Source of the DNA: Agelas oroides
Lineage: Eukaryota; Porifera; Demospongiae; Agelasida; Agelasidae
Direction of reading: 5' to 3'
DNA length: 64,000 bases
Assembly (NCBI GenBank): GCA_949130485.1
Contig: OX422184.1
Coordinates: 3,204,336 to 3,268,335 of the forward strand
Part shown: one piece after another, positions 1-64,000 of the stretch
Layout: each line of letters starts with the position of its first letter
Numbering within the stretch: position 1 is the first letter of the stretch
Notes under the pieces: model-generated
Databases searched by the model: none
Seen by the model: the letters and a program-made list of their open reading frames with translations, nothing else
Told to the model about the DNA's origin: nothing
Translations under genes and position numbers: made by a program

Positions 1-1290
1 AGAAAGCATGCCCACCACCACAGGTCAGAGCGCACTTGAGAATTTAGACAGATGAAGTGGCTGGGCTGACTACCAACTTTAGTTGCGTCAATCAGGCAGC
101 GAAGGAATGTGCGTCCCAGGGGAACCACAGTAGCTGCATGGCTCAGAAGGCCAATAGGAGATTGTAGCTCTCTTTTGGTAGCAGCTTTGTGGCTCAGCCA
201 GGCATTAACTGAGCTGCTGATTCTGGCTAGCTTGAGTGGTGGCAAGCTTAGTTAGTGTCAATGTGAATACCAAGAAAGCTGAGCTGTGGTGAAGGTCCCT
301 CCACCTTATCGAAAGCTACTGGCACACCCAGCTCCTGGCATTTGTCTAGAGCTGTTTTGAACACTTGAGCACATACAGGCTCATTTGGCTGGCCAAGAAA
401 TAAATAATCTTCGAGGTAATGGATCTGCCATCAAACACCCTTGCAGTGCAACACCCACACCAGTGTGTCAGCGACTGCCGAAAAAATCTTTCGGGCTGAG
501 CGAAGGCCAAAAGGGAGAGCTGTGTCTATATAGACATCTGTGCCCCATCTTATCCCCAGCAAAGCGTGGTCATCTGGGTGAATGGGCACCATGCAATATG
601 CTTTCTTGAGGTCCAGCTTAGCTAATACAGTACCCTATCCAAGCTTCTGCATAACTAGAGTCGCATCATCCAAGGAAGCATAGCGAAGGGAGCACAGGTC
701 AGGGTGGATAGCATCATTAACACTTGCCCCTGGAGGGGGCTGAAAGATCTACAATGAGTCTCCATTGACCAGGTTGGTTGGGTTTAGGAATGAGGCCAAT
801 TGGGCTAGTGTGGCATGTAGTTGTTAGGAAGGGGGGGATCGGGCCCAATAGGCAAAATAACTGTACCTCTTCTTGAATATGCTGCTCTACCAGCTGGGGG
901 TTTTGCCGCACTGACTGTAAGTTGCAGCCAGCTGATCGGCCCCAATGTGAAACCCATGTGTAAAACCATTACGAAATTAGTCTGGATGGCTCACTAGGTA
1001 GGTGGCCCAAGCAGCTACTTTGAGAGGGGTTGCAGGTCTGAAAGGGGCTGGTCATTCACTGCATGTAAGTTTCCTTTCCACTTTGTACTAGCCAGAAGTG
1101 ATTTCCGCTCTCTGTCTGTCTTTTTTCCATCTTCGGAGGGGCCCAAGGAGTGAGACGGTCTATCCTTGTGAGAGGTGACTGACCGTACATAACATCAAAC
1201 TTCTTGTAGTGCTCTCCACTGGAGTCAAGAAGTGGTAAAGGAAGGAATGAAAGTTCAGAAAACACCTCTTGGGGAATCTCTGGCACTCTC
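1..1290 (-). pseudogene. DIRS-type retrotransposon remnant (RT and RNase H)
   Basis: Read on the minus strand, fragments match the reverse transcriptase/RNase H region of DIRS-like (tyrosine-recombinase) retrotransposons. Positions 717-911 encode a segment with IPKPNQPGQWRLIVDLSAP, the usual start of the DIRS RT core. About 540-660 encodes a palm segment with DTALPFGLRSA. About 370-430 encodes the catalytic block as YLEDY where YLDDF is usual. About 1-240 encodes the RNase H region, with paired small hydrophobic motifs and a WWW run. The frame is broken: a frameshift near 735, an in-frame stop near 433 and another near 985. An open stretch at 1056-1286 and a HPD-type motif near 990 probably belong to the upstream part of the same ORF. 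The element runs off the left edge, so recombinase and termini are not seen. It is dead as shown. I am sure of the RT class and less sure of the upstream limit. Confidence 0.8.
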
Positions 1291-3830
1291 CTTGAAATAA
1301 AAACATACGTGAACGCAACCTAAGGTATTACATACAGTGATGGGGGCGTCAATAGCAACTTCATGCGCATCAATGAAGGTCTCTGATTTTGCTATTATGA
1401 TTTTTGATACAATTTCTTGCGCCCACTTCAAACCTTCTGTACAAGTGCTCCAAAGTTTTCTTCATAAGAACTGTTCTGCTTTGCTGTACCTCCAAGCCCC
1501 ATTTCAGGCTCACACTTAGCCACTCAAAACCGCCTGCCATCTTCCATTCTTGCTAAGTGGTGAGTACTGTGAACATATTAATTGCAATTTTCAAATACTG
1601 CCGGATCCATGAAACATAAAATCAATTTGGTATGGCCTAGTTGTGTGGTAAATCAAAGATGGTTCGGAACTGCACTTTTGTCTTGTAAGCAGACATAATC
1701 TCTACCGCCGTAAGCAACACCTAGCAGGTACAGTGACACTATGAACTTACACTTGGCAGCTCTCACGACATGATGTGTAAGTTTAATCTCGATCCAGGTC
1801 AGCAGCAGGTATTCTAAATCCCATAGAATGCTTGTAAGTTCTCATAGAACTCCTGTAATTTATTGCTCAGAGATGAGGCAATTGTTGTGGCCTTACATTG
1901 TCAGTAGTATGTACATGGATTATGTATAAACAAATATTTTGATGTATGTAAATACAAGATATTTGCTATTCGAACGTATGCAGAAGTTTGGTTATTACTC
2001 CATACACCACTTTCGTGAGCAGCTCTGTCTTTGAATGAAGACACGCTTTAAGTTGTTCTCAGTGTGACCATTCCTCACCGAGGTATATCGTAACCTGTAC
2101 CTGCACTTTCAGAACACAGGTGAGTTATAGTTCAGTTGTCGAGATGTGTTTTGTTCGCTGTGCAGGTTAGCTAGTCTGATGGCTTTCCGTCACTTGTGAT
2201 GCTCGTACTTGCTGGAGCTCAAAATAGTGCTAGCCATGGTCTAAAGTAGTTACATGTACACACTGAGACCAAGGGATCCCTAGTAGCACTCTCACTGCGC
2301 TCAGGTAGCTACAGCCCGTGGGCCCTTGGGTTTCTAAATCGCGTAGATCAAGGAGTCTCAGCGTCTCTAACTATCATATAGCCTCTACTTACCAATTCCA
2401 TCACTTGCTTAGAGACATTCCTCACCAGTAAAATTGCTTGGCAACCCCTTTCCAAGTTTTCATCACATCAAAGTGTCAGGATGTGAGATCAAAGTTGCAT
2501 GACTCAAGGAGCCATTGCTGCTCTTCCTTGGCGGTCACAACTTTCACCTGGTGCCCCTTCTTTTTCAAAAACACCTCCCTTGTCAACTACGAAGGTTGAC
2601 ACTATCTTATTCTCTTTTATCAATAGTGTCATGTGTGACAGTTGCATTATTGTAAGCCTTGGGGAAAATTGCCAAATTAAACATTTGCCCACCGTTTCAT
2701 AGAATTTAACGCTCACTAAACTTTCCCATTATACAGTATGTATTGCACAATGGTACAAATGCCTGTTGCACACCCAGGAGCCACTCAATATGTGCCGTCA
2801 GAACTCTGTTAGGGGTTGACTGGAAATTCTCTCTGTCAGCCCATGCTGAGTGTTTTTTTTTTTTCACTCTAATTACTTAGAAATGTATCTTTCCAGCTGA
2901 CAAGAATGTTCTCTAACAAAGTTATGACGGCACATACTGAGTGGCTGCTGGGTATATGACAGGCAACCTGTGCAGTGTACATAAACAGTAGGGGCTAGAA
3001 TATTTGGGGTGAGCCTGGGTGATCCCCCCACTAGTGGGACTGCATTGGGCAAGTGTGTTTGTATACATGCGTGTCTGCTTGTTTGCTTGTGGCCATATAC
3101 TGTAAATTTTAAATGCGCATTTGAATATTTCCCGAAAATTGAACATCCTTATGCATTTAGTAACTGTAGCCTCAGTAGGTGAAGGGCAATGTAGGGCTAC
3201 TGCCAGAGTGCAGTGTCGGCTACCTGGAGCGAAGACGACTCAAGTTGAAGCACACATGGCAACTTGTTTGTCATGGCAGCTATGGACCGATGATCAGTGG
3301 CAGGCTGCTCTAGATCTCAGACCGTACAAATTCAGTATACATGCCAGGTTGAGATTGCTTGAGGTAAGGGCCATCGGCACTTACAGATACCAGGGATCCA
3401 GCTCATGATTTCAGCGTGAAGCTTAGTCTATCCATGTGTAGCCATAGTAGCTGCCTTGGCTGGAGAAATGTCACTGCATGCAATTTGTGACACCTATTTT
3501 TGGTGAGGACTTTAGCTAGCTGTCAATTATAACCGCAAACAGACCATGACAATCCTGCTGTGTGCCATGACAAAACAGAACATCAGCCATGTGCTGCTTG
3601 CTCAGGCTTGCCCAGGCTCCCACACGCTGATGATTAGTTATTTAGTGGGTTTAGAAGGGTGTGCATTCAAGCACAATATCAAACTATGCCAACCCCTTCC
3701 CTCCCCCCCACCTTTTTGACGATCCACTAAAGTTCATCTGAGATATTGCACTCATGCTGATCATAAAGAATTGACCTACTTAACCTTTTTTGTTGTTGTT
3801 GTTGTCATGGCTTTAGGTACAGTGGGAGAC
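1291..3830. other. Intergenic region upstream of the ZU5/death gene
   Basis: I see no convincing coding exon. An open stretch at about 3240-3363 ends at a GTAAGG donor-like site, but its phase does not join the next exon, so I did not use it. The 3' end carries a pyrimidine-rich tract and an AG at 3816 that could be an acceptor, so an untranslated or short coding 5' exon may lie here. Confidence 0.5.
2759..2965. repeat. Inverted-repeat element, about 200 bp
   Basis: The segment near 2760-2812 and the reverse complement of 2905-2965 share a long, slightly diverged match (core CCACTCARTATGTGCCGTCA). The spacer is about 95 bp and includes a poly-T run. It looks like an old MITE or fold-back; target-site duplications were not clear. 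Confidence 0.55.
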
Positions 3831-6800
3831 ATGGCCGTTTACAGTCCAGAAGCACAAGCTTTCAGAAAAGCTTTTAGTACTTTGGCAGTAGCAATTCATG
3901 AACCAGAGTCTCTGGCTGCTGAATTATACTCAAAGAATGTGATTAGCCAAGATGTCCTACGAGGGGTCGTCTATAATACTCAGACATCATTTCGTACAAG
4001 AACATTAAGCCTTCTATCTGCTATTGAAGATAACATCAAGATTAACCCTTCTGCAATGGATGTGTTCCTATCAACCCTGAAAGGAAAACCAGCAACGGAG
4101 CACTTAGCTGATGCTCTCTTTGATGAATGCCGTAAGTGTGTTAGTTATGAGTAGTTCTTCGATAATTTTGTGTGATGTGAAGATTAATTTGATGTTCATG
4201 CATCTTGTGTCTTAATGGTTCATGACTGATCATGTACATGTAACTACATACATACAGTGTACTGTCATTGTGTCCCATTCACCTTTTCAGGCTACCTAAG
4301 AGGGCTGGATGTGATTGGAGAGACCAGCTTCATAATATTTGCCAACCAAGCCCAGAGCTTCCACTGGGTAGGATATGGACTAAAGCTCCACGTTCTACAA
4401 GATGTCCTGCCAGCCAATGTGGAAGAATGTAGACTCCTCATCAAGGTGGGATTATCGGGCAAATTTTCACTACCACCAGATCTTTCCCTTATGAGCGCCA
4501 TCTATTGGCTGGATACTGAGCCCCGGTGCAAGTTTTCCAAGCCAATTACTTTAGAAGTACAACACTGTGCGAGCCCCACTCAAAGCTCTCAGTTGAGCTT
4601 TGTCCATGCCAAGTGTTCACAAAAGGAACTTCCGTACTCATTCAAGATCCTGGAAGGAGGAGTCTTCCGCTCTCATACCTCATATGGAAGCATCGAACTG
4701 AGTCACTTCTCATTTGCTGCTGTGGCAGGGAATGGAGAGCCACAATATTGTGCTAGGCTCTATTACACTGGAAATGATCTAACAACACGGAAAGCTCACT
4801 TTGTGATAACCAAGAACTTTGATGCATGTGTTACAGTAAGTTAACCACCATGTCAATAACTAGGCACATGTAAATTTCCTTGGGGGGCAAGTAGCCGCCT
4901 TATTCCTAACTTCTCCTGCCCTCAGGTTTCAATGTTGAAAGCGGGGGTGCATGGAAGCAAGTCTGATTTAAAGTCTATGTTGTGGCAAGGCTAGAGTATT
5001 TGGCCTTCAAATAACTGCAATTTCAAAGTAACTTGTGGGTGCTGTGCACATGGCAGCTGCTAGGCTTGGCTGTAAAGAGCCATGTTTGGCACAGAGTGGG
5101 CCAGTTTCTGCCCTGGCTGCACGAACAGGCCTATAAAACGCCTTTTGAGGGTTCGTATCTTGCAGGGAAGGCGACCTGGGCTCTGAGTGTGTATTTGCCA
5201 ACAACAATGCTGACTATTGCATGCTCGTTAATGAGTGGGCATGATTAAGGTCACGAGTCTGCTTATTAAGGCTGCTTATTAAAAGGCATGCATTGCTAAA
5301 AGTAGTCTCAAGTGAAAACGTTTTAGGGTTTCAAGGGTAATTAACAGTTCTGGCTATAATTGCAATACACATGTGCCCTTACTGATCTGAAAATATCTTC
5401 TTAACCCTTGAAGGCAGTGTGTAGATTTGATCTTCAAGATGCGACTCTTGGAGCGCACTTTGAAGTTGAATTCGATCAGGATTTTATCCAGCTGGATATT
5501 CCTCAAACAGGCATGAGAAAAGATGGATGGGCTATACATCCACTTGTGTACCCACAGGTAAGATGGTATGCTATCATTGTGGTGCCTTTTTTTTATAGTA
5601 GCTCTGCAAATTTCTCTCCAATCAGATAACCAAAAAAGAGGTTGATCAGTACACTGCTGGCAAACGTACTCCATCATGCCAACTACGGCTGAAGTGGACA
5701 GGAGAAGAACATGTGAAACCGTCAGATCTTTTCCACCAAATTCGTCTAATTGGAGCAAAGGCCCCACGAAACTTCGTCACCATTGAGTCTGATCTACAAC
5801 ACTCTGAAGGTACAACTGTTGAGTCATTACTTTCTGTCTTTTTTTCTAGAACATGAACTTAATGCTTCTCTTCATCCCCAGCAGGTGCTTCAGTTGCTGT
5901 GAAGGCCAATCCAAGTGGAAAAACAGCACACACTGGTTAGGTCCCTACTCTATAATAGTATGCTAACCAAGTACTGTATTGTCCCAAGCAAGTGCTCACA
6001 AGTGCTCATAAGGGCCCACAGGTGCTTTCAAATCAAACAAGAAAACTTGGGGGTGGGTACTTGCACAGAGGAAGTGTTTGAATGGCTCAACTATCCCTGT
6101 GCAAGTGCCTGCTGCTGACTTCTGGGTCTGTGCCAGCAATTACCAAATCATCACTTTGCTGACACTGTGCTCACTGCATTCCCAGGCATCTGCCCACTGC
6201 TGCAAGATAATAAAACTTGGGCTGAGGTCTGGGAAATGAGATGAGGCCAGTGTTACAGTGATATATATTTCCCTGGGGAACATGTGCCTCCAGGTACTAT
6301 GGATTGCAAATGCAGTCTATGTATCTAGAATATACTCAACTCTGTGAAGAAAAAAAAAAAGAGGCAATTTTGTTGTTGTATAAGTTTGCGCTACAGATGG
6401 AAAGAAGTATCACTGATGTTTTCTCCAGGGGGAACTCCTGGCGCTAGTGATATTTATCTGGGGGAACAGATATCACTGGCAAATACATTAGGAGCACACT
6501 TTCCCCAGGGAAACACATATCACTGTAACACACTGCAATGGAGACATCTGTAATGTACAAGAGAATGGAAAGACCAGTACATGTGAACCTTGCCAGATGT
6601 TCTGGAACTTGAAACGCATCAGAATTATCTCTGTTGTGTATGTGAAATACTGACTATGCCCACTACCTAACATTTTCACTATACATGAGTCACCACAATG
6701 TGACATACGCAAGAAGTTTGTACAGTGGGTGGCTACACAGAGGATCCCACAAAATCACAGAATTACCAAAATTGGGGGTGAGCACTTGCAATCTGGTAAT

Positions 6801-7454
6801 GCAATGTTTGTAGGAAATTCGATACAAAACCAGCACAAACAGAATGGTCAGAACATGGGCATATGAAAAGCAGGAAATGGAAACTGGAAATGAAAATCTT
6901 GCTAGGACTACAACAGCTAAGAGGTTGTGTTTCCATTTGTGTTTCCATTTGTGTTTCCATTTGTGTTTCCATTTGTATTTCCAGTTTCCATTACTCTTCC
7001 ATTTCCTGCTTTTCCACATGCCCCAGAAATGTGGCTACTACTGAAAACAAACAACAGTTTATATCAGTCAATCCAGCATAAGGTCCTTACACATAGACAA
7101 TATTAATATAAATCAAAGTTATGTAATATTCTACAAGTAAGACTAATGACTTGTCCTTTCCTTTTTTTTTTTTTTGAAGGTAACAAGCCAACTATGAAGC
7201 AACTTCTGCAGGAATTGTACAACACAGTTGCAGACAAGTGGCTTGTAATCGGTATCTATCTAGACATCCCTGAGGCCCAGTTAATGACCATTGGTGAAAA
7301 GAACCTTGGTGATCCACAAAAGTGCCTTATGGCAATGCTAAGTCAATGGCTGGCAAGCATCAACCCTCCACCAACATGGCAAGACCTAGCTGAGTCAGTA
7401 GAATTTGTTGGCTATCCAGATGTTGCTCAAATGCTGAGACAGAAATATTGTTGA
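3831..7454 (+). CDS. ZU5 and death-domain protein with N-terminal CARD-like domain
   Basis: Six exons join in frame: 3831-4131, 4291-4835, 5414-5557, 5626-5809, 5885-5935 and 7180-7454, with GT..AG borders throughout, giving about 499 residues. Residues 1-100 form an all-helical segment resembling a CARD/death-fold domain (low certainty). Residues about 115-240 are a ZU5 domain: the order LHVLQDVLP, LSGKFSLPP, IYWLDTEP, KPITLEVQHCA and YSFKILEGGVFRSHTSYG follows the ZU5 pattern of UNC5, ankyrin and PIDD. Residues about 240-390 sit where a UPA domain usually follows. Residues about 415-497 are a death domain, with a repeated W/L pattern and a closing PDVAQMLR motif. No signal peptide or membrane segment is visible, so it is probably a cytosolic adaptor for death-fold assembly (inference). 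The start is the first ATG after an acceptor-like AG at 3816; a further 5' exon is possible. Intron 5 holds two MITE-like repeats. Confidence 0.85.
6250..6532. repeat. MITE-like element in intron 5 of the ZU5/death gene
   Basis: The terminal inverted repeats are about 30 bp: 6251-6281 (GTGTTACAGTGATATATATT) mirrors 6501-6531 with few mismatches. The interior is non-coding and contains further CCCTGGGGAA / TTCCCCAGGG palindromic pieces. Confidence 0.7.
6861..7018. repeat. Fold-back with 12-bp tandem repeat
   Basis: About five copies of a 12-bp unit (GTTTCCATTTGT) lie at 6931-6990. They sit between inverted arms built on AAAAGCAGGAAATGGAAACT (6866-6890) and its complement (about 6985-7015). 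It is intronic; the reading frames through it are low-complexity artefacts. Confidence 0.7.
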
Positions 7455-7608
7455 TATAAATTATATTCTCTGGAATTGAATTGTTATAAGTTCAGTGAAC
7501 TGCTGTATAAGAAAGCTTTATATGATAAACAGCTATATGGTTGCAGATTGAATAACTCTAGAAATGAGGCTATATGTATTTAAACATTGTACTCACTCAC
7601 TTTGCATA

Positions 7609-8009
7609 TACCGTATAGCGGGAAAATTTCGCTGGTCCAAATTTTCGCGAAAATCCCGTTTCCCCTCCAGAAGAAATTTTCGCGGTTTTAATTTTCGCGT
7701 TCAGCGCGAGCTATTGCCACGCCCCTTTATCGTCGCCGGTCTAACGGAGGACGAAAGATGTCCCGTGGGAGAGGGTGGGACGTCGTCTACCGGTTTGAAA
7801 TAGCGCTACAGTGCCATAGTCAGATCGAGCGAGCTAGCGCATAAAACACACGTATGGAAAATTTCCACGAGTTCAAAAGTTCATGTGTTCAAATTTTCCC
7901 GGTTCATATTTCGCGGTTCTTATTTCGCGGTTCTTATTTTCGCGTTTTGGTCGTGGGTGGCGAAAATCGCGAAAATTTGGACCTCGCGAAAATTTCCGGC
8001 TATACGGTA
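7609..8009. repeat. 401-bp MITE with TACCGTATAGC ends
   Basis: Both ends carry TACCGTATAGC followed by GGAAATTTTCGC-like sequence in inverted orientation. The interior is full of TTTTCGCG words and has no plausible protein. The TACCGTA ends are shared with the 552-bp element at 52073-52624, which suggests a common transposase family. Confidence 0.8.
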
Positions 8010-9281
8010 AGCCTTTTTGAACAGGGTGCTCCAAAACCAGCTGGCATTGAGGAGGAGCAAACAGGCCTGGAAGGTATACTGGAAGATTGCCATGATTATG
8101 AACCAGAATTGCAAATTTGTCAGTGAGTACATAATCACAAGCATTGGACAATTCCCATTGCAACCAGCCAATGAACCCCATATAAATGCCTGCTGAGTGG
8201 ATAACTCTACACAAATAATACTTGTGGGTCATCTCAACATAAACATCTTGACCCTCACCAATCTGGATGAAACTTGATTAAGCCAGACAGAAATGTAGAT
8301 TTTTCACAAGATTTTAGCTTACCTACTGTTACTATAACTTTGAGCTACAGTTCACCAGACCCTTCCTGCTTTAACATACACAGTTCAGTCAGTCCTAGTT
8401 GTTCTACAACTCACCACATACGAGTCAATAGGCCTTGTACGTTGCGATTTCCACATCTCCTGTTCCTACTTTTAGAGTGCAGTGACCCAAGTCTGGTATC
8501 TTTTCTCATGTGAGTGACGTAGAACAATGGTAGAAAGGGTTTATGAGCGTATATACCCAAAAGAGCCGAAGGTATACTGAGCAACTAACTAAACTTACAC
8601 TAGCCAGCAGAGGGCAAATATATACCATAATTATACGCCAAACATTAAACGTATAGTCAATTGAAAAATGTTCAAAATGTTACCCTTTTGTTCAGGCCCT
8701 TTCCAGTTGCATCACGCATGCTCACGCAAGGAAAAATGACCAGACTCTCCCTGCCTTCTTATGATTCCGGTGCGAGGTAGCCTGGGAACAAGCTTAGGCT
8801 ATATATTAACATGATGTTTATCCTCATTCCAGCCTGGAACTGGGGCAGCAATGCACCATTCATTCCAAGTCAACCCACAGTATTGACCACGCCCACCCAA
8901 CGGTTTGCAAGGATTGCTTCGTAGCACACTCGCACTTACATGGGTGCAAGCCTTGCTACAGTACCCAAGTGCGTTTCAAAGCTCTAATCTGATTGGTTGG
9001 GTTTGGGTTAATTTATGGTGTTGTTAGGCATATACACAATCATAATTATAAATGTGTATAACATATTGACCAATAGGGATAGAGCTTTGAAAAGTACTTT
9101 GGGATAGCTTACCACCCGGGCCCACTTGTCATACATGTACTGCAAGCAATGAGGCACAACAAGCTGAGGAACAAGGCTGAAGTTCTGCTGTTCAGCGCTA
9201 TCAGTTAGATTTTTGCTTGAACCATAATATTTTACTCAAGGTCAGGCTATGCAATAAACACTGCACAATAAACTGTCACTA
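8010..9281. other. Intergenic spacer between convergent genes
   Basis: It lies between the 3' ends of the ZU5/death gene (plus) and SF3A2 (minus). I found no coding exon. It contains a CCAAT-bearing stretch near 8985 and 9071 and AT-rich sequence, but no repeat I can define. Confidence 0.5.
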
Positions 9282-12200
9282 CTATCGTTGTGGTGGGGGA
9301 GGAGGAGGAGGGGGAAAGTTTTGTTGCTGTCTTGGTGGGAGGTTTTTGGTTTGGGGTGGGGGGCCCTGTTTCATCATGTCCTGACGGAAATGGAACTGAA
9401 GGAAGAACTGTTTGGTGTCTGGATTCCACTCCATCCAGAACTTCTCTTCAGCTTTGTCAACCTCTCGACTGGGGATCTGTGAAGGGAGGGAGGGAGGGAG
9501 GGAGGGAGGGAGGGAGGGAGGGAGGGAGGGAGGGAGGGAGGAAAGGGAGGAAAAGAGGGAGGAAAGGAAAGAGAAGGAGAGGGAAGGAGGAAGAGCGGTA
9601 TAGAGAGAGGAGAGGGAAGAGAAGGAGACGGAAGGAGGGAGGAAAGGGAGGGAGGATGAGGAAGGAGAGGGGGAGGGAGAAAAATAAGTAAGAAGGAAGG
9701 AGGCAAGATATAATGTATAATCAATGCTATTCTGGTGTCTCTGGCTTGTAAGAATCCCATTCCACCTTTCCTCCTCTACCTTGAAAGCTATGGTCTCGTA
9801 TGGCTCTGCTGCAAACAGGAGGTACTGCCACTGGCGGTCTGGAGGTTCCATCCGCTGCTCATAGGCTGACATGAATCTGTGACGTGGACGAATCCCATCC
9901 GCTATCTCTGGGTAGTCAATCTGTGCATGGGTCAACACACACAATGAGCATCAGTTTACATACCACACAAAGTGCTGTAAAATGAGGTGTCTGTAAACTA
10001 CCTTGTACATGTACATATATGTACACTAATAACAACAAGTACCAATCAGGTTGGAGATTATAACACATAATGCATGCTTTACAATAACAACCCTCATCCT
10101 CAGGCTTCACCATCAGAGTCAAGTAGTTACCGATCACAAATCCCTCACTATCATGCACTATTACACATAGAAAAGGTGTACCGCTGTCATCCGCTGAGTG
10201 CCATACACTGTTATCACTGTGAACAGCCACCACGCAGGCATCAAACAGGTTCTTGTTGGCATGAATCCTTCGATATGGACGTGCACATGTATGTATGTAC
10301 GGCAGGAAGGTTTTGGCCAGCGATAGATTTTGCCAGTCAGTATCCCCCGTGCGGATGCATAAAGCGGACTGTCAATCTGTCAGCAAATGTCACTCAAAGG
10401 TGATTTAGGTGAGACTGCTTTTCAGCTCATTCAACAGTCACGCACAAGCAGCCTCACAACGTAAAGTTTTGTATCTCAGAGCATGTAAACCTGAAGTGGC
10501 CCTATTCCATACATTTCCAGCTACATGTACTTCTTACTATAGCCTCGTACCTAGGCCGTATTCCATACATTTCCAGCTACATGTACTTCTTACTATAGCC
10601 TCGTACCTAGGCCGTATTCCATACATTTCCAGCTACATGTACTTCTTACTATAGCCTCGTACCTAGGCCGTATTCCATACATTTCCAGCTACATGTACTT
10701 CTTACTATAGCCTCGTACCCAGGCCGTATTCCATACATTTCCAGCTACATGTACTTCTTACTATAGCCTCGTACCCAGGCCGTATTCCATACTTTTTTCA
10801 GCTATATGTACTTCTTACTATAGCCTCATACCCAGGCCATTCATAGGAGAAATGGCCTGGGTACGAGACTCTCCAGATTGTCCAGTACCCAGACCACAAA
10901 ATCTTTGTCTGAGAATGAGACTGTGAGTAAAGCCTGGTATCACTCAGAGAGGATGTATACCACAGTTATTCAGCTACCTGCTCACCTGGAAAAACAGGCT
11001 GTGTTGGCCATTGTCCGGATCTCTCTGTTTGGTAACTGCAGTAGGTAAAACAAACTGTGAGCAGTAGCCTTGTTCCCAGGCCCCGCCCAGCTTTCCGTCG
11101 CCTGCAGTACGGAAAAGCGTCACGCGCGGGGAGAGCCTGGGAACGAGGCTATGTGAGCAGCACGCAGCCTTGTTTCCAGGCCTTAAAAAAGTGGTGAAGG
11201 GTCTGCAACTAAGGGAAACACAACGAAACCCTGGTTATTCATAAACCACAGGGCCTTGTAGATGATATATCTACATCCTGTTAGCTCTGGAAAGCCTTGA
11301 ACATTACTAAACAGTTTAATTAGGGTTGAAGGTTTTTAGACTCCCCTCGCAAATTGAAACTAAATTTTTGCAACACAAATACATTTGTACATGTAAGTAA
11401 CAGTGAATATTCACACTATAGTCCTCACAAGTATTCCACAAATGTGTCGAGTTAGCCTCGTTCCCAGGCCCCGCCCAACTTTCCGTCGCTTATAGTATTG
11501 CAAGCGACGGAAAGCTGGGCGGGGCCTGGGAACGAGGCTAGTGTCGAGTCTTGCCTAGAAGCTTAGTAGAGTAAGAGCGTGTAACTCCAATAGAAGCCCA
11601 TAGTCCGGACAAAATTATTGAACCGTACTAAAAGTAGAACACCCGGTCACATGCTGTAGCAACACAGCATTGTGCAGTACGTGTTACCATTTTTAGTACT
11701 GGTGGCAATTTCACCCAGTCTCAAATTTACAGAGTTACACGCTCTTACTCTAGCCGCCCATTCTTATGCGCTCTTGGGCATTTGGATATGGGTTCCAACC
11801 CTCCATGTCCATATCATGTCTACCTGACATTGTAACATGCAACGAATAACCCCGCTTTTGCCACCATATCACTGTCAACACACACTGTACAAAATAAAAC
11901 AGGGAAGGTCTGAGAATGAGGGTACCTGTCGTACCTTTGTAGCCAGGTCTCCCAATCTTGACAAACTTCCGCACGTCTACTCTTGGTTTCTCCTGTCAAC
12001 AGAAGAAGAGAGGAGGATCTGCATCACGTCTAGCACACATGTAACATTCTTCTTCAAATAAATCAAGACAAAGACTCGTGTTCCATGACTGTTATCAACT
12101 CTATATCAAAAGGGGCAATCATCAAGACTAGTTCATTGAAGACTAATACATGTAACTTGGGTTTCATAACCGTTATCAACTTTATAAAGCGTTTTTCAGT

Positions 12201-15200
12201 TAGTACATCATAATGAAACTTGTGCTGCCATCTTGGAGTACAGCGTTATACATGGCAGTATATGGCTGTATCAAACTGTCCTTTTCAGATAAGCTTAATT
12301 TAGCTCTTACAGAATGGTGGTATATTTTGCCCGATTTAGCACATGCTAGTAGCATTCTAAGTGTCTCTTTGCATTGCTGAGATCACCATAGAAACTACCA
12401 TCTCGTTGTAATCCAACATGGCGGCTGTTTTCCGTTTTCTTTGGTATATTTTAGTATTCTTAAAAGTGATGTCAAAGGCACAATTATCACTAACATTTCA
12501 CTGACCAAATCCTGAGTATTGCTAAATTTAGTCATATTTACAGACTTCATTCCCATTCCCATTCTGTAACTGAAAACTGGGAATGAGTCTAATTGTCCCG
12601 GAGATGATATACGTACAGGAGCCGGCAGGGCCTGGGCCTCTTTGGCTTCTTTAGCTGCTCTCTTTGCCCTGAAAGATGGAACAAAACTATAAACCAACAG
12701 TTACCAAACAAAAACAAACAAACAAACAAACAAACAAACAAACGGATTTTTACGTTGGCCCTTAAACCTGCATAGTCTAACTCCAGCAGCTTACAAGACC
12801 TGCTGTCCTCCGTTGTCTGTGAGTAGCACGGTTTGTCCGCTGCACAAGTAGTCTCATGTAGCCAGACCACTTGTGAGGCAGCGTTGAGCTAGTCTCATGT
12901 CCAGACCCACCCACGAGAGGAGAGGGTCTGGTGACATTTGGTCGATCCCTCTGGCTTCATTAACGTTGATTACTTTCTGGAGAGAATTTTCCGTCTGCCA
13001 ATCGCATTGCAGAAAACATAATCTGTGGTTGCAACACCGGAAATCCTTGGCTACTTCAGCACAATGACACAGCACTTTTTTGGCATGTAAATTAGTCATC
13101 AATTCTCAACTATGCATACAGCAAGCTATGAATCTTTAACAAAGCTCGAGGAATCAGTTGAATGTCACCAGACCCTCTCCTCGCAGGTGGGGTCTGGGCA
13201 CGAGACTAGCTTCAAGCAACTAGAGCTAAGTCACCATTCATGCTGAGGATGTTGTCATATTCAAATATTGTACATGGCAATCGGCTTGTTACACCATGCA
13301 CACACCCATTTTAGCACACTAACCCAATACACACAGAATTTTGTTGACTACTGCAACATATAGATGGACAGACGGGCAGGTGTGCAGAAATTTCAAGTGG
13401 CTTAATGCACACATGGTGTATGGCTCACTCAGGCTCACCCATTACACATTGACTCACAAGTTGGACTGGTGCTTCTTGCCCTGGGTGTGTGCCAAGTAGC
13501 TTCCCTGGGAGGGGAGAAGGGCCTTCTTTAAGAAGTACAAAAAGTTACCAACGATACACAATGGAACGAAGCTCTTATCTCTGTGATACTGGCACTAGAA
13601 TGAACTACAGTGGAACCCCGCCTTACAGACACCCCTGAAAAGCGGCCATCTACGACATTGCGGACACTTCATTTGGCCCCGAATGCATTTACATATATTT
13701 GTGTACAATCAAAACCCCTGAAATGCGGTAACCCCCGTAATTCCGTAAACCAGACAGGTTTCCCAGTCTCACCAGTACCTGAACTGTACAAAATTCACTC
13801 GATAATAATCTGGACGCTCGTCTACTGCTTTCGTAAAACTGTGCACCAACTCCAGTGGATTCAAAGGCCGGGCATTACATTAGCATAGTCGCTCATCGTG
13901 CTAACCTTTCTCAACATCGTACGGCAACTGAAAGCTTAGAAATGCGGCCTCGTAGCGCTCACCAGCCCAAGTGCACATTAACACACCTACCAGAAGTATA
14001 CCGGAAGCCCCTGAAATATGGATACCTCCATATTACGGACACACAGTGGTAGTCCCAACGGTGTCCGCTTAGTAGTGATGGGAATTCTTATCTGATCTGT
14101 AGTACAAAAATACTAATTTTTATCAGCTGTGCACACACACATACAGTGCCTATAGCCTACACCCATTAACTCCTGTACATTCACATGAGTTACGTACACT
14201 TGTTTCATAATAGTAAAAAACAGGTTTTATGAGATCACACCTTTTCTAATGTTATAACCTGCAACTGTTGTTTAATTAAGTATGCATGCTTCCCCCCAGA
14301 TGCCACAAGATAAACCACACTGTGAGTAGACTTCCTAAGAGGGATTCTGACAGGATTCTAAGTCACAGATCACTGAGAGAGTCAGCATACCCCTCCACCC
14401 CCCACAAGGGTTGGTCTAAAGCATACCCCCCCCCCCCCAACCCCACAAGGGTCACTCTAAGGGCATACATAGGGCTCCACTGTATATAGCAAAACAACAT
14501 TTACGGTGCAATATTAAAATCCGATATATACGCTGAGATACATGTACTACATGTACAGGCCTTGTATGTGGTCTATTTTTGCCACTGTGTTATTGCAATC
14601 AATAAGATTACACAGTTCTGTTTTCTGCTCCCCAAATTGCACTCATTAGCACAGTAATTATCACCATAGTACGAAGCTATACCGGAAAATATCACGAGTT
14701 TGTTGCCGTCTGTATTGTTACGAGTGCGCAACATGAGTAACAATGCCAATGGCAACAAACGAGTGATGTTTTTTTTCCGGTATAGCTTGGTACTATGATG
14801 ATAATATGAACCTTCGATTTCATTGCACGTTCAGACGCAGCGCACGTGACTTGTAGTACCTGATACGGATTCTCGCGTGACTTGTAGTACCTGATACGGA
14901 TTCTCACGTGACTTGTAGTACTGATATGGATTGTCGCGTGACTTGTAGTAAAAAATACGGCTTTTTATAAACTGCGCGCAGCTGCAAGGCTTCCCCATTG
15001 ACTCCCATACATTAGCGTGAGTTAGACGTATGATAAATAACTGATATTTTAATTGTACCAACAATATAATTGGTTTATATTGACATGTAATCAATTAATT
15101 GATTATTGGTCACAGCTCTAGAACTTACTTCTGTGTTGTGCAGCGTCAGACATAGCTTGCATTCGTACGTTCCCAGATGGTTTCTCATGAAATAAGGATC

Positions 15201-18200
15201 CTGCAGAATGGAAAAAGATGCTGTGAAGTATAGTGCATCCTCACTTATCCGAACCCCTTTGGGCAGAGGGATGTTCAGATAACTGAAATGTTCGGATAGG
15301 TGAATCTGTATATAAGTGAAACAATACTATCTGTATACAAAGCAGATTATTTTCCATTTAACGCACAGCAAAATATCTATGAATATCAATAGTTGAGGGG
15401 GTTGGATTAGCTGAAGTTTGGTTAAGTTAGGATGGTTCATTGTGCTGGTAGAATAAAATGGTGGAGTACTCACTAGGTCAATTATGAGGTTTATTGCCAC
15501 CAAATCAACTCTCAAGAGGTCAGTCACCACCAAATTAACCCTTGGAAAGTCAATCATCCCAAATCAACCCTCACAATGTCAACCCTCACAATGTCAACTC
15601 TCACAATGTCAACCTTCACAATGTCAACCCTCACAATGTCAACCCTCACAATGTCAACTGCCACCAAATCAACTCTCACAACCTGTCAACCCTCACAATA
15701 TCGACCCTCACAATGTCAACCCTCACAATATCAACCCTCACAATATCAACCCTCACAATGTCAACCCTCACAATGTCAACTGCCACCAAATCAACCCTCA
15801 CAATGTCAACCCTCACAATGTCAACTGCCACCAAATCAACTCTCACAATGTCAACCCTCACAATGTCAACTGCCACCAAATCAACTCTCACAATGTCAAC
15901 CCTCACAATGTCAACTGCCACCAAATCAACTCTCACAAGGTCAACCCTCACAATATCGACCCTCACAATGTCAACCCTCACAATATCAACCCTCACAATA
16001 TCAACCCTCACAATGTCAACCCTCACAATGTCAACTGCCACCAAATCAACTCTCACAAGGTCAACCTTTCATGAGGTCAACTTGTCTGTGGATCAACTGT
16101 CATGAGGTTAATTGGCACCAGATCAAGAAAGAACACATTTCACTGCAATTCACACACATGCTCTCTGTCCTGAACAATGAGCGGTACGTTTTTAGCGCCA
16201 TGAATGTTCGAGACTCCAGTGCTTGGACAGATACTGCAAGAAAAGGCCTCAAGAACATTTTGATCCTTCCTCCCCTGTCTGCCTAAGTCTATGTGACGAA
16301 ATCTCCCAGGCCTTCTCCTCCATTTTTGCATATACTGTAATATGAAACAACAAAAGCGCATAAGAACGGGCGGCTAGAGTAAGAGTGTGTAACTCCAATA
16401 GAAGCCTGTAGTACGGTCAAAATTATTGAACTGTACTAAAAATAGAACATCCAGTCACATGCTTAGCAACAACGGCTTATGTTTACACAGCATGCACAGT
16501 ATGTGTTACTACATGTATTTTTGATACTGGCGGTAAATTCCAACCGGTTTCAAATTTTACGGAGTTACACGCTCTTACACTAGCCGCCCGTTCTTATGCG
16601 CTCTTGATTGTATGCTATCAAAAACTCGATGTGGGAAGGCCAAGGGCTATGCAGGAAGCCATGATGCCATATTGTGACACAAGGAGCTCAGGAAGCACAA
16701 AGTTCAAGAAGCAACGAAAAGGATTAGAAAAGTAGCCAAGAAGCCCTTGTTGATGGGGGAGAGGAAGTGGTGCTTTGAGAGTGAGGAGATGCCAAGCAGA
16801 AGTTTATGAAAGGGAAGCAAGAAACATGAAATGGTGCACTGGAGTAACATCCTGTTTTGTCTACTACTACTAGTTCCTCTGGTCCAGTTTCCTTCGCTGT
16901 CACGTCTTTCTCAATGTTTTTGCTGAAGCTGGTGTGATGGAGCTGGCTTCCAACAAAACACTTATGGTTGTGCCTTACAGTTTCTTTACTCTGCATGCAA
17001 ATGTGTGAAGCGGAGACAAGCAACGGTTGTGTAAGTCAGTCACCAAAAATGTTGAAAAATCACTCAAACAGATGACTTTTGAAGCAAAAATCGAAGTTTG
17101 TAAAATTAAAACACCATGGATCTGTGCTGAGTTATCCGATCAACACATCCTTTGCCCTTTCCTCCTGCCACTAGAAGGGTCTAGAAACCAAACTACCATA
17201 CTCATGCATTGTTAAGGGCATACAAGGGTGCATTATTAAAAGGTGGTGCATACGCTTAAATTTTCCACAAGAAAGAAATGAGTGCCAAACGACAATGTGC
17301 TTTATATAGAATATCACACACACACACACAATCAAACTAACTCGACAATCTCTGTGTGGCCCAGGTCAAGTACATGTATCAGAGAGTCGGTAGACTTTCG
17401 ATGTACAGTAGGGATGGCGTGGATGTGCATAATATGCAACATGCAAATACCTTATAACTTGACCACAAATACGCTAAAAGCTCATTTAAGCACCCAGCCT
17501 TCCTCTTTGAGTGCCTTATGATCAGCAAGACTCATACAATTACCCAAAAATCTCGCAGAAGACAGCTAAACACAAAAATGTGCGGTAGCGAAAGTGCCAT
17601 TTTTGTTCCTCTTTCTCTCTTGTTAAGACCACTATGTTCAACAACAAATAATAATGTAGGTCTAGCTAGTTATTTGCTCTGGGACCACGTACCCAAAAAG
17701 AAGGATGCAATTGAGGCTTCCACACAACTCCACAGGTGAGTCTTGTTAGAAAGCGTAAAAATGATATTTACAAAATTGCCATCACTGAGCAAGTCACTTA
17801 TATGTCGCCTGTTGAAGCATTTGCGACTGCAATCAAAATGTTTGATCGGCAAAATGTGTGCTTGATTGTTCCCTTCTGAGGCTCTTGATTGCTTGATTTT
17901 CAGGGTCAAAGGTCAAACTGCAACCGCACATTCTCGATCCGTTGATTTTAGCAGCTTAGAGGCCACCTTGATCCCTTGATCGGCCCTTAAAAAGGGCATT
18001 GGTCACTTGTTTCAATTTTGATCCCGGTCGCAAACGCTTCTACACAGGACATATAAGTGACTACCTCTTGCTGAGTTTGAGGTTGATTGCATTCCATTTC
18101 AATTTCATGTATATTGTGTTAACAATTATATGCGACTAGAGTAAATTATCTCATAACAAGTTGACTTCATATTATGTTTCAAGAGAGTTCACCTGGTGGA

Positions 18201-18430
18201 AATTGATCTCATGAGAGTTGACCACTCCAATAAGAATAGGGGAGTACTGCATATACGTTATCATAATTTTACAGCCTCTTCATAACACTCCAATAAGTGC
18301 GCACCTTGTTTAGGTCGATAGTTTCCAGGGCCAGTACCCTAAGCCTCTCCTTCCTGTCCCTATTGCTCTCCGACCATCCTGCTACGCCGCCACCGCCAGT
18401 CTTTGAACCAGCTCTGTGCTGAAAGTCCAT
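9282..18430 (-). CDS. SF3A2: Splicing factor 3A subunit 2 (SF3a66)
   Basis: Core U2 snRNP protein of the SF3a complex, which acts in nuclear pre-mRNA branch-site recognition. Eight exons on the minus strand keep frame: 18430-18305, 15200-15129, 13504-13458, 12668-12617, 11992-11935, 11035-10986, 9920-9780 and 9476-9282; they encode 246 residues. Exon 1 begins MDFQHRAGSKTGGGG and ends LALETIDLNK. Exons 2-3 form the C2H2-type zinc finger (CKLCLTLHN...LAHTQGKKHQ). Exons 5-7 carry KFVKIGRPGYK, VTKQRDPDNGQHSLFFQ and YPEIADGIRPRHRFMSAYEQ, all diagnostic. Exon 8 has KQFFLQFHF and then a short proline-rich end, stop at 9282. Human SF3A2 has a long proline-rich C-terminal repeat that is missing here. 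The 3' splice site before exon 8 abuts a 220-nt TCCC tract. The gene diverges from the CaaX-protein gene at 18689. Confidence 0.97.
9477..9700 (-). repeat. (TCCC)n polypyrimidine tract at an SF3A2 acceptor
   Basis: The plus strand reads GGGA repeats, perfect from about 9483 to 9540 and degenerate to about 9690. On the SF3A2 sense strand this is an uninterrupted pyrimidine tract ending at the acceptor of the last exon (9476). The long proline/serine-rich and glycine/arginine-rich reading frames across it are repeat artefacts. Confidence 0.9.
10503..10838. repeat. Six-copy 56-bp tandem array
   Basis: Units start at 10503, 10559, 10615, 10671, 10727 and 10783. Each contains CAGCTACATGTACTTCTTAC followed by TAGCCTCGTACCYAGGCC, the terminal motif of the snap-back family, in one orientation only. 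Just beyond the array (about 10852-10870) the inverted end GGCCTGGGTACGAGACT appears. It looks like repeated amplification of one element end plus flank. It is located in SF3A2 intron 6. Confidence 0.9.
11065..11151. mobile_element. Snap-back MITE, 87 bp, 9-bp TSD
   Basis: The ends TAGCCTTGTTCCCAGGC and its complement enclose nearly self-complementary arms. The element is flanked by perfect direct repeats TGTGAGCAG at 11056-11064 and 11152-11160. Confidence 0.9.
11453..11540. mobile_element. Snap-back MITE, 88 bp, 9-bp TSD
   Basis: Almost the whole element folds on itself (arm core TTCCCAGGCCCCGCCCA, then TTTCCGTCGCTT). Perfect direct repeats GTGTCGAGT flank it at 11444-11452 and 11541-11549. 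It lies in an SF3A2 intron. Confidence 0.92.
11567..11776. repeat. MITE family with AGTAAGAGCGTGTAACTCC ends, copy 1
   Basis: The inverted ends are built on AGAGTAAGAGCGTGTAACTC and GAGTTACACGCTCTTACTCT. Full copies end in CAAGAGCGCATAAGAACGGG; this one lacks that outer part at its left side. Relatives lie at 16351-16606 and 54439-54672. Confidence 0.85.
12890..13208. repeat. Snap-back family member, 319 bp
   Basis: It begins TAGTCTCATGTCCAGACCC and ends with the complement of that, GGGTCTGGGCACGAGACTA. Inner arms around GAGAGGGTCTGGTGACAT also mirror each other. I could not see a clear target-site duplication. It lies in SF3A2 intron 3. Confidence 0.75.
13603..14482. repeat. Element with TACAGTGGAACC ends
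   Basis: The left end TACAGTGGAACCCC and right end GGGCTCCACTGTA are inverted. The interior has repeated phrases such as CCCTGAAATATGGATAC that recur in the elements at 51894-52066 and about 57100-57240. Whether it is one element or two adjacent fragments is uncertain. Confidence 0.5.
14650..15032. repeat. Hairpin repeat family, copy 1
   Basis: A fold-back (AGTACGAAGCTATACCGGAA ... TTCCGGTATAGCTTGGTACT, about 14668-14795) encloses inverted CGAGTTTGTTGCCGT / GGCAACAAACGAGT. A further block at about 14988-15030 (TTCCCCATTGACTCCCATAC) follows. The same blocks occur in inverted order at 53578-53770. Confidence 0.7.
14846..14960. repeat. Short tandem repeat, about 31-bp unit
   Basis: Four diverged units contain CGTGACTTGTAGTACCTGAT followed by ACGGATTCTC. 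They lie in SF3A2 intron 2. Confidence 0.85.
15543..16080. repeat. 15-bp minisatellite with higher-order structure
   Basis: It is an array of 15-bp units such as CCTCACAATGTCAAC, with variants CAATATCAAC, TGCCACCAAATCAAC and CACAAGGTCAAC. A 45-bp trimer (variant TGCCACCAAATC, then two standard units) repeats at about 15780-15930. A block of about 97 bp starting TCGACCCTCAC occurs at 15701 and again at 15955 with the same order of variants, so the array grew by duplicating multi-unit blocks. All frames stay open because 15 is a multiple of three and no unit contains a stop. It sits in SF3A2 intron 1, so I do not call it coding. Isolated relatives occur near 18170-18225 and 27145-27222. Confidence 0.95.
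16351..16606. repeat. MITE family with AGTAAGAGCGTGTAACTCC ends, copy 2
   Basis: It starts with an AGCGCATAAGAACGGGCGGC end and finishes with GCCGCCCGTTCTTATGCGCT, about 45 bp of inverted terminal repeat in all. The interior matches 11600-11740. It is located in SF3A2 intron 1. Confidence 0.88.
17405..17625. repeat. Dispersed TAGGGATGGC repeat, copy 1
   Basis: It matches 40284-40490 over about 200 bp, with shared strings such as CACGCTAAAAGC / ACGCTAAAAGCTCATTTAAG and CTTCCTCTTTGAGTGCC. Both copies start with TAGGGATGGCG. It is non-coding and lies in SF3A2 intron 1. Confidence 0.8.
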
Positions 18431-18688
18431 TTTCTGTTTTGCAACGACTCACAAATCATAGATAATAGAGCGTACGACTCTATTATCTATGCACAAATAT
18501 AGCCGGGCAAGTGCGCGCGTGTGATTGTTTTAGTCTCGTTCGCATAAGTACAGACCGTGGCTGTTGGTAGTCTGGGAACGAGACTGACTCAATCAACTTG
18601 TCTGACTTCGCGCATGCTCCGCGGGACTATTTATTCGCGAGGATAACGTTTCAACTCTGCATAATCAAGTCACATTGCTACCACAACT
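18431..18688. promoter_or_regulatory. Divergent promoter, SF3A2 / CaaX-protein gene
   Basis: Only 258 bp separate the start codons of SF3A2 (18430, minus) and the small CaaX-protein gene (18689, plus), so this stretch must serve both unless longer transcripts start elsewhere. It holds a hairpin at 18457-18491 and a TCTCGTT...AACGAGACT snap-back piece (about 18533-18585). I see no canonical TATA box. Confidence 0.7.
18457..18491. repeat. Perfect 14-bp inverted repeat in the divergent promoter
   Basis: Arms 18457-18470 and 18478-18491 (CATAGATAATAGAG and its exact complement) are separated by 7 bp. The position between two start codons makes a regulatory role possible; a dying transposon end is the alternative. 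Confidence 0.85.
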
Positions 18689-19036
18689 ATGGCTCCGTCA
18701 GTGTTGAGCATATCTTGTACGCCGCATTTCAAGAACGATGCGGAGACGGCCTGGGTGACGCAAGAATCCCTGACGACCGTTAGCCTCTGGCTCAACCCTG
18801 ATCGCGGACTGACTCTGAAGGACGTAGCTGAAACTATTGAACAGTTTGTGAACACCATGCCTGGATATTCTACTCAAATTTCGTCTTGTACTCTTCAGAG
18901 TATCGCCATTCGCGGAGAAGTGTTTACCAATAATATGTCTGCACATATGGCCCGCGACAAGCTTCATGACGGCGAGCAATTTACCGTCAAAGTCGTGCAG
19001 AAGGTGCAATCGGCTGTATGTTGTGTTATATTGTGA
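18689..19036 (+). CDS. Small prenylated protein, UBL3/MUB-like (copy 1)
   Basis: Single-exon ORF of 115 residues ending CCVIL, a CaaX box (CVIL) preceded by a second cysteine; the terminal Leu favours geranylgeranylation. UBL3/MUB membrane-anchored ubiquitin-fold proteins end in the same CCVIL. The body fits that fold: a strand at TTVSLWLNPD, a helix at LKDVAETIEQFVNTMPG, a strand at LQSIAIRGEVF and a last strand at EQFTVKVV. Identity to UBL3 is too low for me to be certain. UBL3 sits on membranes and directs cargo to vesicles; such a role here is inference. The paralogue at 25258 is about 81% identical by hand alignment. Substitutions are mostly conservative, which argues that both copies are selected. 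It shares a 258-bp promoter with SF3A2. Confidence 0.85.
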   Translation: MAPSVLSISCTPHFKNDAETAWVTQESLTTVSLWLNPDRGLTLKDVAETIEQFVNTMPGYSTQISSCTLQSIAIRGEVFTNNMSAHMARDKLHDGEQFTVKVVQKVQSAVCCVIL

Positions 19037-20142
19037 AAGATTGGCAAACAGTATGCAGTTTATTATTCTTATTGATGTACAGTATAGCGATACCCTTTCC
19101 TTCCATAATGATTTTTACAATTTTGACGTCTTTGTACCCGAGGGTAATATAACCAAAAATAATATTTTACCTAGTTGTTTGGGCATTATGTATATGTAAA
19201 GTGAAGTTTTATTATACACCATGGATAATAACTAGTGTGATGATTCATCATCGTGGGGCAAGCCTGAGCAAGCAGCAAACTGATTTGTCATTGCACAAAG
19301 CAGGATTTGTCACGCATAAGTAGGTATCTTGACTAAGTAGATGGATAGGTATCACATATGCCAACAGCCAGGACAGCTACTATCAGTGTGGCTACACATG
19401 CATGGACTAAGCTTCACACTAAAGTCATGAGCTGAATTTCTGGTGTTTTATATTACAGTGTCATGGCCCTTACCTGGAGCGACCTCAACGTGATCGAAAT
19501 TAGTACTGCCTGCATGTGGGCAGCCTGCCGTTGATGATCTGTAGCACCAAGGAGTAAGTTGCCATGCGTGCTTCAACGTCAGTCGTCTCCGCTCCGGGTC
19601 ACCGACGCTAAACTCTGGCAATAGCCTTCACCTACAAGTGCATGCACTGAACATGAGCTCGATCTTCATAATTGGGGCGAGCCTGCATGAGCGAGCCCCA
19701 CATTATCAGGTGGACGTAAGGTGGACGTAGGATGTTTGGCCGTGGTACTTTCGGTAAACGCGGACAGGCGTTACTTCTCGGGTTCAGGAAGCCGCCTGAC
19801 AGATGCATAAAGGACGTCTGAAGCTAGGGAATAAATGTCCTTTTATGTACATGTAGGCCTGTCATACTATAAGTGGTCCCCCCCAAAAGCCGTCCCCCCG
19901 GACCATCTGCGGCGCTGTAAACGGTCCTCCCTCGCCATAATTGGTCCCCCCCTCTACTTCACTATAAGTTACAAATGTGAACTACACAGTCAACTACGCA
20001 TCGATATAGCTTACTCAAGTAGTTCAAACTTCGTCTCCATGTCACAAACTATCGCAGAGGGCCTACGACAATAGTGGATAGATGCCGCACAGTTTCTCGA
20101 TCGAATACTGCGCTTGTCGTTCTTCGTGTATAGTTAGCTGGC

Positions 20143-20678
20143 CAGTGGCGGATTTAGGGGGGGTAAGGCCCTTTGGCGGCTAGTAATGTATTTTGCGTAC
20201 ATAACTGCACGAGTCCATCAAATGATTATGCAGCAGTGGCATGCAGCAACAACAACCAGGCACACAGTTACACACTCACGTATCAGTTCCTTACTGATCT
20301 CCAGACGTTTGACTAGGCCTAGAGTTGCTTCGAGATATTCAGTTCGGCCCGAGGGGTCCGCCACGGCGTGCCTCGGCGTACGAGATTTCGAAATCCACTG
20401 GATTTCACGTGGATTTCGGATTTCAGAGTGGATTTCTGGATTTCACAGTGGATTTCTGGATTTCAGTTTGGATTTCTGCCGATAGGTTTCTTAAAACAAC
20501 ACTGTCGGACAGTGTACGAGATTTCTTTTGTGACGGACCCCTCGGTTCGGCCTTCCAGCTATATTTTGTATGAATGCGTTCACGTGACCGAAAGTGGGCG
20601 TGGCAACCCAAAAATTTCCAGCGCGCTTCGCGCGCCAGTGACTGAACCCCTCTTTCTAAATTTCTAGATCCGCCACTG
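20143..20678. repeat. Outer MITE with CAGTGGCGGAT ends
   Basis: It starts CAGTGGCGGATTTAG and ends CTAGATCCGCCACTG, a terminal inverted repeat with few mismatches. The short termini resemble hAT-type non-autonomous elements, but no clean 8-bp duplication was seen. A second element is nested inside it. Confidence 0.65.
20349..20545. repeat. Nested element with CCGAGGGGTCCG ends
   Basis: The inverted ends CCGAGGGGTCCG and CGGACCCCTCGG are flanked on both sides by TTCGGC. The interior is a short tandem repeat built on GTGGATTTCTGGATTTCA. It lies inside the element at 20143-20678. Confidence 0.7.
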
Positions 20679-21050
20679 CTGGCTACCTCTTTTCAGCGAG
20701 ATAATAATATGCCTTCTCTACCAGTGCACTCTACCATCCTCCTGCCATAGTCAGACAGACTCCACTCTAGACTCCACTACCTGCCGAGGGATACTGCGTG
20801 TGTAGCTGAAGGGAACTACCACTGGAATCCATAGCTTCGAACATACACGAATACACATAATTTGTTTAGGTCGCCTCGAAAACCTAGCCTAAGGTAAGGC
20901 TGACTGCATAGTCAGCTTCAGCCTTCCTGGCCCACTTCTCAGCCTCGACACTCGCCATGCCAAGGGTGGGACCATCCGCGGCAGGGGGGGGGAACAGGTA
21001 TGGCTGCGATATTCGGTCCGGGGGGACCATGTATTCTGCTAGGACGGTCC

Positions 21051-21143
21051 TAGTCTCGTGCCCAGACAACTTTTCGCCGAGCGGGAAAGTTGTCTGGGCA
21101 CGAGGCGGGCTCGCGCGAAAAATGCGGTCTGGGAACGAGACTA
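21051..21143. repeat. Snap-back family member, 93 bp
   Basis: The ends are TAGTCTCGTGCCCAGAC and GTCTGGGAACGAGACTA. A self-complementary interior (CCCAGACAACTTTTCG / AAAGTTGTCTGGG) lies to the left. GGACGG flanks both sides, a possible eroded target-site duplication. Confidence 0.7.
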
Positions 21144-21179
21144 GGACGGGGGACCGTTTTTGAGGGGGGACCATCCACG

Positions 21180-21395
21180 GCGTATGGTGGCCCAGTAGTG
21201 CACTCCGACGTCGCGTCCGCAGCGGGACCGCCCGTGTTCCGCATTATGTCCGCAATGTTTCCGCAGTCTTTCCGCACTATTTCCGCAGCATCTCCGCAGT
21301 GTTACCGCCTTGAAGCTTAGTCCCCGCACTGTTCCCGCAGTCTTTCCGCACCGTTCCCGCAGCCTTTCCGCATTGTTTCCGCAGTTCTAGGATCT
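21180..21395. repeat. TTCCGCA minisatellite, left inverted arm
   Basis: A degenerate 12-24 bp repeat built on TTTCCGCAGYCTTTCCGCAC, preceded by GGTGGCCCAGTAGTGCACTC. The same preface and repeat occur on the opposite strand at 24940-25198, so the two arms face each other across about 3.5 kb. Confidence 0.85.
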
Positions 21396-21474
21396 TTTTG
21401 AGTTTCTGCAAGTGCTTGCCATAGATAACAGATTGTCTATGGTGTCACGTGATTATTCCGAGCGAAGCGAGGCT

Positions 21475-21790
21475 TAGTCTCGTGCCCAGCCGGAAATAAC
21501 CTACGGAAAATCCGTCTGGTAACATTGCGCGCCTTTCTTGGGCTTTTGCACACGTCAGCAGGGTTTGAACGCGGCCATATATGGACGTTCTCACCTCTAC
21601 ATGGCTTCAATTATCACCAATTAGCATCCGCACAAGCGCTAGGGCGCCAGTGGGCCGCCCGAATAATTGGACATACTACAATTTGATTGGCACGTTCAAA
21701 TAACTCCGTCGTAAGTAGAAAAGCCCCAGAATCGAGCCCAACGTTACCAGACGGATTTTCCGTAGGTTTTTCCGGCTGGTCACGAGACTA
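21475..21790. mobile_element. 316-bp MULE-like MITE with 9-bp TSD, copy 1
   Basis: It starts TAGTCTCGTGCCCAGCCGG and ends with the inverted counterpart; the ends match over about 50 bp (including CCTACGGAAAATCCGTCTGG). Direct repeats AGCGAGGCT flank it at 21466-21474 and 21791-21799. A nearly identical copy lies at 51566-51881, which implies recent movement. Confidence 0.92.
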
Positions 21791-21810
21791 AGCGAGGCTA
21801 TACTCGGGTT

Positions 21811-21890
21811 CAATGGCCGACTTGCATAATGACGTCACGTACGAGGGCTGGGGTAAAACTTCAGCAGCTGGCCATAGAGAATGTATGGGG
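21811..21890. repeat. Inner inverted repeat, left arm (80 bp)
   Basis: It matches the reverse complement of 23252-23330 almost throughout. It contains TGACGTCA, a perfect CRE/ATF-type octamer, and the possible start codon of the gene candidate at 21829. The right arm has TTACGTCA instead. Confidence 0.88.
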
Positions 21891-22831
21891 AATTCCAAAC
21901 GCGGTGTTGAGAAGATCCATCAGTTTGCTTCGCGGAAAGAGCGATCGTCTCCATGCGCTAATATTTGCTACCCAAAGAGTTGGTGTATTCATAAGTGAGT
22001 CCAATGGCCGTATTGCGTGCAGTGCGCGGCGTTAATTGACTGGAAAGCCGCCGATGGTTCAGCTCATGATGTCTACCAATATGCTATTTCTGGAAAACGG
22101 CTAAGACCTCTGTCTTGAAACTATTTGTAAGCCACCTTTTTGTATATATTGTGTACAATATTTCTGTTTTGTGCAATGGGGAGGGTGGGAAGGCATGAAT
22201 AAGCCAGATTTACAGCTGAATTTGTATGATTTAATTAGTTGCAGCTGCTGGGATACTCTTGTATTCATGTGGGTATGCAACTTTTTCTTGGAGAGAGTAA
22301 CCAGAAAGTAGACTGTGTAGCCTCTTTCTCAGGCCCCCACCTGGCTTTCTGTTGCTTGCTGTATGGTGGTAAGGGACAGAAAGCTGGGTGGGGCGTGCAT
22401 GGGAATGAGGCTACTGAGACTGTGTGTAGCTGAAGGTTTGCAGCAGGGTATCACATGTAGCATTGTTCCCAGACCTTCTCCAAGTCAACGTTCTGATTAT
22501 TTGCAGCACGGAGAAGGCCTGGGAGATTTTCACATGATTGATATGAATTCGTGACGGAGACAAAAGGGTCAAGATATGTCAAGGTCTTTCTGGTAGTTAG
22601 TGTCTGTTGTTGTTGTTGTTGTTGTTGTTCAGGGCAAAAGAACGCATGCATGGGTAAAACACATCACTATGAGTGATGTTCAATTTACACATTCCCCTCC
22701 ATACGCTTTCACAGGGCCATAAATTGATGCTCTTCTTAGATGCCGATGAAGGCGACCATGAACTGTGCAGTGTGCAGACCCAAGAGACAATCCTCGAAGA
22801 GGTGCTTCTGTCCAAGAAGGAGCATAACTGA
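21829..22831 (+). CDS. Candidate two-exon small gene, function unknown
   Basis: Exon 1 (21829-21994) ends at a strong GTGAGT donor. Exon 2 (22740-22831) follows a pyrimidine-rich acceptor (TGCTCTTCTTAG) and the phases match, giving about 85 residues that end in a charged tail (LLSKKEHN). Exon 1 is amphipathic; exon 2 is acidic. I do not recognise the family. The coding start lies inside an 80-bp repeat that is copied in inverted orientation 1.4 kb downstream, so this may be part of a transposon instead. An alternative start at 21813 in another frame does not splice cleanly. Another exon-like stretch with a good donor lies at about 23386-23449 and is not explained. Confidence 0.3.
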
Positions 22832-23251
22832 ACTTGAATGATCAGTGTTATACTGTTGTTCTGTACGTACTACCATTTTAGTCTTATTATATCTCTAAAA
22901 TATGACATGGTACAATGTAGCTGAACCATGGCTAAATCATGGAGGTGTGCATGTATGTGGGCGGGGCAGCGGGTTCTGCGCCTTCTACAGGATCTATTCA
23001 AGTGAAGTAAGTTATCTCTGACGCTGACTCTAACTTGAGGTAGCTGTGTGGGCAGTTGTAGCGATTGTAATTGAGACTCTTGAGCGTGTGCGTAGCTTTG
23101 CATGCTAGCCGAAACGTTGCGCAACGTCCGAAGCGCATAGGAACTATTCGGAGGATAGAACATTCTGCTGTGGTCAATGCATGCGAAAAGAGCGGCAACA
23201 GCTACTATTGATCACAAGTTATAACGGTGTTTATCAGGTGGGATACAAAAT

Positions 23252-23330
23252 CCCCATACATTCTCTATGGCACGCCGTCGAAGTTTTACCCCAGCCCTCG
23301 TACGTGACGTAATTATGCAAGTCGGCCATT
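23252..23330. repeat. Inner inverted repeat, right arm
   Basis: It is the reverse complement of 21811-21890 with scattered differences; the shared core includes TACGAGGGCTGGGGTAAAAC. Together the arms bracket about 1.5 kb (21811-23330). Confidence 0.88.
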
Positions 23331-24939
23331 GAGATTTTTCGTCGTCGTCAACCGGAAGTTGGCCTAAAAACTTCGATATCTCAACAATGGTCTACGGGAT
23401 GACTATCAGACTGGCAGGCATGAAAGCTCTAGCTGTTACTAAACAACTGTGAGCGAACTGTGTCGGTAGCCTAAGGGAAACAGATGCAGGAGTGAGATAT
23501 CCGAAAAACACGGATTTCTCCAGAACGGTAGGCACAACAGCTACCAAACTTACTGGTATGACAGTTCCACTTGTGAGCAACCCACGGCAGACAAATAGCG
23601 ACTGTACCATAAGACAAACACGCTCTTTGTTCTACCAACTCAAGCTTACAACAGCAGCCATTTTTACATGGTAAGACTGGTCTGGTTCCCAGGATACGTG
23701 GATTGGGAACATAGAAACTATACTTGGGAAATAAGAGGGCAAACGCGGACGTTCGCGGAGCGAGGTCCATTTGCACAATGTGTATCCCTAGTATATCTGA
23801 AGAGCACAGCTTAGCCAAAGAGAGTTTGATGGCGAGAGCTGTGATGATGAGGTGTTGTAATTGTGGTGCTGCAACTTGAGGTCGCATGCTAATATACGGT
23901 TGTTGACAGATTACTTCTATATTCATGGGGAGTCAGTGACGGTCGTATCAGCTGAGGATATTCATTGGAGTGTTTACAGAGTTCATAGCATTAGAAAAGG
24001 TATACAATTAAGTTGTGTGCATGGTCTTATGTGCCAACTGCATGCAACAGTCATGAGGATGATACCCTACCGTATATGGCCCACCAAGGCATAATATGGT
24101 ACACCTATAGTTAACTTCAAATGGATATGAGGCTATCATTTTCTGCATACAGTGTTGAAAAGGCATTATGATATTGTCTGGCATTCACATCCACACACTA
24201 CAGAAGCAGTTGTTTTTGTACTATAATAGCCTGGGTGTGTCGATACATTTCCATTTAGCTGAACCAAGAGTGCCGGCATGATGACATCATTAATTTTATG
24301 CATGCATCTTATGACTGCATGTCTTCCATGCTATATATCCAGGAGCTGCTGAACATGCTGTGTGGGTACAAGTGGTGATCGAGAAAGCAACTCCACCTTT
24401 GATTCATCCCCATTTCAATGAACATGCCTCCATGTCCTTATAAATTCACACATTGAAACATGCATGTCTTAAAATTGTGTTCGTGCATGATACTGGTAAA
24501 TAAACTGATCATGAAAAGCTTTTATATGAAGCATTCTGGGCAACTATAAATTGATGTATAACAAACTGGACAGTAGTGTGTATGATGGATGTAAAGTTGA
24601 TACATGTGATTATGCATGGTATGAAATAATGAAGAATAAAAGTTGATAGTCATGCATGCAGTCATCATGTTGACTGCATATAATTTCCATCACTTGCTTG
24701 AAAGAAATAACCAGTGAGTATACATAAATACCAAGCAAACACTACAGAATTTATTAGTGAAAGTATACATAGGTTTATATGACATAAGGTATTAACTAAC
24801 TAGCAACACCATAGCTGAATACATCACTCTTTGGTCGCTCAGAGCATAGTCTCGGCCACAGTCTTCTCACTCAAATGAACCTGCCTAAACAAGAGAAACG
24901 CTCTGCTGTGTAGCTATACTGCAGTTCCTGACTAAAAGA

Positions 24940-25198
24940 AGACTGCGGAAGTACTGCGGCAACACCGCGGGAACAATGCGGAAAGACTGCGGAGATGCTG
25001 CGGAAACGGTGCGGAAAGACTACGGAGTAGTAACAATGCGGAAATACCGCGAGAACAATGCGGAAAGATTGCGGAGATGCTGCGGAAACGGTGCGGAAAG
25101 ACTACGGGAGTAGCGCGGACATAGTGCGGACAAAATGCGGAACAACTGCGTTTCCGCTACGGACGCAACGTCAGAGTGCACTACTGGGCCACCATAAC
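24940..25198. repeat. TTCCGCA minisatellite, right inverted arm
   Basis: The plus strand reads GCGGAAAGACTGCGGAGATG-type units and ends with GAGTGCACTACTGGGCCACC, the complement of the preface at 21186. It stops about 60 bp before the start codon of the second CaaX gene. Confidence 0.85.
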
Positions 25199-25257
25199 GG
25201 CGTGACACACCGCGTTAGCTGTGATTGAAGGCCTGGGAACGAGGCTACCCAGAAATT

Positions 25258-25611
25258 ATGGCTCGTTCAGTGATGACCATATCTTGCACGCCTCACTTCA
25301 AAGACGATGCGGAGACGGCCTGGGTGACGCAAGATTCTCTGACGACAGTGAGTCTCTGGCTCAACCCCGATCGCGGACTGACTCTGGAGGATGTGGCTGA
25401 AACTATCGAACAGTTCGTGCATACCATGCCTGGATTTTCCTCCCAAATTGCGTCATGTACTCTCCAGAGTCTCGTCATTCGTGGAGAAGTGTTTAACAAG
25501 GACAGTTTGATGTTGTCTGCACATATGGCTGGCGACAAGCTTCATGACGGGGAGCAATTCACCGTCAAAGTGGTGAAGACAGTGGGAGTTGGATGCTGTG
25601 TCATTTTGTGA
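25258..25611 (+). CDS. Small prenylated protein, UBL3/MUB-like (copy 2)
   Basis: Single-exon ORF of 117 residues ending CCVIL, paralogue of the protein at 18689. I chose the ATG at 25258 because the paralogue starts at the equivalent residue; an upstream in-frame ATG at 25225 would add residues read from a snap-back repeat end (GGCCTGGGAACGAGGCTA). Differences from copy 1 are mainly conservative (K/E, Y/F, I/L), plus a three-residue insertion after GEVF and a one-residue-shorter linker before the CaaX box. The CaaX box, the LWLNPDRGLTL segment and the KLHDGEQFTVKVV segment are unchanged. An AATAAA lies near 25869 and may be the polyadenylation signal. Being intronless could reflect retroposition of one copy or loss in both. 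Confidence 0.85.
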   Translation: MARSVMTISCTPHFKDDAETAWVTQDSLTTVSLWLNPDRGLTLEDVAETIEQFVHTMPGFSSQIASCTLQSLVIRGEVFNKDSLMLSAHMAGDKLHDGEQFTVKVVKTVGVGCCVIL

Positions 25612-26440
25612 AGAGAATTCCCAAGCGGTTCCTATCTTATATACACCCCAACACACACAGACATATCAAACTCCGTTTGTAGAGCTGCGTACCATAGAAA
25701 CATGGGCTATAGGGCAAAATGCATGTCAAATGTGTTTTAACTGTGTACCCTTTTCTAGGACCATTGCCCATGTCTTTTTATACCCACATTCAGCATACCA
25801 CGCCAGCCTTTCATGTACATGTTTTTAATACACCTTGGCATGAAGTATAACCACCATCATTTTTAGAGATAATAAATTCATCTGGAGGTAAGACAAGCTT
25901 ATTAGAATATCATATGACTTGCATGTCATTCCTGAGCCAATTAGGCATACTAAAACTATTTACCTGTTTCCTTGTTGATTTATACCTAGACCCCACCCGC
26001 GAGGAAGGGTCTGGGCATGAGACTACCCGGTATGTTGATTTTTGCTTAGGAATTATCAGGCCAGGATCAGCTTCAAACAATTATGTACATATGAGCCTAT
26101 AGTGTAATTGCATGAATAATATGGACATCTTCTGTCATTAACTTATGAACTAGTGCTACATAAGGGAAGAATATCATATTGCCATGGTAAGAGCTATACC
26201 ATACTGTCAATGTATAATTCATATATAGCCTTATTCCCAGACTGGCTTCCCTTGTTTTTTGCTTCTCTGATCGGTTTGTGTTGATAATACGGAAGCTGAA
26301 ACTTACATGTATATAGGTACAATACCAAAATAGACCGCGATATAAATGTTTTCTATAAACAACTTATAACCATGATCACATTGCCAATTGCCACACTACA
26401 CAATTGCATATAAGCAGTGCTTCATTCAATTATTGTAACA

Positions 26441-26600
26441 TTAGTCAAAAGTGTTTTCACCACATTTTGGACAGTATCCAGTGCCTTCTGTGACATTTCC
26501 TCCATAGTCACTTATACAGCTTGACTCTCCACAGTGTTTACAATTGTGTGTGAAGAATGCACCAAGTGTGTTCAGAAGCTTGATGTTATTTACTGGTAAT
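26441..26600 (-). CDS. Possible terminal exon with zinc-ribbon-like motif
   Basis: On the minus strand an open stretch ends at a TAA (26441-26443). Its last 35 or so residues contain two CxxCG-type knuckles (CKHCGESSC and YCPKCGENTF) about 20 residues apart, as in zinc ribbons. In-frame stops lie just upstream, near an AG that could be an acceptor (about 26615). I could not find other exons of such a gene, so it may be an isolated or dead exon. Confidence 0.3.
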
Positions 26601-27144
26601 GACAGTACCCAAGACTACTAGTCAGACGCTCTTACGTATCGTTAGGCCACTTGGACCCCTGGCAGAGGAGTGGAAGACAAGATACATATAAGCAGCATTC
26701 CAACTGATTCTCACTCTCTCAGAGCTGAACTGAACTGGAACCCTAGCTGAACTTTGCAACCTTTACTAAGAATGACGGCAGCGCCTGCAAGTGTTACAAT
26801 AATCATAACAATAGACCTTATCCAGGGGATGTGGCACTTCAGTTTACATGATGAAGTCTTTGCAGTAAGAAGTGGTGTATAGATGTAGAATTGCTGCTGA
26901 AAATTTAAAGAGCTGCATGGGATGATATCACAGGCCATATCAATATGTTGTCAGAAAATATTGTCCCATGGACACATGCAGCCTCTTAGCTAGTAGGCAC
27001 TTTCCAGCATGCTGTCATGCACGTAGCTTTCTGCTTCCTCCTTTGGCAGTGGCAACAGGATTACAATCATTCATGTTGAAGGAGAACATGTACATACAGT
27101 GCTATATAATGTAATGTATGTATACCAAGCTACAAACGGCTTCC

Positions 27145-27222
27145 TCTCACGAGATCAATTGCCACCAGATCAACTCTCATGAGATCAACTCTCACGAGAT
27201 CAATTTCCACAAGATCAACTCA
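27145..27222. repeat. Isolated relative of the 15-bp minisatellite
   Basis: About five units of the CTCTCACGAGATCAA type, including the TTGCCACCAGATCAA variant, match the pattern of the array at 15543-16080. A shorter relic lies at about 18170-18225. Confidence 0.75.
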
Positions 27223-27299
27223 ATTTTTTAATGTTAAAAATAACATGAAGTAAATACTACATAGACACATGTACTTAAACTAAACTCCAGTTTGATTAT

Positions 27300-27799
27300 T
27301 TTATGACATCTAGAAAATCGCTAAGGCTGTATTGTCCTTCTCAAACAGTGCTGAAATCCGTTTGTCCTTCTCAATAAATCTCTTCTTTCAAGGAGGTGCT
27401 CTGCCACCCAGTTCCAGCTGCTCAAGCTAGTTTCATCTCTGATGATCACTGATGTGGGTGGTTGTTTGTGGCCCCTCACAATCATAGTAGTTCCATTGTG
27501 ATAGTTTGTAGCTGCCATTTACCCAGGTTCGATCAAAGTATGTTACAAGATCGTCCACGCGATCCATAGTGGGTGCCTCTTGCTGTGTGCCCTGCCAAGC
27601 TAGCTAGCTGCATGAATACTGGTGGACAGAGTGCAGTTGCTGCCATCTTCTGGACAGACTTCTTCAGTGCACTGTCCTCAGCTCTGTATTCTTCCTGGAG
27701 ACCAAGCGACTGCACCTTTTGCCAAATAGCCTGCATGAAGTGGTAGTAACACCCAGCCTTGTGAAATTCGCATCTCCAGAATACAACAATCAGAAACAT
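27300..27799 (-). pseudogene. MULE-type transposase fragment
   Basis: The minus-strand frame at 27799-27533 reads GCYYHFMQAIWQKVQSLGL, the typical segment of MULE transposase domains in which a Cys-Phe/Tyr-His-Phe box precedes QAIW. After a frameshift near 27560 the sequence continues with a YFDRTWVNGSY block and a W..YD..GPQTTTH block, where intact members read TNNH. Stops follow near 27450. The catalytic acidic residues upstream were not found, so the copy is dead. It is the only possible source family in the window for the elements with 9-bp target duplications. Confidence 0.75.
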
Positions 27800-28416
27800 T
27801 GTGCAGCAAAAATCATGATGGGTTTAGGGGGGGTTTCGTGATGCTGAAAGTGTCTCGACAGTCAGAAGTAACATTGCATGCCTTTGTGACCTTCAAATAG
27901 CTGTTGAGAGCTAGATGAACGGCAGTGATCAATCTCGACCTAATGACAGCTTCAGTATGGTTGAAAATACCCCCAACCCAAGTGAACCCAGCACACTAGA
28001 AGCTTTTGATGCCCAGAAATCGTTCTTGAAGCAATGGAATCCAGGAGGTTAGCAATTAACTTGGCAATCAGGATCATGTGTTTATGTATATGACATCACT
28101 AGTGTCGTACCTCCTCTGGTATAGTGCTTTCAGATCACAATCATGTATCAACATGTTTTGAAACTTGTGGTGATGTTTTCAGTCACTGCTGCTTCTTTGA
28201 GCATCACTTGTTTTCCTGGTATCGATAATAGGGTCAAGGAAATATCAACATAACAAATAACAGGTCACAAAGTGCTCTTATCCATTTTCCTTAATATGGC
28301 AAATTTTTGTAACAAAGGCAAAGCTATCAAAGACAACAACTGAAAGTAGTCATGTCATTTCCTTTTTTTTGCTGTTCCAACCTCTGAACTGAGAGTATCA
28401 GCAAAACACTATTTCC

Positions 28417-28483
28417 TTCATTCAGCTGTACACAAATGTACTGACAGTGCCACTGTCAGTACATTTGTGTACAGCTGAATGAA
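28417..28483. repeat. Near-perfect 67-bp palindrome upstream of the collagen gene
   Basis: Arms 28417-28449 and 28451-28483 are exact reverse complements (33 bp each) around a single central base. The palindrome ends 7 bp before the TATA box. With no loop it is unlike a standard microRNA precursor; it could form a cruciform or give two oppositely oriented factor sites. It contains two CAGCTG E-boxes, one per arm. Confidence 0.95.
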
Positions 28484-28490
28484 CTGTGGC

Positions 28491-28498
28491 TATATAAA
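28491..28498 (+). promoter_or_regulatory. TATA box of the collagen gene
   Basis: TATATAAA lies 78 bp upstream of the collagen start codon, directly after the 67-bp palindrome. The spacing allows a transcription start near 28525 and a short 5' leader. Confidence 0.7.
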
Positions 28499-28576
28499 GT
28501 GAACACAGAACTTCAGTTGAAAAGGGAAAAAAAGCAGTACATTGATTCAGAAAGCATAAAGGAGAACCTTACAGAG

Positions 28577-29979
28577 ATGAATCTCAGGCTAGCCATTGTG
28601 CTACTTCCTACTTTGTACCTCAGTACAGCTGCTGGTAGGCTATATGTTTAAAGAAGTGCATACAATTTAATTTTGGAGCTAATGTTGCTTTTGCTACTTG
28701 TTGTTCACATATGTACATAATACTCTGCATGCAACAGCTGCTCAAGTGCACAGAATCCCGAGGAATGTTGACACTTCCAGTGATGCAAGAGGAACCAACT
28801 CATGCAACCCTTACATAATTATACACCGAGATGGACGAGATGGCTTACCAGGTCTACCTGGAAGGGATGGCCTCCCTGGGTCTCCTGGAGTGGCAGGACA
28901 GAAGGGAGAGCCAGGACATACTGGACCTCAAGGTGAGAATTCAAGACCTTGCTCAAATTTGTTCCAAGTTCACACACTGCCCTACCATTTTAGCCAGAAT
29001 GAGCAGAAGTTTGCGGTGTAATAGCAGGGGTCTCAATGTAAGAGGTTAATAGCTAATTGCCATCCTTATTCTAACTTAATTTGGACTGCTGAAGAAAATA
29101 CCAAAGTGTGAAATGTGCTTCTTGCAACTGTGAGACAACATGTCTTCAGTGTGCTTACTCCTTGTATAAACACTTCACATGCATAGTAGACTGTCACAAT
29201 GTAGAAAAAGTCTTGTAATGTTGATGGGCAATAAAACTGTGGCGTAGGGTTATACAGTCACATGCACTCATGTGCACATGCACATACCCACAGGACCAAG
29301 AGGACAGCAAGGACTCAATGGCTTGAATGGCCCACAGGGTCCTAAGGGGGTTGCTGGTAGCAAGGGTCAGAAGGGAGAGAGGGGAGTGAATGGACTGAAA
29401 GGAGCCCCAGGTCCCACTACTGGTGGTGTGGTGTACACCAGGTGGGGGAGGACCACATGCCCCAGCACTTCTGGAACACAGCTACTATATGCTGGAAGGG
29501 CAGCTGGAACTTGGTATAATCAAAAAGGAGGTGGAGCAAACTACCTCTGTCTACCAGAGCAACCACAGTACTCTACCTACACTGCTGGGGCACAGCCTTC
29601 AAGAGCATTTCTGTATGGGGCTGAGTACGAGACTGGAGATTCTGGTGAAACTGGCCCACTTCGTTATTTAAATGACCACAATGTGCCATGTGCAGTGTGC
29701 TACACTTCAACACGAGAAACTGTTGTAATGATTCCTGCACGAATTACCTGCCCATCATCCTGGACCCGAGAGTATTATGGATTTCTTATGACAGATCGGT
29801 ACAATCATTATCGTACAACATTTGAATGTATGGACCTATCTCCACAGTCAGTACCTGGCAGTATAGCTGACACAAACGGAGCTGTATTCTTCCATGTTGA
29901 AGTGAAGTGCAGTTATGGAATTCCCTGCCCACCATATGACACACAGAAGGAAGTCACGTGTGTAGTGTGCACAAAGTAA
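28577..29979 (+). CDS. Short-chain collagen (C4-like) secreted protein
   Basis: Three exons (28577-28634, 28738-28932, 29294-29979) join in frame to give 312 residues. Exon 1 is a signal peptide (MNLRLAIVLLPTLYLSTAA). Exon 2 has a spacer with one Cys and then Gly-X-Y triplets (about residues 52-84). Exon 3 continues the triplets to about residue 126 with an interruption-free run, and then a cysteine-rich globular domain of about 185 residues begins YTRWGRTTCP and ends CVVCTK. This C-terminal domain accompanies short collagen stretches in sponge and cnidarian proteins often annotated short-chain collagen C4. It should be secreted and trimerise through the triple helix, in matrix or spongin-like material (inference). 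The domain has many paired Cys and conserved WTREYYG and NGAVFFHVE segments. The promoter has a TATA box and a 67-bp palindrome. Confidence 0.93.
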
Positions 29980-32595
29980 CAATTCAGAAAACATTTGAAG
30001 TGTGCTAGCCACTGTATAACATGAGGAATGCAGTTGCATGTTGACTTCTCTTGTTACAAAAAGATATAGTAGTGACACATTGGTTCTTGTAATAGTAATG
30101 ATGTATTAACTAGTGTTTCTTAAAATTTGTCAAGTCAATTACTCCAGGAATGAAACATAATCGTATAATCGTGAACAAATTTAGGAAACAGTGTACAAGT
30201 GGGAGTTACTCAAATAATGTGATGTAATTTATTATACAACATTACACCAAAGTAACTAGCTAGCCATGGAGTTTTCTAAGACCAGGTGGTAACTCAAGTC
30301 TATACACTGCATGCATGAGTTGCTCATATAGAATCCACTTTCAAAAAGGATACGTGGCAGACCAACTCAACCACACAAAACACTTAATGTTTGGTATATC
30401 CCCAGGACTAGCACTCATGCACCCCCAGCCTCAGTCCTATATTCTATCCTTAAAAAAGGGAGGAGTCTGGTAACATCCACAAAATAAACTTGTCAACTCC
30501 AGGACTGATCGAAATACTACTTGCTGATAGTCGTGTATGTTTGCAGTGAATATATTTTATTTAGCAACATGATCATCCACTAGTACTTACGTATCTATAG
30601 AGTCTGCTGTTAATTGCAAACTGCAATGATGCAGACATGCATGCTTGTTGGATATTGCTTAGCAACCAAATCTTTGAACTTAAATAGCACGAAGTGGAAT
30701 GGGTGCATGGAAGTGATAATGTATAGCAGCGAGTTGCTAGAGGTAACATCCTACAAATAAGGTGCATTCCTCAAATGAAATACCATTCCCCTTTGGGCTC
30801 ATGCTGCTTCATCTGTTACTTGTTGCTTCAGAATTCACACACTATACCTGTTCCTAGGGATGCATCTTGTGGGATGTGTACAAGTGTGAACTGGAACATT
30901 ATTGTACATACATGTTCTTGTTTCTAAGAAGTATATAGGTATTCTTCAGACACTCTTCATTCCAATTAAGTATTGTATGCCATATAAATAACTGTGGTAC
31001 ATATATTGTCTTTAAAAATGACTTTGCCTTTCGGCCAGCCGGTGACCACTGCATGTGGTCGGACAAGGGTGTGGTTCCACTAGCTTCTATTGCACCTTCA
31101 TCATGCATCACTACAGTTCAACATACAACTGTCTCTCCTGACATTGAGGTCAGGATCTGCAGTAATCAAGGGATTGCAAATGAAGATACTTCAACACAAC
31201 TCATTGAGCTTTATGCAGGACACTGGCAACTGACATCATGAACACAAACTGGAATGTGTAGAATACTTAGCTTATGAAGTGTAACTGTATCCAGTAGTAG
31301 TTGTCTCTGTGCAACCTACTAGAGCTGTGCCATTCCCTTATTAGAATAATTATTTTGCCCTGCAAAGATCTTTACATAATTTGGTTTGCAAGAAATTTGA
31401 ATTTGCACCAATTAAGTGTTTGATTCTTAATGACAATGTGCCCCTGATCTTCCACACTAGTCTTTCAGCATATCAGGATAGATAAAAAAATATACTTATC
31501 AGAGATGCCATTATAAGAGATGCACTCCTCAACCTGGTTTGAACCTGACAATTAGATATCATGGTGTCACTGTTATAACCAAAACTTAGGCCAAAAGTTT
31601 CAACCCCTAACAATGACCAGTAATTACATCAGCATTGGCAAGGCTCACGTGTTCCTTCATGAGGATTTGTAGAGTCTGACCAGAGTTATATGTCAAAGAA
31701 AATATGTTCAAAGGCCAGTCTTTGACCTAGGTACATGGAATGCTCTGTGGGAAGTGCACAGGCATGAAACTTGAGAACTGTATTGTTGCTAGGCGTCTTA
31801 GTTTAGTATTATGTTGTAGTGCTCGAGAATCCTATAGACATACACACAAATAAGACTATGACTTACTGCGGTGAGCTACTGCTTTGATGCTAGGTGCACA
31901 AGCGAAGGCTCACTAGACAGAATGTCTAAGAACTCCTGAAACTTAGACTTAGGACTTGGTCTTCAACTGCTGATAAAAGTTTCGATTTCGTTTCAAGTTC
32001 AGCTTCTCTTCTCTGATCTCGAGATATCAGGTCCTTGGACTACAGTTCAAAAGCAAGCCGGGTCTGTGATTCCCTCAGCCAATACAGTGAGGTGTACACC
32101 TAGTCATAGTCTATGATCGACAATGCAGTGCGCGCGCGCCTCTCCTCGCGCAAGAGTGGTTCCGGGGTCTGAGCCTAGGCCTGAGAACGAGACCTCGAAC
32201 GAAAAAAGGTCAGCATAATATAATGTGCGTTAATTAGAATGGCACCCCTTGCATCAGCTGGATTTCACTTGCACTTACAGTCTTATTACACTGCAGTAGT
32301 GCCGGAAGAAACGTTACAGAAGCGAAAGTGTTCGAGTGAGTTCTGATAAAGTTCCGTCATATGCATGTATTTCTGCAAAACGACACACAATCATGTTTAA
32401 CTTATGCGCTGTCACTGTGTAGTTAGCATAGTATTTTGACCTCAGGGTTATGTTCTTTACTAAATTTCTCATATCTGTGTATGTGGATACAGGCTAGTCT
32501 CGCAGAGCCAGACTCTCACTCCTGCTTTTTGTATGACTGTCTGGCTCTGTGAGACGATATGCAGGGCTGCTTTTTTGTGCACCCATGGTAGCTAC
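29980..32595. other. Spacer downstream of the collagen gene
   Basis: No coding exon recognised. The first few hundred bases are AT-rich and probably include the collagen 3' UTR. Near 32490-32556 a diverged snap-back piece (TAGTCTCGCAGAGCCAGAC ... GTCTGGCTCTGTGAGAC) precedes the nested pair of mobile elements. Leader exons of the transporter gene could lie here. Confidence 0.5.
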
Positions 32596-33264
32596 TAGTC
32601 TCGCGTGGCCACACCCCGTTCCGCAAGAGAAGGAAGGGGTAGTCTCGTGCCCCGCCCGCGCGCGCCTCCCGGCGAGAAACGGTCTGGTGAACGAAGTCGA
32701 ATTTCTTGGGCTTATTACCCAAAACGGGTAATGACCAATGAGATCGCGAGATCGGTAATTATTACGTAGCACTTCCCTTACAACAGTAAAATTTGTTCAT
32801 ATCTATTCGAGTATCCGTACCTTTTTTGAGCGGGTTGGCCGCAAAATGTTTTGATCGTTGCTAGGTTACAATGTCGCAAAAGCTTGCGCTAGCCCAAGAA
32901 ATTCGACTTGGTTCACCAGACCGTTTCTCCTCGTGAGAGGGTGGGGTCTGGGGACGAGACTAGGGAAGGGGTCTGGTAACTTCTGTTACAGCAGTTTGTT
33001 GCCTCGCACTGTGGAGTGCGTTCCAATCACAGCGCAGTATTCGGTCACATGAGTGCTGTTATCACAACTTCAATAGGAAATTACAAGGTGTAAATCAACT
33101 GTGAAACCACAAGCAGCTGCTTCGTCAGTCTTCTTGAGATAATTATGCGGCCATAGCGCTTAAGCAATGCGAGTAAATGAAATTCCTGTGCTACGAGCGG
33201 CTGCAACGAAGGTTACCAGACCCCTTCCCTCTCTTGCGGAACGGGGTGTGGCCACGCGAGACTA
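32596..33264. mobile_element. Outer MULE-like MITE with 9-bp TSD, split by a second insertion
   Basis: The ends TAGTCTCGCGTGGCCACACC and its complement are inverted over more than 40 bp. Perfect direct repeats GGTAGCTAC flank it at 32587-32595 and 33265-33273. A second element (32640-32962) has jumped into its left inverted repeat. Confidence 0.93.
32640..32962. mobile_element. Inner MULE-like MITE nested in the outer one
   Basis: TAGTCTCGTGCCCCGCC begins it and GGGGACGAGACTA ends it. AGGAAGGGG (left) and GGGAAGGGG (right) are the target duplication with one change. The interior matches the elements at 43802-44116 and 48671-48992 in inverted orientation (shared GAATTTCTTGGGCT and ACGTAATAATTACCGATCTC). 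Confidence 0.9.
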
Positions 33265-33732
33265 GGTAGCTACAAGCAATATTGGAGGACATGGTTATTC
33301 CACTCGGTAGCATGTGAAGTCTGAAATGTGAGTCAAATCTTTCTAGCTACATGTGAAAATGCTTCACAATTAAGTGCACATCACTACGATGTGGTTTTTA
33401 AAAAAATAATAAAAAAAAATAAGGTGTTTTTGCTTAAAAATGAATTTCATGAACATTTTAAAAATTGAAAGTTGGGGTTTGCATCCTTCATAAAGTGGTG
33501 CTCTCTTACCTTGCAGAGAGTGTTCGGTAGTATAGGAAGCTGGTCAGATTGGAATCAAATTTTGTGGAACACAAATCAGGACACTGCGTGGAATGGAATA
33601 CGATTGGGCAACGTCTGCCCTGCATAAAAGTTACTATTCATCATCGTGTGGAAGAAGGAGGTTGTGTGAGGAGGAATCATTGTGGTCAAGTTACCGTATG
33701 AACAATCAGATATTGACTGTCTGTACTGGAAG

Positions 33733-36700
33733 ATGGTACGGGTCGGGCAAATTGCTGGGGGTGGTCGAAAGAAGCTCAAGGTTCGAGAGCTGGCCAAGGT
33801 CTCGCTGAAAGGATGTTGCGGAAAGGTGAAGAAGATCCGGGTTAGTAAACAGATGTTGAAGATCTACGTCTCCTGCTTCATCTCCCTGGTGAGAACTAAT
33901 ATATTAGTTGACAGGTTCGGAACTAGTGTAGGTAATGATCAAAGAGAAGGTTATCTGTTACCAACTTGAGCTTGGAAATTAACTTGCCGACGTTTCGACT
34001 GAATGCTCCAGTCGTCATCAGGGCGAAAACTTTTACCCTGATGACGACTGGAGCATTCAGTCGAAGTGTCGATTGGAGCATTCCGTCGAAATGTTGGCAA
34101 ATTGTTTTCCGAACTCAAGTTGGTAACAGATAACCTTCTCTTCATTTATGCAGAAGCCAACTGAGAAGCCACTGATAAGTGTAGGTAATGCACGTTTCAG
34201 TCTCTACCATTTAGTTACATGATACATTTGCTTCTTTTTTTTTTTAAGTTTCTACATTATACAGTAGGCCTGAGAAAATTATGCCTGAATAATTTTGAGA
34301 GAATATTAGCAAGCATTTGCATGCGGAAATAGGGGTGTGGGATAAAAATTGCAACCACCAGACTTTCACTTTGCTACATATGTGACTGCAAAAATGGCTG
34401 AGAGTTATATAGGTACAGCCAAGTTCTGCAGCATCTGAGTGTGTTCTTCTAATACTAAACTGTTTCAGATCACAGCAGGACTCAAGCCTGCAAAAATGTT
34501 CAGAGTCTGATTGCATGTTGATGAAAATAACAGCAAGATTTGCGTAACTCTGGACGCTTGATAGGAAGAAGGTGAAAAGCTAGTAGTTGCTTTGAGTTGA
34601 TCCTGAGGTCCATGGCTTGAGTTTACCTGTGCTCTGAGCACATAGATACGACCACCAGGCAACCATCAGCTTTCACAGTCCTTGATAATACATTCAGTAG
34701 CCTTGTTCCCAGGCTCTCCCCTCACCCTGATGAAAAATAAAAACCCTAACCCTCCGTTTCTATTTTTTGTCGGGGCGAGGGGAGAGCCTGGGAACGAGGT
34801 TACAATTTCAGTGACTGCTGGCTTTTTGCTTCTCTCTGATTGTCTCGTAATATCAAATCATACCACTTAGCAAAGTGACTAATTGTGCCACAAAAGTATC
34901 GCGGACAATAGTACTTCTCATCCAGTTAAGTTATATTCCAAGCAATGAATGCGCTAATAACTTACTGACACTCATGCTATCTCTCATTCCTTCCTTCCCC
35001 TTCCCCTTCTCCTTCTGCCTCTTCTCCTCCATCCTCTCTCCTCTCTTTTTCCTCCCTCCTCCTCCCTCCTCTGCTCATCCCTTCTTCCTCCTCCCACCAC
35101 CTTCATACTTCTCTTTTCTTTCCTCCTCCTCCCCTCTTCCTCCCTTCTCTCCTCCTTCCTCCTCTCTCCCCTCTCCCTCTTCCCTCCTTCCTCCCTCCTC
35201 CCTAGCTTGCCAGTGCCTTTGCCATCACAATGCTCTTCCCCTTCCTGCCCTTCATGGTGCAGTTTCTACGTCCTGAGCTGAAGGAAGACAAAGAGTCCAT
35301 AGGTGGGTGTAACCACGCTTTGTGCTTAGCCTCGTTCATCACAACTTTTGTAGTTTGAATGAATAGCTTTTCTTACTGCAAGTGACAAGACTGGGAATGA
35401 GGATAACTTTGACTTGTCCTTGTTCCAAGGCCTTCACTGCCTCAAGTATTTAAATGTCAGTTAGACAGAAGTTGGTACCCAGGGGGCAGTGCCTGACGAA
35501 GAAACTTGAAGGTCTTTCTTGTAATGTGCGTTTAAGTGGCTGGATTTCCACATCCTGATTGAAGATAAAGAATCTTGGTGGGTGTAGCTGATGCAAGCAT
35601 GCCTCTTGCTTAGTCTTCAGGCTTTCACCACAGCCTTTTTTTGTAATGTCCATTCAAGTTCTGGAGGCCAGAGTGTTTGGAAGGCAGAATGAATACAGCT
35701 TGTTTGGAAAACTGGTGACTGATCAGCATAAAATATTACAGTTCAGCACTTCACTCCCATGTGTCTACCTTCTGTTTACCTCACCTGACATCACCACATG
35801 TAGCAAGATCTTCCAGGTCTTTATTTTCGCGCTGGAGGGAATGAAGCTACTATTTCAGTGTTCCATGGGTCTAAGTTTTGTTTCCATAAAATGATTTGTA
35901 GCTTGTACATGCATATAACATATAACAAGGAATCAAACTATGTACCCTTGTATAAAGGCTACATGGGAGGCTCCTCCCATGTAGCCTTTATACAAGACGA
36001 GAATAACATCAATCACTTTTATAGGAAACACATAAAACGCACTGCATGTGATGCGTGTTGCATAGTGGGTGACTCATAATATCTAGGGAGGGTTTCGGAG
36101 AGATGTGGTTAATTGATTACAATAGTGACATATTGCTATTTATTTTGTCCACCAATAGGGAAGTATGCTGGTATTGTTGCATCGTCCATGTTTTTTGGAA
36201 GATTCTTCGGAAGGTGAGCTGCTCCTGATACATGGTAGCCTTGTTCCCAGGCCGTTCCCGCCTCCAGTTTTTGATCGCTTCCAGTATAAAAACGGAGGGG
36301 GAAGGCCTGGGAGAAAGAGTCACGTGCGTGACGTCAGGTAGACGTGAGGGGGGCGGTGCCCGATCATTGTAATTCACAAACTTTGCGTTGATCAGCCTCG
36401 AGTCTACCATACAACGAGCTGTATTGACACTGTCTTTCGAATGTTACAGTCTTACAAGAAGGATCTCGAGATTCTTCGTCAGGCACCGCCCCCCTCACGT
36501 CTACCCTCATGTCTACCTGACGTCACGCACGTGACTCTTTCTCCCAGGCCTTCCCCCTCCGTTTTTATACTGGAAGCGATCAAAAACTGGAGCCTCGAGT
36601 CTACCATAGTAGCCCAGGCCTGGGAACGAGGCTTCTGCTAGCATGGTAATTAAGACCTTTGTACTGTATTCATGACAGGTATAAGATTATTCATATCCAT

Positions 36701-39700
36701 GATGATATTCATACAAAACCCATACTCAAAACGTATGGTTTTTGCAGCACTATAAATAGTAGGATGTGACTTCTTCTACTGGCCCGTGCGGGCCAGTATA
36801 ATAAAAAACAACCAGCTAGCCACAAGCGTGGGTAGTACTAGTACTAGGAATCAATCATAATGTTGATATTGCCTACACCACAAAAATGTGGCAAACAAAC
36901 CCCAAAAAATTAGCTTAGGCACCCTTAGGAGGGTTGTCTAAGCTTTTTAGTCGAATGCATCATGCAGCAAGTGTGAGTGAGTTAGCTGTTTACTAAACTG
37001 GACAGTTTATTAACCGCATTTTAATGGCCTGGGAACAATGTAATAACAGTGTCCTATTGTTATAACTTTATTCATGATCAATTATTTTGATGATATAATT
37101 CATTGCTCACACTATTGCACTCCACAGTTTCTGTAAATCAGGCTGAGAGTTTCTTTTGCGGCTCTTCTTTTCTCCGAGACAAAATCTTAAATTGAAAGCT
37201 TCGATTTGAATATAGGCTCCTCCCCAGGCCCCACTCGAGAAATTGGGAAAAGGGCCTGCTCCCACTTGCAAAATTTCTCATATGTGTATTATGCGACAGC
37301 AGATGTCTTATGTACATGTGATCACATGATAGCCAGTTACTGTTGACAATGACGTTACAGAATCAGTGAACCTATCTTTGCAAGAAATGACTAGTGGCCT
37401 ATTCCGGGAGGCTACAGTGGTGGCCTATCAAGCATAAATGCGCCAATGTTTCTAAATTTTGTGATCTACGAAAAGTCTGGTAGCCTCAATCCCATTTTTA
37501 TACTTGGAAATGGATTCATCTACCCCAAATGAAGACTGCTTACTCAGCACATACAGGGGTTTTTATAAGTGTGACCTGGCCCTTTTCCCAATTTTTCGGG
37601 TGTGGCCTGGGGACGAGGCTTTATTGAATATGCCACCTGCTGTGGAGGAGGTTATGAAACATCCAGAATAAGTCCACTGCAGTGTGCATGCGCCTTGTTG
37701 CAACAACCTTGAACATATTAACATTTTTTGCAGTGGATAAATTTTCGTGTATTTTGTGAGTTAGCCTCCATTAACGAAATTGGAAACCATGAAAAGCAGA
37801 CTGTCCTTACACATGCTACATGTGTTAGTATGTGGTGCACGCACTGTGCTAGTGCGACGTACAAAATTACAACTGTGCAGCAAGCTTTTTCACACTGTGT
37901 AAAATATTATCACCATGGAAATTTCAGTGTATACAGTCTTTTTTATAAACTGCGGCAAGTTGTTTATCATGAGGTCATCTGGAAGTCTAAAACACACCTC
38001 AAAATGCTTCCAGTTTCCTAGAACTTGGTAAATGGTACTCTCTAAGATTGTGTCATCTTACTTAAAGTGATGAAATGATGTGAGTGTACAGGAATCATTG
38101 TATGTACTGTAAGTTACATGAAAATAGCAGTATCACAGATTGTACATCATTGAACATCATCTATTCTGTGGTTCCAAGGAAATTACAAGGCGGACTGGAT
38201 GTGACAAACAGAACTCCATTTTGTGGTGTGTATACTGTGAGAAATCACTTTTAGAGGATACCTTGGTTAATCCCTAGTTTCAGTTTCATATAACTAACCC
38301 TCCCCATCTCACCAAGGTAAAGTTGACTGGTAATAGGTAAATTATGTAGTCAGTTAGCGTCGTTCCCAGTCCTCATTCTACAGCTATTGTCACTTGCAGT
38401 ACAAATGGCATGGAGAAGGCCTGATGACCATTGTCAAGGTCACTCAAGTTACTTATTAAATTGTATTGTAGCTTCGTTCATGGGAATGAGACTGGAATTA
38501 TTTATGCAGCAGTAGGTATAGCTACCCATGATATTGATCAATAGCATACAAAAAGGAACAATCTGTGTGTGAAGTGTGAAGAACCAGTAGCAAGCTATTG
38601 TTAAAGTGACTTCAACACTAACCTCTGGAGCGGTTGGCTGCAGCTGGTCACGCTCCAGGTTCGTCATACAGCTCCTAGCACTCTGCTACTGTTAACTTTC
38701 ACTCTTAGTTCCACTTGAGTGTCCTTTTTCTTGTATTCTGTTCTTTTCATCTTTGTGTATATAAACATCAAGATAAATGTGACGGATTAGAACCTTGACT
38801 GATGTATTTACTGATGATTTGCTGTTTCATGTGTTAACTTTGGTAGAGCCCAGACTCCTGTCTAGACATTACTCATGCTAATCTAGAGGTGTGATTTTGG
38901 TGTTATATATACACGCTATGTCTTTGCTATAATAAGAGTTACTGTGAGCTGTCTTGAACCGTTAAGTGTGGTATCACTATCGCCTTTGGCTAGCTAGTGC
39001 GCTCAACTGGAGCAGAGCGGGCGTTACATGAACATTCTGCATGAGGTCCAGTCAGCTTGGTGCATTTACTTTGTGGTGTGGCAAGACATATTGAAGTTAT
39101 GTGTGTGTCAGACATCATGTGATAATTCTCACCAGGCCTCCTCCGCTCTGTTCGTACTGCAAGTGACGATAACTGTGGTGGAGGACTGGGAACGAGACTA
39201 CCACTTGCCAATGTGGGTGGGTGTCTGGGAATGAGAACACAAAATGTTTGGCATCACTTTCCCAGGCACACTGTCCTAGCCTCATTCCCAGGCCTTCCCT
39301 GGCTCCATTTTTTGATCACTTGCAGTATGCAAAAACTGCAAGCAATCAAAAACTGGAGGCGGGGAAAGCCTGGGAATGAGGCTACACTGTCCAGGTTCAA
39401 ATATTCCTTCCACTTTCAGCTTAGTTTGCTTGTTGCTGTTACTTTCAGCTATACACCTCTGCAGCACTTCCACTGCTACTGCTGGAGATATAGTTCAGTG
39501 CACGTAGCTAGACACCGTCTACTCTAGATTCATGAAATTTTCACTGTAGATAGATTTGTGCTCCCTTCTTTCTCCTGTGCCTGCAGCTAATTGTGTGGGC
39601 ACCTCCGTATCTGGTAATTAAGTGTATTCATAACAGTTGTAAGAGTATTCATATCCATGATGATATTCATACAAAACCCATACTCAAAATGCACGATATT

Positions 39701-42700
39701 TGCAGCACTATAAATAGGAGAGTGTGACTTATACTACTGGCCTACGGGCTATAGTTATAAAAAACAACCAACTGCCTTTAGGAGCGTTTCAACCGTTGTT
39801 ATGCGGTTGTAGATGAAGCCATGAATGAATGTTGACATTGCCTATACCACAAAAATGTGGCAAACACAACAAAACCCAAAAAATTTAGCTTAGGCACCCT
39901 TGGGAGGGTTGTCTAAGCTTTTTAGTCGAATGCATCATGCAGCAAGTGTGAGTGTGTTAGCTGTTCACTAAACTGGACAGTCTATTAGCCTAATTTTAAT
40001 GGCCTGGGAACAATGTAATAACAGTGTCCTATTTTTTATAACTTTATTCATGATCAATTATTCATTGTTACGACATAGTTCATTACTCACACCATATATG
40101 TACCATTGCACTCCACAGTTTCTGAAAATCAGGCTGAGAGTTTGTTTTGCGGCTCTTCTTTTCTCCAAAGATGCGAGACAAAATCTTAAATTGAAAGCTT
40201 CAATTTGAATATAGGCTCCTCCCCAGGCCCCACTCGAGAAATTGGGAAAAGGGCCCGCTCCCACTTGCAAAATTTCTCTATGTAGGGATGGCGGCGACGC
40301 GCAATATATGCAATACTTAAGCAAAAGCCGTATAACTTCACCACAAACACGCTAAAAGCTTATTTAAGCGCCCAGGCTTCCTCTTTGAGTGCCTTTGTGA
40401 TCAGCAAGATTCATATAAGTGGCCAAAAGCCATGCGGAAGACAGCTAAATGCAAAAAATGTGCGGTATTGAAAGTGCCATTTTTCATATTCTTCTTCTTC
40501 AGCCCACTATGTTCAAGAATGATATCTCGAAAACGGTTTAAGTACTCACCGTCATTGTAGCACGAAACTGATGCTTGTCACAGCGCGGAGCTCTACGACC
40601 ACTCAGCGTCTTCGTAGCTTCAAATTCACCCTGGTCAACAAAAGCCATTCACAACACACTGAGGCTGCTGTCCATTGCTTAGGACGCCATTTTCTAATTT
40701 TGTACGCATGCGCACACGAAGTCTCCTTCCCAGACCAAAAACCACGGTCATTGGTCTGGAAGCGAGAGTACACAAGCGAGCAGGCATGACTGGCATGGTC
40801 TTTTCCCCCGCAGCATTGGGCAAGGCTTATGAACATCACGTAGGTAAGGCGCTGCATTCAGCTGCCTACTTGTAGCTACACTAAAATAGCCTACTCACAG
40901 CTTTAGTGAACTGTAAAGCTAGGATGGTCAGTTGTCAGTATGATAGTTTTCTGTGCTGCAGCTGGTCAGTCGTGATTGACAACTGAATCATGAATTTGGC
41001 TTCACAAAGTTTGCTACGGAGAGTGGTTGGCCCTTTATCAGGTTATTACATGCCTGGAACCACTACTAAACTATCAACGCCGTTTCAAGTTCTTTCTGGT
41101 GTTGTGCATGGTTACACTTGACTTACACTAGGTCTAACTGTAACTGAGATTAACATCAAAAAAGTACAGAAACAAGACTTAAAATACATGTAAAAAGATG
41201 TAGGGATGGCATGCCAAAAAGTATGCAAACAAGGTAGGGATAATGCATGAAAGCAAAGGTCAACATATTGGCAAAGCCCCATCCCTACATCTTTTTCACA
41301 CTACAGTTAGACAATGCATGGGGGTCTTCCTAAAATGTACCATGAGTTCACAACCTTTACTGGCAGTTCATGGCTGTAGCCTCGTTCTCAGGCCATTTCC
41401 TCCTCCCACGTGGCCTGAGAATGAGGCTAGTATGACCCTCAGCTGTAGTGTTAAAAAGATGTAGGGATGGAGCTTTGCCAATATGTTGACCTTTGCTTTC
41501 ATGCATTATCCCTACCTTGTTTGCATACTTTTGGCATGCCATCCCTACATCTTTTTATATTTTTAATGTTTTTTAAGTCTTGTGTGTATTATGCAACAGC
41601 AGATGTCTTATGTACATGTGATCACATGATAGCCAGTTACTGTTGACAATGATGTTACAGAATCAGTGAACCGATCTTTGCAAGAAACGACTAGTGGCCA
41701 ATTTTGGGAGGCTACAGTGGTGGCATAAATGCACCAATGTTTCTAAATTTTGAGATCTACAAAAAGTCTGGTAGCCTCAATCCCATTTTTAAACAGTCTT
41801 GGAACGAGGCTACTAAGTTCACGTGATCAAAGTTTTAATTAATACTTGGAAATGGATTTGTCTACCCCAAACAAAGACTGCTTACTCAGCACATACAGGG
41901 ATTTTTATAAGTGTGACCTGGCCCTTTTCCCAATTTTTCGGGTGTGGCCTGTGGACGAGGCTATTGAATATGCCACCTGCTGTGGAGGAGGTTATGAAAC
42001 ATCTGGAATAAGTCCACTGCAGTGTGCATGTGCCTTGTTGCAACAACCTTGAACATATTGACATTTTTGCAGTGGATAAATTTTTGTGTATTTTGTGAGT
42101 TAGCCTCCATTAACGAAATTGGAAACCATGAAAAGCAGACTGTCCTTACACATGCTACATGTGTTAGTATGTGGTGCACGCACTGTGCTAGTGCGACGTA
42201 CAAAATTACAACTGTGCAGCAAGCTTTTTCACACTGTGTAAAATATTATCACCATGGAAATTTCAGTGTATACAGTCTTTTTTATAAACTGCGGCAAGTT
42301 GTTTATCATGAGGTCATCTGGAAGTCTAAAACACACCTCAAAATGCTTCCAGTTTCCTAAAACTTGGTAAATGGTACTCTCTAAGATTGTGTCATCTTAC
42401 TTAAAGTGATGAAATGATGTAACACCTTAATAGTGAAGTGAGTGTACAGGAATCATTGTATGTACTGTAAGTTACATGAAAATAGCAGTATCACAGATTG
42501 TACATCATTGAACATCATCTATTCTGTGGTTCCAAGGAAGTTACAAGACGGACTGGATGTGACAAACAGAACTCCATTTTGTGGTATCACATGCCACACG
42601 AGTACTGTATACTGTAAGAAATCACTTTTAGAGAGGATACCTTGGTTAATCCCTAGTTTCAGTTTCATATAACTAACCCTCCCCATCTCACCTCAAAAAA

Positions 42701-45700
42701 GTTGACTGGTAATAGGTAAATTATGTAGTCAGTTAGTGTCGTTCCCAGTCCTCATTCTACAGCTATCGTCACTTGCAGTACAAATGGCATGGAGAAGGCC
42801 TGGTGACCATTGTCAAGGTCACTCAAGTTACTTATTAAATTGTATTGTAGCTTCGTTCATGGTGTCCTGGGAATGAAGCTGGAATTATTATGCAGCAGTA
42901 GGTATAGCTACCCATGGTATTGATCAATAGCATACAAAAAGGAACAATCTGTGTGTGAAGTGTGAAGAACCAGTAGCAAGCTAGTGTTAAAGTGACTTCA
43001 ACACTAACCTCCGGAGTGGGTGGCTGCAGCTGGTCACGCTCCAGGTTCGTCATACAGCTCCTAGCACTCTGCTACTGTTAACTTTCACTCTTAGTTCCAC
43101 TTGAGTGTCCTTTTTCTTGTATTCTGTTCTTTTCATCTTTGTCTATATAAACATCAAGATAAACATTCTGCATGAGGTCCAGTCAGCTTGGTGCATTTAC
43201 TTTGTGGTGTAGCGAGACATATTGAAGTTATGTGTGTGTCAGACATCATGTGATAATTCTCACCAGGCCTCCTCCGCTCTGTTCGTACTGCAAGTGACGA
43301 TAACTGTGGTGGAGGACTGGGAACGAGACTACCACTTGCCAATGTGGGTGGGTGTCTGGGAATGAGAACACAAAACGCTTGGCATCACTTTCCCAGGCAC
43401 ACTGTCCTAGCCTCATTCCCAGGCCTTCCCTGGCTCCATTTTTTGATCGCTTGCAGTATGCAAAAACTGCAAGCAATCGAAAACTGGAGGCGGGGAAGGT
43501 CTGTGAATGAGGCTACACTGTCCAGGTTCAAATATTCCTTCCACTATCATCTCAGTTTGCTTGTTGCTGTTACTTTTCGCCACCGCTACTGCTAGAGATA
43601 TAACTCAATGCATGTAGCTAGATACCACCCACTCTGGATTAATAAAATTTCACTGTAGACAAGATTTTGTGCTCCCTTCTTGCTTCCAGTTTGAAAACAG
43701 GTATCAGGAACCTTAACCTCCTACAATGTAGCTCATTGCATAAGTAAGCAAGAGTTCTGAATGGCTTCTAAGTGTTCATTAGTAGCTAAGAGGCCTATAA
43801 CTAGTCTCGTACCCAAACCCCACCCTCTCACGAGGAGAAACGGTCTGGTGAACCAAGTTGAATTTCTTGGGCTAGCACACACTTTTTCAACAGTGTAGCC
43901 TAGCAATGTTTGCACAAAACCCACTCCAAAAAAGATACGGATACCTGAATAGAGATTTTAAAATCTTTACTGTTGTAAGGGAAGTGCCACGTAATAATTA
44001 CCAATCTCCCAGTCTAATTGGTTCTTACCACTACTGGGGAATAAGCCTAAGAAATTTGACTTCGTTCACCAGACTGTTTCTCGCCAGGAGTCACACACGG
44101 GCTGGGCACAAGAGTAACCTATAACAAGATTTGCGGTGCACGCGCTGTGCCGGCGTCAGTGTGCGGTGCACGCGCTGTGCCGGCGTTAGTGTGCGGTGCA
44201 CGCGCTGTGCTGGCGTTAGTGTGCGGTGCACCCGCTGTGCCGGCGTCAGTGCACCCGCTGTGAAAGTCAAAACACACCTTCCAGTTTCCTTAAATGGTAC
44301 TCTCTAAGATTGTGTCATCGTACTTGAAGTGATCAAATGACATCGTTGTAACACCTTAATATGACTTACCTGAGTGTACAGTAATCAATGGGGAATCCAC
44401 TATGAGTTACATGAGAATGAGTTACATGAGAATTTATAGCAGTATCACAGATTGTAGTTCTGTTTGAACATTATCTATTCCGTGGGTTCCAAGGAAAGTA
44501 CGAGACAGATTGGATGCGAAATATTTAACAGAACTCACTTTTGTGGCATCACATGCCACACTAGTGCTGTATACTGTAAATATGGTAGAAACCACTTTTA
44601 GAGAATACCTTGGTTAATATACCTTCCTCTTTAATCTAAGTTTGCTTGTTGCTGTTACTTTCAGCTATCTGCAGCACTGCCACTGCTACTGCTAGGGATT
44701 AGCCTCGTTCCCAGGCCCTCGCCCAGCTTCCCGTCGCTTGCAGTACGCTTAACTGTACATCAAGCGACAGGAAGCTGGGTGAGGGCCTGGGAACGAGGCT
44801 TGCTAGGGATATAGTTCAATGCATGTAGCTAGACACCACCCACTTAATACGTGATTCTGTGCTCCCTTCTTGTCTCCTATGCCTGCAGCTAATTGTGCGG
44901 GCACTTCCGTATCTGGTAATTAATTAAGGCCGGTTGTACTGTATTCATGACAGGTATAAGATTATTCATAGCCATGAGGATCAACCAAGAGCTCTTGCCA
45001 CAAAACCCATACACAAAGTGTATGGTATTTGCAGCACTATAAATAGGAGAGTGCGACATTTGCTAGTAGGCCTGCTGGCCAGGCCAACTATTGTGAAGAT
45101 ATTCACAGGTACAACTGCTGTACAGTCAGAATGGCACCCATACCACCAAAAATGTGGCAAAAACCAAAAACCCATCTTAGGCACCCTTGGGAGGGTTATC
45201 TAAGTCAGCCAACTGCTGTGAAGATATTCACAACGCTATCATGTGATAACAGTACCCTACTTTACAACTTTATTCACAATCAATTATTTATTGTTATGAG
45301 AGTAATATGACATTGTACTCTTGGCCATAAACACTCCACATTGAGAGTTTGTTTCACCAAAATGCAAGACAGATCTTGAATTGAAAGCTTTGGTTTGAGA
45401 CTATTGAATATACCACCTGCTGTGGAGGAGGTTATGAAACATCCCGGGAATAAGTCAACTGCAGTGTGCATGCACCTTGTTGCAACAAATTAGAAACCAT
45501 GAAAACCATGTTCTTACACATGCTACATGTGTTAGTATGTGGTGCACTGTACTAGTGCGACTTACAAGATTACAACTGTGCAAACCTTGTGCGTTTTTAC
45601 ACTGTGATATATTATCCTGTGAAAACTGCAGCAGGTTGTTTATCATTAGCCTCGTTCCCAGGCCTCCCCCGTTTTTTGTTCTTCGGTTGCGTTCAGTATA

Positions 45701-48700
45701 ATACACGGAAGCAGGAAAGCAGCGAAAAACGGGGAGGGCCTGGAAACATGTATCATGTGACTGGCATTCGGTGGATGCGAGGTGGACGTAGGGGGGGAGG
45801 GGAGGGGCGGTGCCCATCTTGCAAACTTGTGTGCAATAAACCATAGAGCGAGTTTCTTTCCGGTGAAGTTGAGTACTGTCGATCTCATGAACGTCCAGGG
45901 TCCGGGCTATCGTTGGAGCGCTCGATGATGAACTCTAGTACGTTATTTGAACGTGGACCCCTCCCCCCCTACGTCCACCTCACATCCACCAGACGTCAGT
46001 CACGTGATAGGTGTTCCCAGGCCTTCCCTATTTTTCGCTGCTCTTCCGCTTCAGTGTATTATACTGAACGCAAACCAAAGAACAAGAAACGGGGGAGGCC
46101 TGAGAACAAGGCTAGTTTATCATGAGGTCATCCACAGTCTGAAACACACTCAAAATGTCTAAAGACAGTAAATGAATTTGAACCAGAGTTCCCTTAGCTC
46201 TGGAGACAGAATCTTTAACCACTAAACCATGGTGCATTGTTTATTCATTAACCCTTTAGATACTAGTGACTCCATTTGAAGTTGTCAGATTTCATCATGA
46301 TGATGTGACTGGGTGCAATTCGTGTGGGAGAAAGGGTGGGGCAGGGTTTTGGGGCAGGGGAAGATCACAGGGTGATGGAAGGTGTACTGACACTGTTTAG
46401 GGATTTACCTATCTAGACTAAGATTGATTTTCTATTGTTAGTGAACAGGACATTCATTCACTGGGTGGGTGCGCCATGGCACTAGCCAATATACACTCAA
46501 AATGGCTGTTTCTTGCTTCCTCTGGCCTGTGTATTGTTCATGTCACCTGGCTCTTTTCTTGCATCTGTGGTGTAAAAGCATGCACAATGACATCAGTGCA
46601 TGATAAAAATTCTGAAGCTGTGGTAGCAGAACAGCAGAAGTTTGTTTCCAAACTGTGTGACTGTGCCACAAAGCAGAATCACAGGATGGCCACTTTGTAC
46701 ACTTATTTGGCCTGTGTATTATTCACGTCACCACAATTGTTTTCTTGCATCTTGTAGTGTAATGTGGTGTAATGGTGTATAGTGGTATAATGTGGTGTAA
46801 TGTGGTGTAATGTGGTGTAATGGTGTATAGTGGTATAATGTGGTGTAATGTGGTGTCAAATCACACACATTGACATCATCCAGCTATGTGTGGGGAGCTG
46901 TGGCAGACAGGAAGGGGAGGAAGCCAGTCATCATCACCAGCTGTTTGCTCCTCGGTCTCTTCTCGGCTGCTTTTGGCTTCAGTGTCAACTTTGCAATGGC
47001 TGTGCTATTCCGGTTGGCAGTAGGACTCACAAACGGTAAGCAGTGTGATGTCAGATGCATTGGGCCTGCATGTATGTGTATACACTACCCTTCCTACACT
47101 TATTCAAGCAGTGCTGTCTGTCCATCTCTTTGACAGTGTTGTCTTAGTAAATGCGTTTTTTTTTCATTTAGAGAAGGTTATCTGTTACCAACTTGAGCTC
47201 GGAAAATAACTTGCCGACGTTTCGACTGAATGCTCCAGTCGTCATCAGGGCGAAAGTAAAGAAGTGTGAACAAACGTTGCTATTTATAGCCATGCACTCA
47301 TTGAGGATACACGTCATTGGAGGTCAAAGGTCAGTGAGGATTGCTCCTCCCTCCCTGCCTTCTCATCACAGCAGTCCACAGCAACCAGGGACTTCCAGTC
47401 CTCCATCTCGGTTGAAGCGCTATAAATAGCAACGTTTGTTCGCACCTCTTCACTTTCGACCTGATGACGACTGGAGCATTCAGTCGTAACGTTGGCAAGT
47501 TATTTTCCGAGCTCAAGTTGGTAACAGATAACCTTCTCTTCATTTGTGCAGAAGCCAACTGAGAAGCCACTGAAAATGTATTAGTATAGTTGGTTTCTTC
47601 TGGGATGTTTTAGTTTAGTTACAGTTTCCAGTTTGGCCAATAATTTCATTTCTCCATCTACCCAGGCCCATTTGGAAAAAAGGTTTAGAATTTTGCAAAC
47701 GGATCTGGGAATCCGTCTGTCTGTCTGTCTTCCATCTGTCCATCTATCTATTTAGCGTTTAGAAAGTTTCTCTGAAATCGGAAAAAGAAACTCTGAGAAC
47801 TGAGAAGCCACTGAAATGTCCTTTCATTTGTTAGTCCATCTGTCTGTCTCATGTCCTTGTGGTGATGCACGTGCTGACTGTGATCTCCACAGGTGTAGTC
47901 GGTACAGTGAAGGCAGTCATTTCTGAGGCATCTGACGACACCAACCAAGCATTTGGAATCTCATTAATATCGTGTGCATGGGGATTGGGGCTAATCATTG
48001 GACCTGCTGTGTCGGGAGCCATTGCTGATCCGATTGGCCAGTACAACCTCAATATTTCAAGTAAGCTGTCTCCTCCTCCTCCTCCTCCTCCTCCTCCTCC
48101 TCTTCCTCTTCCTCCTGGCCAGTACTATACCTAGTTATCAAGTGTAGATTCATAAGGATCTTGTTCGTTATGTCCTGAACAGTGTAGTAGATTCTTTTCA
48201 GCTATTTATATATTACATGTGCATCATCATCATCTTAGAACTAGATAGTACTCATAGAATATGTATTAGCCTATTTTTTCGTTTTGGTTTTTTGCTGACA
48301 ATGCAGACTTCTAGTTGTACAGGTGTATGGAGCAAACATTTGGAGTCTGAATTTTTCGTTATCAATGTAGTGCATACTGTAGTACATGGGATCAGTTCAC
48401 CATGCATGCTTTTTTTGCCATTTAGAAGGTCAAACTCTCTTCCTTTTCCTTCTCCTCTTTCTCCTCCTACTCGCCTTCTTCTTCTTCTCCTCAGATGCAG
48501 CAATCCATGGGTTCCTCACAAAGTTTCCCTACTCCCTCCCATGCATTGTGAATCTTCTTCTATGTGTGGTGGGTGCAGTGACCACCATGTGTCTCTTGCC
48601 CGAGACACTGGGAGTGACAAAGTAGGTTTGAGGGGTGTGGTCAACTAAGAGTGCTGCTAGAGGTAGCATCCAGTCTCATCCCCAGACCCTACTCTCTCAC

Positions 48701-51700
48701 ACGGAGAACAGTCTGGTGAACTAAGTTGAATTTCTTGGGCTAGTGCACGCTTTTGCGACAGTGTAACCTAGCAACGTTCAAAACATTTTGCGGCCAACCT
48801 GCTCAAAAATGGTACGGACACTCAAATGGAGATGAACAAATTTTACTGTTGTAAGGGAAGTGCTACGTAATAATTACCGATCTCGCAATCTCATTGGTCC
48901 TTACCACTTTGGGGTAATAAGCCCAAGAAATTCGACTTTGTTCACCGGACCGTTTCTCACCAGGAGGCACGTGCGGGCTGGGCATGAGACTAAAAGAAGC
49001 AGTGGACATGTTTTATTTATCTGGGAAACCCTACAGCCTATCGGAAGAGCCAGGTATCGCTGGCTGTAGTTGTCGATCGGACATTTACCTTGGGGGGTGT
49101 AGAAGTGCATGCATGCTTATTCATTGATCATCGCCGCATAAGTTATTTTTTTTCCCATGTTAAATTTTCACGGTTGATCTCAACGACGAAATTATTTTAA
49201 CCGCGAAAGTTTCCTGATCAAGTGATTTTCTACTGGTGTTCATACCACCATGATATATACATGTACTTCTGCAGAATTCACAGAGCCCTAAACTTTGCTT
49301 GCAACACCATTTTGGTTCTTCTCTTCAGGAACAAGAAGAAGGATGAGCTGTTGGATGTAAGGAGTGATAACAAGCAAGATGAGGCTTCCTCCTCTTCAGC
49401 TAGTGAGGAACAAAATGCAACTACTGACTGCGAAGACGTGGACACAGGTAAGAGTGATACTGTTTGTGCTGCAACATTTTGTGAACTTTGCAAGTGCTTA
49501 TACAATTGCGGATACAGTTATTTATGCGGGTACAAATTTTCACGAAACAGGCCAAAATTTGGGTTTCAGAATTTTCGTGGTCAGTGAATCTGGGACGGAT
49601 TGAAACGCGGTTCGCTCACTTTGTACGTGGACAACAAAAATTTTGTGGTTTTAACTTTTGACTTGCGAAGAATGCGAAAATAAATCACTCACGAAAATTA
49701 CCAACCATATGGTATCAATTTTGTATGAACCAGTACTTTTGACTCTTGTGTGCCGTGGGAGGGCCCGGCCAGCATATTTGTAACCACACTCACGTGTTGT
49801 TACATGCATTTCACTTGTAAGCACATATTTACTATTAAGTGATAGTCGCTGTGTAAGTTGATATAAAGCTTACACCAAATGTACATGTGTACCTCACTGT
49901 TAGGAGCTCATTTCCTTCCTGTGGAGATATAAGCATATGTGCTTAACGGTACCTAAAAACGGCATAAACGCAAAAGTTTCTCACAAGCAAATTATTGTCA
50001 CATTACAGTAAGTCATTCCCAGGCCATTGTTCATCTCCCCTTCATGGTCTGGGAATGAGACTGACTAAGATTGCATGGTAGCTCTGTTCATGCTTTCAAC
50101 CACTAGAAGCAACGATGCATGACCCTAATCTTACACAGGTGATGGTAACACTACTGATGTGGACCTAGGAACACTAGGGAGAAGACCCTTTGCAATGAGA
50201 GACGATAATAGGGGCACAGACAGTAGGAGTCCAGAGGTTTCTGTGACACTTGAAACGATTGCGGAAACCCCAGATTCTGGCATCGTGTCTTCACTAACTG
50301 ATACAACCAAGAGCTCTTGCAGTCTTGATTCATGGACTTCTCCACACAATGACAGAGGAATTAACTTGGATTCTCACACAGGTGGCAGCAGTACAAATAC
50401 CATGGATGAAAGCCCATATTGTCCTACTGAAAATACAAATACATGTAGTACTGCTGCTAAACCAACTTCTGGAGACGGTGCGGCAATCTGTACTTTTATT
50501 GGTGTTACTAGGGGTGATGACGAATCGGATTCAAGCGATGATTCACCAACTAGCCAATCAGATTTAAATGGAAAACAACACTTGTTGGCTGGCGATATTG
50601 AAGAAGTGGATTTGGGTGAGATGAAGTTGGAAGCAAGTGACAAAGTCGATACAGACACTACTAGAACTGGAGAGAGGAAGAAGACAGCTGAATCTGGTGG
50701 AAAACCAACTCGGAAAGTACGTCGATCAAGCTCATTTTTGATCCCTTTCTTCAACAGACGGGAGAGTTTTACTGTGTCGTTTGTGAAGCCATCTCAATCA
50801 TTGTTACGTCGAAAAGCAGAGTTAGAATCTAGAAAGGGAGCGGCCAAGGAGGGAGATGAAGTCTTAGAGGAGGAGGAAGTTGAGATCAAGAGTGTTGGTG
50901 ATGGTGGTGAGGGTGGTGATATGGGAGGTGGTGAGGGTGGTGAGAGTGATAGGGATAGATTGCTGGAAGAGGAGGAGGTGTCTTGGACAAGAAGGCTGAT
51001 CAAAAAAATAGCACGATCAATATTCAATTCCTTGTTGGATCTGAAACTGTTTTTGTGGTGAGCAGTCATTTGCAGCTAACACTGAGTTTCTACAAACTAC
51101 ACTAGCTATTGGATGTGTTTTTCTGCATGCTGTAGTGTCACAACACTATTTTGCACCTATAGGGACACATAGCGTGACTGCACTCTTTGCCCACTTATAT
51201 ATACAGGGAATGCCATTTTTTTAATCATTCCTCTCATTTCCTCCTTCCCCTTGACCTTCCTTTCTGTTTCTCATCTCCCTTTCTCCTTACACTCTCAATT
51301 TCTCCTTCCTCTCTCTTTCCTTCTCTCTCTATTTCTCTCCTCTCTCTTCCCTTCTTTCTCTCCTCTCCTCTCCTCTCCTACCCCTACCTTTTTATGTTTC
51401 CTGCCCTCCCACTCTGCCTGTTACTCACACTCATTCTCACAGTAATAGGACATCCTTTTTCTCAATATTGGCCTATTGTGTGTTCTCATTTGCCGTGATT
51501 GGATTTGATGAAATCTACTCAGTTTGGGCAGCTACACCTCCATACTTAGGTAAGCACCGGCACTTTAGTCTCGTGCCCAGCCGGAAATAACCTACGGAAA
51601 ATCCGTCTGGTAACATTGCACGCCTTTCTTGAGCTTTTGCACACGTCAGCAGGGTTTGAACGCGGCCATATATGGACGTTCTCACCTCTACATGGCTTCA

Positions 51701-54700
51701 ATTATCACCAATTAGCATCCACACAAGTGCTAGGGCGCCAGTGGGCCGCCCCAGTAATTGGACATGCTACAATTTGATTGGCACGTTCAAATAACTCCGT
51801 CGTAAGTAGAAAAGCCCCAGAATCGAGCCCAACGTTACCAGACGGACTTTCCGTAGGTATATCCGGCTGGTCACGAGACTACGGCACTTAGGCTACAGTG
51901 GAACTCCTATTAAAGGACACCCCTGAAATATGGATACCTGGTTAATCAGGATGAGTCTCAACTTTATATAAATACATATTGTTCTCCCCCTGAAATAAGG
52001 ACACCTCAGTAATCAGGACAATTATTTTGGTCCCAAGGGTGTCTGGATTAGAGAGGTTCCACTGTAGGTGCATACCGTAAAATCGGGATAATAGGCACCC
52101 ATTTTAATTACATCAACCACATCGCGTTCATAAGCACCCATACAAAAATAGGCACCCCACTTAAAAGGCACCCGTTACCGCGCAAACGGAAGTGAATTTG
52201 CTGAGTCGGCTTTTCGAACTTACAGCTAACTTTCGCCACTGCACTGTCTACATCCGATTGTAAGCGAGCTATTGACACGGGATAAAAATCAAACTTTAGG
52301 CAAGGCCTCTTGATAAAACATATCCAGGAATTAGCCAAAACCTTTCACAGATTCATTACCATTAGGTAGTTCCAAGCACTTTACATTGGTGGGCGGGGTT
52401 GGCAGCAGTCGATCAATTGCCGACTGAATCTGTGGTTCTAGAAAAGCTACATGGGACAGGAGAAAAAGAACCTAACATATCACTTGTTCTCACACACCAG
52501 TACACTACTAGAATATTACATTCATTTATTAGCACCCCATGAATATAAGCACCCCATGATTATAAGCACCCATTCTGGCTGCTAATTTCATAGGCAACCG
52601 GTGCTTTATCTCGATTTTACGGTATGGTAGTACAAGTACAATACATGTGTAGATGAAGGACTGTTTATCTCATGTAAGTGGCACAGGGTTAACCGAAAGT
52701 TCTGTCTATCTGTCTGTCCAATGAAAAGTCAGGATTAAATAATTGCTAATTTCAACAGTAACATTTAAAAATTGGGAGGGAAAATTCCCACACCTCTTCC
52801 GTTTTTTTTTTTTATTCTTCAGTTTGCGTTCAGTATTATAGTGCATGCTCTTCCACTTCCATATGAATACAAACCGAAGAACAAAAATGGGCGAGGCCTG
52901 GGAACGAGGGATCTCATTGTTCCTATGATAGCAAAGCAGCCTGTGGTATGTCTCCTCGAAGATATCTATTTTTGTGTTATCTTCACTGTAGGTGGGCTGG
53001 GATTTTCTCTGAGTGAGATTGGTATTTCCATGGCCATCATTGGGGTACTCCTGGTCCCTCTCACTCTCCTCCTGTTTCCAATGGTATGTCTTCCTTCGTA
53101 CCATAAGACCAGCCGCGTGACTGCATTTTGCATTGTGATACCTGGTAGCAGTCCCCATCTCCCAGTCACCCCAGCACAGCTGATATGAGGCCTGGCATTG
53201 GTTGAAATGTGTCCTGCACAGTGGGTGACTTTGCATAACATCTAGGCCTTGTTTTAAGGGAGATGTGGTTCATTGATTGTTCATGCATGTACATCTGAAT
53301 GTAGATTGCGGAGACAATTTATCATTAAAGAGAAATTATTCACATGTGGGCGAACAAATAGACTTGGTTGTACTTTGCTGATACTTTGAGTTTTGTTTGA
53401 AATTTACTGGCAAACATTCTAGATAGTTTATCGTACTTTTAATTAAGTTGTGCAAAGTAGTGCAAGTCATACATGTCTGAATGTACAAAGAATTAGGAGA
53501 TTTGCATATCACTGGAATGAATATCATGACTTCAGTGTGGTTATACTTGTGCTGCATATACATGTATATTATCATACGTCTAACTCACGCTAATGTATGG
53601 GAGTCAATGGGGAAGCGTCTGAATGTGCAATAAAATCATCACCATAGTCGTTTGTTGCTGTTGCCGTTGGTATTGTTACTCGTGCTGTGCACTTGTAACA
53701 ATACAGACAGCAACAAACTCGTGATACTTTCTGGTATAGCTTTGTACTGTGGTGATACTTATATGATACAGACATGTTAATATAGCTTGTTTTCTATGCA
53801 TGCATATGGAGATATTTATATATTGGATACTTGATCTCACATCTCTGAATTAGCTGGAAAAGCGTTTTGGTGCAATCAAGTCCTTCCACATCAGCTGTAT
53901 CCCTGTGATGGTCACCGCTATTCTCCTACCCAATCTCCACTACCTTGTTCCATCTGGACAGTAAGTTCACTCGTAGTAGCCTCGTTCCCAGTTCTCCACC
54001 ACAGCTATCGGCACTTGCAGTATGAATACTCTTACTGCAAAGCGATGCTAGCTATGGTGGAGGACTGGGAATGACGCTACCATGAGTTGTATGTTCCAGC
54101 ACAGTGGAAACTCTCTAAGGCGGACACCGTAGCGACCACCGCTGTGTGTCTGCTGTTGGGAAGTGGCATATTTCCGGTAGGTATGGCAATTTATGCTCAG
54201 ACTATGAGGCTACTGAGAAAATCACCATAGAGAGGAACTGGACTGCTAAAGAAAGACATGCAAACACTACTACATTGTATTTTGAAGCAGTGATTATTGT
54301 TTTTCAGGTTTAGCACTGCTCTAATAAGAAGACGCCAGCTTTCAGGTTACAGATGAACTGTATGGAGGCTGCACAACACTACATATGGATTATAAATGCA
54401 TGTGTATACTAGTATGCATTTCAGTGGATGGGTCAGCTCAAGAGCGCATAAGAACGGGTGGTTAGAGTAAGAGCGTGCAACTACGTAAAATTTGAAAGTG
54501 GTTGGAATTTACCTTGATTACTGTAACATGTATGCATAGTTGCACGTAGATTGTTGCTAAGCATGTGACCGGGTGTTTTATTTTTAGTACAGTTCAACAA
54601 TTTCAACCGGATTATGAGCTTCTATTGGAGTTACACGCTCTTACTCAAGTCGCCCGTTCTTATGCACTCTTGGTCAGCATTATATTACACATGGCTTTGT

Positions 54701-55987
54701 TATGCAAATCCAATACAGTATGAAAGTACGTAAGTAACTATGGTCTACAAATGGCCTATTGGTAATTATCCTTTGCCAGCAAGATAGTTCATATGTATAT
54801 AGACTATATAGCAATCATCACTTCTCTCTCCTCTCAGGAAAGTGCTGCTTTGGTTCTTGCTGCTTGTGATTATGTTAATCCTACGCATTGGTATTGTCAG
54901 CTGCTTTGGAGCTCTAATGCTCTTCATCAACAACTCTGTCACGTTTGACAAGCTGGGTGCCGTCAATGGTCTTGCTGTATCTCTCACAGCATTGTTCAGG
55001 TAGGTGACATGTTGATAAGATCTTAAAAATAAGAGTACTTTGGTCTGTGTAGAACCCAGGGGCGTAAGAATGGGCAGGGGGAGAAAGTGTGTGTAGGGGA
55101 AGTTACGAGCAGGTAGCACTACAAATTGAACATGTACAGAAGCTAAACACACAGATGTTGGGGCATGCTGGTTTATAGTATCAACAGAAACCATTGTTAA
55201 TTAAAATGGAGAGGATACTGGTAGCAAGGTGCTAATCAACAGTTAGCTCTGGTGTCCCTGAAAGGCAAAACACACTTAGAGGGCTATAGTGGATAAAGGA
55301 TAAAAGAAAAAACTATATTGAAGCTATAAAAGTGACATTTAGCGGCCCAGGTGAAAGGTATCCTCTGAGGAGACATTATGAAAGTTTGTTTGGGTGTCCT
55401 GATATACACATTTTGGGGTTAGGGGTCGGAATAAGGTCGGGTTCCAGTGTAAGCTTTTGGCTATAGTATGATAATCGATAGAAGAAAAACTATATTCAAC
55501 CTAGAATTGAAGTAACATTTAGCACCAGAATATTTCACGAGGTTGTGAGCTACGTAGAACAAACATTTACTTTGGAACCCCCTCTATTCAGGACTCTTGT
55601 GGTTCATGACTTTGTTTCACAGCTTTACGAAATCTGGAACAGAGATTTAAGGCTGGGGACAACCCTGATTAGAAGGTGCCCTCATTTGAGAGCTTAATTT
55701 ACATTGTGAAGGTTGTGTTTGGTACATTTGAAAGTGTCCTGAATGTACAATTTGGGGTGAAAAGAAGGGTTCCAGTGTAAACTTTTGTTCACCATGATAA
55801 TAGGACTGCTGCTCCACTGTTTTCTGGGGGTGTGTTCTCTGCCTCTCTGTCAAAGGCCACAAGGGCTATTGGATTCCCTCTGGACTCTCATCTCGTCTTC
55901 CTTCTCTTCGGAGTCGTGTTTCTGTTAACAGTGGTTATTGTTGCAAGTCTCCCGTTGTCCATCAATCGACAGAAGGTTGTTGACTGA
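33733..55987 (+). CDS. Major facilitator superfamily transporter, ZIFL-like, with giant central loop
   Basis: Thirteen exons join in frame: 33733-33888, 35206-35302, 36159-36213, 46884-47035, 47893-48060, 48495-48621, 49329-49447, 50139-51057, 51443-51549, 52992-53083, 53854-53960, 54838-54999, 55804-55987; about 814 residues. Twelve hydrophobic segments fit the MFS fold. The loop 2-3 signature reads WGAVADRKGRKP, the MFS motif A. The LFPFLPFMVQFL start, GFDEIYSVWA in helix 7 and the NNSV...GAVNGLA block resemble ZIFL/tetracycline-type facilitators of plants and fungi. Substrate cannot be told. Between helices 6 and 7, exons 7 and 8 insert about 345 residues, acidic and Ser/Thr-rich, with a basic RKVRRSSSF patch and a Glu/Gly-rich end. 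No ATG lies upstream of 33733 in that exon before a stop, but a 5' exon is possible. Intron 3 is 10.7 kb and full of repeats. Confidence 0.9.
33944..34142. repeat. Inverted-terminal element with CTGATGACGACTGGAGC core, copy 1
   Basis: The inverted ends GAGAAGGTTATCTGTTACCA and the complement enclose CTGATGACGACTGGAGCATT-type blocks in both orientations. A tail reading AGAAGCCAACTGAGAAGCCA follows on the right. A longer relative is at 47172-47541. The arrangement resembles inverted terminal parts of Penelope-like elements; the assignment is tentative. Confidence 0.7.
34698..34802. repeat. Snap-back family member, 105 bp
   Basis: TAGCCTTGTTCCCAGGCTCT and its complement close a stem whose arms also share CTCCCCTC. 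Flanks TACATTCAG and CAATTTCAG agree at 6 of 9 positions, a possible decayed duplication. It lies in transporter intron 1. Confidence 0.75.
34980..35205 (+). repeat. Expanded polypyrimidine tract before transporter exon 2
   Basis: About 225 nt are almost purely C and T (CCTCC, CTTCC units) and run straight into the acceptor CCCTAG at 35205. This is far longer than a normal polypyrimidine tract. Confidence 0.9.
35947..35996. repeat. Perfect 24-bp palindrome with 2-bp centre
   Basis: Arms 35947-35970 and 35973-35996 (starting CTTGTATAAAGGCTACATGG) are exact complements. It lies in transporter intron 2 and resembles in form the palindrome at 28417-28483, without sharing its sequence. Confidence 0.92.
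36236..36634. repeat. Large snap-back element with subterminal hairpins
   Basis: It begins TAGCCTTGTTCCCAGGCC and ends GGCCTGGGAACGAGGCTT. Within it, TCACGTGCGTGACGTCAGGT followed by AGACGTGAGGGGGGCGG is mirrored near 36487-36535. The same internal motifs (GACGT, GGGGGGCGGTGCC) occur in the element at 45647-46114. The ends have rearranged, so no target duplication is visible. Confidence 0.75.
36646..39612. repeat. Tandem duplicate unit A, about 3 kb
   Basis: It starts at TGGTAATTAAG and runs to CTCCGTATC, after which unit B begins. It is nearly identical to 39613-43690 apart from a 1.3-kb insertion in B. A 97-codon open frame at 37728-38021 is shared with B but has no family resemblance. All of it lies in transporter intron 3. 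Confidence 0.88.
39277..39384. mobile_element. Snap-back MITE with 8-bp TSD inside unit A
   Basis: TAGCCTCATTCCCAGGCCTT and its complement close the stem; the arms contain TTTTTGATCACTTGCAGTAT. CACTGTCC flanks both sides (39269-39276, 39385-39392). Its duplicate in unit B is at 43408-43515, so the insertion preceded the duplication. Confidence 0.88.
41192..41296 (+). repeat. 105-bp TAGGGATGG MITE, forward copy
   Basis: Its ends, AAAAAGATGTAGGGATGG and the complement, are inverted. The reverse complement of 41453-41556 differs from it at about two positions. Confidence 0.9.
41453..41556 (-). repeat. 105-bp TAGGGATGG MITE, reverse copy
   Basis: It faces the copy at 41192-41296 across 156 bp, forming a stem of about 105 bp in any transcript crossing both. 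Confidence 0.9.
43802..44116. mobile_element. MULE-like MITE, 315 bp, 8-bp TSD
   Basis: It begins TAGTCTCGTACCCAAACCC. Flanks GCCTATAAC and ACCTATAAC share CCTATAAC. The interior matches 32640-32962 and 48671-48992. Confidence 0.85.
44133..44263. repeat. GC-rich 30-bp tandem repeat
   Basis: Four and a fraction units contain GCGGTGCACGCGCTGTGCCG followed by GCGTTAGTGT. They lie between unit B and the partial third unit. The word resembles GTGGTGCACGCACTGTGCTA in units A and B, so it may have grown from that sequence. Confidence 0.88.
44700..44801. mobile_element. Snap-back MITE, 102 bp, 9-bp TSD
   Basis: GCTAGGGAT flanks it at 44691-44699 and 44802-44810. The arms share TTCCCAGGCCCTCGCCCAGC, then CGTCGCTTG. 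Confidence 0.9.
45647..46114. mobile_element. 468-bp MULE-like element with 9-bp TSD and empty-site evidence
   Basis: It starts TAGCCTCGTTCCCAGGCCTC and ends with the inverted counterpart; the ends pair over roughly 150 bp and each end itself contains a hairpin. Direct repeats GTTTATCAT flank it at 45638-45646 and 46115-46123. Units A (37962-37970) and B (42301-42309) carry one GTTTATCAT at the same place with no insertion, which is the empty site. Confidence 0.95.
46173..46236 (-). repeat. tRNA-like sequence, probable SINE or decayed tRNA
   Basis: On the minus strand, TGGTTTAGTGGTTAAAGAT resembles an A box and GGTTCAAATTC a B box at tRNA spacing, with an anticodon-arm-like TCTCCAGAGC. The T stem and acceptor stem do not pair properly, so it is not a working tRNA. 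Confidence 0.4.
46756..46856. repeat. TGTGGTGTAA tandem array
   Basis: Ten-base units with variants (GGTGTATAGTGGTATAA) are repeated about ten times, ending 27 bp before transporter exon 4. Confidence 0.9.
47172..47541. repeat. Inverted-terminal element with CTGATGACGACTGGAGC core, copy 2
   Basis: The ends are the same as in 33944-34142 (GAGAAGGTTATCTGTTACCA, inverted), as are the core and the right-hand tail AGAAGCCAACTGAGAAGCCA. About 200 bp of extra interior has its own inverted CAAACGTTGCTATTTATAG arms. It is intronic. Confidence 0.75.
48064..48117. repeat. (TCC)n microsatellite after a donor site
   Basis: TCC/TTCC repeats begin 4-10 bp after the transporter exon 5 donor (48061). Confidence 0.9.
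48671..48992. repeat. MULE-like MITE family, third copy
   Basis: It matches 43802-44116 along its length, in the same orientation, and ends GGGCATGAGACTA. The first base has changed and no target duplication is visible. It lies in transporter intron 6. Confidence 0.8.
51225..51442 (+). repeat. Expanded polypyrimidine tract before transporter exon 9
   Basis: About 200 nt of C and T (TCTCTCC, CTTCC units) lead into the acceptor CTCACAG at 51442. It is the second such tract in this gene. Confidence 0.88.
51566..51881. mobile_element. 316-bp MULE-like MITE, copy 2, 8-bp TSD
   Basis: It is nearly identical to 21475-21790 in the same orientation. CGGCACTT flanks it at 51558-51565 and 51882-51889. 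It inserted 16 bp after the donor site of transporter exon 9. Confidence 0.92.
51894..52066. repeat. 173-bp element with TACAGTGGAAC ends
   Basis: TACAGTGGAACTCC and GGTTCCACTGTA are inverted ends. The interior (CCCCCTGAAATAAGGACACC) recurs at about 57110-57240, an end-less relative. It is immediately adjacent to the previous element. Confidence 0.8.
52073..52624. repeat. 552-bp element with TACCGTAAAATCG ends
   Basis: The ends TACCGTAAAATCGGGATAA and TATCTCGATTTTACGGTA are inverted. The interior is rich in the word AAGCACCCAT. The TACCGTA terminus is shared with 7609-8009. Confidence 0.85.
53578..53770. repeat. Hairpin repeat family, copy 2
   Basis: It contains GTATGGGAGTCAATGGGGAA and a fold-back with GTTTGTTGCTGTTGCCG / GACAGCAACAAACTCG arms. 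It matches 14650-15032 in inverted order. It lies in transporter intron 10. Confidence 0.75.
53977..54079. repeat. Snap-back family member, 103 bp
   Basis: TAGCCTCGTTCCCAGTTCTC and its complement enclose CACCACAGCTATCG / GCTATGGTGG arms. No target duplication is seen. Confidence 0.8.
54439..54672. repeat. MITE family with AGTAAGAGCGTG ends, copy 3
   Basis: The ends CAAGAGCGCATAAGAACGGG and CCCGTTCTTATGCACTCTTG are inverted. The interior is the reverse orientation of 11567-11776. It lies in transporter intron 11. Confidence 0.88.
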
Positions 55988-57801
55988 AGTGCCTCACTGT
56001 CTAGCAGAGAAAAATTATGAGATTCTGTAGCTGCAGAAGTGTCGTAATAAGAATCGTTGATTCCTATTATATTTATATATATTATATATATATTTATATT
56101 TATTCTGTACAATTATCTATATTATGTATTCCAAGTGTATTGGAAGTCACAGAGTATAATATGTACAAGAATATATATGATTTAATGCACCGTTTTCATT
56201 CTTCTGCTTTTGTGCTTTTTATGATGAGACTTTTGATTATTTTATACGCCTCAGGGAATTGCTACGTCCCAATCTCAATACCAGGCCCTTGCATGCTAAC
56301 CCTAGTCTTCCTCCTTTTCCATGTACTACTGCAATCAAGTATCGGCAAGTTAAAACCAACTGGTAAAATCAGCAGAGGTAATTACACCCCAAGATGCACA
56401 GAAACAGTTAGTACCATACCCCACAAATGAAAGTCTTGTTCACCAACAAGCATGAGGAAATGGTGCTAGATGGCATCTCTATACTAACAGTTTGGGTGAA
56501 GTGTTAAGTAAAGTACGTACATGAACTGTTGATTGGTAGAAAGCAAGCTGGAGTCTCTCAGGTGACTGGGTGCATCTTGGGGTGCAGTTTTAGTGTTAAC
56601 AGTTGTAAGAATGGTGATTGCTAACATGCTATTTTCTTGCAGTGGAGTAGCTGACAAATGACAAAATGTCTGTGCATGGTTATCTAATTAGCCCTCTAGT
56701 GAGGACTGCCTTTTCTAGGTAGCAGCTGGGGGCCTGGGAATCAAGCTAGATTATTGCATGCCTCCCTTAGGTCATTAACAAGTAGAAAATGCTCAAATGA
56801 ATTAGTGCCAATTAGCATTAAAAATCAATGTACACATACATGTGCAATGATAGTGCTAATTGATATGTTGACTGTGTTAGCATTTAACAGCTATTTAGGT
56901 CTTATTCCCACCTTACCTAATGATATTTGCTCATGACTTTCATTTATAGCAGCAGTTGAATGACTTCATGGTTTTACAGTATAACCAAACTGAATTCACT
57001 GCTGGCTGCTACTCATGCACAGCATGCACTATATGTTACGTAGTCTTACCCCATTCCTTCTTCCTTTTTTTTTTTTTTTAGCTTTCAGCATCAAACAGAA
57101 GGAGAACCTCTCAGGACAATCAGGACACTTGACCAAATCCCAACTTTATATAAATACATATTATTCTCCCCCTGAAATAAGGACACCTCACTAATCAGGA
57201 CCATTATTTAGGTGTCCATAGTTGAGAGGTTCAACTGTATACAGCTGCATAAGATTCACCTTACATGGAGATGAGCAGCTGAACCAGCCAAATGTCTGTT
57301 TGCTGACTTCCTTTATATAGCCTTGTTCCCAGACCTTCCCCACCTCAAACCACTTTACAGTACGAGGTTGGAAAGGCCTGGGAACATCTGAAGACAGCCG
57401 ATGCCCTCTTGGCCCCAGCCAAATGTTAATTTGTTTGCAGACTCAGTTACCATGGCAACTAACAGTTTGTTTATGGAGTCTAAAATGGTGTAGACTCCAC
57501 ATAAGCTCCTTGACTAAGTTTTAGGAATCTTCAGCTAATTCATCTGAGCTGAGTCGGCATGATATACAGGGTACCACACATTTTTGTGGTCACATTAATT
57601 GATAATGCATAATAATTGTGCAACCGGATGTAAAAGCATATAGAACATCCGCTAAATTGAATTAGCCGGAAGGTGACCCCCCTAATGATACTAAAGTCCT
57701 TACAAATCAAACTTGAGTAGTAGATAGTAGAGTCTAGAGACACAGCAACGTGCACTGATTTGCAAACTGAGTTCGAATAACAAGCACCGACCGGAGCCAA
57801 G
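55988..57801. other. Spacer between the transporter and LNX-like genes
   Basis: It begins with an AT-rich stretch (ATATATTT runs at about 56065-56110), likely the transporter 3' UTR. It then holds a degenerate TACAGTGGAAC-type fragment at about 57100-57240 and a short snap-back piece at about 57318-57390. The last 260 bp are the presumed promoter and leader of the LNX-like gene. No other gene was recognised. Confidence 0.5.
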
Positions 57802-58345
57802 ATGTCGGAGCGAACGAAGCGGTCGGGCAGTACCAGGCGGACCAACAGCTTCAAGATAAAGCGGATGGGCAACATCATCGTGTGCGAATGTTGCGGCCAA
57901 GGCCATGAACCAGGCAAGAACCACCTCTACGACTACCCTGATAACATGGACGAAGACCTGCTGTGCAGAATATGCCTACAGCCGCTTGTAGACCCCGTGG
58001 ACACGCCATGCGGCCACACCTTTTGTTACAGCTGCTTGAAAAGTCACCAGAAAATGCAGAAAATGTGCCCGACAGACAGACAACCTATTCGCGACAAAGA
58101 CATAAAGCCTTCTAGTCTACTAGTGCGGAAAATTCTGGACAAACTGACGGTGGTGTGTCCTAACAACGCGTACTGTGATCAGACCATGCCCAGGAGCTCG
58201 CTAGAAGTGCACCTGAAATACCGCTGTCCTGGGAGTTACGTCCACTGTCCGAGGGAGGACGGCGGGTGCAAGTTTATCGGGCCAAGATGCCAACTAGAGG
58301 AGCACCTGTGGGGCTGTAACCATGGCCGAGATATTGACAGAATGA
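57802..58345 (+). CDS. LNX-like E3 ubiquitin ligase, first coding exon (partial)
   Basis: One long exon encodes 181 residues and one base, ending at a GTGAGT donor (58346). Residues 28-41 (CECCGQGHEPGKNH) and the following YDYP match the zinc-binding start of LNX1/LNX2. Residues 55-92 are a RING finger: C55, C58, C70, H72, C75, C78, C89 and D92, where the eighth ligand is Asp in the CPTDR form, as in LNX proteins. Residues about 118-175 form TRAF-type zinc-finger sequence (VCPNNAYCDQ, HLKYRCPGSYVHCP, EEHLWGCNHG). LNX proteins ubiquitinate Numb and other PDZ-bound targets; the PDZ domains would be in later exons, none of which I could see before 64000. The gene may therefore extend beyond the window, or may be a RING/TRAF-finger protein without PDZ domains. 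The start ATG has a good context (CCAAGATGTC). Confidence 0.85.
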
Positions 58346-61300
58346 GTGAGTCTCGTAGTTGGTAGCCTGCAGGCTATGATAGCCCATAAATTGTGCACCT
58401 CCCACTCACTGATTTTTATCGTTGCTTTGCAGCATGCAAAGTAGTCAACAATACATATGTTTATAAAATGTATGACTAGATGTGGATCTTTATGATAGGC
58501 TCGTCCTGTGCTAGATGCAAAAGTAACTATACAGTGGATGTTAGTCAGTGGATGTTAGTCAGTGGATGTGAGTTTTCCGTATTCTGTGGAGTTCCATGGA
58601 AACTATGCTCTCGTGGGATGGAACTCATGCAAAGTGTTGATGTAGTTGCTGAATCTCGGCATAATCCAGGTTGTGTAGTTTGCCTGAGGCCCCCACTTGT
58701 AGAACATAGTTGCTGTGAAACCCCACGGAATATGCAATGCTCGAATATGCAACGTAATGTCCAAATGTGTTTTTAGTCTTACTCCTAGATCTTTTCAGTT
58801 TGAGCCTGTGCTGCTTCTAGTATAAGATGAAGGTACTGAAATCAATCTGCATGTTGATGGTTAGTTTGGGTATGAGAGTAGTGTGCCCTCTGTCTGTTCT
58901 AAAGTTTTAGTCGTGCTCTCTAGCCTCAGAAAATTCATCCACTGTGTGATGACCTGCCCAAAGGGAAGCTGTTCAGTAACAGCAATGACTAGTAATTAAG
59001 CCATCCTAAGGAAACACAGGGTAGGAAAACCTTAGTCTTGTGCCAAGGAAAATCTACAGCAGTTAGTGTCTGTACTGTGTCCTTGTTGAGTCAGTAAGGG
59101 TATGGACTTTGTGGTCAAGGCAGTTGTGTGCAGTTGCTTACTGCAGCTACTCAGAGCTGTTTGTACATCCTTGCTGTGTCAGTAAGTGTATGCAGCCACT
59201 AATGGCTTTGTGGTCAGTGAGCCTGTTGCAGACTCAGGGCTCTGGTTGCCATGGCTCCTGTTTACTAAGCTTTACCACATAAGCCCCTAGGGTTAATTGT
59301 AAGGCTTCAGGCCAGTGTAAACTTACCTGGTAATTGATTTGGCTTTGAGGTCTGCTGTCCAAGTGAGTGTCTCCAGCTTCGATATTTATCCTTCAGTGTT
59401 GTTCTTTCAGACACAGTGTGGTTTTAGTGTCCTCTGCACCTGTGGGTGTTTTGAGTGTGGGAAGCTGGGAGGTGGCCTGTGATTGAGGCTACAGGTGCAG
59501 GTGTTGTGAGCTTGAGTGTGGAAAGTTGGCAGCTCATTCTAGACACAGGTGTACCAGGGGGGGTAGGACAAGCTCACATGCACTAAGCAATCTGAGGATG
59601 TAATGCCTAGTGAAATCGTCTGATTCTGTGCGCTACAGCCCTTATCGAGTTCTTTTGGTGCAGTTTTCGAGAGTAGTTTGCAGCGCTAAAGCTAAAACAT
59701 GCACTTTGGTTTGCTGCTGCAATCAGTAACATGCAGTTTTCTCGGCATGGAAGGTGGGCTCACCCATATCCAGGGATTTCTCCAACTTTCCGACATGTAG
59801 GGATGTTCTACCCTAAGAACAAAAGTGTTCCAAGCATTGGTCCCCATTGGTCGCCCAGCAAACTTGGATGCTACAAGCACTTACTTGTTTAATCTCTGTA
59901 AATCCCCCCTACCCCCCTGCAGATGTACCACAACTTAGGCCCTCCCATGTATGTTTCTAGAAATGTCTTCCTGCATGACCTTACCTTGTTCTGATAACTT
60001 GAAACCATACATATGAAACCCGTTTCCAAGCCGTTCCCGCCACCAATTTTTGGTTGCTTTCACAGCATGTAAAACGAAGGAGGAAGGAATGGGAGATTTC
60101 AGCCCACGAATGACATCAATGTAGACAGAGGATCTTCAGTCTTTAATTGTCCAAGGGTTGGAGTTCTGAATTATTTGCTAAGTGGAAAGCTTAACACCCC
60201 TTGTTCAGGACAAAGAACACTTGCATGAAATACACTCTCTCAGTCGGCGACCTCTTTCCCCTCTAGATACACGTTGATATCATTCACATGATATATAATC
60301 TCCCCAGTCACACATTGTAAACCATCCGAAAAAGGACAATCGGAAAGACCTTGGAATAAAAAAAAACATGTTGTGAAAAGTGCTTGCATTTATACCTGAT
60401 GGATTTTTGTTGTTCTCTCATGTTGTTGCTGTTGTTACTAATAGGGGTGTTGTGTACCTGATCAAAAGAGATATACTCTGCACCCCACGGCGTTTTTTAG
60501 TTGCAAAAGCGAAAACCATGTCATCGATCAAAATGCTGTTCTCTGATTGGCTCACCAAATGGACGGAAACACACAGCACTGAGTCATACTGTAAATTTTA
60601 GGTTGGTTGTCTGTGAAATAAAATTGTCATAAGATTGCTAAACCTTGCTTTCCTTGAGTCTGACGAAATTGACGGTTCTACGAATGTACAACTCTAATCA
60701 TCGTTGCTACTTGGGTTTGTGAACGATACAAGCGGAGACATGGAAACGAGACTAACGAAGGCTTTTATGCCTAAATATCATCCAATCAAAATGCATTGAT
60801 TTCTATTCTCTGATTGGTTCACATGAAAGTATATAATACTTGTTGCTATGCACTTCGTCTAATCACACATACGTAACTGTTCGGCCTTCAGTTTTCGTAA
60901 CTTACAGTAAGCAATCAAAAACTGGAGGTGAAGCAGGCCTGGAAGCGAAGCTCGAACTGTTCACATGCACTTTTACCAACATGTGCTCCTGGTATATCAG
61001 AAAGCAGAATTCGAAAACTCTGCAATTTTAGATTGATGACACAGTTCTTGCTATTGCAATGGAATGTTCCAAACATACGGTGTTGTATGGTTCAATGTGC
61101 AAATTACGTAGATGTGCACAGTACATGCAAGTTATGCATATTTACATCCATGCACAGCTGGTGAAGGTATCTAAATTATTTCCAGAGCCTGGTCTAGGAT
61201 GTCCTGTGGCATTTGGGCCTACCCTGGGGTGTGAATGTTCCTGAATTCATCTGCCCTGTTATTTGAGCAGCCCACACTCATGCCGAGTTAACATATACCC

Positions 61301-64000
61301 ATGTAGCTAATGACTCAATGTGAATTAGTAAGTAATATGATTGATCATACTTCTGGGATAACGTACCAATGGCTTTACAGGGTTTCAGTGCAGTTGAAAC
61401 AAGCATGTAAACTATTTTCATCTATATGTGTGGCAGTCCTGGTTGAAAATAACCCTGTCGCATATTTTCACGCACAACACTGCATTCTGAACCCTGTATC
61501 ACTGAGCTTCTGCTAAGGGTGAGGCTCGCACATGTTTCATAAGATTTTCATGTATCTAATAAGCGTATATATGCCCCACCCTTAACGAAAGCTCAACGGT
61601 ACTGCATGTCAATCTTGGTGATGTGCTCCAAATATGCAACGGAATAAATTTCAGTTTCAAGATTGTATCTTGTGTTTAATGTTCCTTTCGCACACATTGC
61701 ACAGTGGTGCGTATAGTATATGCGAGATCAAATGTACTGTTGCCAAGTTGATGGGTGCAAACTATTTATAGAACTGTCAATTTTTTTTGTAGCTATCACC
61801 ATAGCAACAGGTTATTGTCTTGAGCTGTGTGGAAACACTGGGAGCTCATTACTCATTTAACAAGGACAGGGACAGTGTCCACCAGATACGCTAGATCTTT
61901 TTTCATACATACGTAATGCTATTTGTACGTTTGCTGTTTCATATTATAAAACGATTACAAGAATGATTAAAATATTGAAATTTGGAGTAGTACTGACCAA
62001 TCGCGTTAAAGATCTGAAAACGAAGATTGCAGGATAAGCATTTCAGTAAGACACTTCTGAGCAAGATTTCACCTGGTTGGAAGGGTCCAGACTATGCCAC
62101 GTACAGGTGCAACACAATTGGATGTACCTTCCCCAGAAAGGGGGGCTGTTACAAGTGTATTTTTTGTACCTCCAGCGAATCAAAACATATTGTAATAACT
62201 TATGTTTACAGTGGCCGTTGGACTGCGGGGGAATTGCTCCAAAATCAACACAACTAGAACTAAACGTATATTATTAGCTGGTGGAAAAATGGAAGAAATT
62301 TGGCCTGAGTAAACGAGTACACCATCTAGTAGTTCCGATAACAAACTGGAGATTATTCGTGTGCAAAAACAGCTGCTCAGAATACCTTGGGTGTTGTAGC
62401 CTATCCAATCCAAGGGCTGCAGTCAGCACAAAAACATTGTCCAGTACAATCGCTATGTGAAAAGTGGTTACTGGTATGGAGTTGCACAAGCAAGCTTGAA
62501 TTTCTTTGTTCTGATCATCTGAAATCTAGGGATAAATCTGTGGAGTGTGATGAATGATCCAAAGGTTGTAGTCAGCATGAAGACAGGAAGGACAATTACT
62601 CAACTAGGATTTGCATGTGTATCAAGGTAGCCCCGTTCCCAGTCCTTTGCCACTATCCAGCTTTGCATACTGTAGGCAAATCAAAAGCTGGACTGTGGCA
62701 AAGACCTTGACACTCTCTTGTAGCCGTGTTTGGAAGTCGTAAGAGCCACCTGATAAACCAAGTGTGTCACGCCCATTTAGGTCGCCAATGTTACGTATAT
62801 CACAATAATGTTTAGTCCAGTAACTATTGTCTGATTCCTGGTTCCCAAGCTTCTCTTTCATGTGGTATGGAGCCTTGGAATGAGACACTGTCTAATACTC
62901 ATCCCAGATCAAAGTGCTTAAATCCACTCTCACCCTTGCACAGTTATTGCAAACAGACATTCCGACCACTCTTTGCAACTCTAGCTCCAAGCTACTTTTC
63001 CTACACACGCACTCTATAAAGTATCGGCTATATATGATGTCAGTGGTATTTAATTTAGTTATTACATACTTCTGACACTCCCCTCCCCCCACACACACTC
63101 TTGGCAGCACAGAGGAATTAAAATTGTATAATAAAGACATCAAGCTTGCAATTTTATATAAATACGTCATATGATGCAGTAAAACTACGCAAACAATACC
63201 AAATACAGTCTTTCAATTGTATCATGTATTAAATAAAAGAAGTGTGTTTAAAACTCTTATTGATTCAGAATTTGTCGAGATATGAACATGAGTTGTTCAC
63301 ACTTAGCCTTGTTCCCAGGCTCCTCACCAACTGTGAGTTAGTAAGGGGTTCCCATGTCCCCTATTGGCTAGGTACTGTACTGAGGGTCTGGGAATGAGAC
63401 TAGTATGCAGTTAAATGAATACCAGTTGCTATAGGGACAAAATTATTATGAATCTAGTAAAATTCAAAGTAAAATACTAGCTAGTTGCGTATCTGATAAA
63501 TGTCACAGTGAGAATCATCAGTTACTAGTAAACTACCAGTAAATTCCAAGACTTAATATGAAGATCTGTGAATCTACCAGTTGCTAGGAACTTATTATGA
63601 AGATCTGTGAATCTGGAAAATGTCACTAAATTCACAGTGAGAATTAATTGCTAGTTGCTAGTAAACTACCAGTAAATTCCAAGTGTCCGTCAGACTTAAT
63701 ATAAAGATCTGTGAATTTACCAGTTGCTAGGAACTTATTATGAAGATCTGTGAATCTGGTAAATGTCACTAAATTCATAGTGAGAATTAATTACTAGTTG
63801 CTAGTAAACTACCAGTAAATTCCAAGTGTTTAGTATTAAAGATCTGTGAATCTATTATTAAAATACATACTTACACATTGTTAAGTGCAATTCACCGTTC
63901 CTTTGCGTGCATAACTCTGAATAAAGCACACATCAGCGCACCTCACTGTGAGGCACATTCCGTTGCTAGGTGTTCGTTCCCCTCTTGTGGAGATATACGT
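58346..64000. other. Probable large intron of the LNX-like gene
   Basis: I found no exon that clearly continues the gene. The stretch holds a small 14-16 bp tandem repeat (TCAGTGGATGTTAG, about 58530-58570), decayed snap-back pieces (about 60020-60095, 60880-60960, 62625-62710 and 63304-63403) and a tandem repeat near the right edge. Confidence 0.5.
63526..63846. repeat. 133-144 bp tandem repeat, about 2.5 copies
   Basis: AGTAAACTACCAGTAAATTC recurs at about 63526, 63659 and 63803. Within each unit, GAAGATCTGTGAAT is itself repeated. Confidence 0.9.

What the first reader, a model, noticed from the sequence alone, without database searches (positions are those of the whole stretch)
11065..54079. 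Large family of snap-back elements with TAGYCTCGT ends and 8-9 bp target duplications
At least eighteen elements share the terminus TAGYCTCGTNCCCAG and its complement, but their stems differ. Some are 87-105 bp near-perfect hairpins; others are 315-670 bp with long inverted ends. Seen directly: 9-bp duplications at 11065-11151 (TGTGAGCAG), 11453-11540 (GTGTCGAGT), 21475-21790 (AGCGAGGCT), 32596-33264 (GGTAGCTAC), 44700-44801 (GCTAGGGAT) and 45647-46114 (GTTTATCAT), and 8-bp ones at 39277-39384, 43802-44116 and 51566-51881. 8-9 bp is characteristic of Mutator-like transposition. What is unusual is that stems of unrelated sequence share only about 15 terminal bases, as if the transposase needs only the tip and each subfamily arose as a new palindrome.
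Basis: partly seen in the sequence, partly recalled or inferred. Interest (0 to 1): 0.85.

Follow-up and report, generated by a model that had tools for sequence, protein, structure and literature searches.

The report
Sponge hairpin transposons sharing 17-base tips
A genome that is probably a freshwater sponge's is littered with small mobile DNA hairpins that share little more than their 17-base tips and a 9-base insertion scar, and longer ones seem to collapse into ever shorter hairpins at a short repeated half-site in their ends.

Summary
TAGYCTCGTNCCCAG occurs exactly 31,292 times in the 259-Mb genome (reversed control 0). Tip pairs carry 8-10 bp duplications, mostly 9 (17 of 23). For two families the flanks of 10 copies each were read: 20 of 20 show a 9-bp duplication. 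Two paralogous sites without the 44700-44801 element exist. Shared sequence ends at position 17.

Corrections: 32596-33264 is two nested elements; 43802-44116 has a 9-bp duplication with one mismatch; 39277 and 43408 are copies within a segmental duplication.

The unlike stems have a simpler origin than proposed. Many ends are modules: tip, variable stem, inverted half-tip GYCTGGT. That inner site is a direct repeat of the opposite tip's core. A 62-bp hairpin equals the end of a ~585-bp element up to GTCTGG plus 11 bases of a tip. Other hairpins look like joined outer half-ends with progressively lost centres.

The duplication length fits Mutator-like transposition. At least 119 MULE domains exist, but none was found inside these tips. 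Closest known: Tm1, Tetris/DAIBAM, Muta1. New variant of foldback/MITE elements.

The parts
11065..11151 (.). 87-bp hairpin; end module of the 394-bp family closed by a second tip; 9-bp duplication TGTGAGCAG
11453..11540 (.). 88-bp near-perfect palindrome; arms like the outer half of the 394-bp family's ends; 9-bp duplication GTGTCGAGT
21475..21790 (.). 316-bp element with ~73-bp inverted ends; 9-bp duplication AGCGAGGCT; same family as 51566-51881 (97% identical)
32596..33264 (.). Outer element with variant tip TAGTCTCGCGTGGCC, 9-bp duplication GGTAGCTAC, split by a nested element
32640..32962 (.). Nested 323-bp element of the 43802 family; 9-bp duplication with one mismatch
39277..39384 (.). 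108-bp hairpin, 8-bp duplication CACTGTCC
43408..43515 (.). Copy of the 39277 hairpin within a segmental duplication, same duplication
43802..44116 (.). 315-bp element, 9-bp duplication with one mismatch (GCCTATAAC/ACCTATAAC)
44700..44801 (.). 102-bp near-perfect palindrome, 9-bp duplication GCTAGGGAT; family sampled genome-wide
39481..39489 (.). Paralogous site lacking the 44700 element (GCTGGAGAT); a second lies near 43583 (GCTAGAGAT)
45647..46114 (.). 468-bp foldback element with ~156-bp inverted ends, 9-bp duplication GTTTATCAT
51566..51881 (.). 316-bp element, 8-bp duplication CGGCACTT
21051..21143 (.). 93-bp element whose two ends match the two ends of the 410-bp family; flanking 9-mers differ at 3 places
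34698..34802 (.). 105-bp hairpin with paired tips; flanking 9-mers differ at 3 places
53977..54079 (.). 103-bp hairpin with paired tips, no duplication recognised
63304..63402 (.). 99-bp element with paired tips, no clear duplication (9-mers differ at 4 places)
10498..10838 (.). Tandem array of a 56-bp unit containing the tip

Best explanation
These are non-autonomous cut-and-paste transposons (MITEs and foldback elements) mobilised in trans by one or a few related Mutator-like transposases that recognise the 17-bp tip TAGYCTCGTNCCCAGRC and cut the target with a 9-bp stagger. Shown: the tips, the duplications, sites without the element, several dispersed families that share little but the tip. 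Many longer members (300-800 bp) have end modules of about 45-92 bp: tip, variable stem, inverted half-tip GYCTGGT. Because the inner half-site of one end is a direct repeat of the core of the opposite tip, loss of the interior at that repeat leaves a single module closed by two tips, a hairpin of about 60-90 bp; other deletions would join the two outer half-ends into a near-perfect palindrome, and further loss of the centre leaves little more than two tips (40-58 bp). The junction at GTCTGG is shown for one daughter (62 bp) and suggested for another (87 bp); that the route is general is inferred. Derivatives keep the tip and so can stay mobile; stems look unrelated because the parents differ outside the tip. 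Also inferred: the enzyme's class, and that the deletions arise during gap repair or replication of the hairpin.
For: 31,292 exact tips, 0 for the reversed pattern. Duplications; 20 of 20 copies of two families, all 9 bp. Sites without the element. Conservation falls from 1.9 bits at position 17 to below 0.35 at 18-50 over 23 elements in 10 clusters (positions 1-15 were selected by the search pattern). Half-site: 50 of 165 tips followed by GVYCTGG within 130 bp against 279 of 5600 random places; T-type module ending GTCTGGTGAAC 326 + 322 exact, control 0. Parent and daughter: with the 62-bp element plus 20-bp flanks as query, 40 of 350 first-look candidates were scored: itself, 7 covering it with ends within 11 bases of its own (92-97% identical), and 32 that stop at element position 51, right after GTCTGG (96-100%); 18 of the 32 form 9 inverted pairs spanning 565-587 bp. 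87-bp element against the ends of a 394-bp element; that family has 2516 first-look candidates, 40 scored, with inverted ends of mostly 84-92 bp. Centre loss: 759 C-type palindromes of 38-68 bp, control 0; of the 19 with letters 16 are distinct, base 10 agrees between arms in 15 of 16, arms agree past position 17 for 4.5 bases on average against 1.1 between elements. MULE domains: at least 119 matches; two MULE-bearing stretches have inverted ends with exact 8-bp flanking duplications (L042, L045).
Against: No element holding both these tips and a transposase was found: none among pairs 1.5-20 kb apart in the 29 sequences held, around 20 of 119 MULE matches, or in one 4.2-kb stretch. MULE stretches whose ends I could see (L030, L034 group, L042/L045) have other ends. 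199 of 222 tip pairs show no duplication at the thresholds, and of 26 pairs of up to 70 bp only 6 (4 independent) do with up to two mismatches in 9. Some short palindromes spread as passengers: all 40 scored places of the 76-bp L014 element include its flanks (one starts at base 3), and L004/L005/L008 share flanks. The half-site junction is clear for one daughter only, and the 87-bp case has an extra 9-10 bp indel.
Confidence: 0.72

Rival explanations
1. Several transposon families with anciently shared tips, each moved by its own transposase; the common tip reflects ancestry, not one enzyme.
For: C-type and T-type tips differ partly in concert (base 4 with base 16: 77 C-G, 33 T-G, 19 T-A, 7 C-A); little is shared beyond position 17; duplications of 8, 9 and 10 bp occur.
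Against: The two families sampled genome-wide, one C-type and one T-type, both give 9 bp in 20 of 20.
Confidence: 0.25
2. The very short palindromes (40-58 bp) are not mobile: they are what remains when longer inverted-repeat insertions lose their centres in place, or passengers in larger repeats.
For: 16 distinct sequences in 19 loci, some looking like successive losses; passenger status of L014 and of L004/L005/L008; only 6 of 26 pairs of up to 70 bp have a duplication.
Against: 12 identical copies of one 40-bp palindrome on 9 contigs (their flanks could not be read, so passengers are not excluded); the 62-bp element in 8 places bounded near its ends; an exact 9-bp duplication at the 45-bp L026 element, though loss in place would keep that too.
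Confidence: 0.4
3. hAT- or P-type elements, whose duplications are 8 bp (duplication lengths recalled).
For: Some 8-bp duplications (4 of 23); foldback forms occur in the P superfamily (Galileo, start of the abstract of PMC3573991 in a listing).
Against: 0 of 20 sampled copies give 8 bp. I did not search the genome for hAT or P transposases.
Confidence: 0.05

Closest known systems
Tm1, Mutator/Foldback family of root-knot nematodes (PMC3169594; abstract, section on TIR motifs and part 1 of the discussion read)
   Same: 9-bp duplications; composite inverted ends with conserved and variable motifs; MITE-like derivatives
   Different: Tm1 ends carry 1-9 units of a ~14-bp motif and unequal 7-bp outer motifs, and a transposase-bearing copy is known; 61 elements analysed there. 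Here equal 17-bp tips, an inverted half-site, 31,292 exact tips, no coding copy found
Tetris and DAIBAM of Drosophila virilis (PMC4079207; abstract and part 1 of the discussion read)
   Same: Two elements alike at their ends; 8-10 bp duplications; end repeats grew into satellite arrays; coding copy not found
   Different: Ends with ~220-bp tandem repeats; no bare-tip hairpins in what I read
Muta1 and other MULEs of Aedes aegypti (PMC5225508; passages read)
   Same: 8-9 bp duplications, palindromic terminal motif, many derivatives sharing ends that are often truncated
   Different: Autonomous and active, 145-bp ends with nine 12-bp repeats
MITEs reported from the sponge Amphimedon (recalled; a search of the library found nothing)
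   Same: Short non-autonomous elements in a sponge
   Different: Not compared: no sequences at hand

Membership tests
Mutator-like (MULE) superfamily | Target duplication of 8-10 bp | tested here: met
   4, 17 and 2 of 23 are 8, 9 and 10 bp; 20 of 20 are 9 bp
Mutator-like (MULE) superfamily | MULE-type transposase encoded by an element with the same ends | tested here: inconclusive
   at least 119 MULE domains in the genome; 20 loci and one 4.2-kb stretch read, none bounded by these tips; about 98 not read
Mutator-like (MULE) superfamily | Long inverted ends (over 100 bp in most families; not universal) | tested here: inconclusive
   ends of about 72-92 bp in the 410-bp and 394-bp families, ~156 bp in 45647-46114, about 17 bp in the shortest; in Aedes 12 of 14 MULE families exceed 100 bp and 2 are under 60
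Foldback (FB) elements | Element made mostly of inverted arms that snap back | tested here: met
   74-86% of bases paired in the five 87-108 bp elements; longer elements are only partly so
Foldback (FB) elements | Arms built of tandem repeats | tested here: not met
   the rows list no array within the TSD-bearing elements of the window; arrays of tips exist outside them
MITE | Short, inverted ends, uniform duplications, high copy number | tested here: met
hAT / P superfamilies | 8-bp duplication (recalled) | tested here: not met
   0 of 20 are 8 bp; 4 of 23 are

The most novel reading that the evidence does not exclude
A 17-bp tip is the whole substrate requirement: bare double-tip palindromes of 40-62 bp are themselves mobile, and an inverted half-site inside each end makes internal deletion so easy that the genome keeps producing new minimal hairpin families, and tandem tip arrays, from any longer element that carries the tip.
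Probability: 0.35. Interest if true: 0.65.

Novelty: new variant of a known kind. Interest (0 to 1): 0.5.

Why it matters
It offers a concrete, testable route for the birth of MITE families: a repeated half-site inside the inverted end that turns long elements into hairpins at a predictable junction. The size series from about 800 down to about 40 bp would let one measure how short a cut-and-paste substrate can be. Thousands of strong hairpins in an animal genome also matter for genome stability and annotation. A 44-bp palindrome with perfect tips on a contig filed under a Cycloclasticus symbiont of a Poecilosclerida sponge, and probably host DNA, suggests that the tip is old or widespread in sponges.

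Tried and rejected
One enzyme proven: rejected as a claim, no autonomous copy found. Looked for pairs 1.5-20 kb apart with these tips and matching duplications in the 29 sequences then held: the only one spans the segmental duplication itself. MULE loci: those whose ends I could see carry other ends. The multi-copy group represented by L050 joins an ALS2CR8-like and a MULE domain and shows no convincing inverted ends in 4.2 kb. Viral contigs: no hit for one C-type short-palindrome pattern. Rfam: no match in the window at gathering scores. The tip is in no paper of the library; a search for smallest or shortest MITEs gave nothing useful. Sponge mitochondrial hairpin repeats (PMC2800124, passages): the strings TAGTCTCG and TAGYCTCGT do not occur in the text; not pursued. 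A covarying mini-hairpin inside the tip (base 4 with base 16) was considered; the association is loose and may just mark two lineages. The 45-bp L026 query found 16 other places with ends near the element's, but about 34 of its 45 bases are the common tips, so I do not count it as one family. The count of T-type short palindromes did not complete.
Full report
Setting. The window is G000:C2:3204336-3268335 of a 259.3-Mb, 141-contig genome. Contig sizes seen (32.7, 26.2, 19.4, 12.6 Mb, down to 6.8 Mb for C23) and the window's GC of 43% resemble the published 23-chromosome Spongilla lacustris assembly (31.14, 22.15, 17.78, 13.56 Mb, down to 6.79 Mb, GC 42.5-44%; PMC12141999, passages), but total and single sizes differ. 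I infer a freshwater sponge near Spongilla; no marker gene was compared.

Observation. The pattern TAGYCTCGTNCCCAG with up to 2 mismatches occurs 72 times in the window against 0.57 expected, and exactly 15,404 + 15,888 times in the genome, with 0 for the reversed pattern. Twenty 10-kb stretches taken at round coordinates on C1-C16 (2,898 N in all) hold 71 such tips with up to 2 mismatches, reversed control 0, so the window is about three times richer. One stretch, L017, has 16 of the 71, mostly from a tandem array.

Duplications. Of 222 tip pairs under 1.5 kb in 285 kb, 23 are flanked by duplications at the thresholds used: 4 of 8 bp, 17 of 9 bp, 2 of 10 bp. With one flank shifted by 3-22 bases the mean is about 2.1, and none is exact at 8 bp or more against 14 observed. 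Dependence: L004, L005 and L008 share flanks; 39277 and 43408 are one insertion in a segmental duplication. A looser run on 355 kb gave 31 rows of 883 pairs against about 4.8 in the control. I then took 10 further copies each of the 410-bp family (40 of 508 first-look candidates scored, full or nearly full length, 93-100% identical) and of the 102-bp family (40 of 832 scored). I chose high-ranking copies, passing over one that matched only 1-408 in the first and, in the second, C4:268708 and a cluster of repeated places on C18, and read 20 bases outside each end. All 20 have a 9-bp duplication, 17 exact. One repeats flank and duplication of L006, so 19 are independent. The element at 44700-44801 lies in a repeat with two paralogues in the window that lack it and hold one copy of the 9-mer in altered form, GCTGGAGAT and GCTAGAGAT.

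Anatomy. Ends of 23 elements in 10 clusters, weighted by cluster, agree to position 17, TAGYCTCGTNCCCAGRC, then stay below 0.35 bits to position 50. From the rows I left out weak or repeated ones (L004 184, L005, L008, L020 7509, L025 7787, L027, L041, 37213, 43408) and added 32596. The elements were found through positions 1-15, so only 16-17 and the drop are independent of the search. Downstream of 165 tips, GVYCTGG occurs within 130 bases in 50, against 279 of 5600 random places. In printed elements it often reads GYCTGGTRAAC or similar, an inverted half copy of the tip core CCCAGRC; the exact T-type module occurs 326 + 322 times, control 0.

Origin of the stems. The 87-bp element aligns with the end module of the 394-bp L047 element, apart from a 9-10 bp indel, and parts from it after CCTGG, where it runs into a full tip. 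The 62-bp element L032:2203-2264 is the cleanest case: of 40 scored places (350 first-look candidates), itself, 7 that cover it with ends within 11 bases of its own, and 32 that stop at its position 51, directly after GTCTGG, at 96-100% identity; 18 of the 32 form 9 inverted pairs spanning 565-587 bp, and 14 stand alone in the list. So it equals the end of a ~585-bp element up to the inner half-site plus the last 11 bases of a tip. The inner site of one end and the core of the other tip are direct repeats, and deletion between them would give this product. Near-perfect palindromes such as 11453-11540 fit two outer half-ends of the 394-bp family joined. Genome-wide, 759 C-type palindromes of 38-68 bp have exact tips, control 0. 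Letters were printed for 19; 16 are distinct; base 10 is the same on both arms in 15 of 16, and arms agree for 4.5 bases past position 17 on average against 1.1 between elements. By eye, sets such as 68/55/46 bp and 64/53/45 bp (the last L026) share the outer stem and differ by loss of the centre.

Are the shortest mobile? For: 12 identical copies of one 40-bp palindrome on 9 contigs, the 62-bp copies, an exact 9-bp duplication at the 45-bp L026 element. Against: the L014 76-bp palindrome is a passenger, 40 of 40 scored places including its flanks (one from base 3); loss of the centre in place would also leave duplications; and of 26 tip pairs of up to 70 bp only 6 (4 independent) have 9-mers that agree to within two mismatches. 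I leave it open.

Enzyme. The 9-bp duplication argues for a MULE. The genome has at least 119 PF10551 matches (150 of 194 candidates scored), some with long open frames. Two MULE-bearing stretches (L042, L045) have ends GAGTCATTCCCAG and GGAAACGTCCCAG with subterminal repeats and exact 8-bp flanking duplications; they share the TCCCAG core with the tips, perhaps by chance. That scan had no control and also gave one candidate each in L039 and L041. No MULE bounded by the tips was seen in 20 of the 119 loci, nor in one further 4.2-kb stretch.

Other genomes. In the collection of 84,980 prokaryote species genomes a C-type short-palindrome pattern occurs in one contig, LWTN01000169.1, filed under a Cycloclasticus symbiont of a Poecilosclerida sponge. 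It encodes a protein of RING/B-box/NHL look and one of seven-helix receptor look (my reading of the translation), so it is most likely host DNA. Its 44-bp palindrome has no clear duplication. In viral contigs the same pattern has no hit.

Comparison and verdict. In how it works this is closest to Tm1, Tetris/DAIBAM and the Aedes Muta families. For membership of the MULE superfamily it meets the duplication test; the transposase test is open. New in degree and detail: a common 17-bp tip across many otherwise unlike families, an inner half-site that explains hairpin birth in the case examined, and forms down to about 40 bp. The parts of papers that I read do not describe that half-site route; my searches near it covered open-licence papers only.

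Noticed in passing
window 36665-39573 and 39623-43684: Segmental tandem duplication, 84-90% identical in three blocks, with an insertion of about 250 bp in one copy and one of about 1.3 kb in the other.
   Followed up: partly
window 41172-41583: Palindromic repeat with AAAAGTATGCAAACAAGGTAGG arms; the same sequence lies in the ~200-bp inverted ends around a MULE match in L034. The apparent duplication GGCATGCCA is probably part of the repeat.
   Followed up: partly
window 27623-27754: Fragment of a MULE transposase, 43-51% identical to the L030 and L045 proteins over 41-44 aa.
   Followed up: no
G000:C1:566340-567288; L017:6635-7050; window 10498-10838: Tandem arrays containing the tip: spaced mostly in multiples of 15 bp, in 38-bp and in 56-bp units, as if the tip seeded satellites.
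   Followed up: no
L050 (G000:C9:5396500-5400700): Gene joining ALS2CR8-like and MULE/ZSWIM-like domains; several equal-scoring matches elsewhere; no inverted ends found.
   Followed up: partly
L029 (LWTN01000169.1): Probable sponge host contig filed in a Cycloclasticus bin.
   Followed up: partly
L018:3560-3849: 290-bp inverted structure whose two ends are each a 47-bp tip palindrome.
   Followed up: no
window 9285-9950 (-), 57781-58362 (+): Open frames matching SF3A2 and RING/TRAF-type zinc fingers.
   Followed up: no
window 15564-16066: About 33 copies of a 15-bp repeat inside overlapping open frames of 188-269 aa.
   Followed up: no
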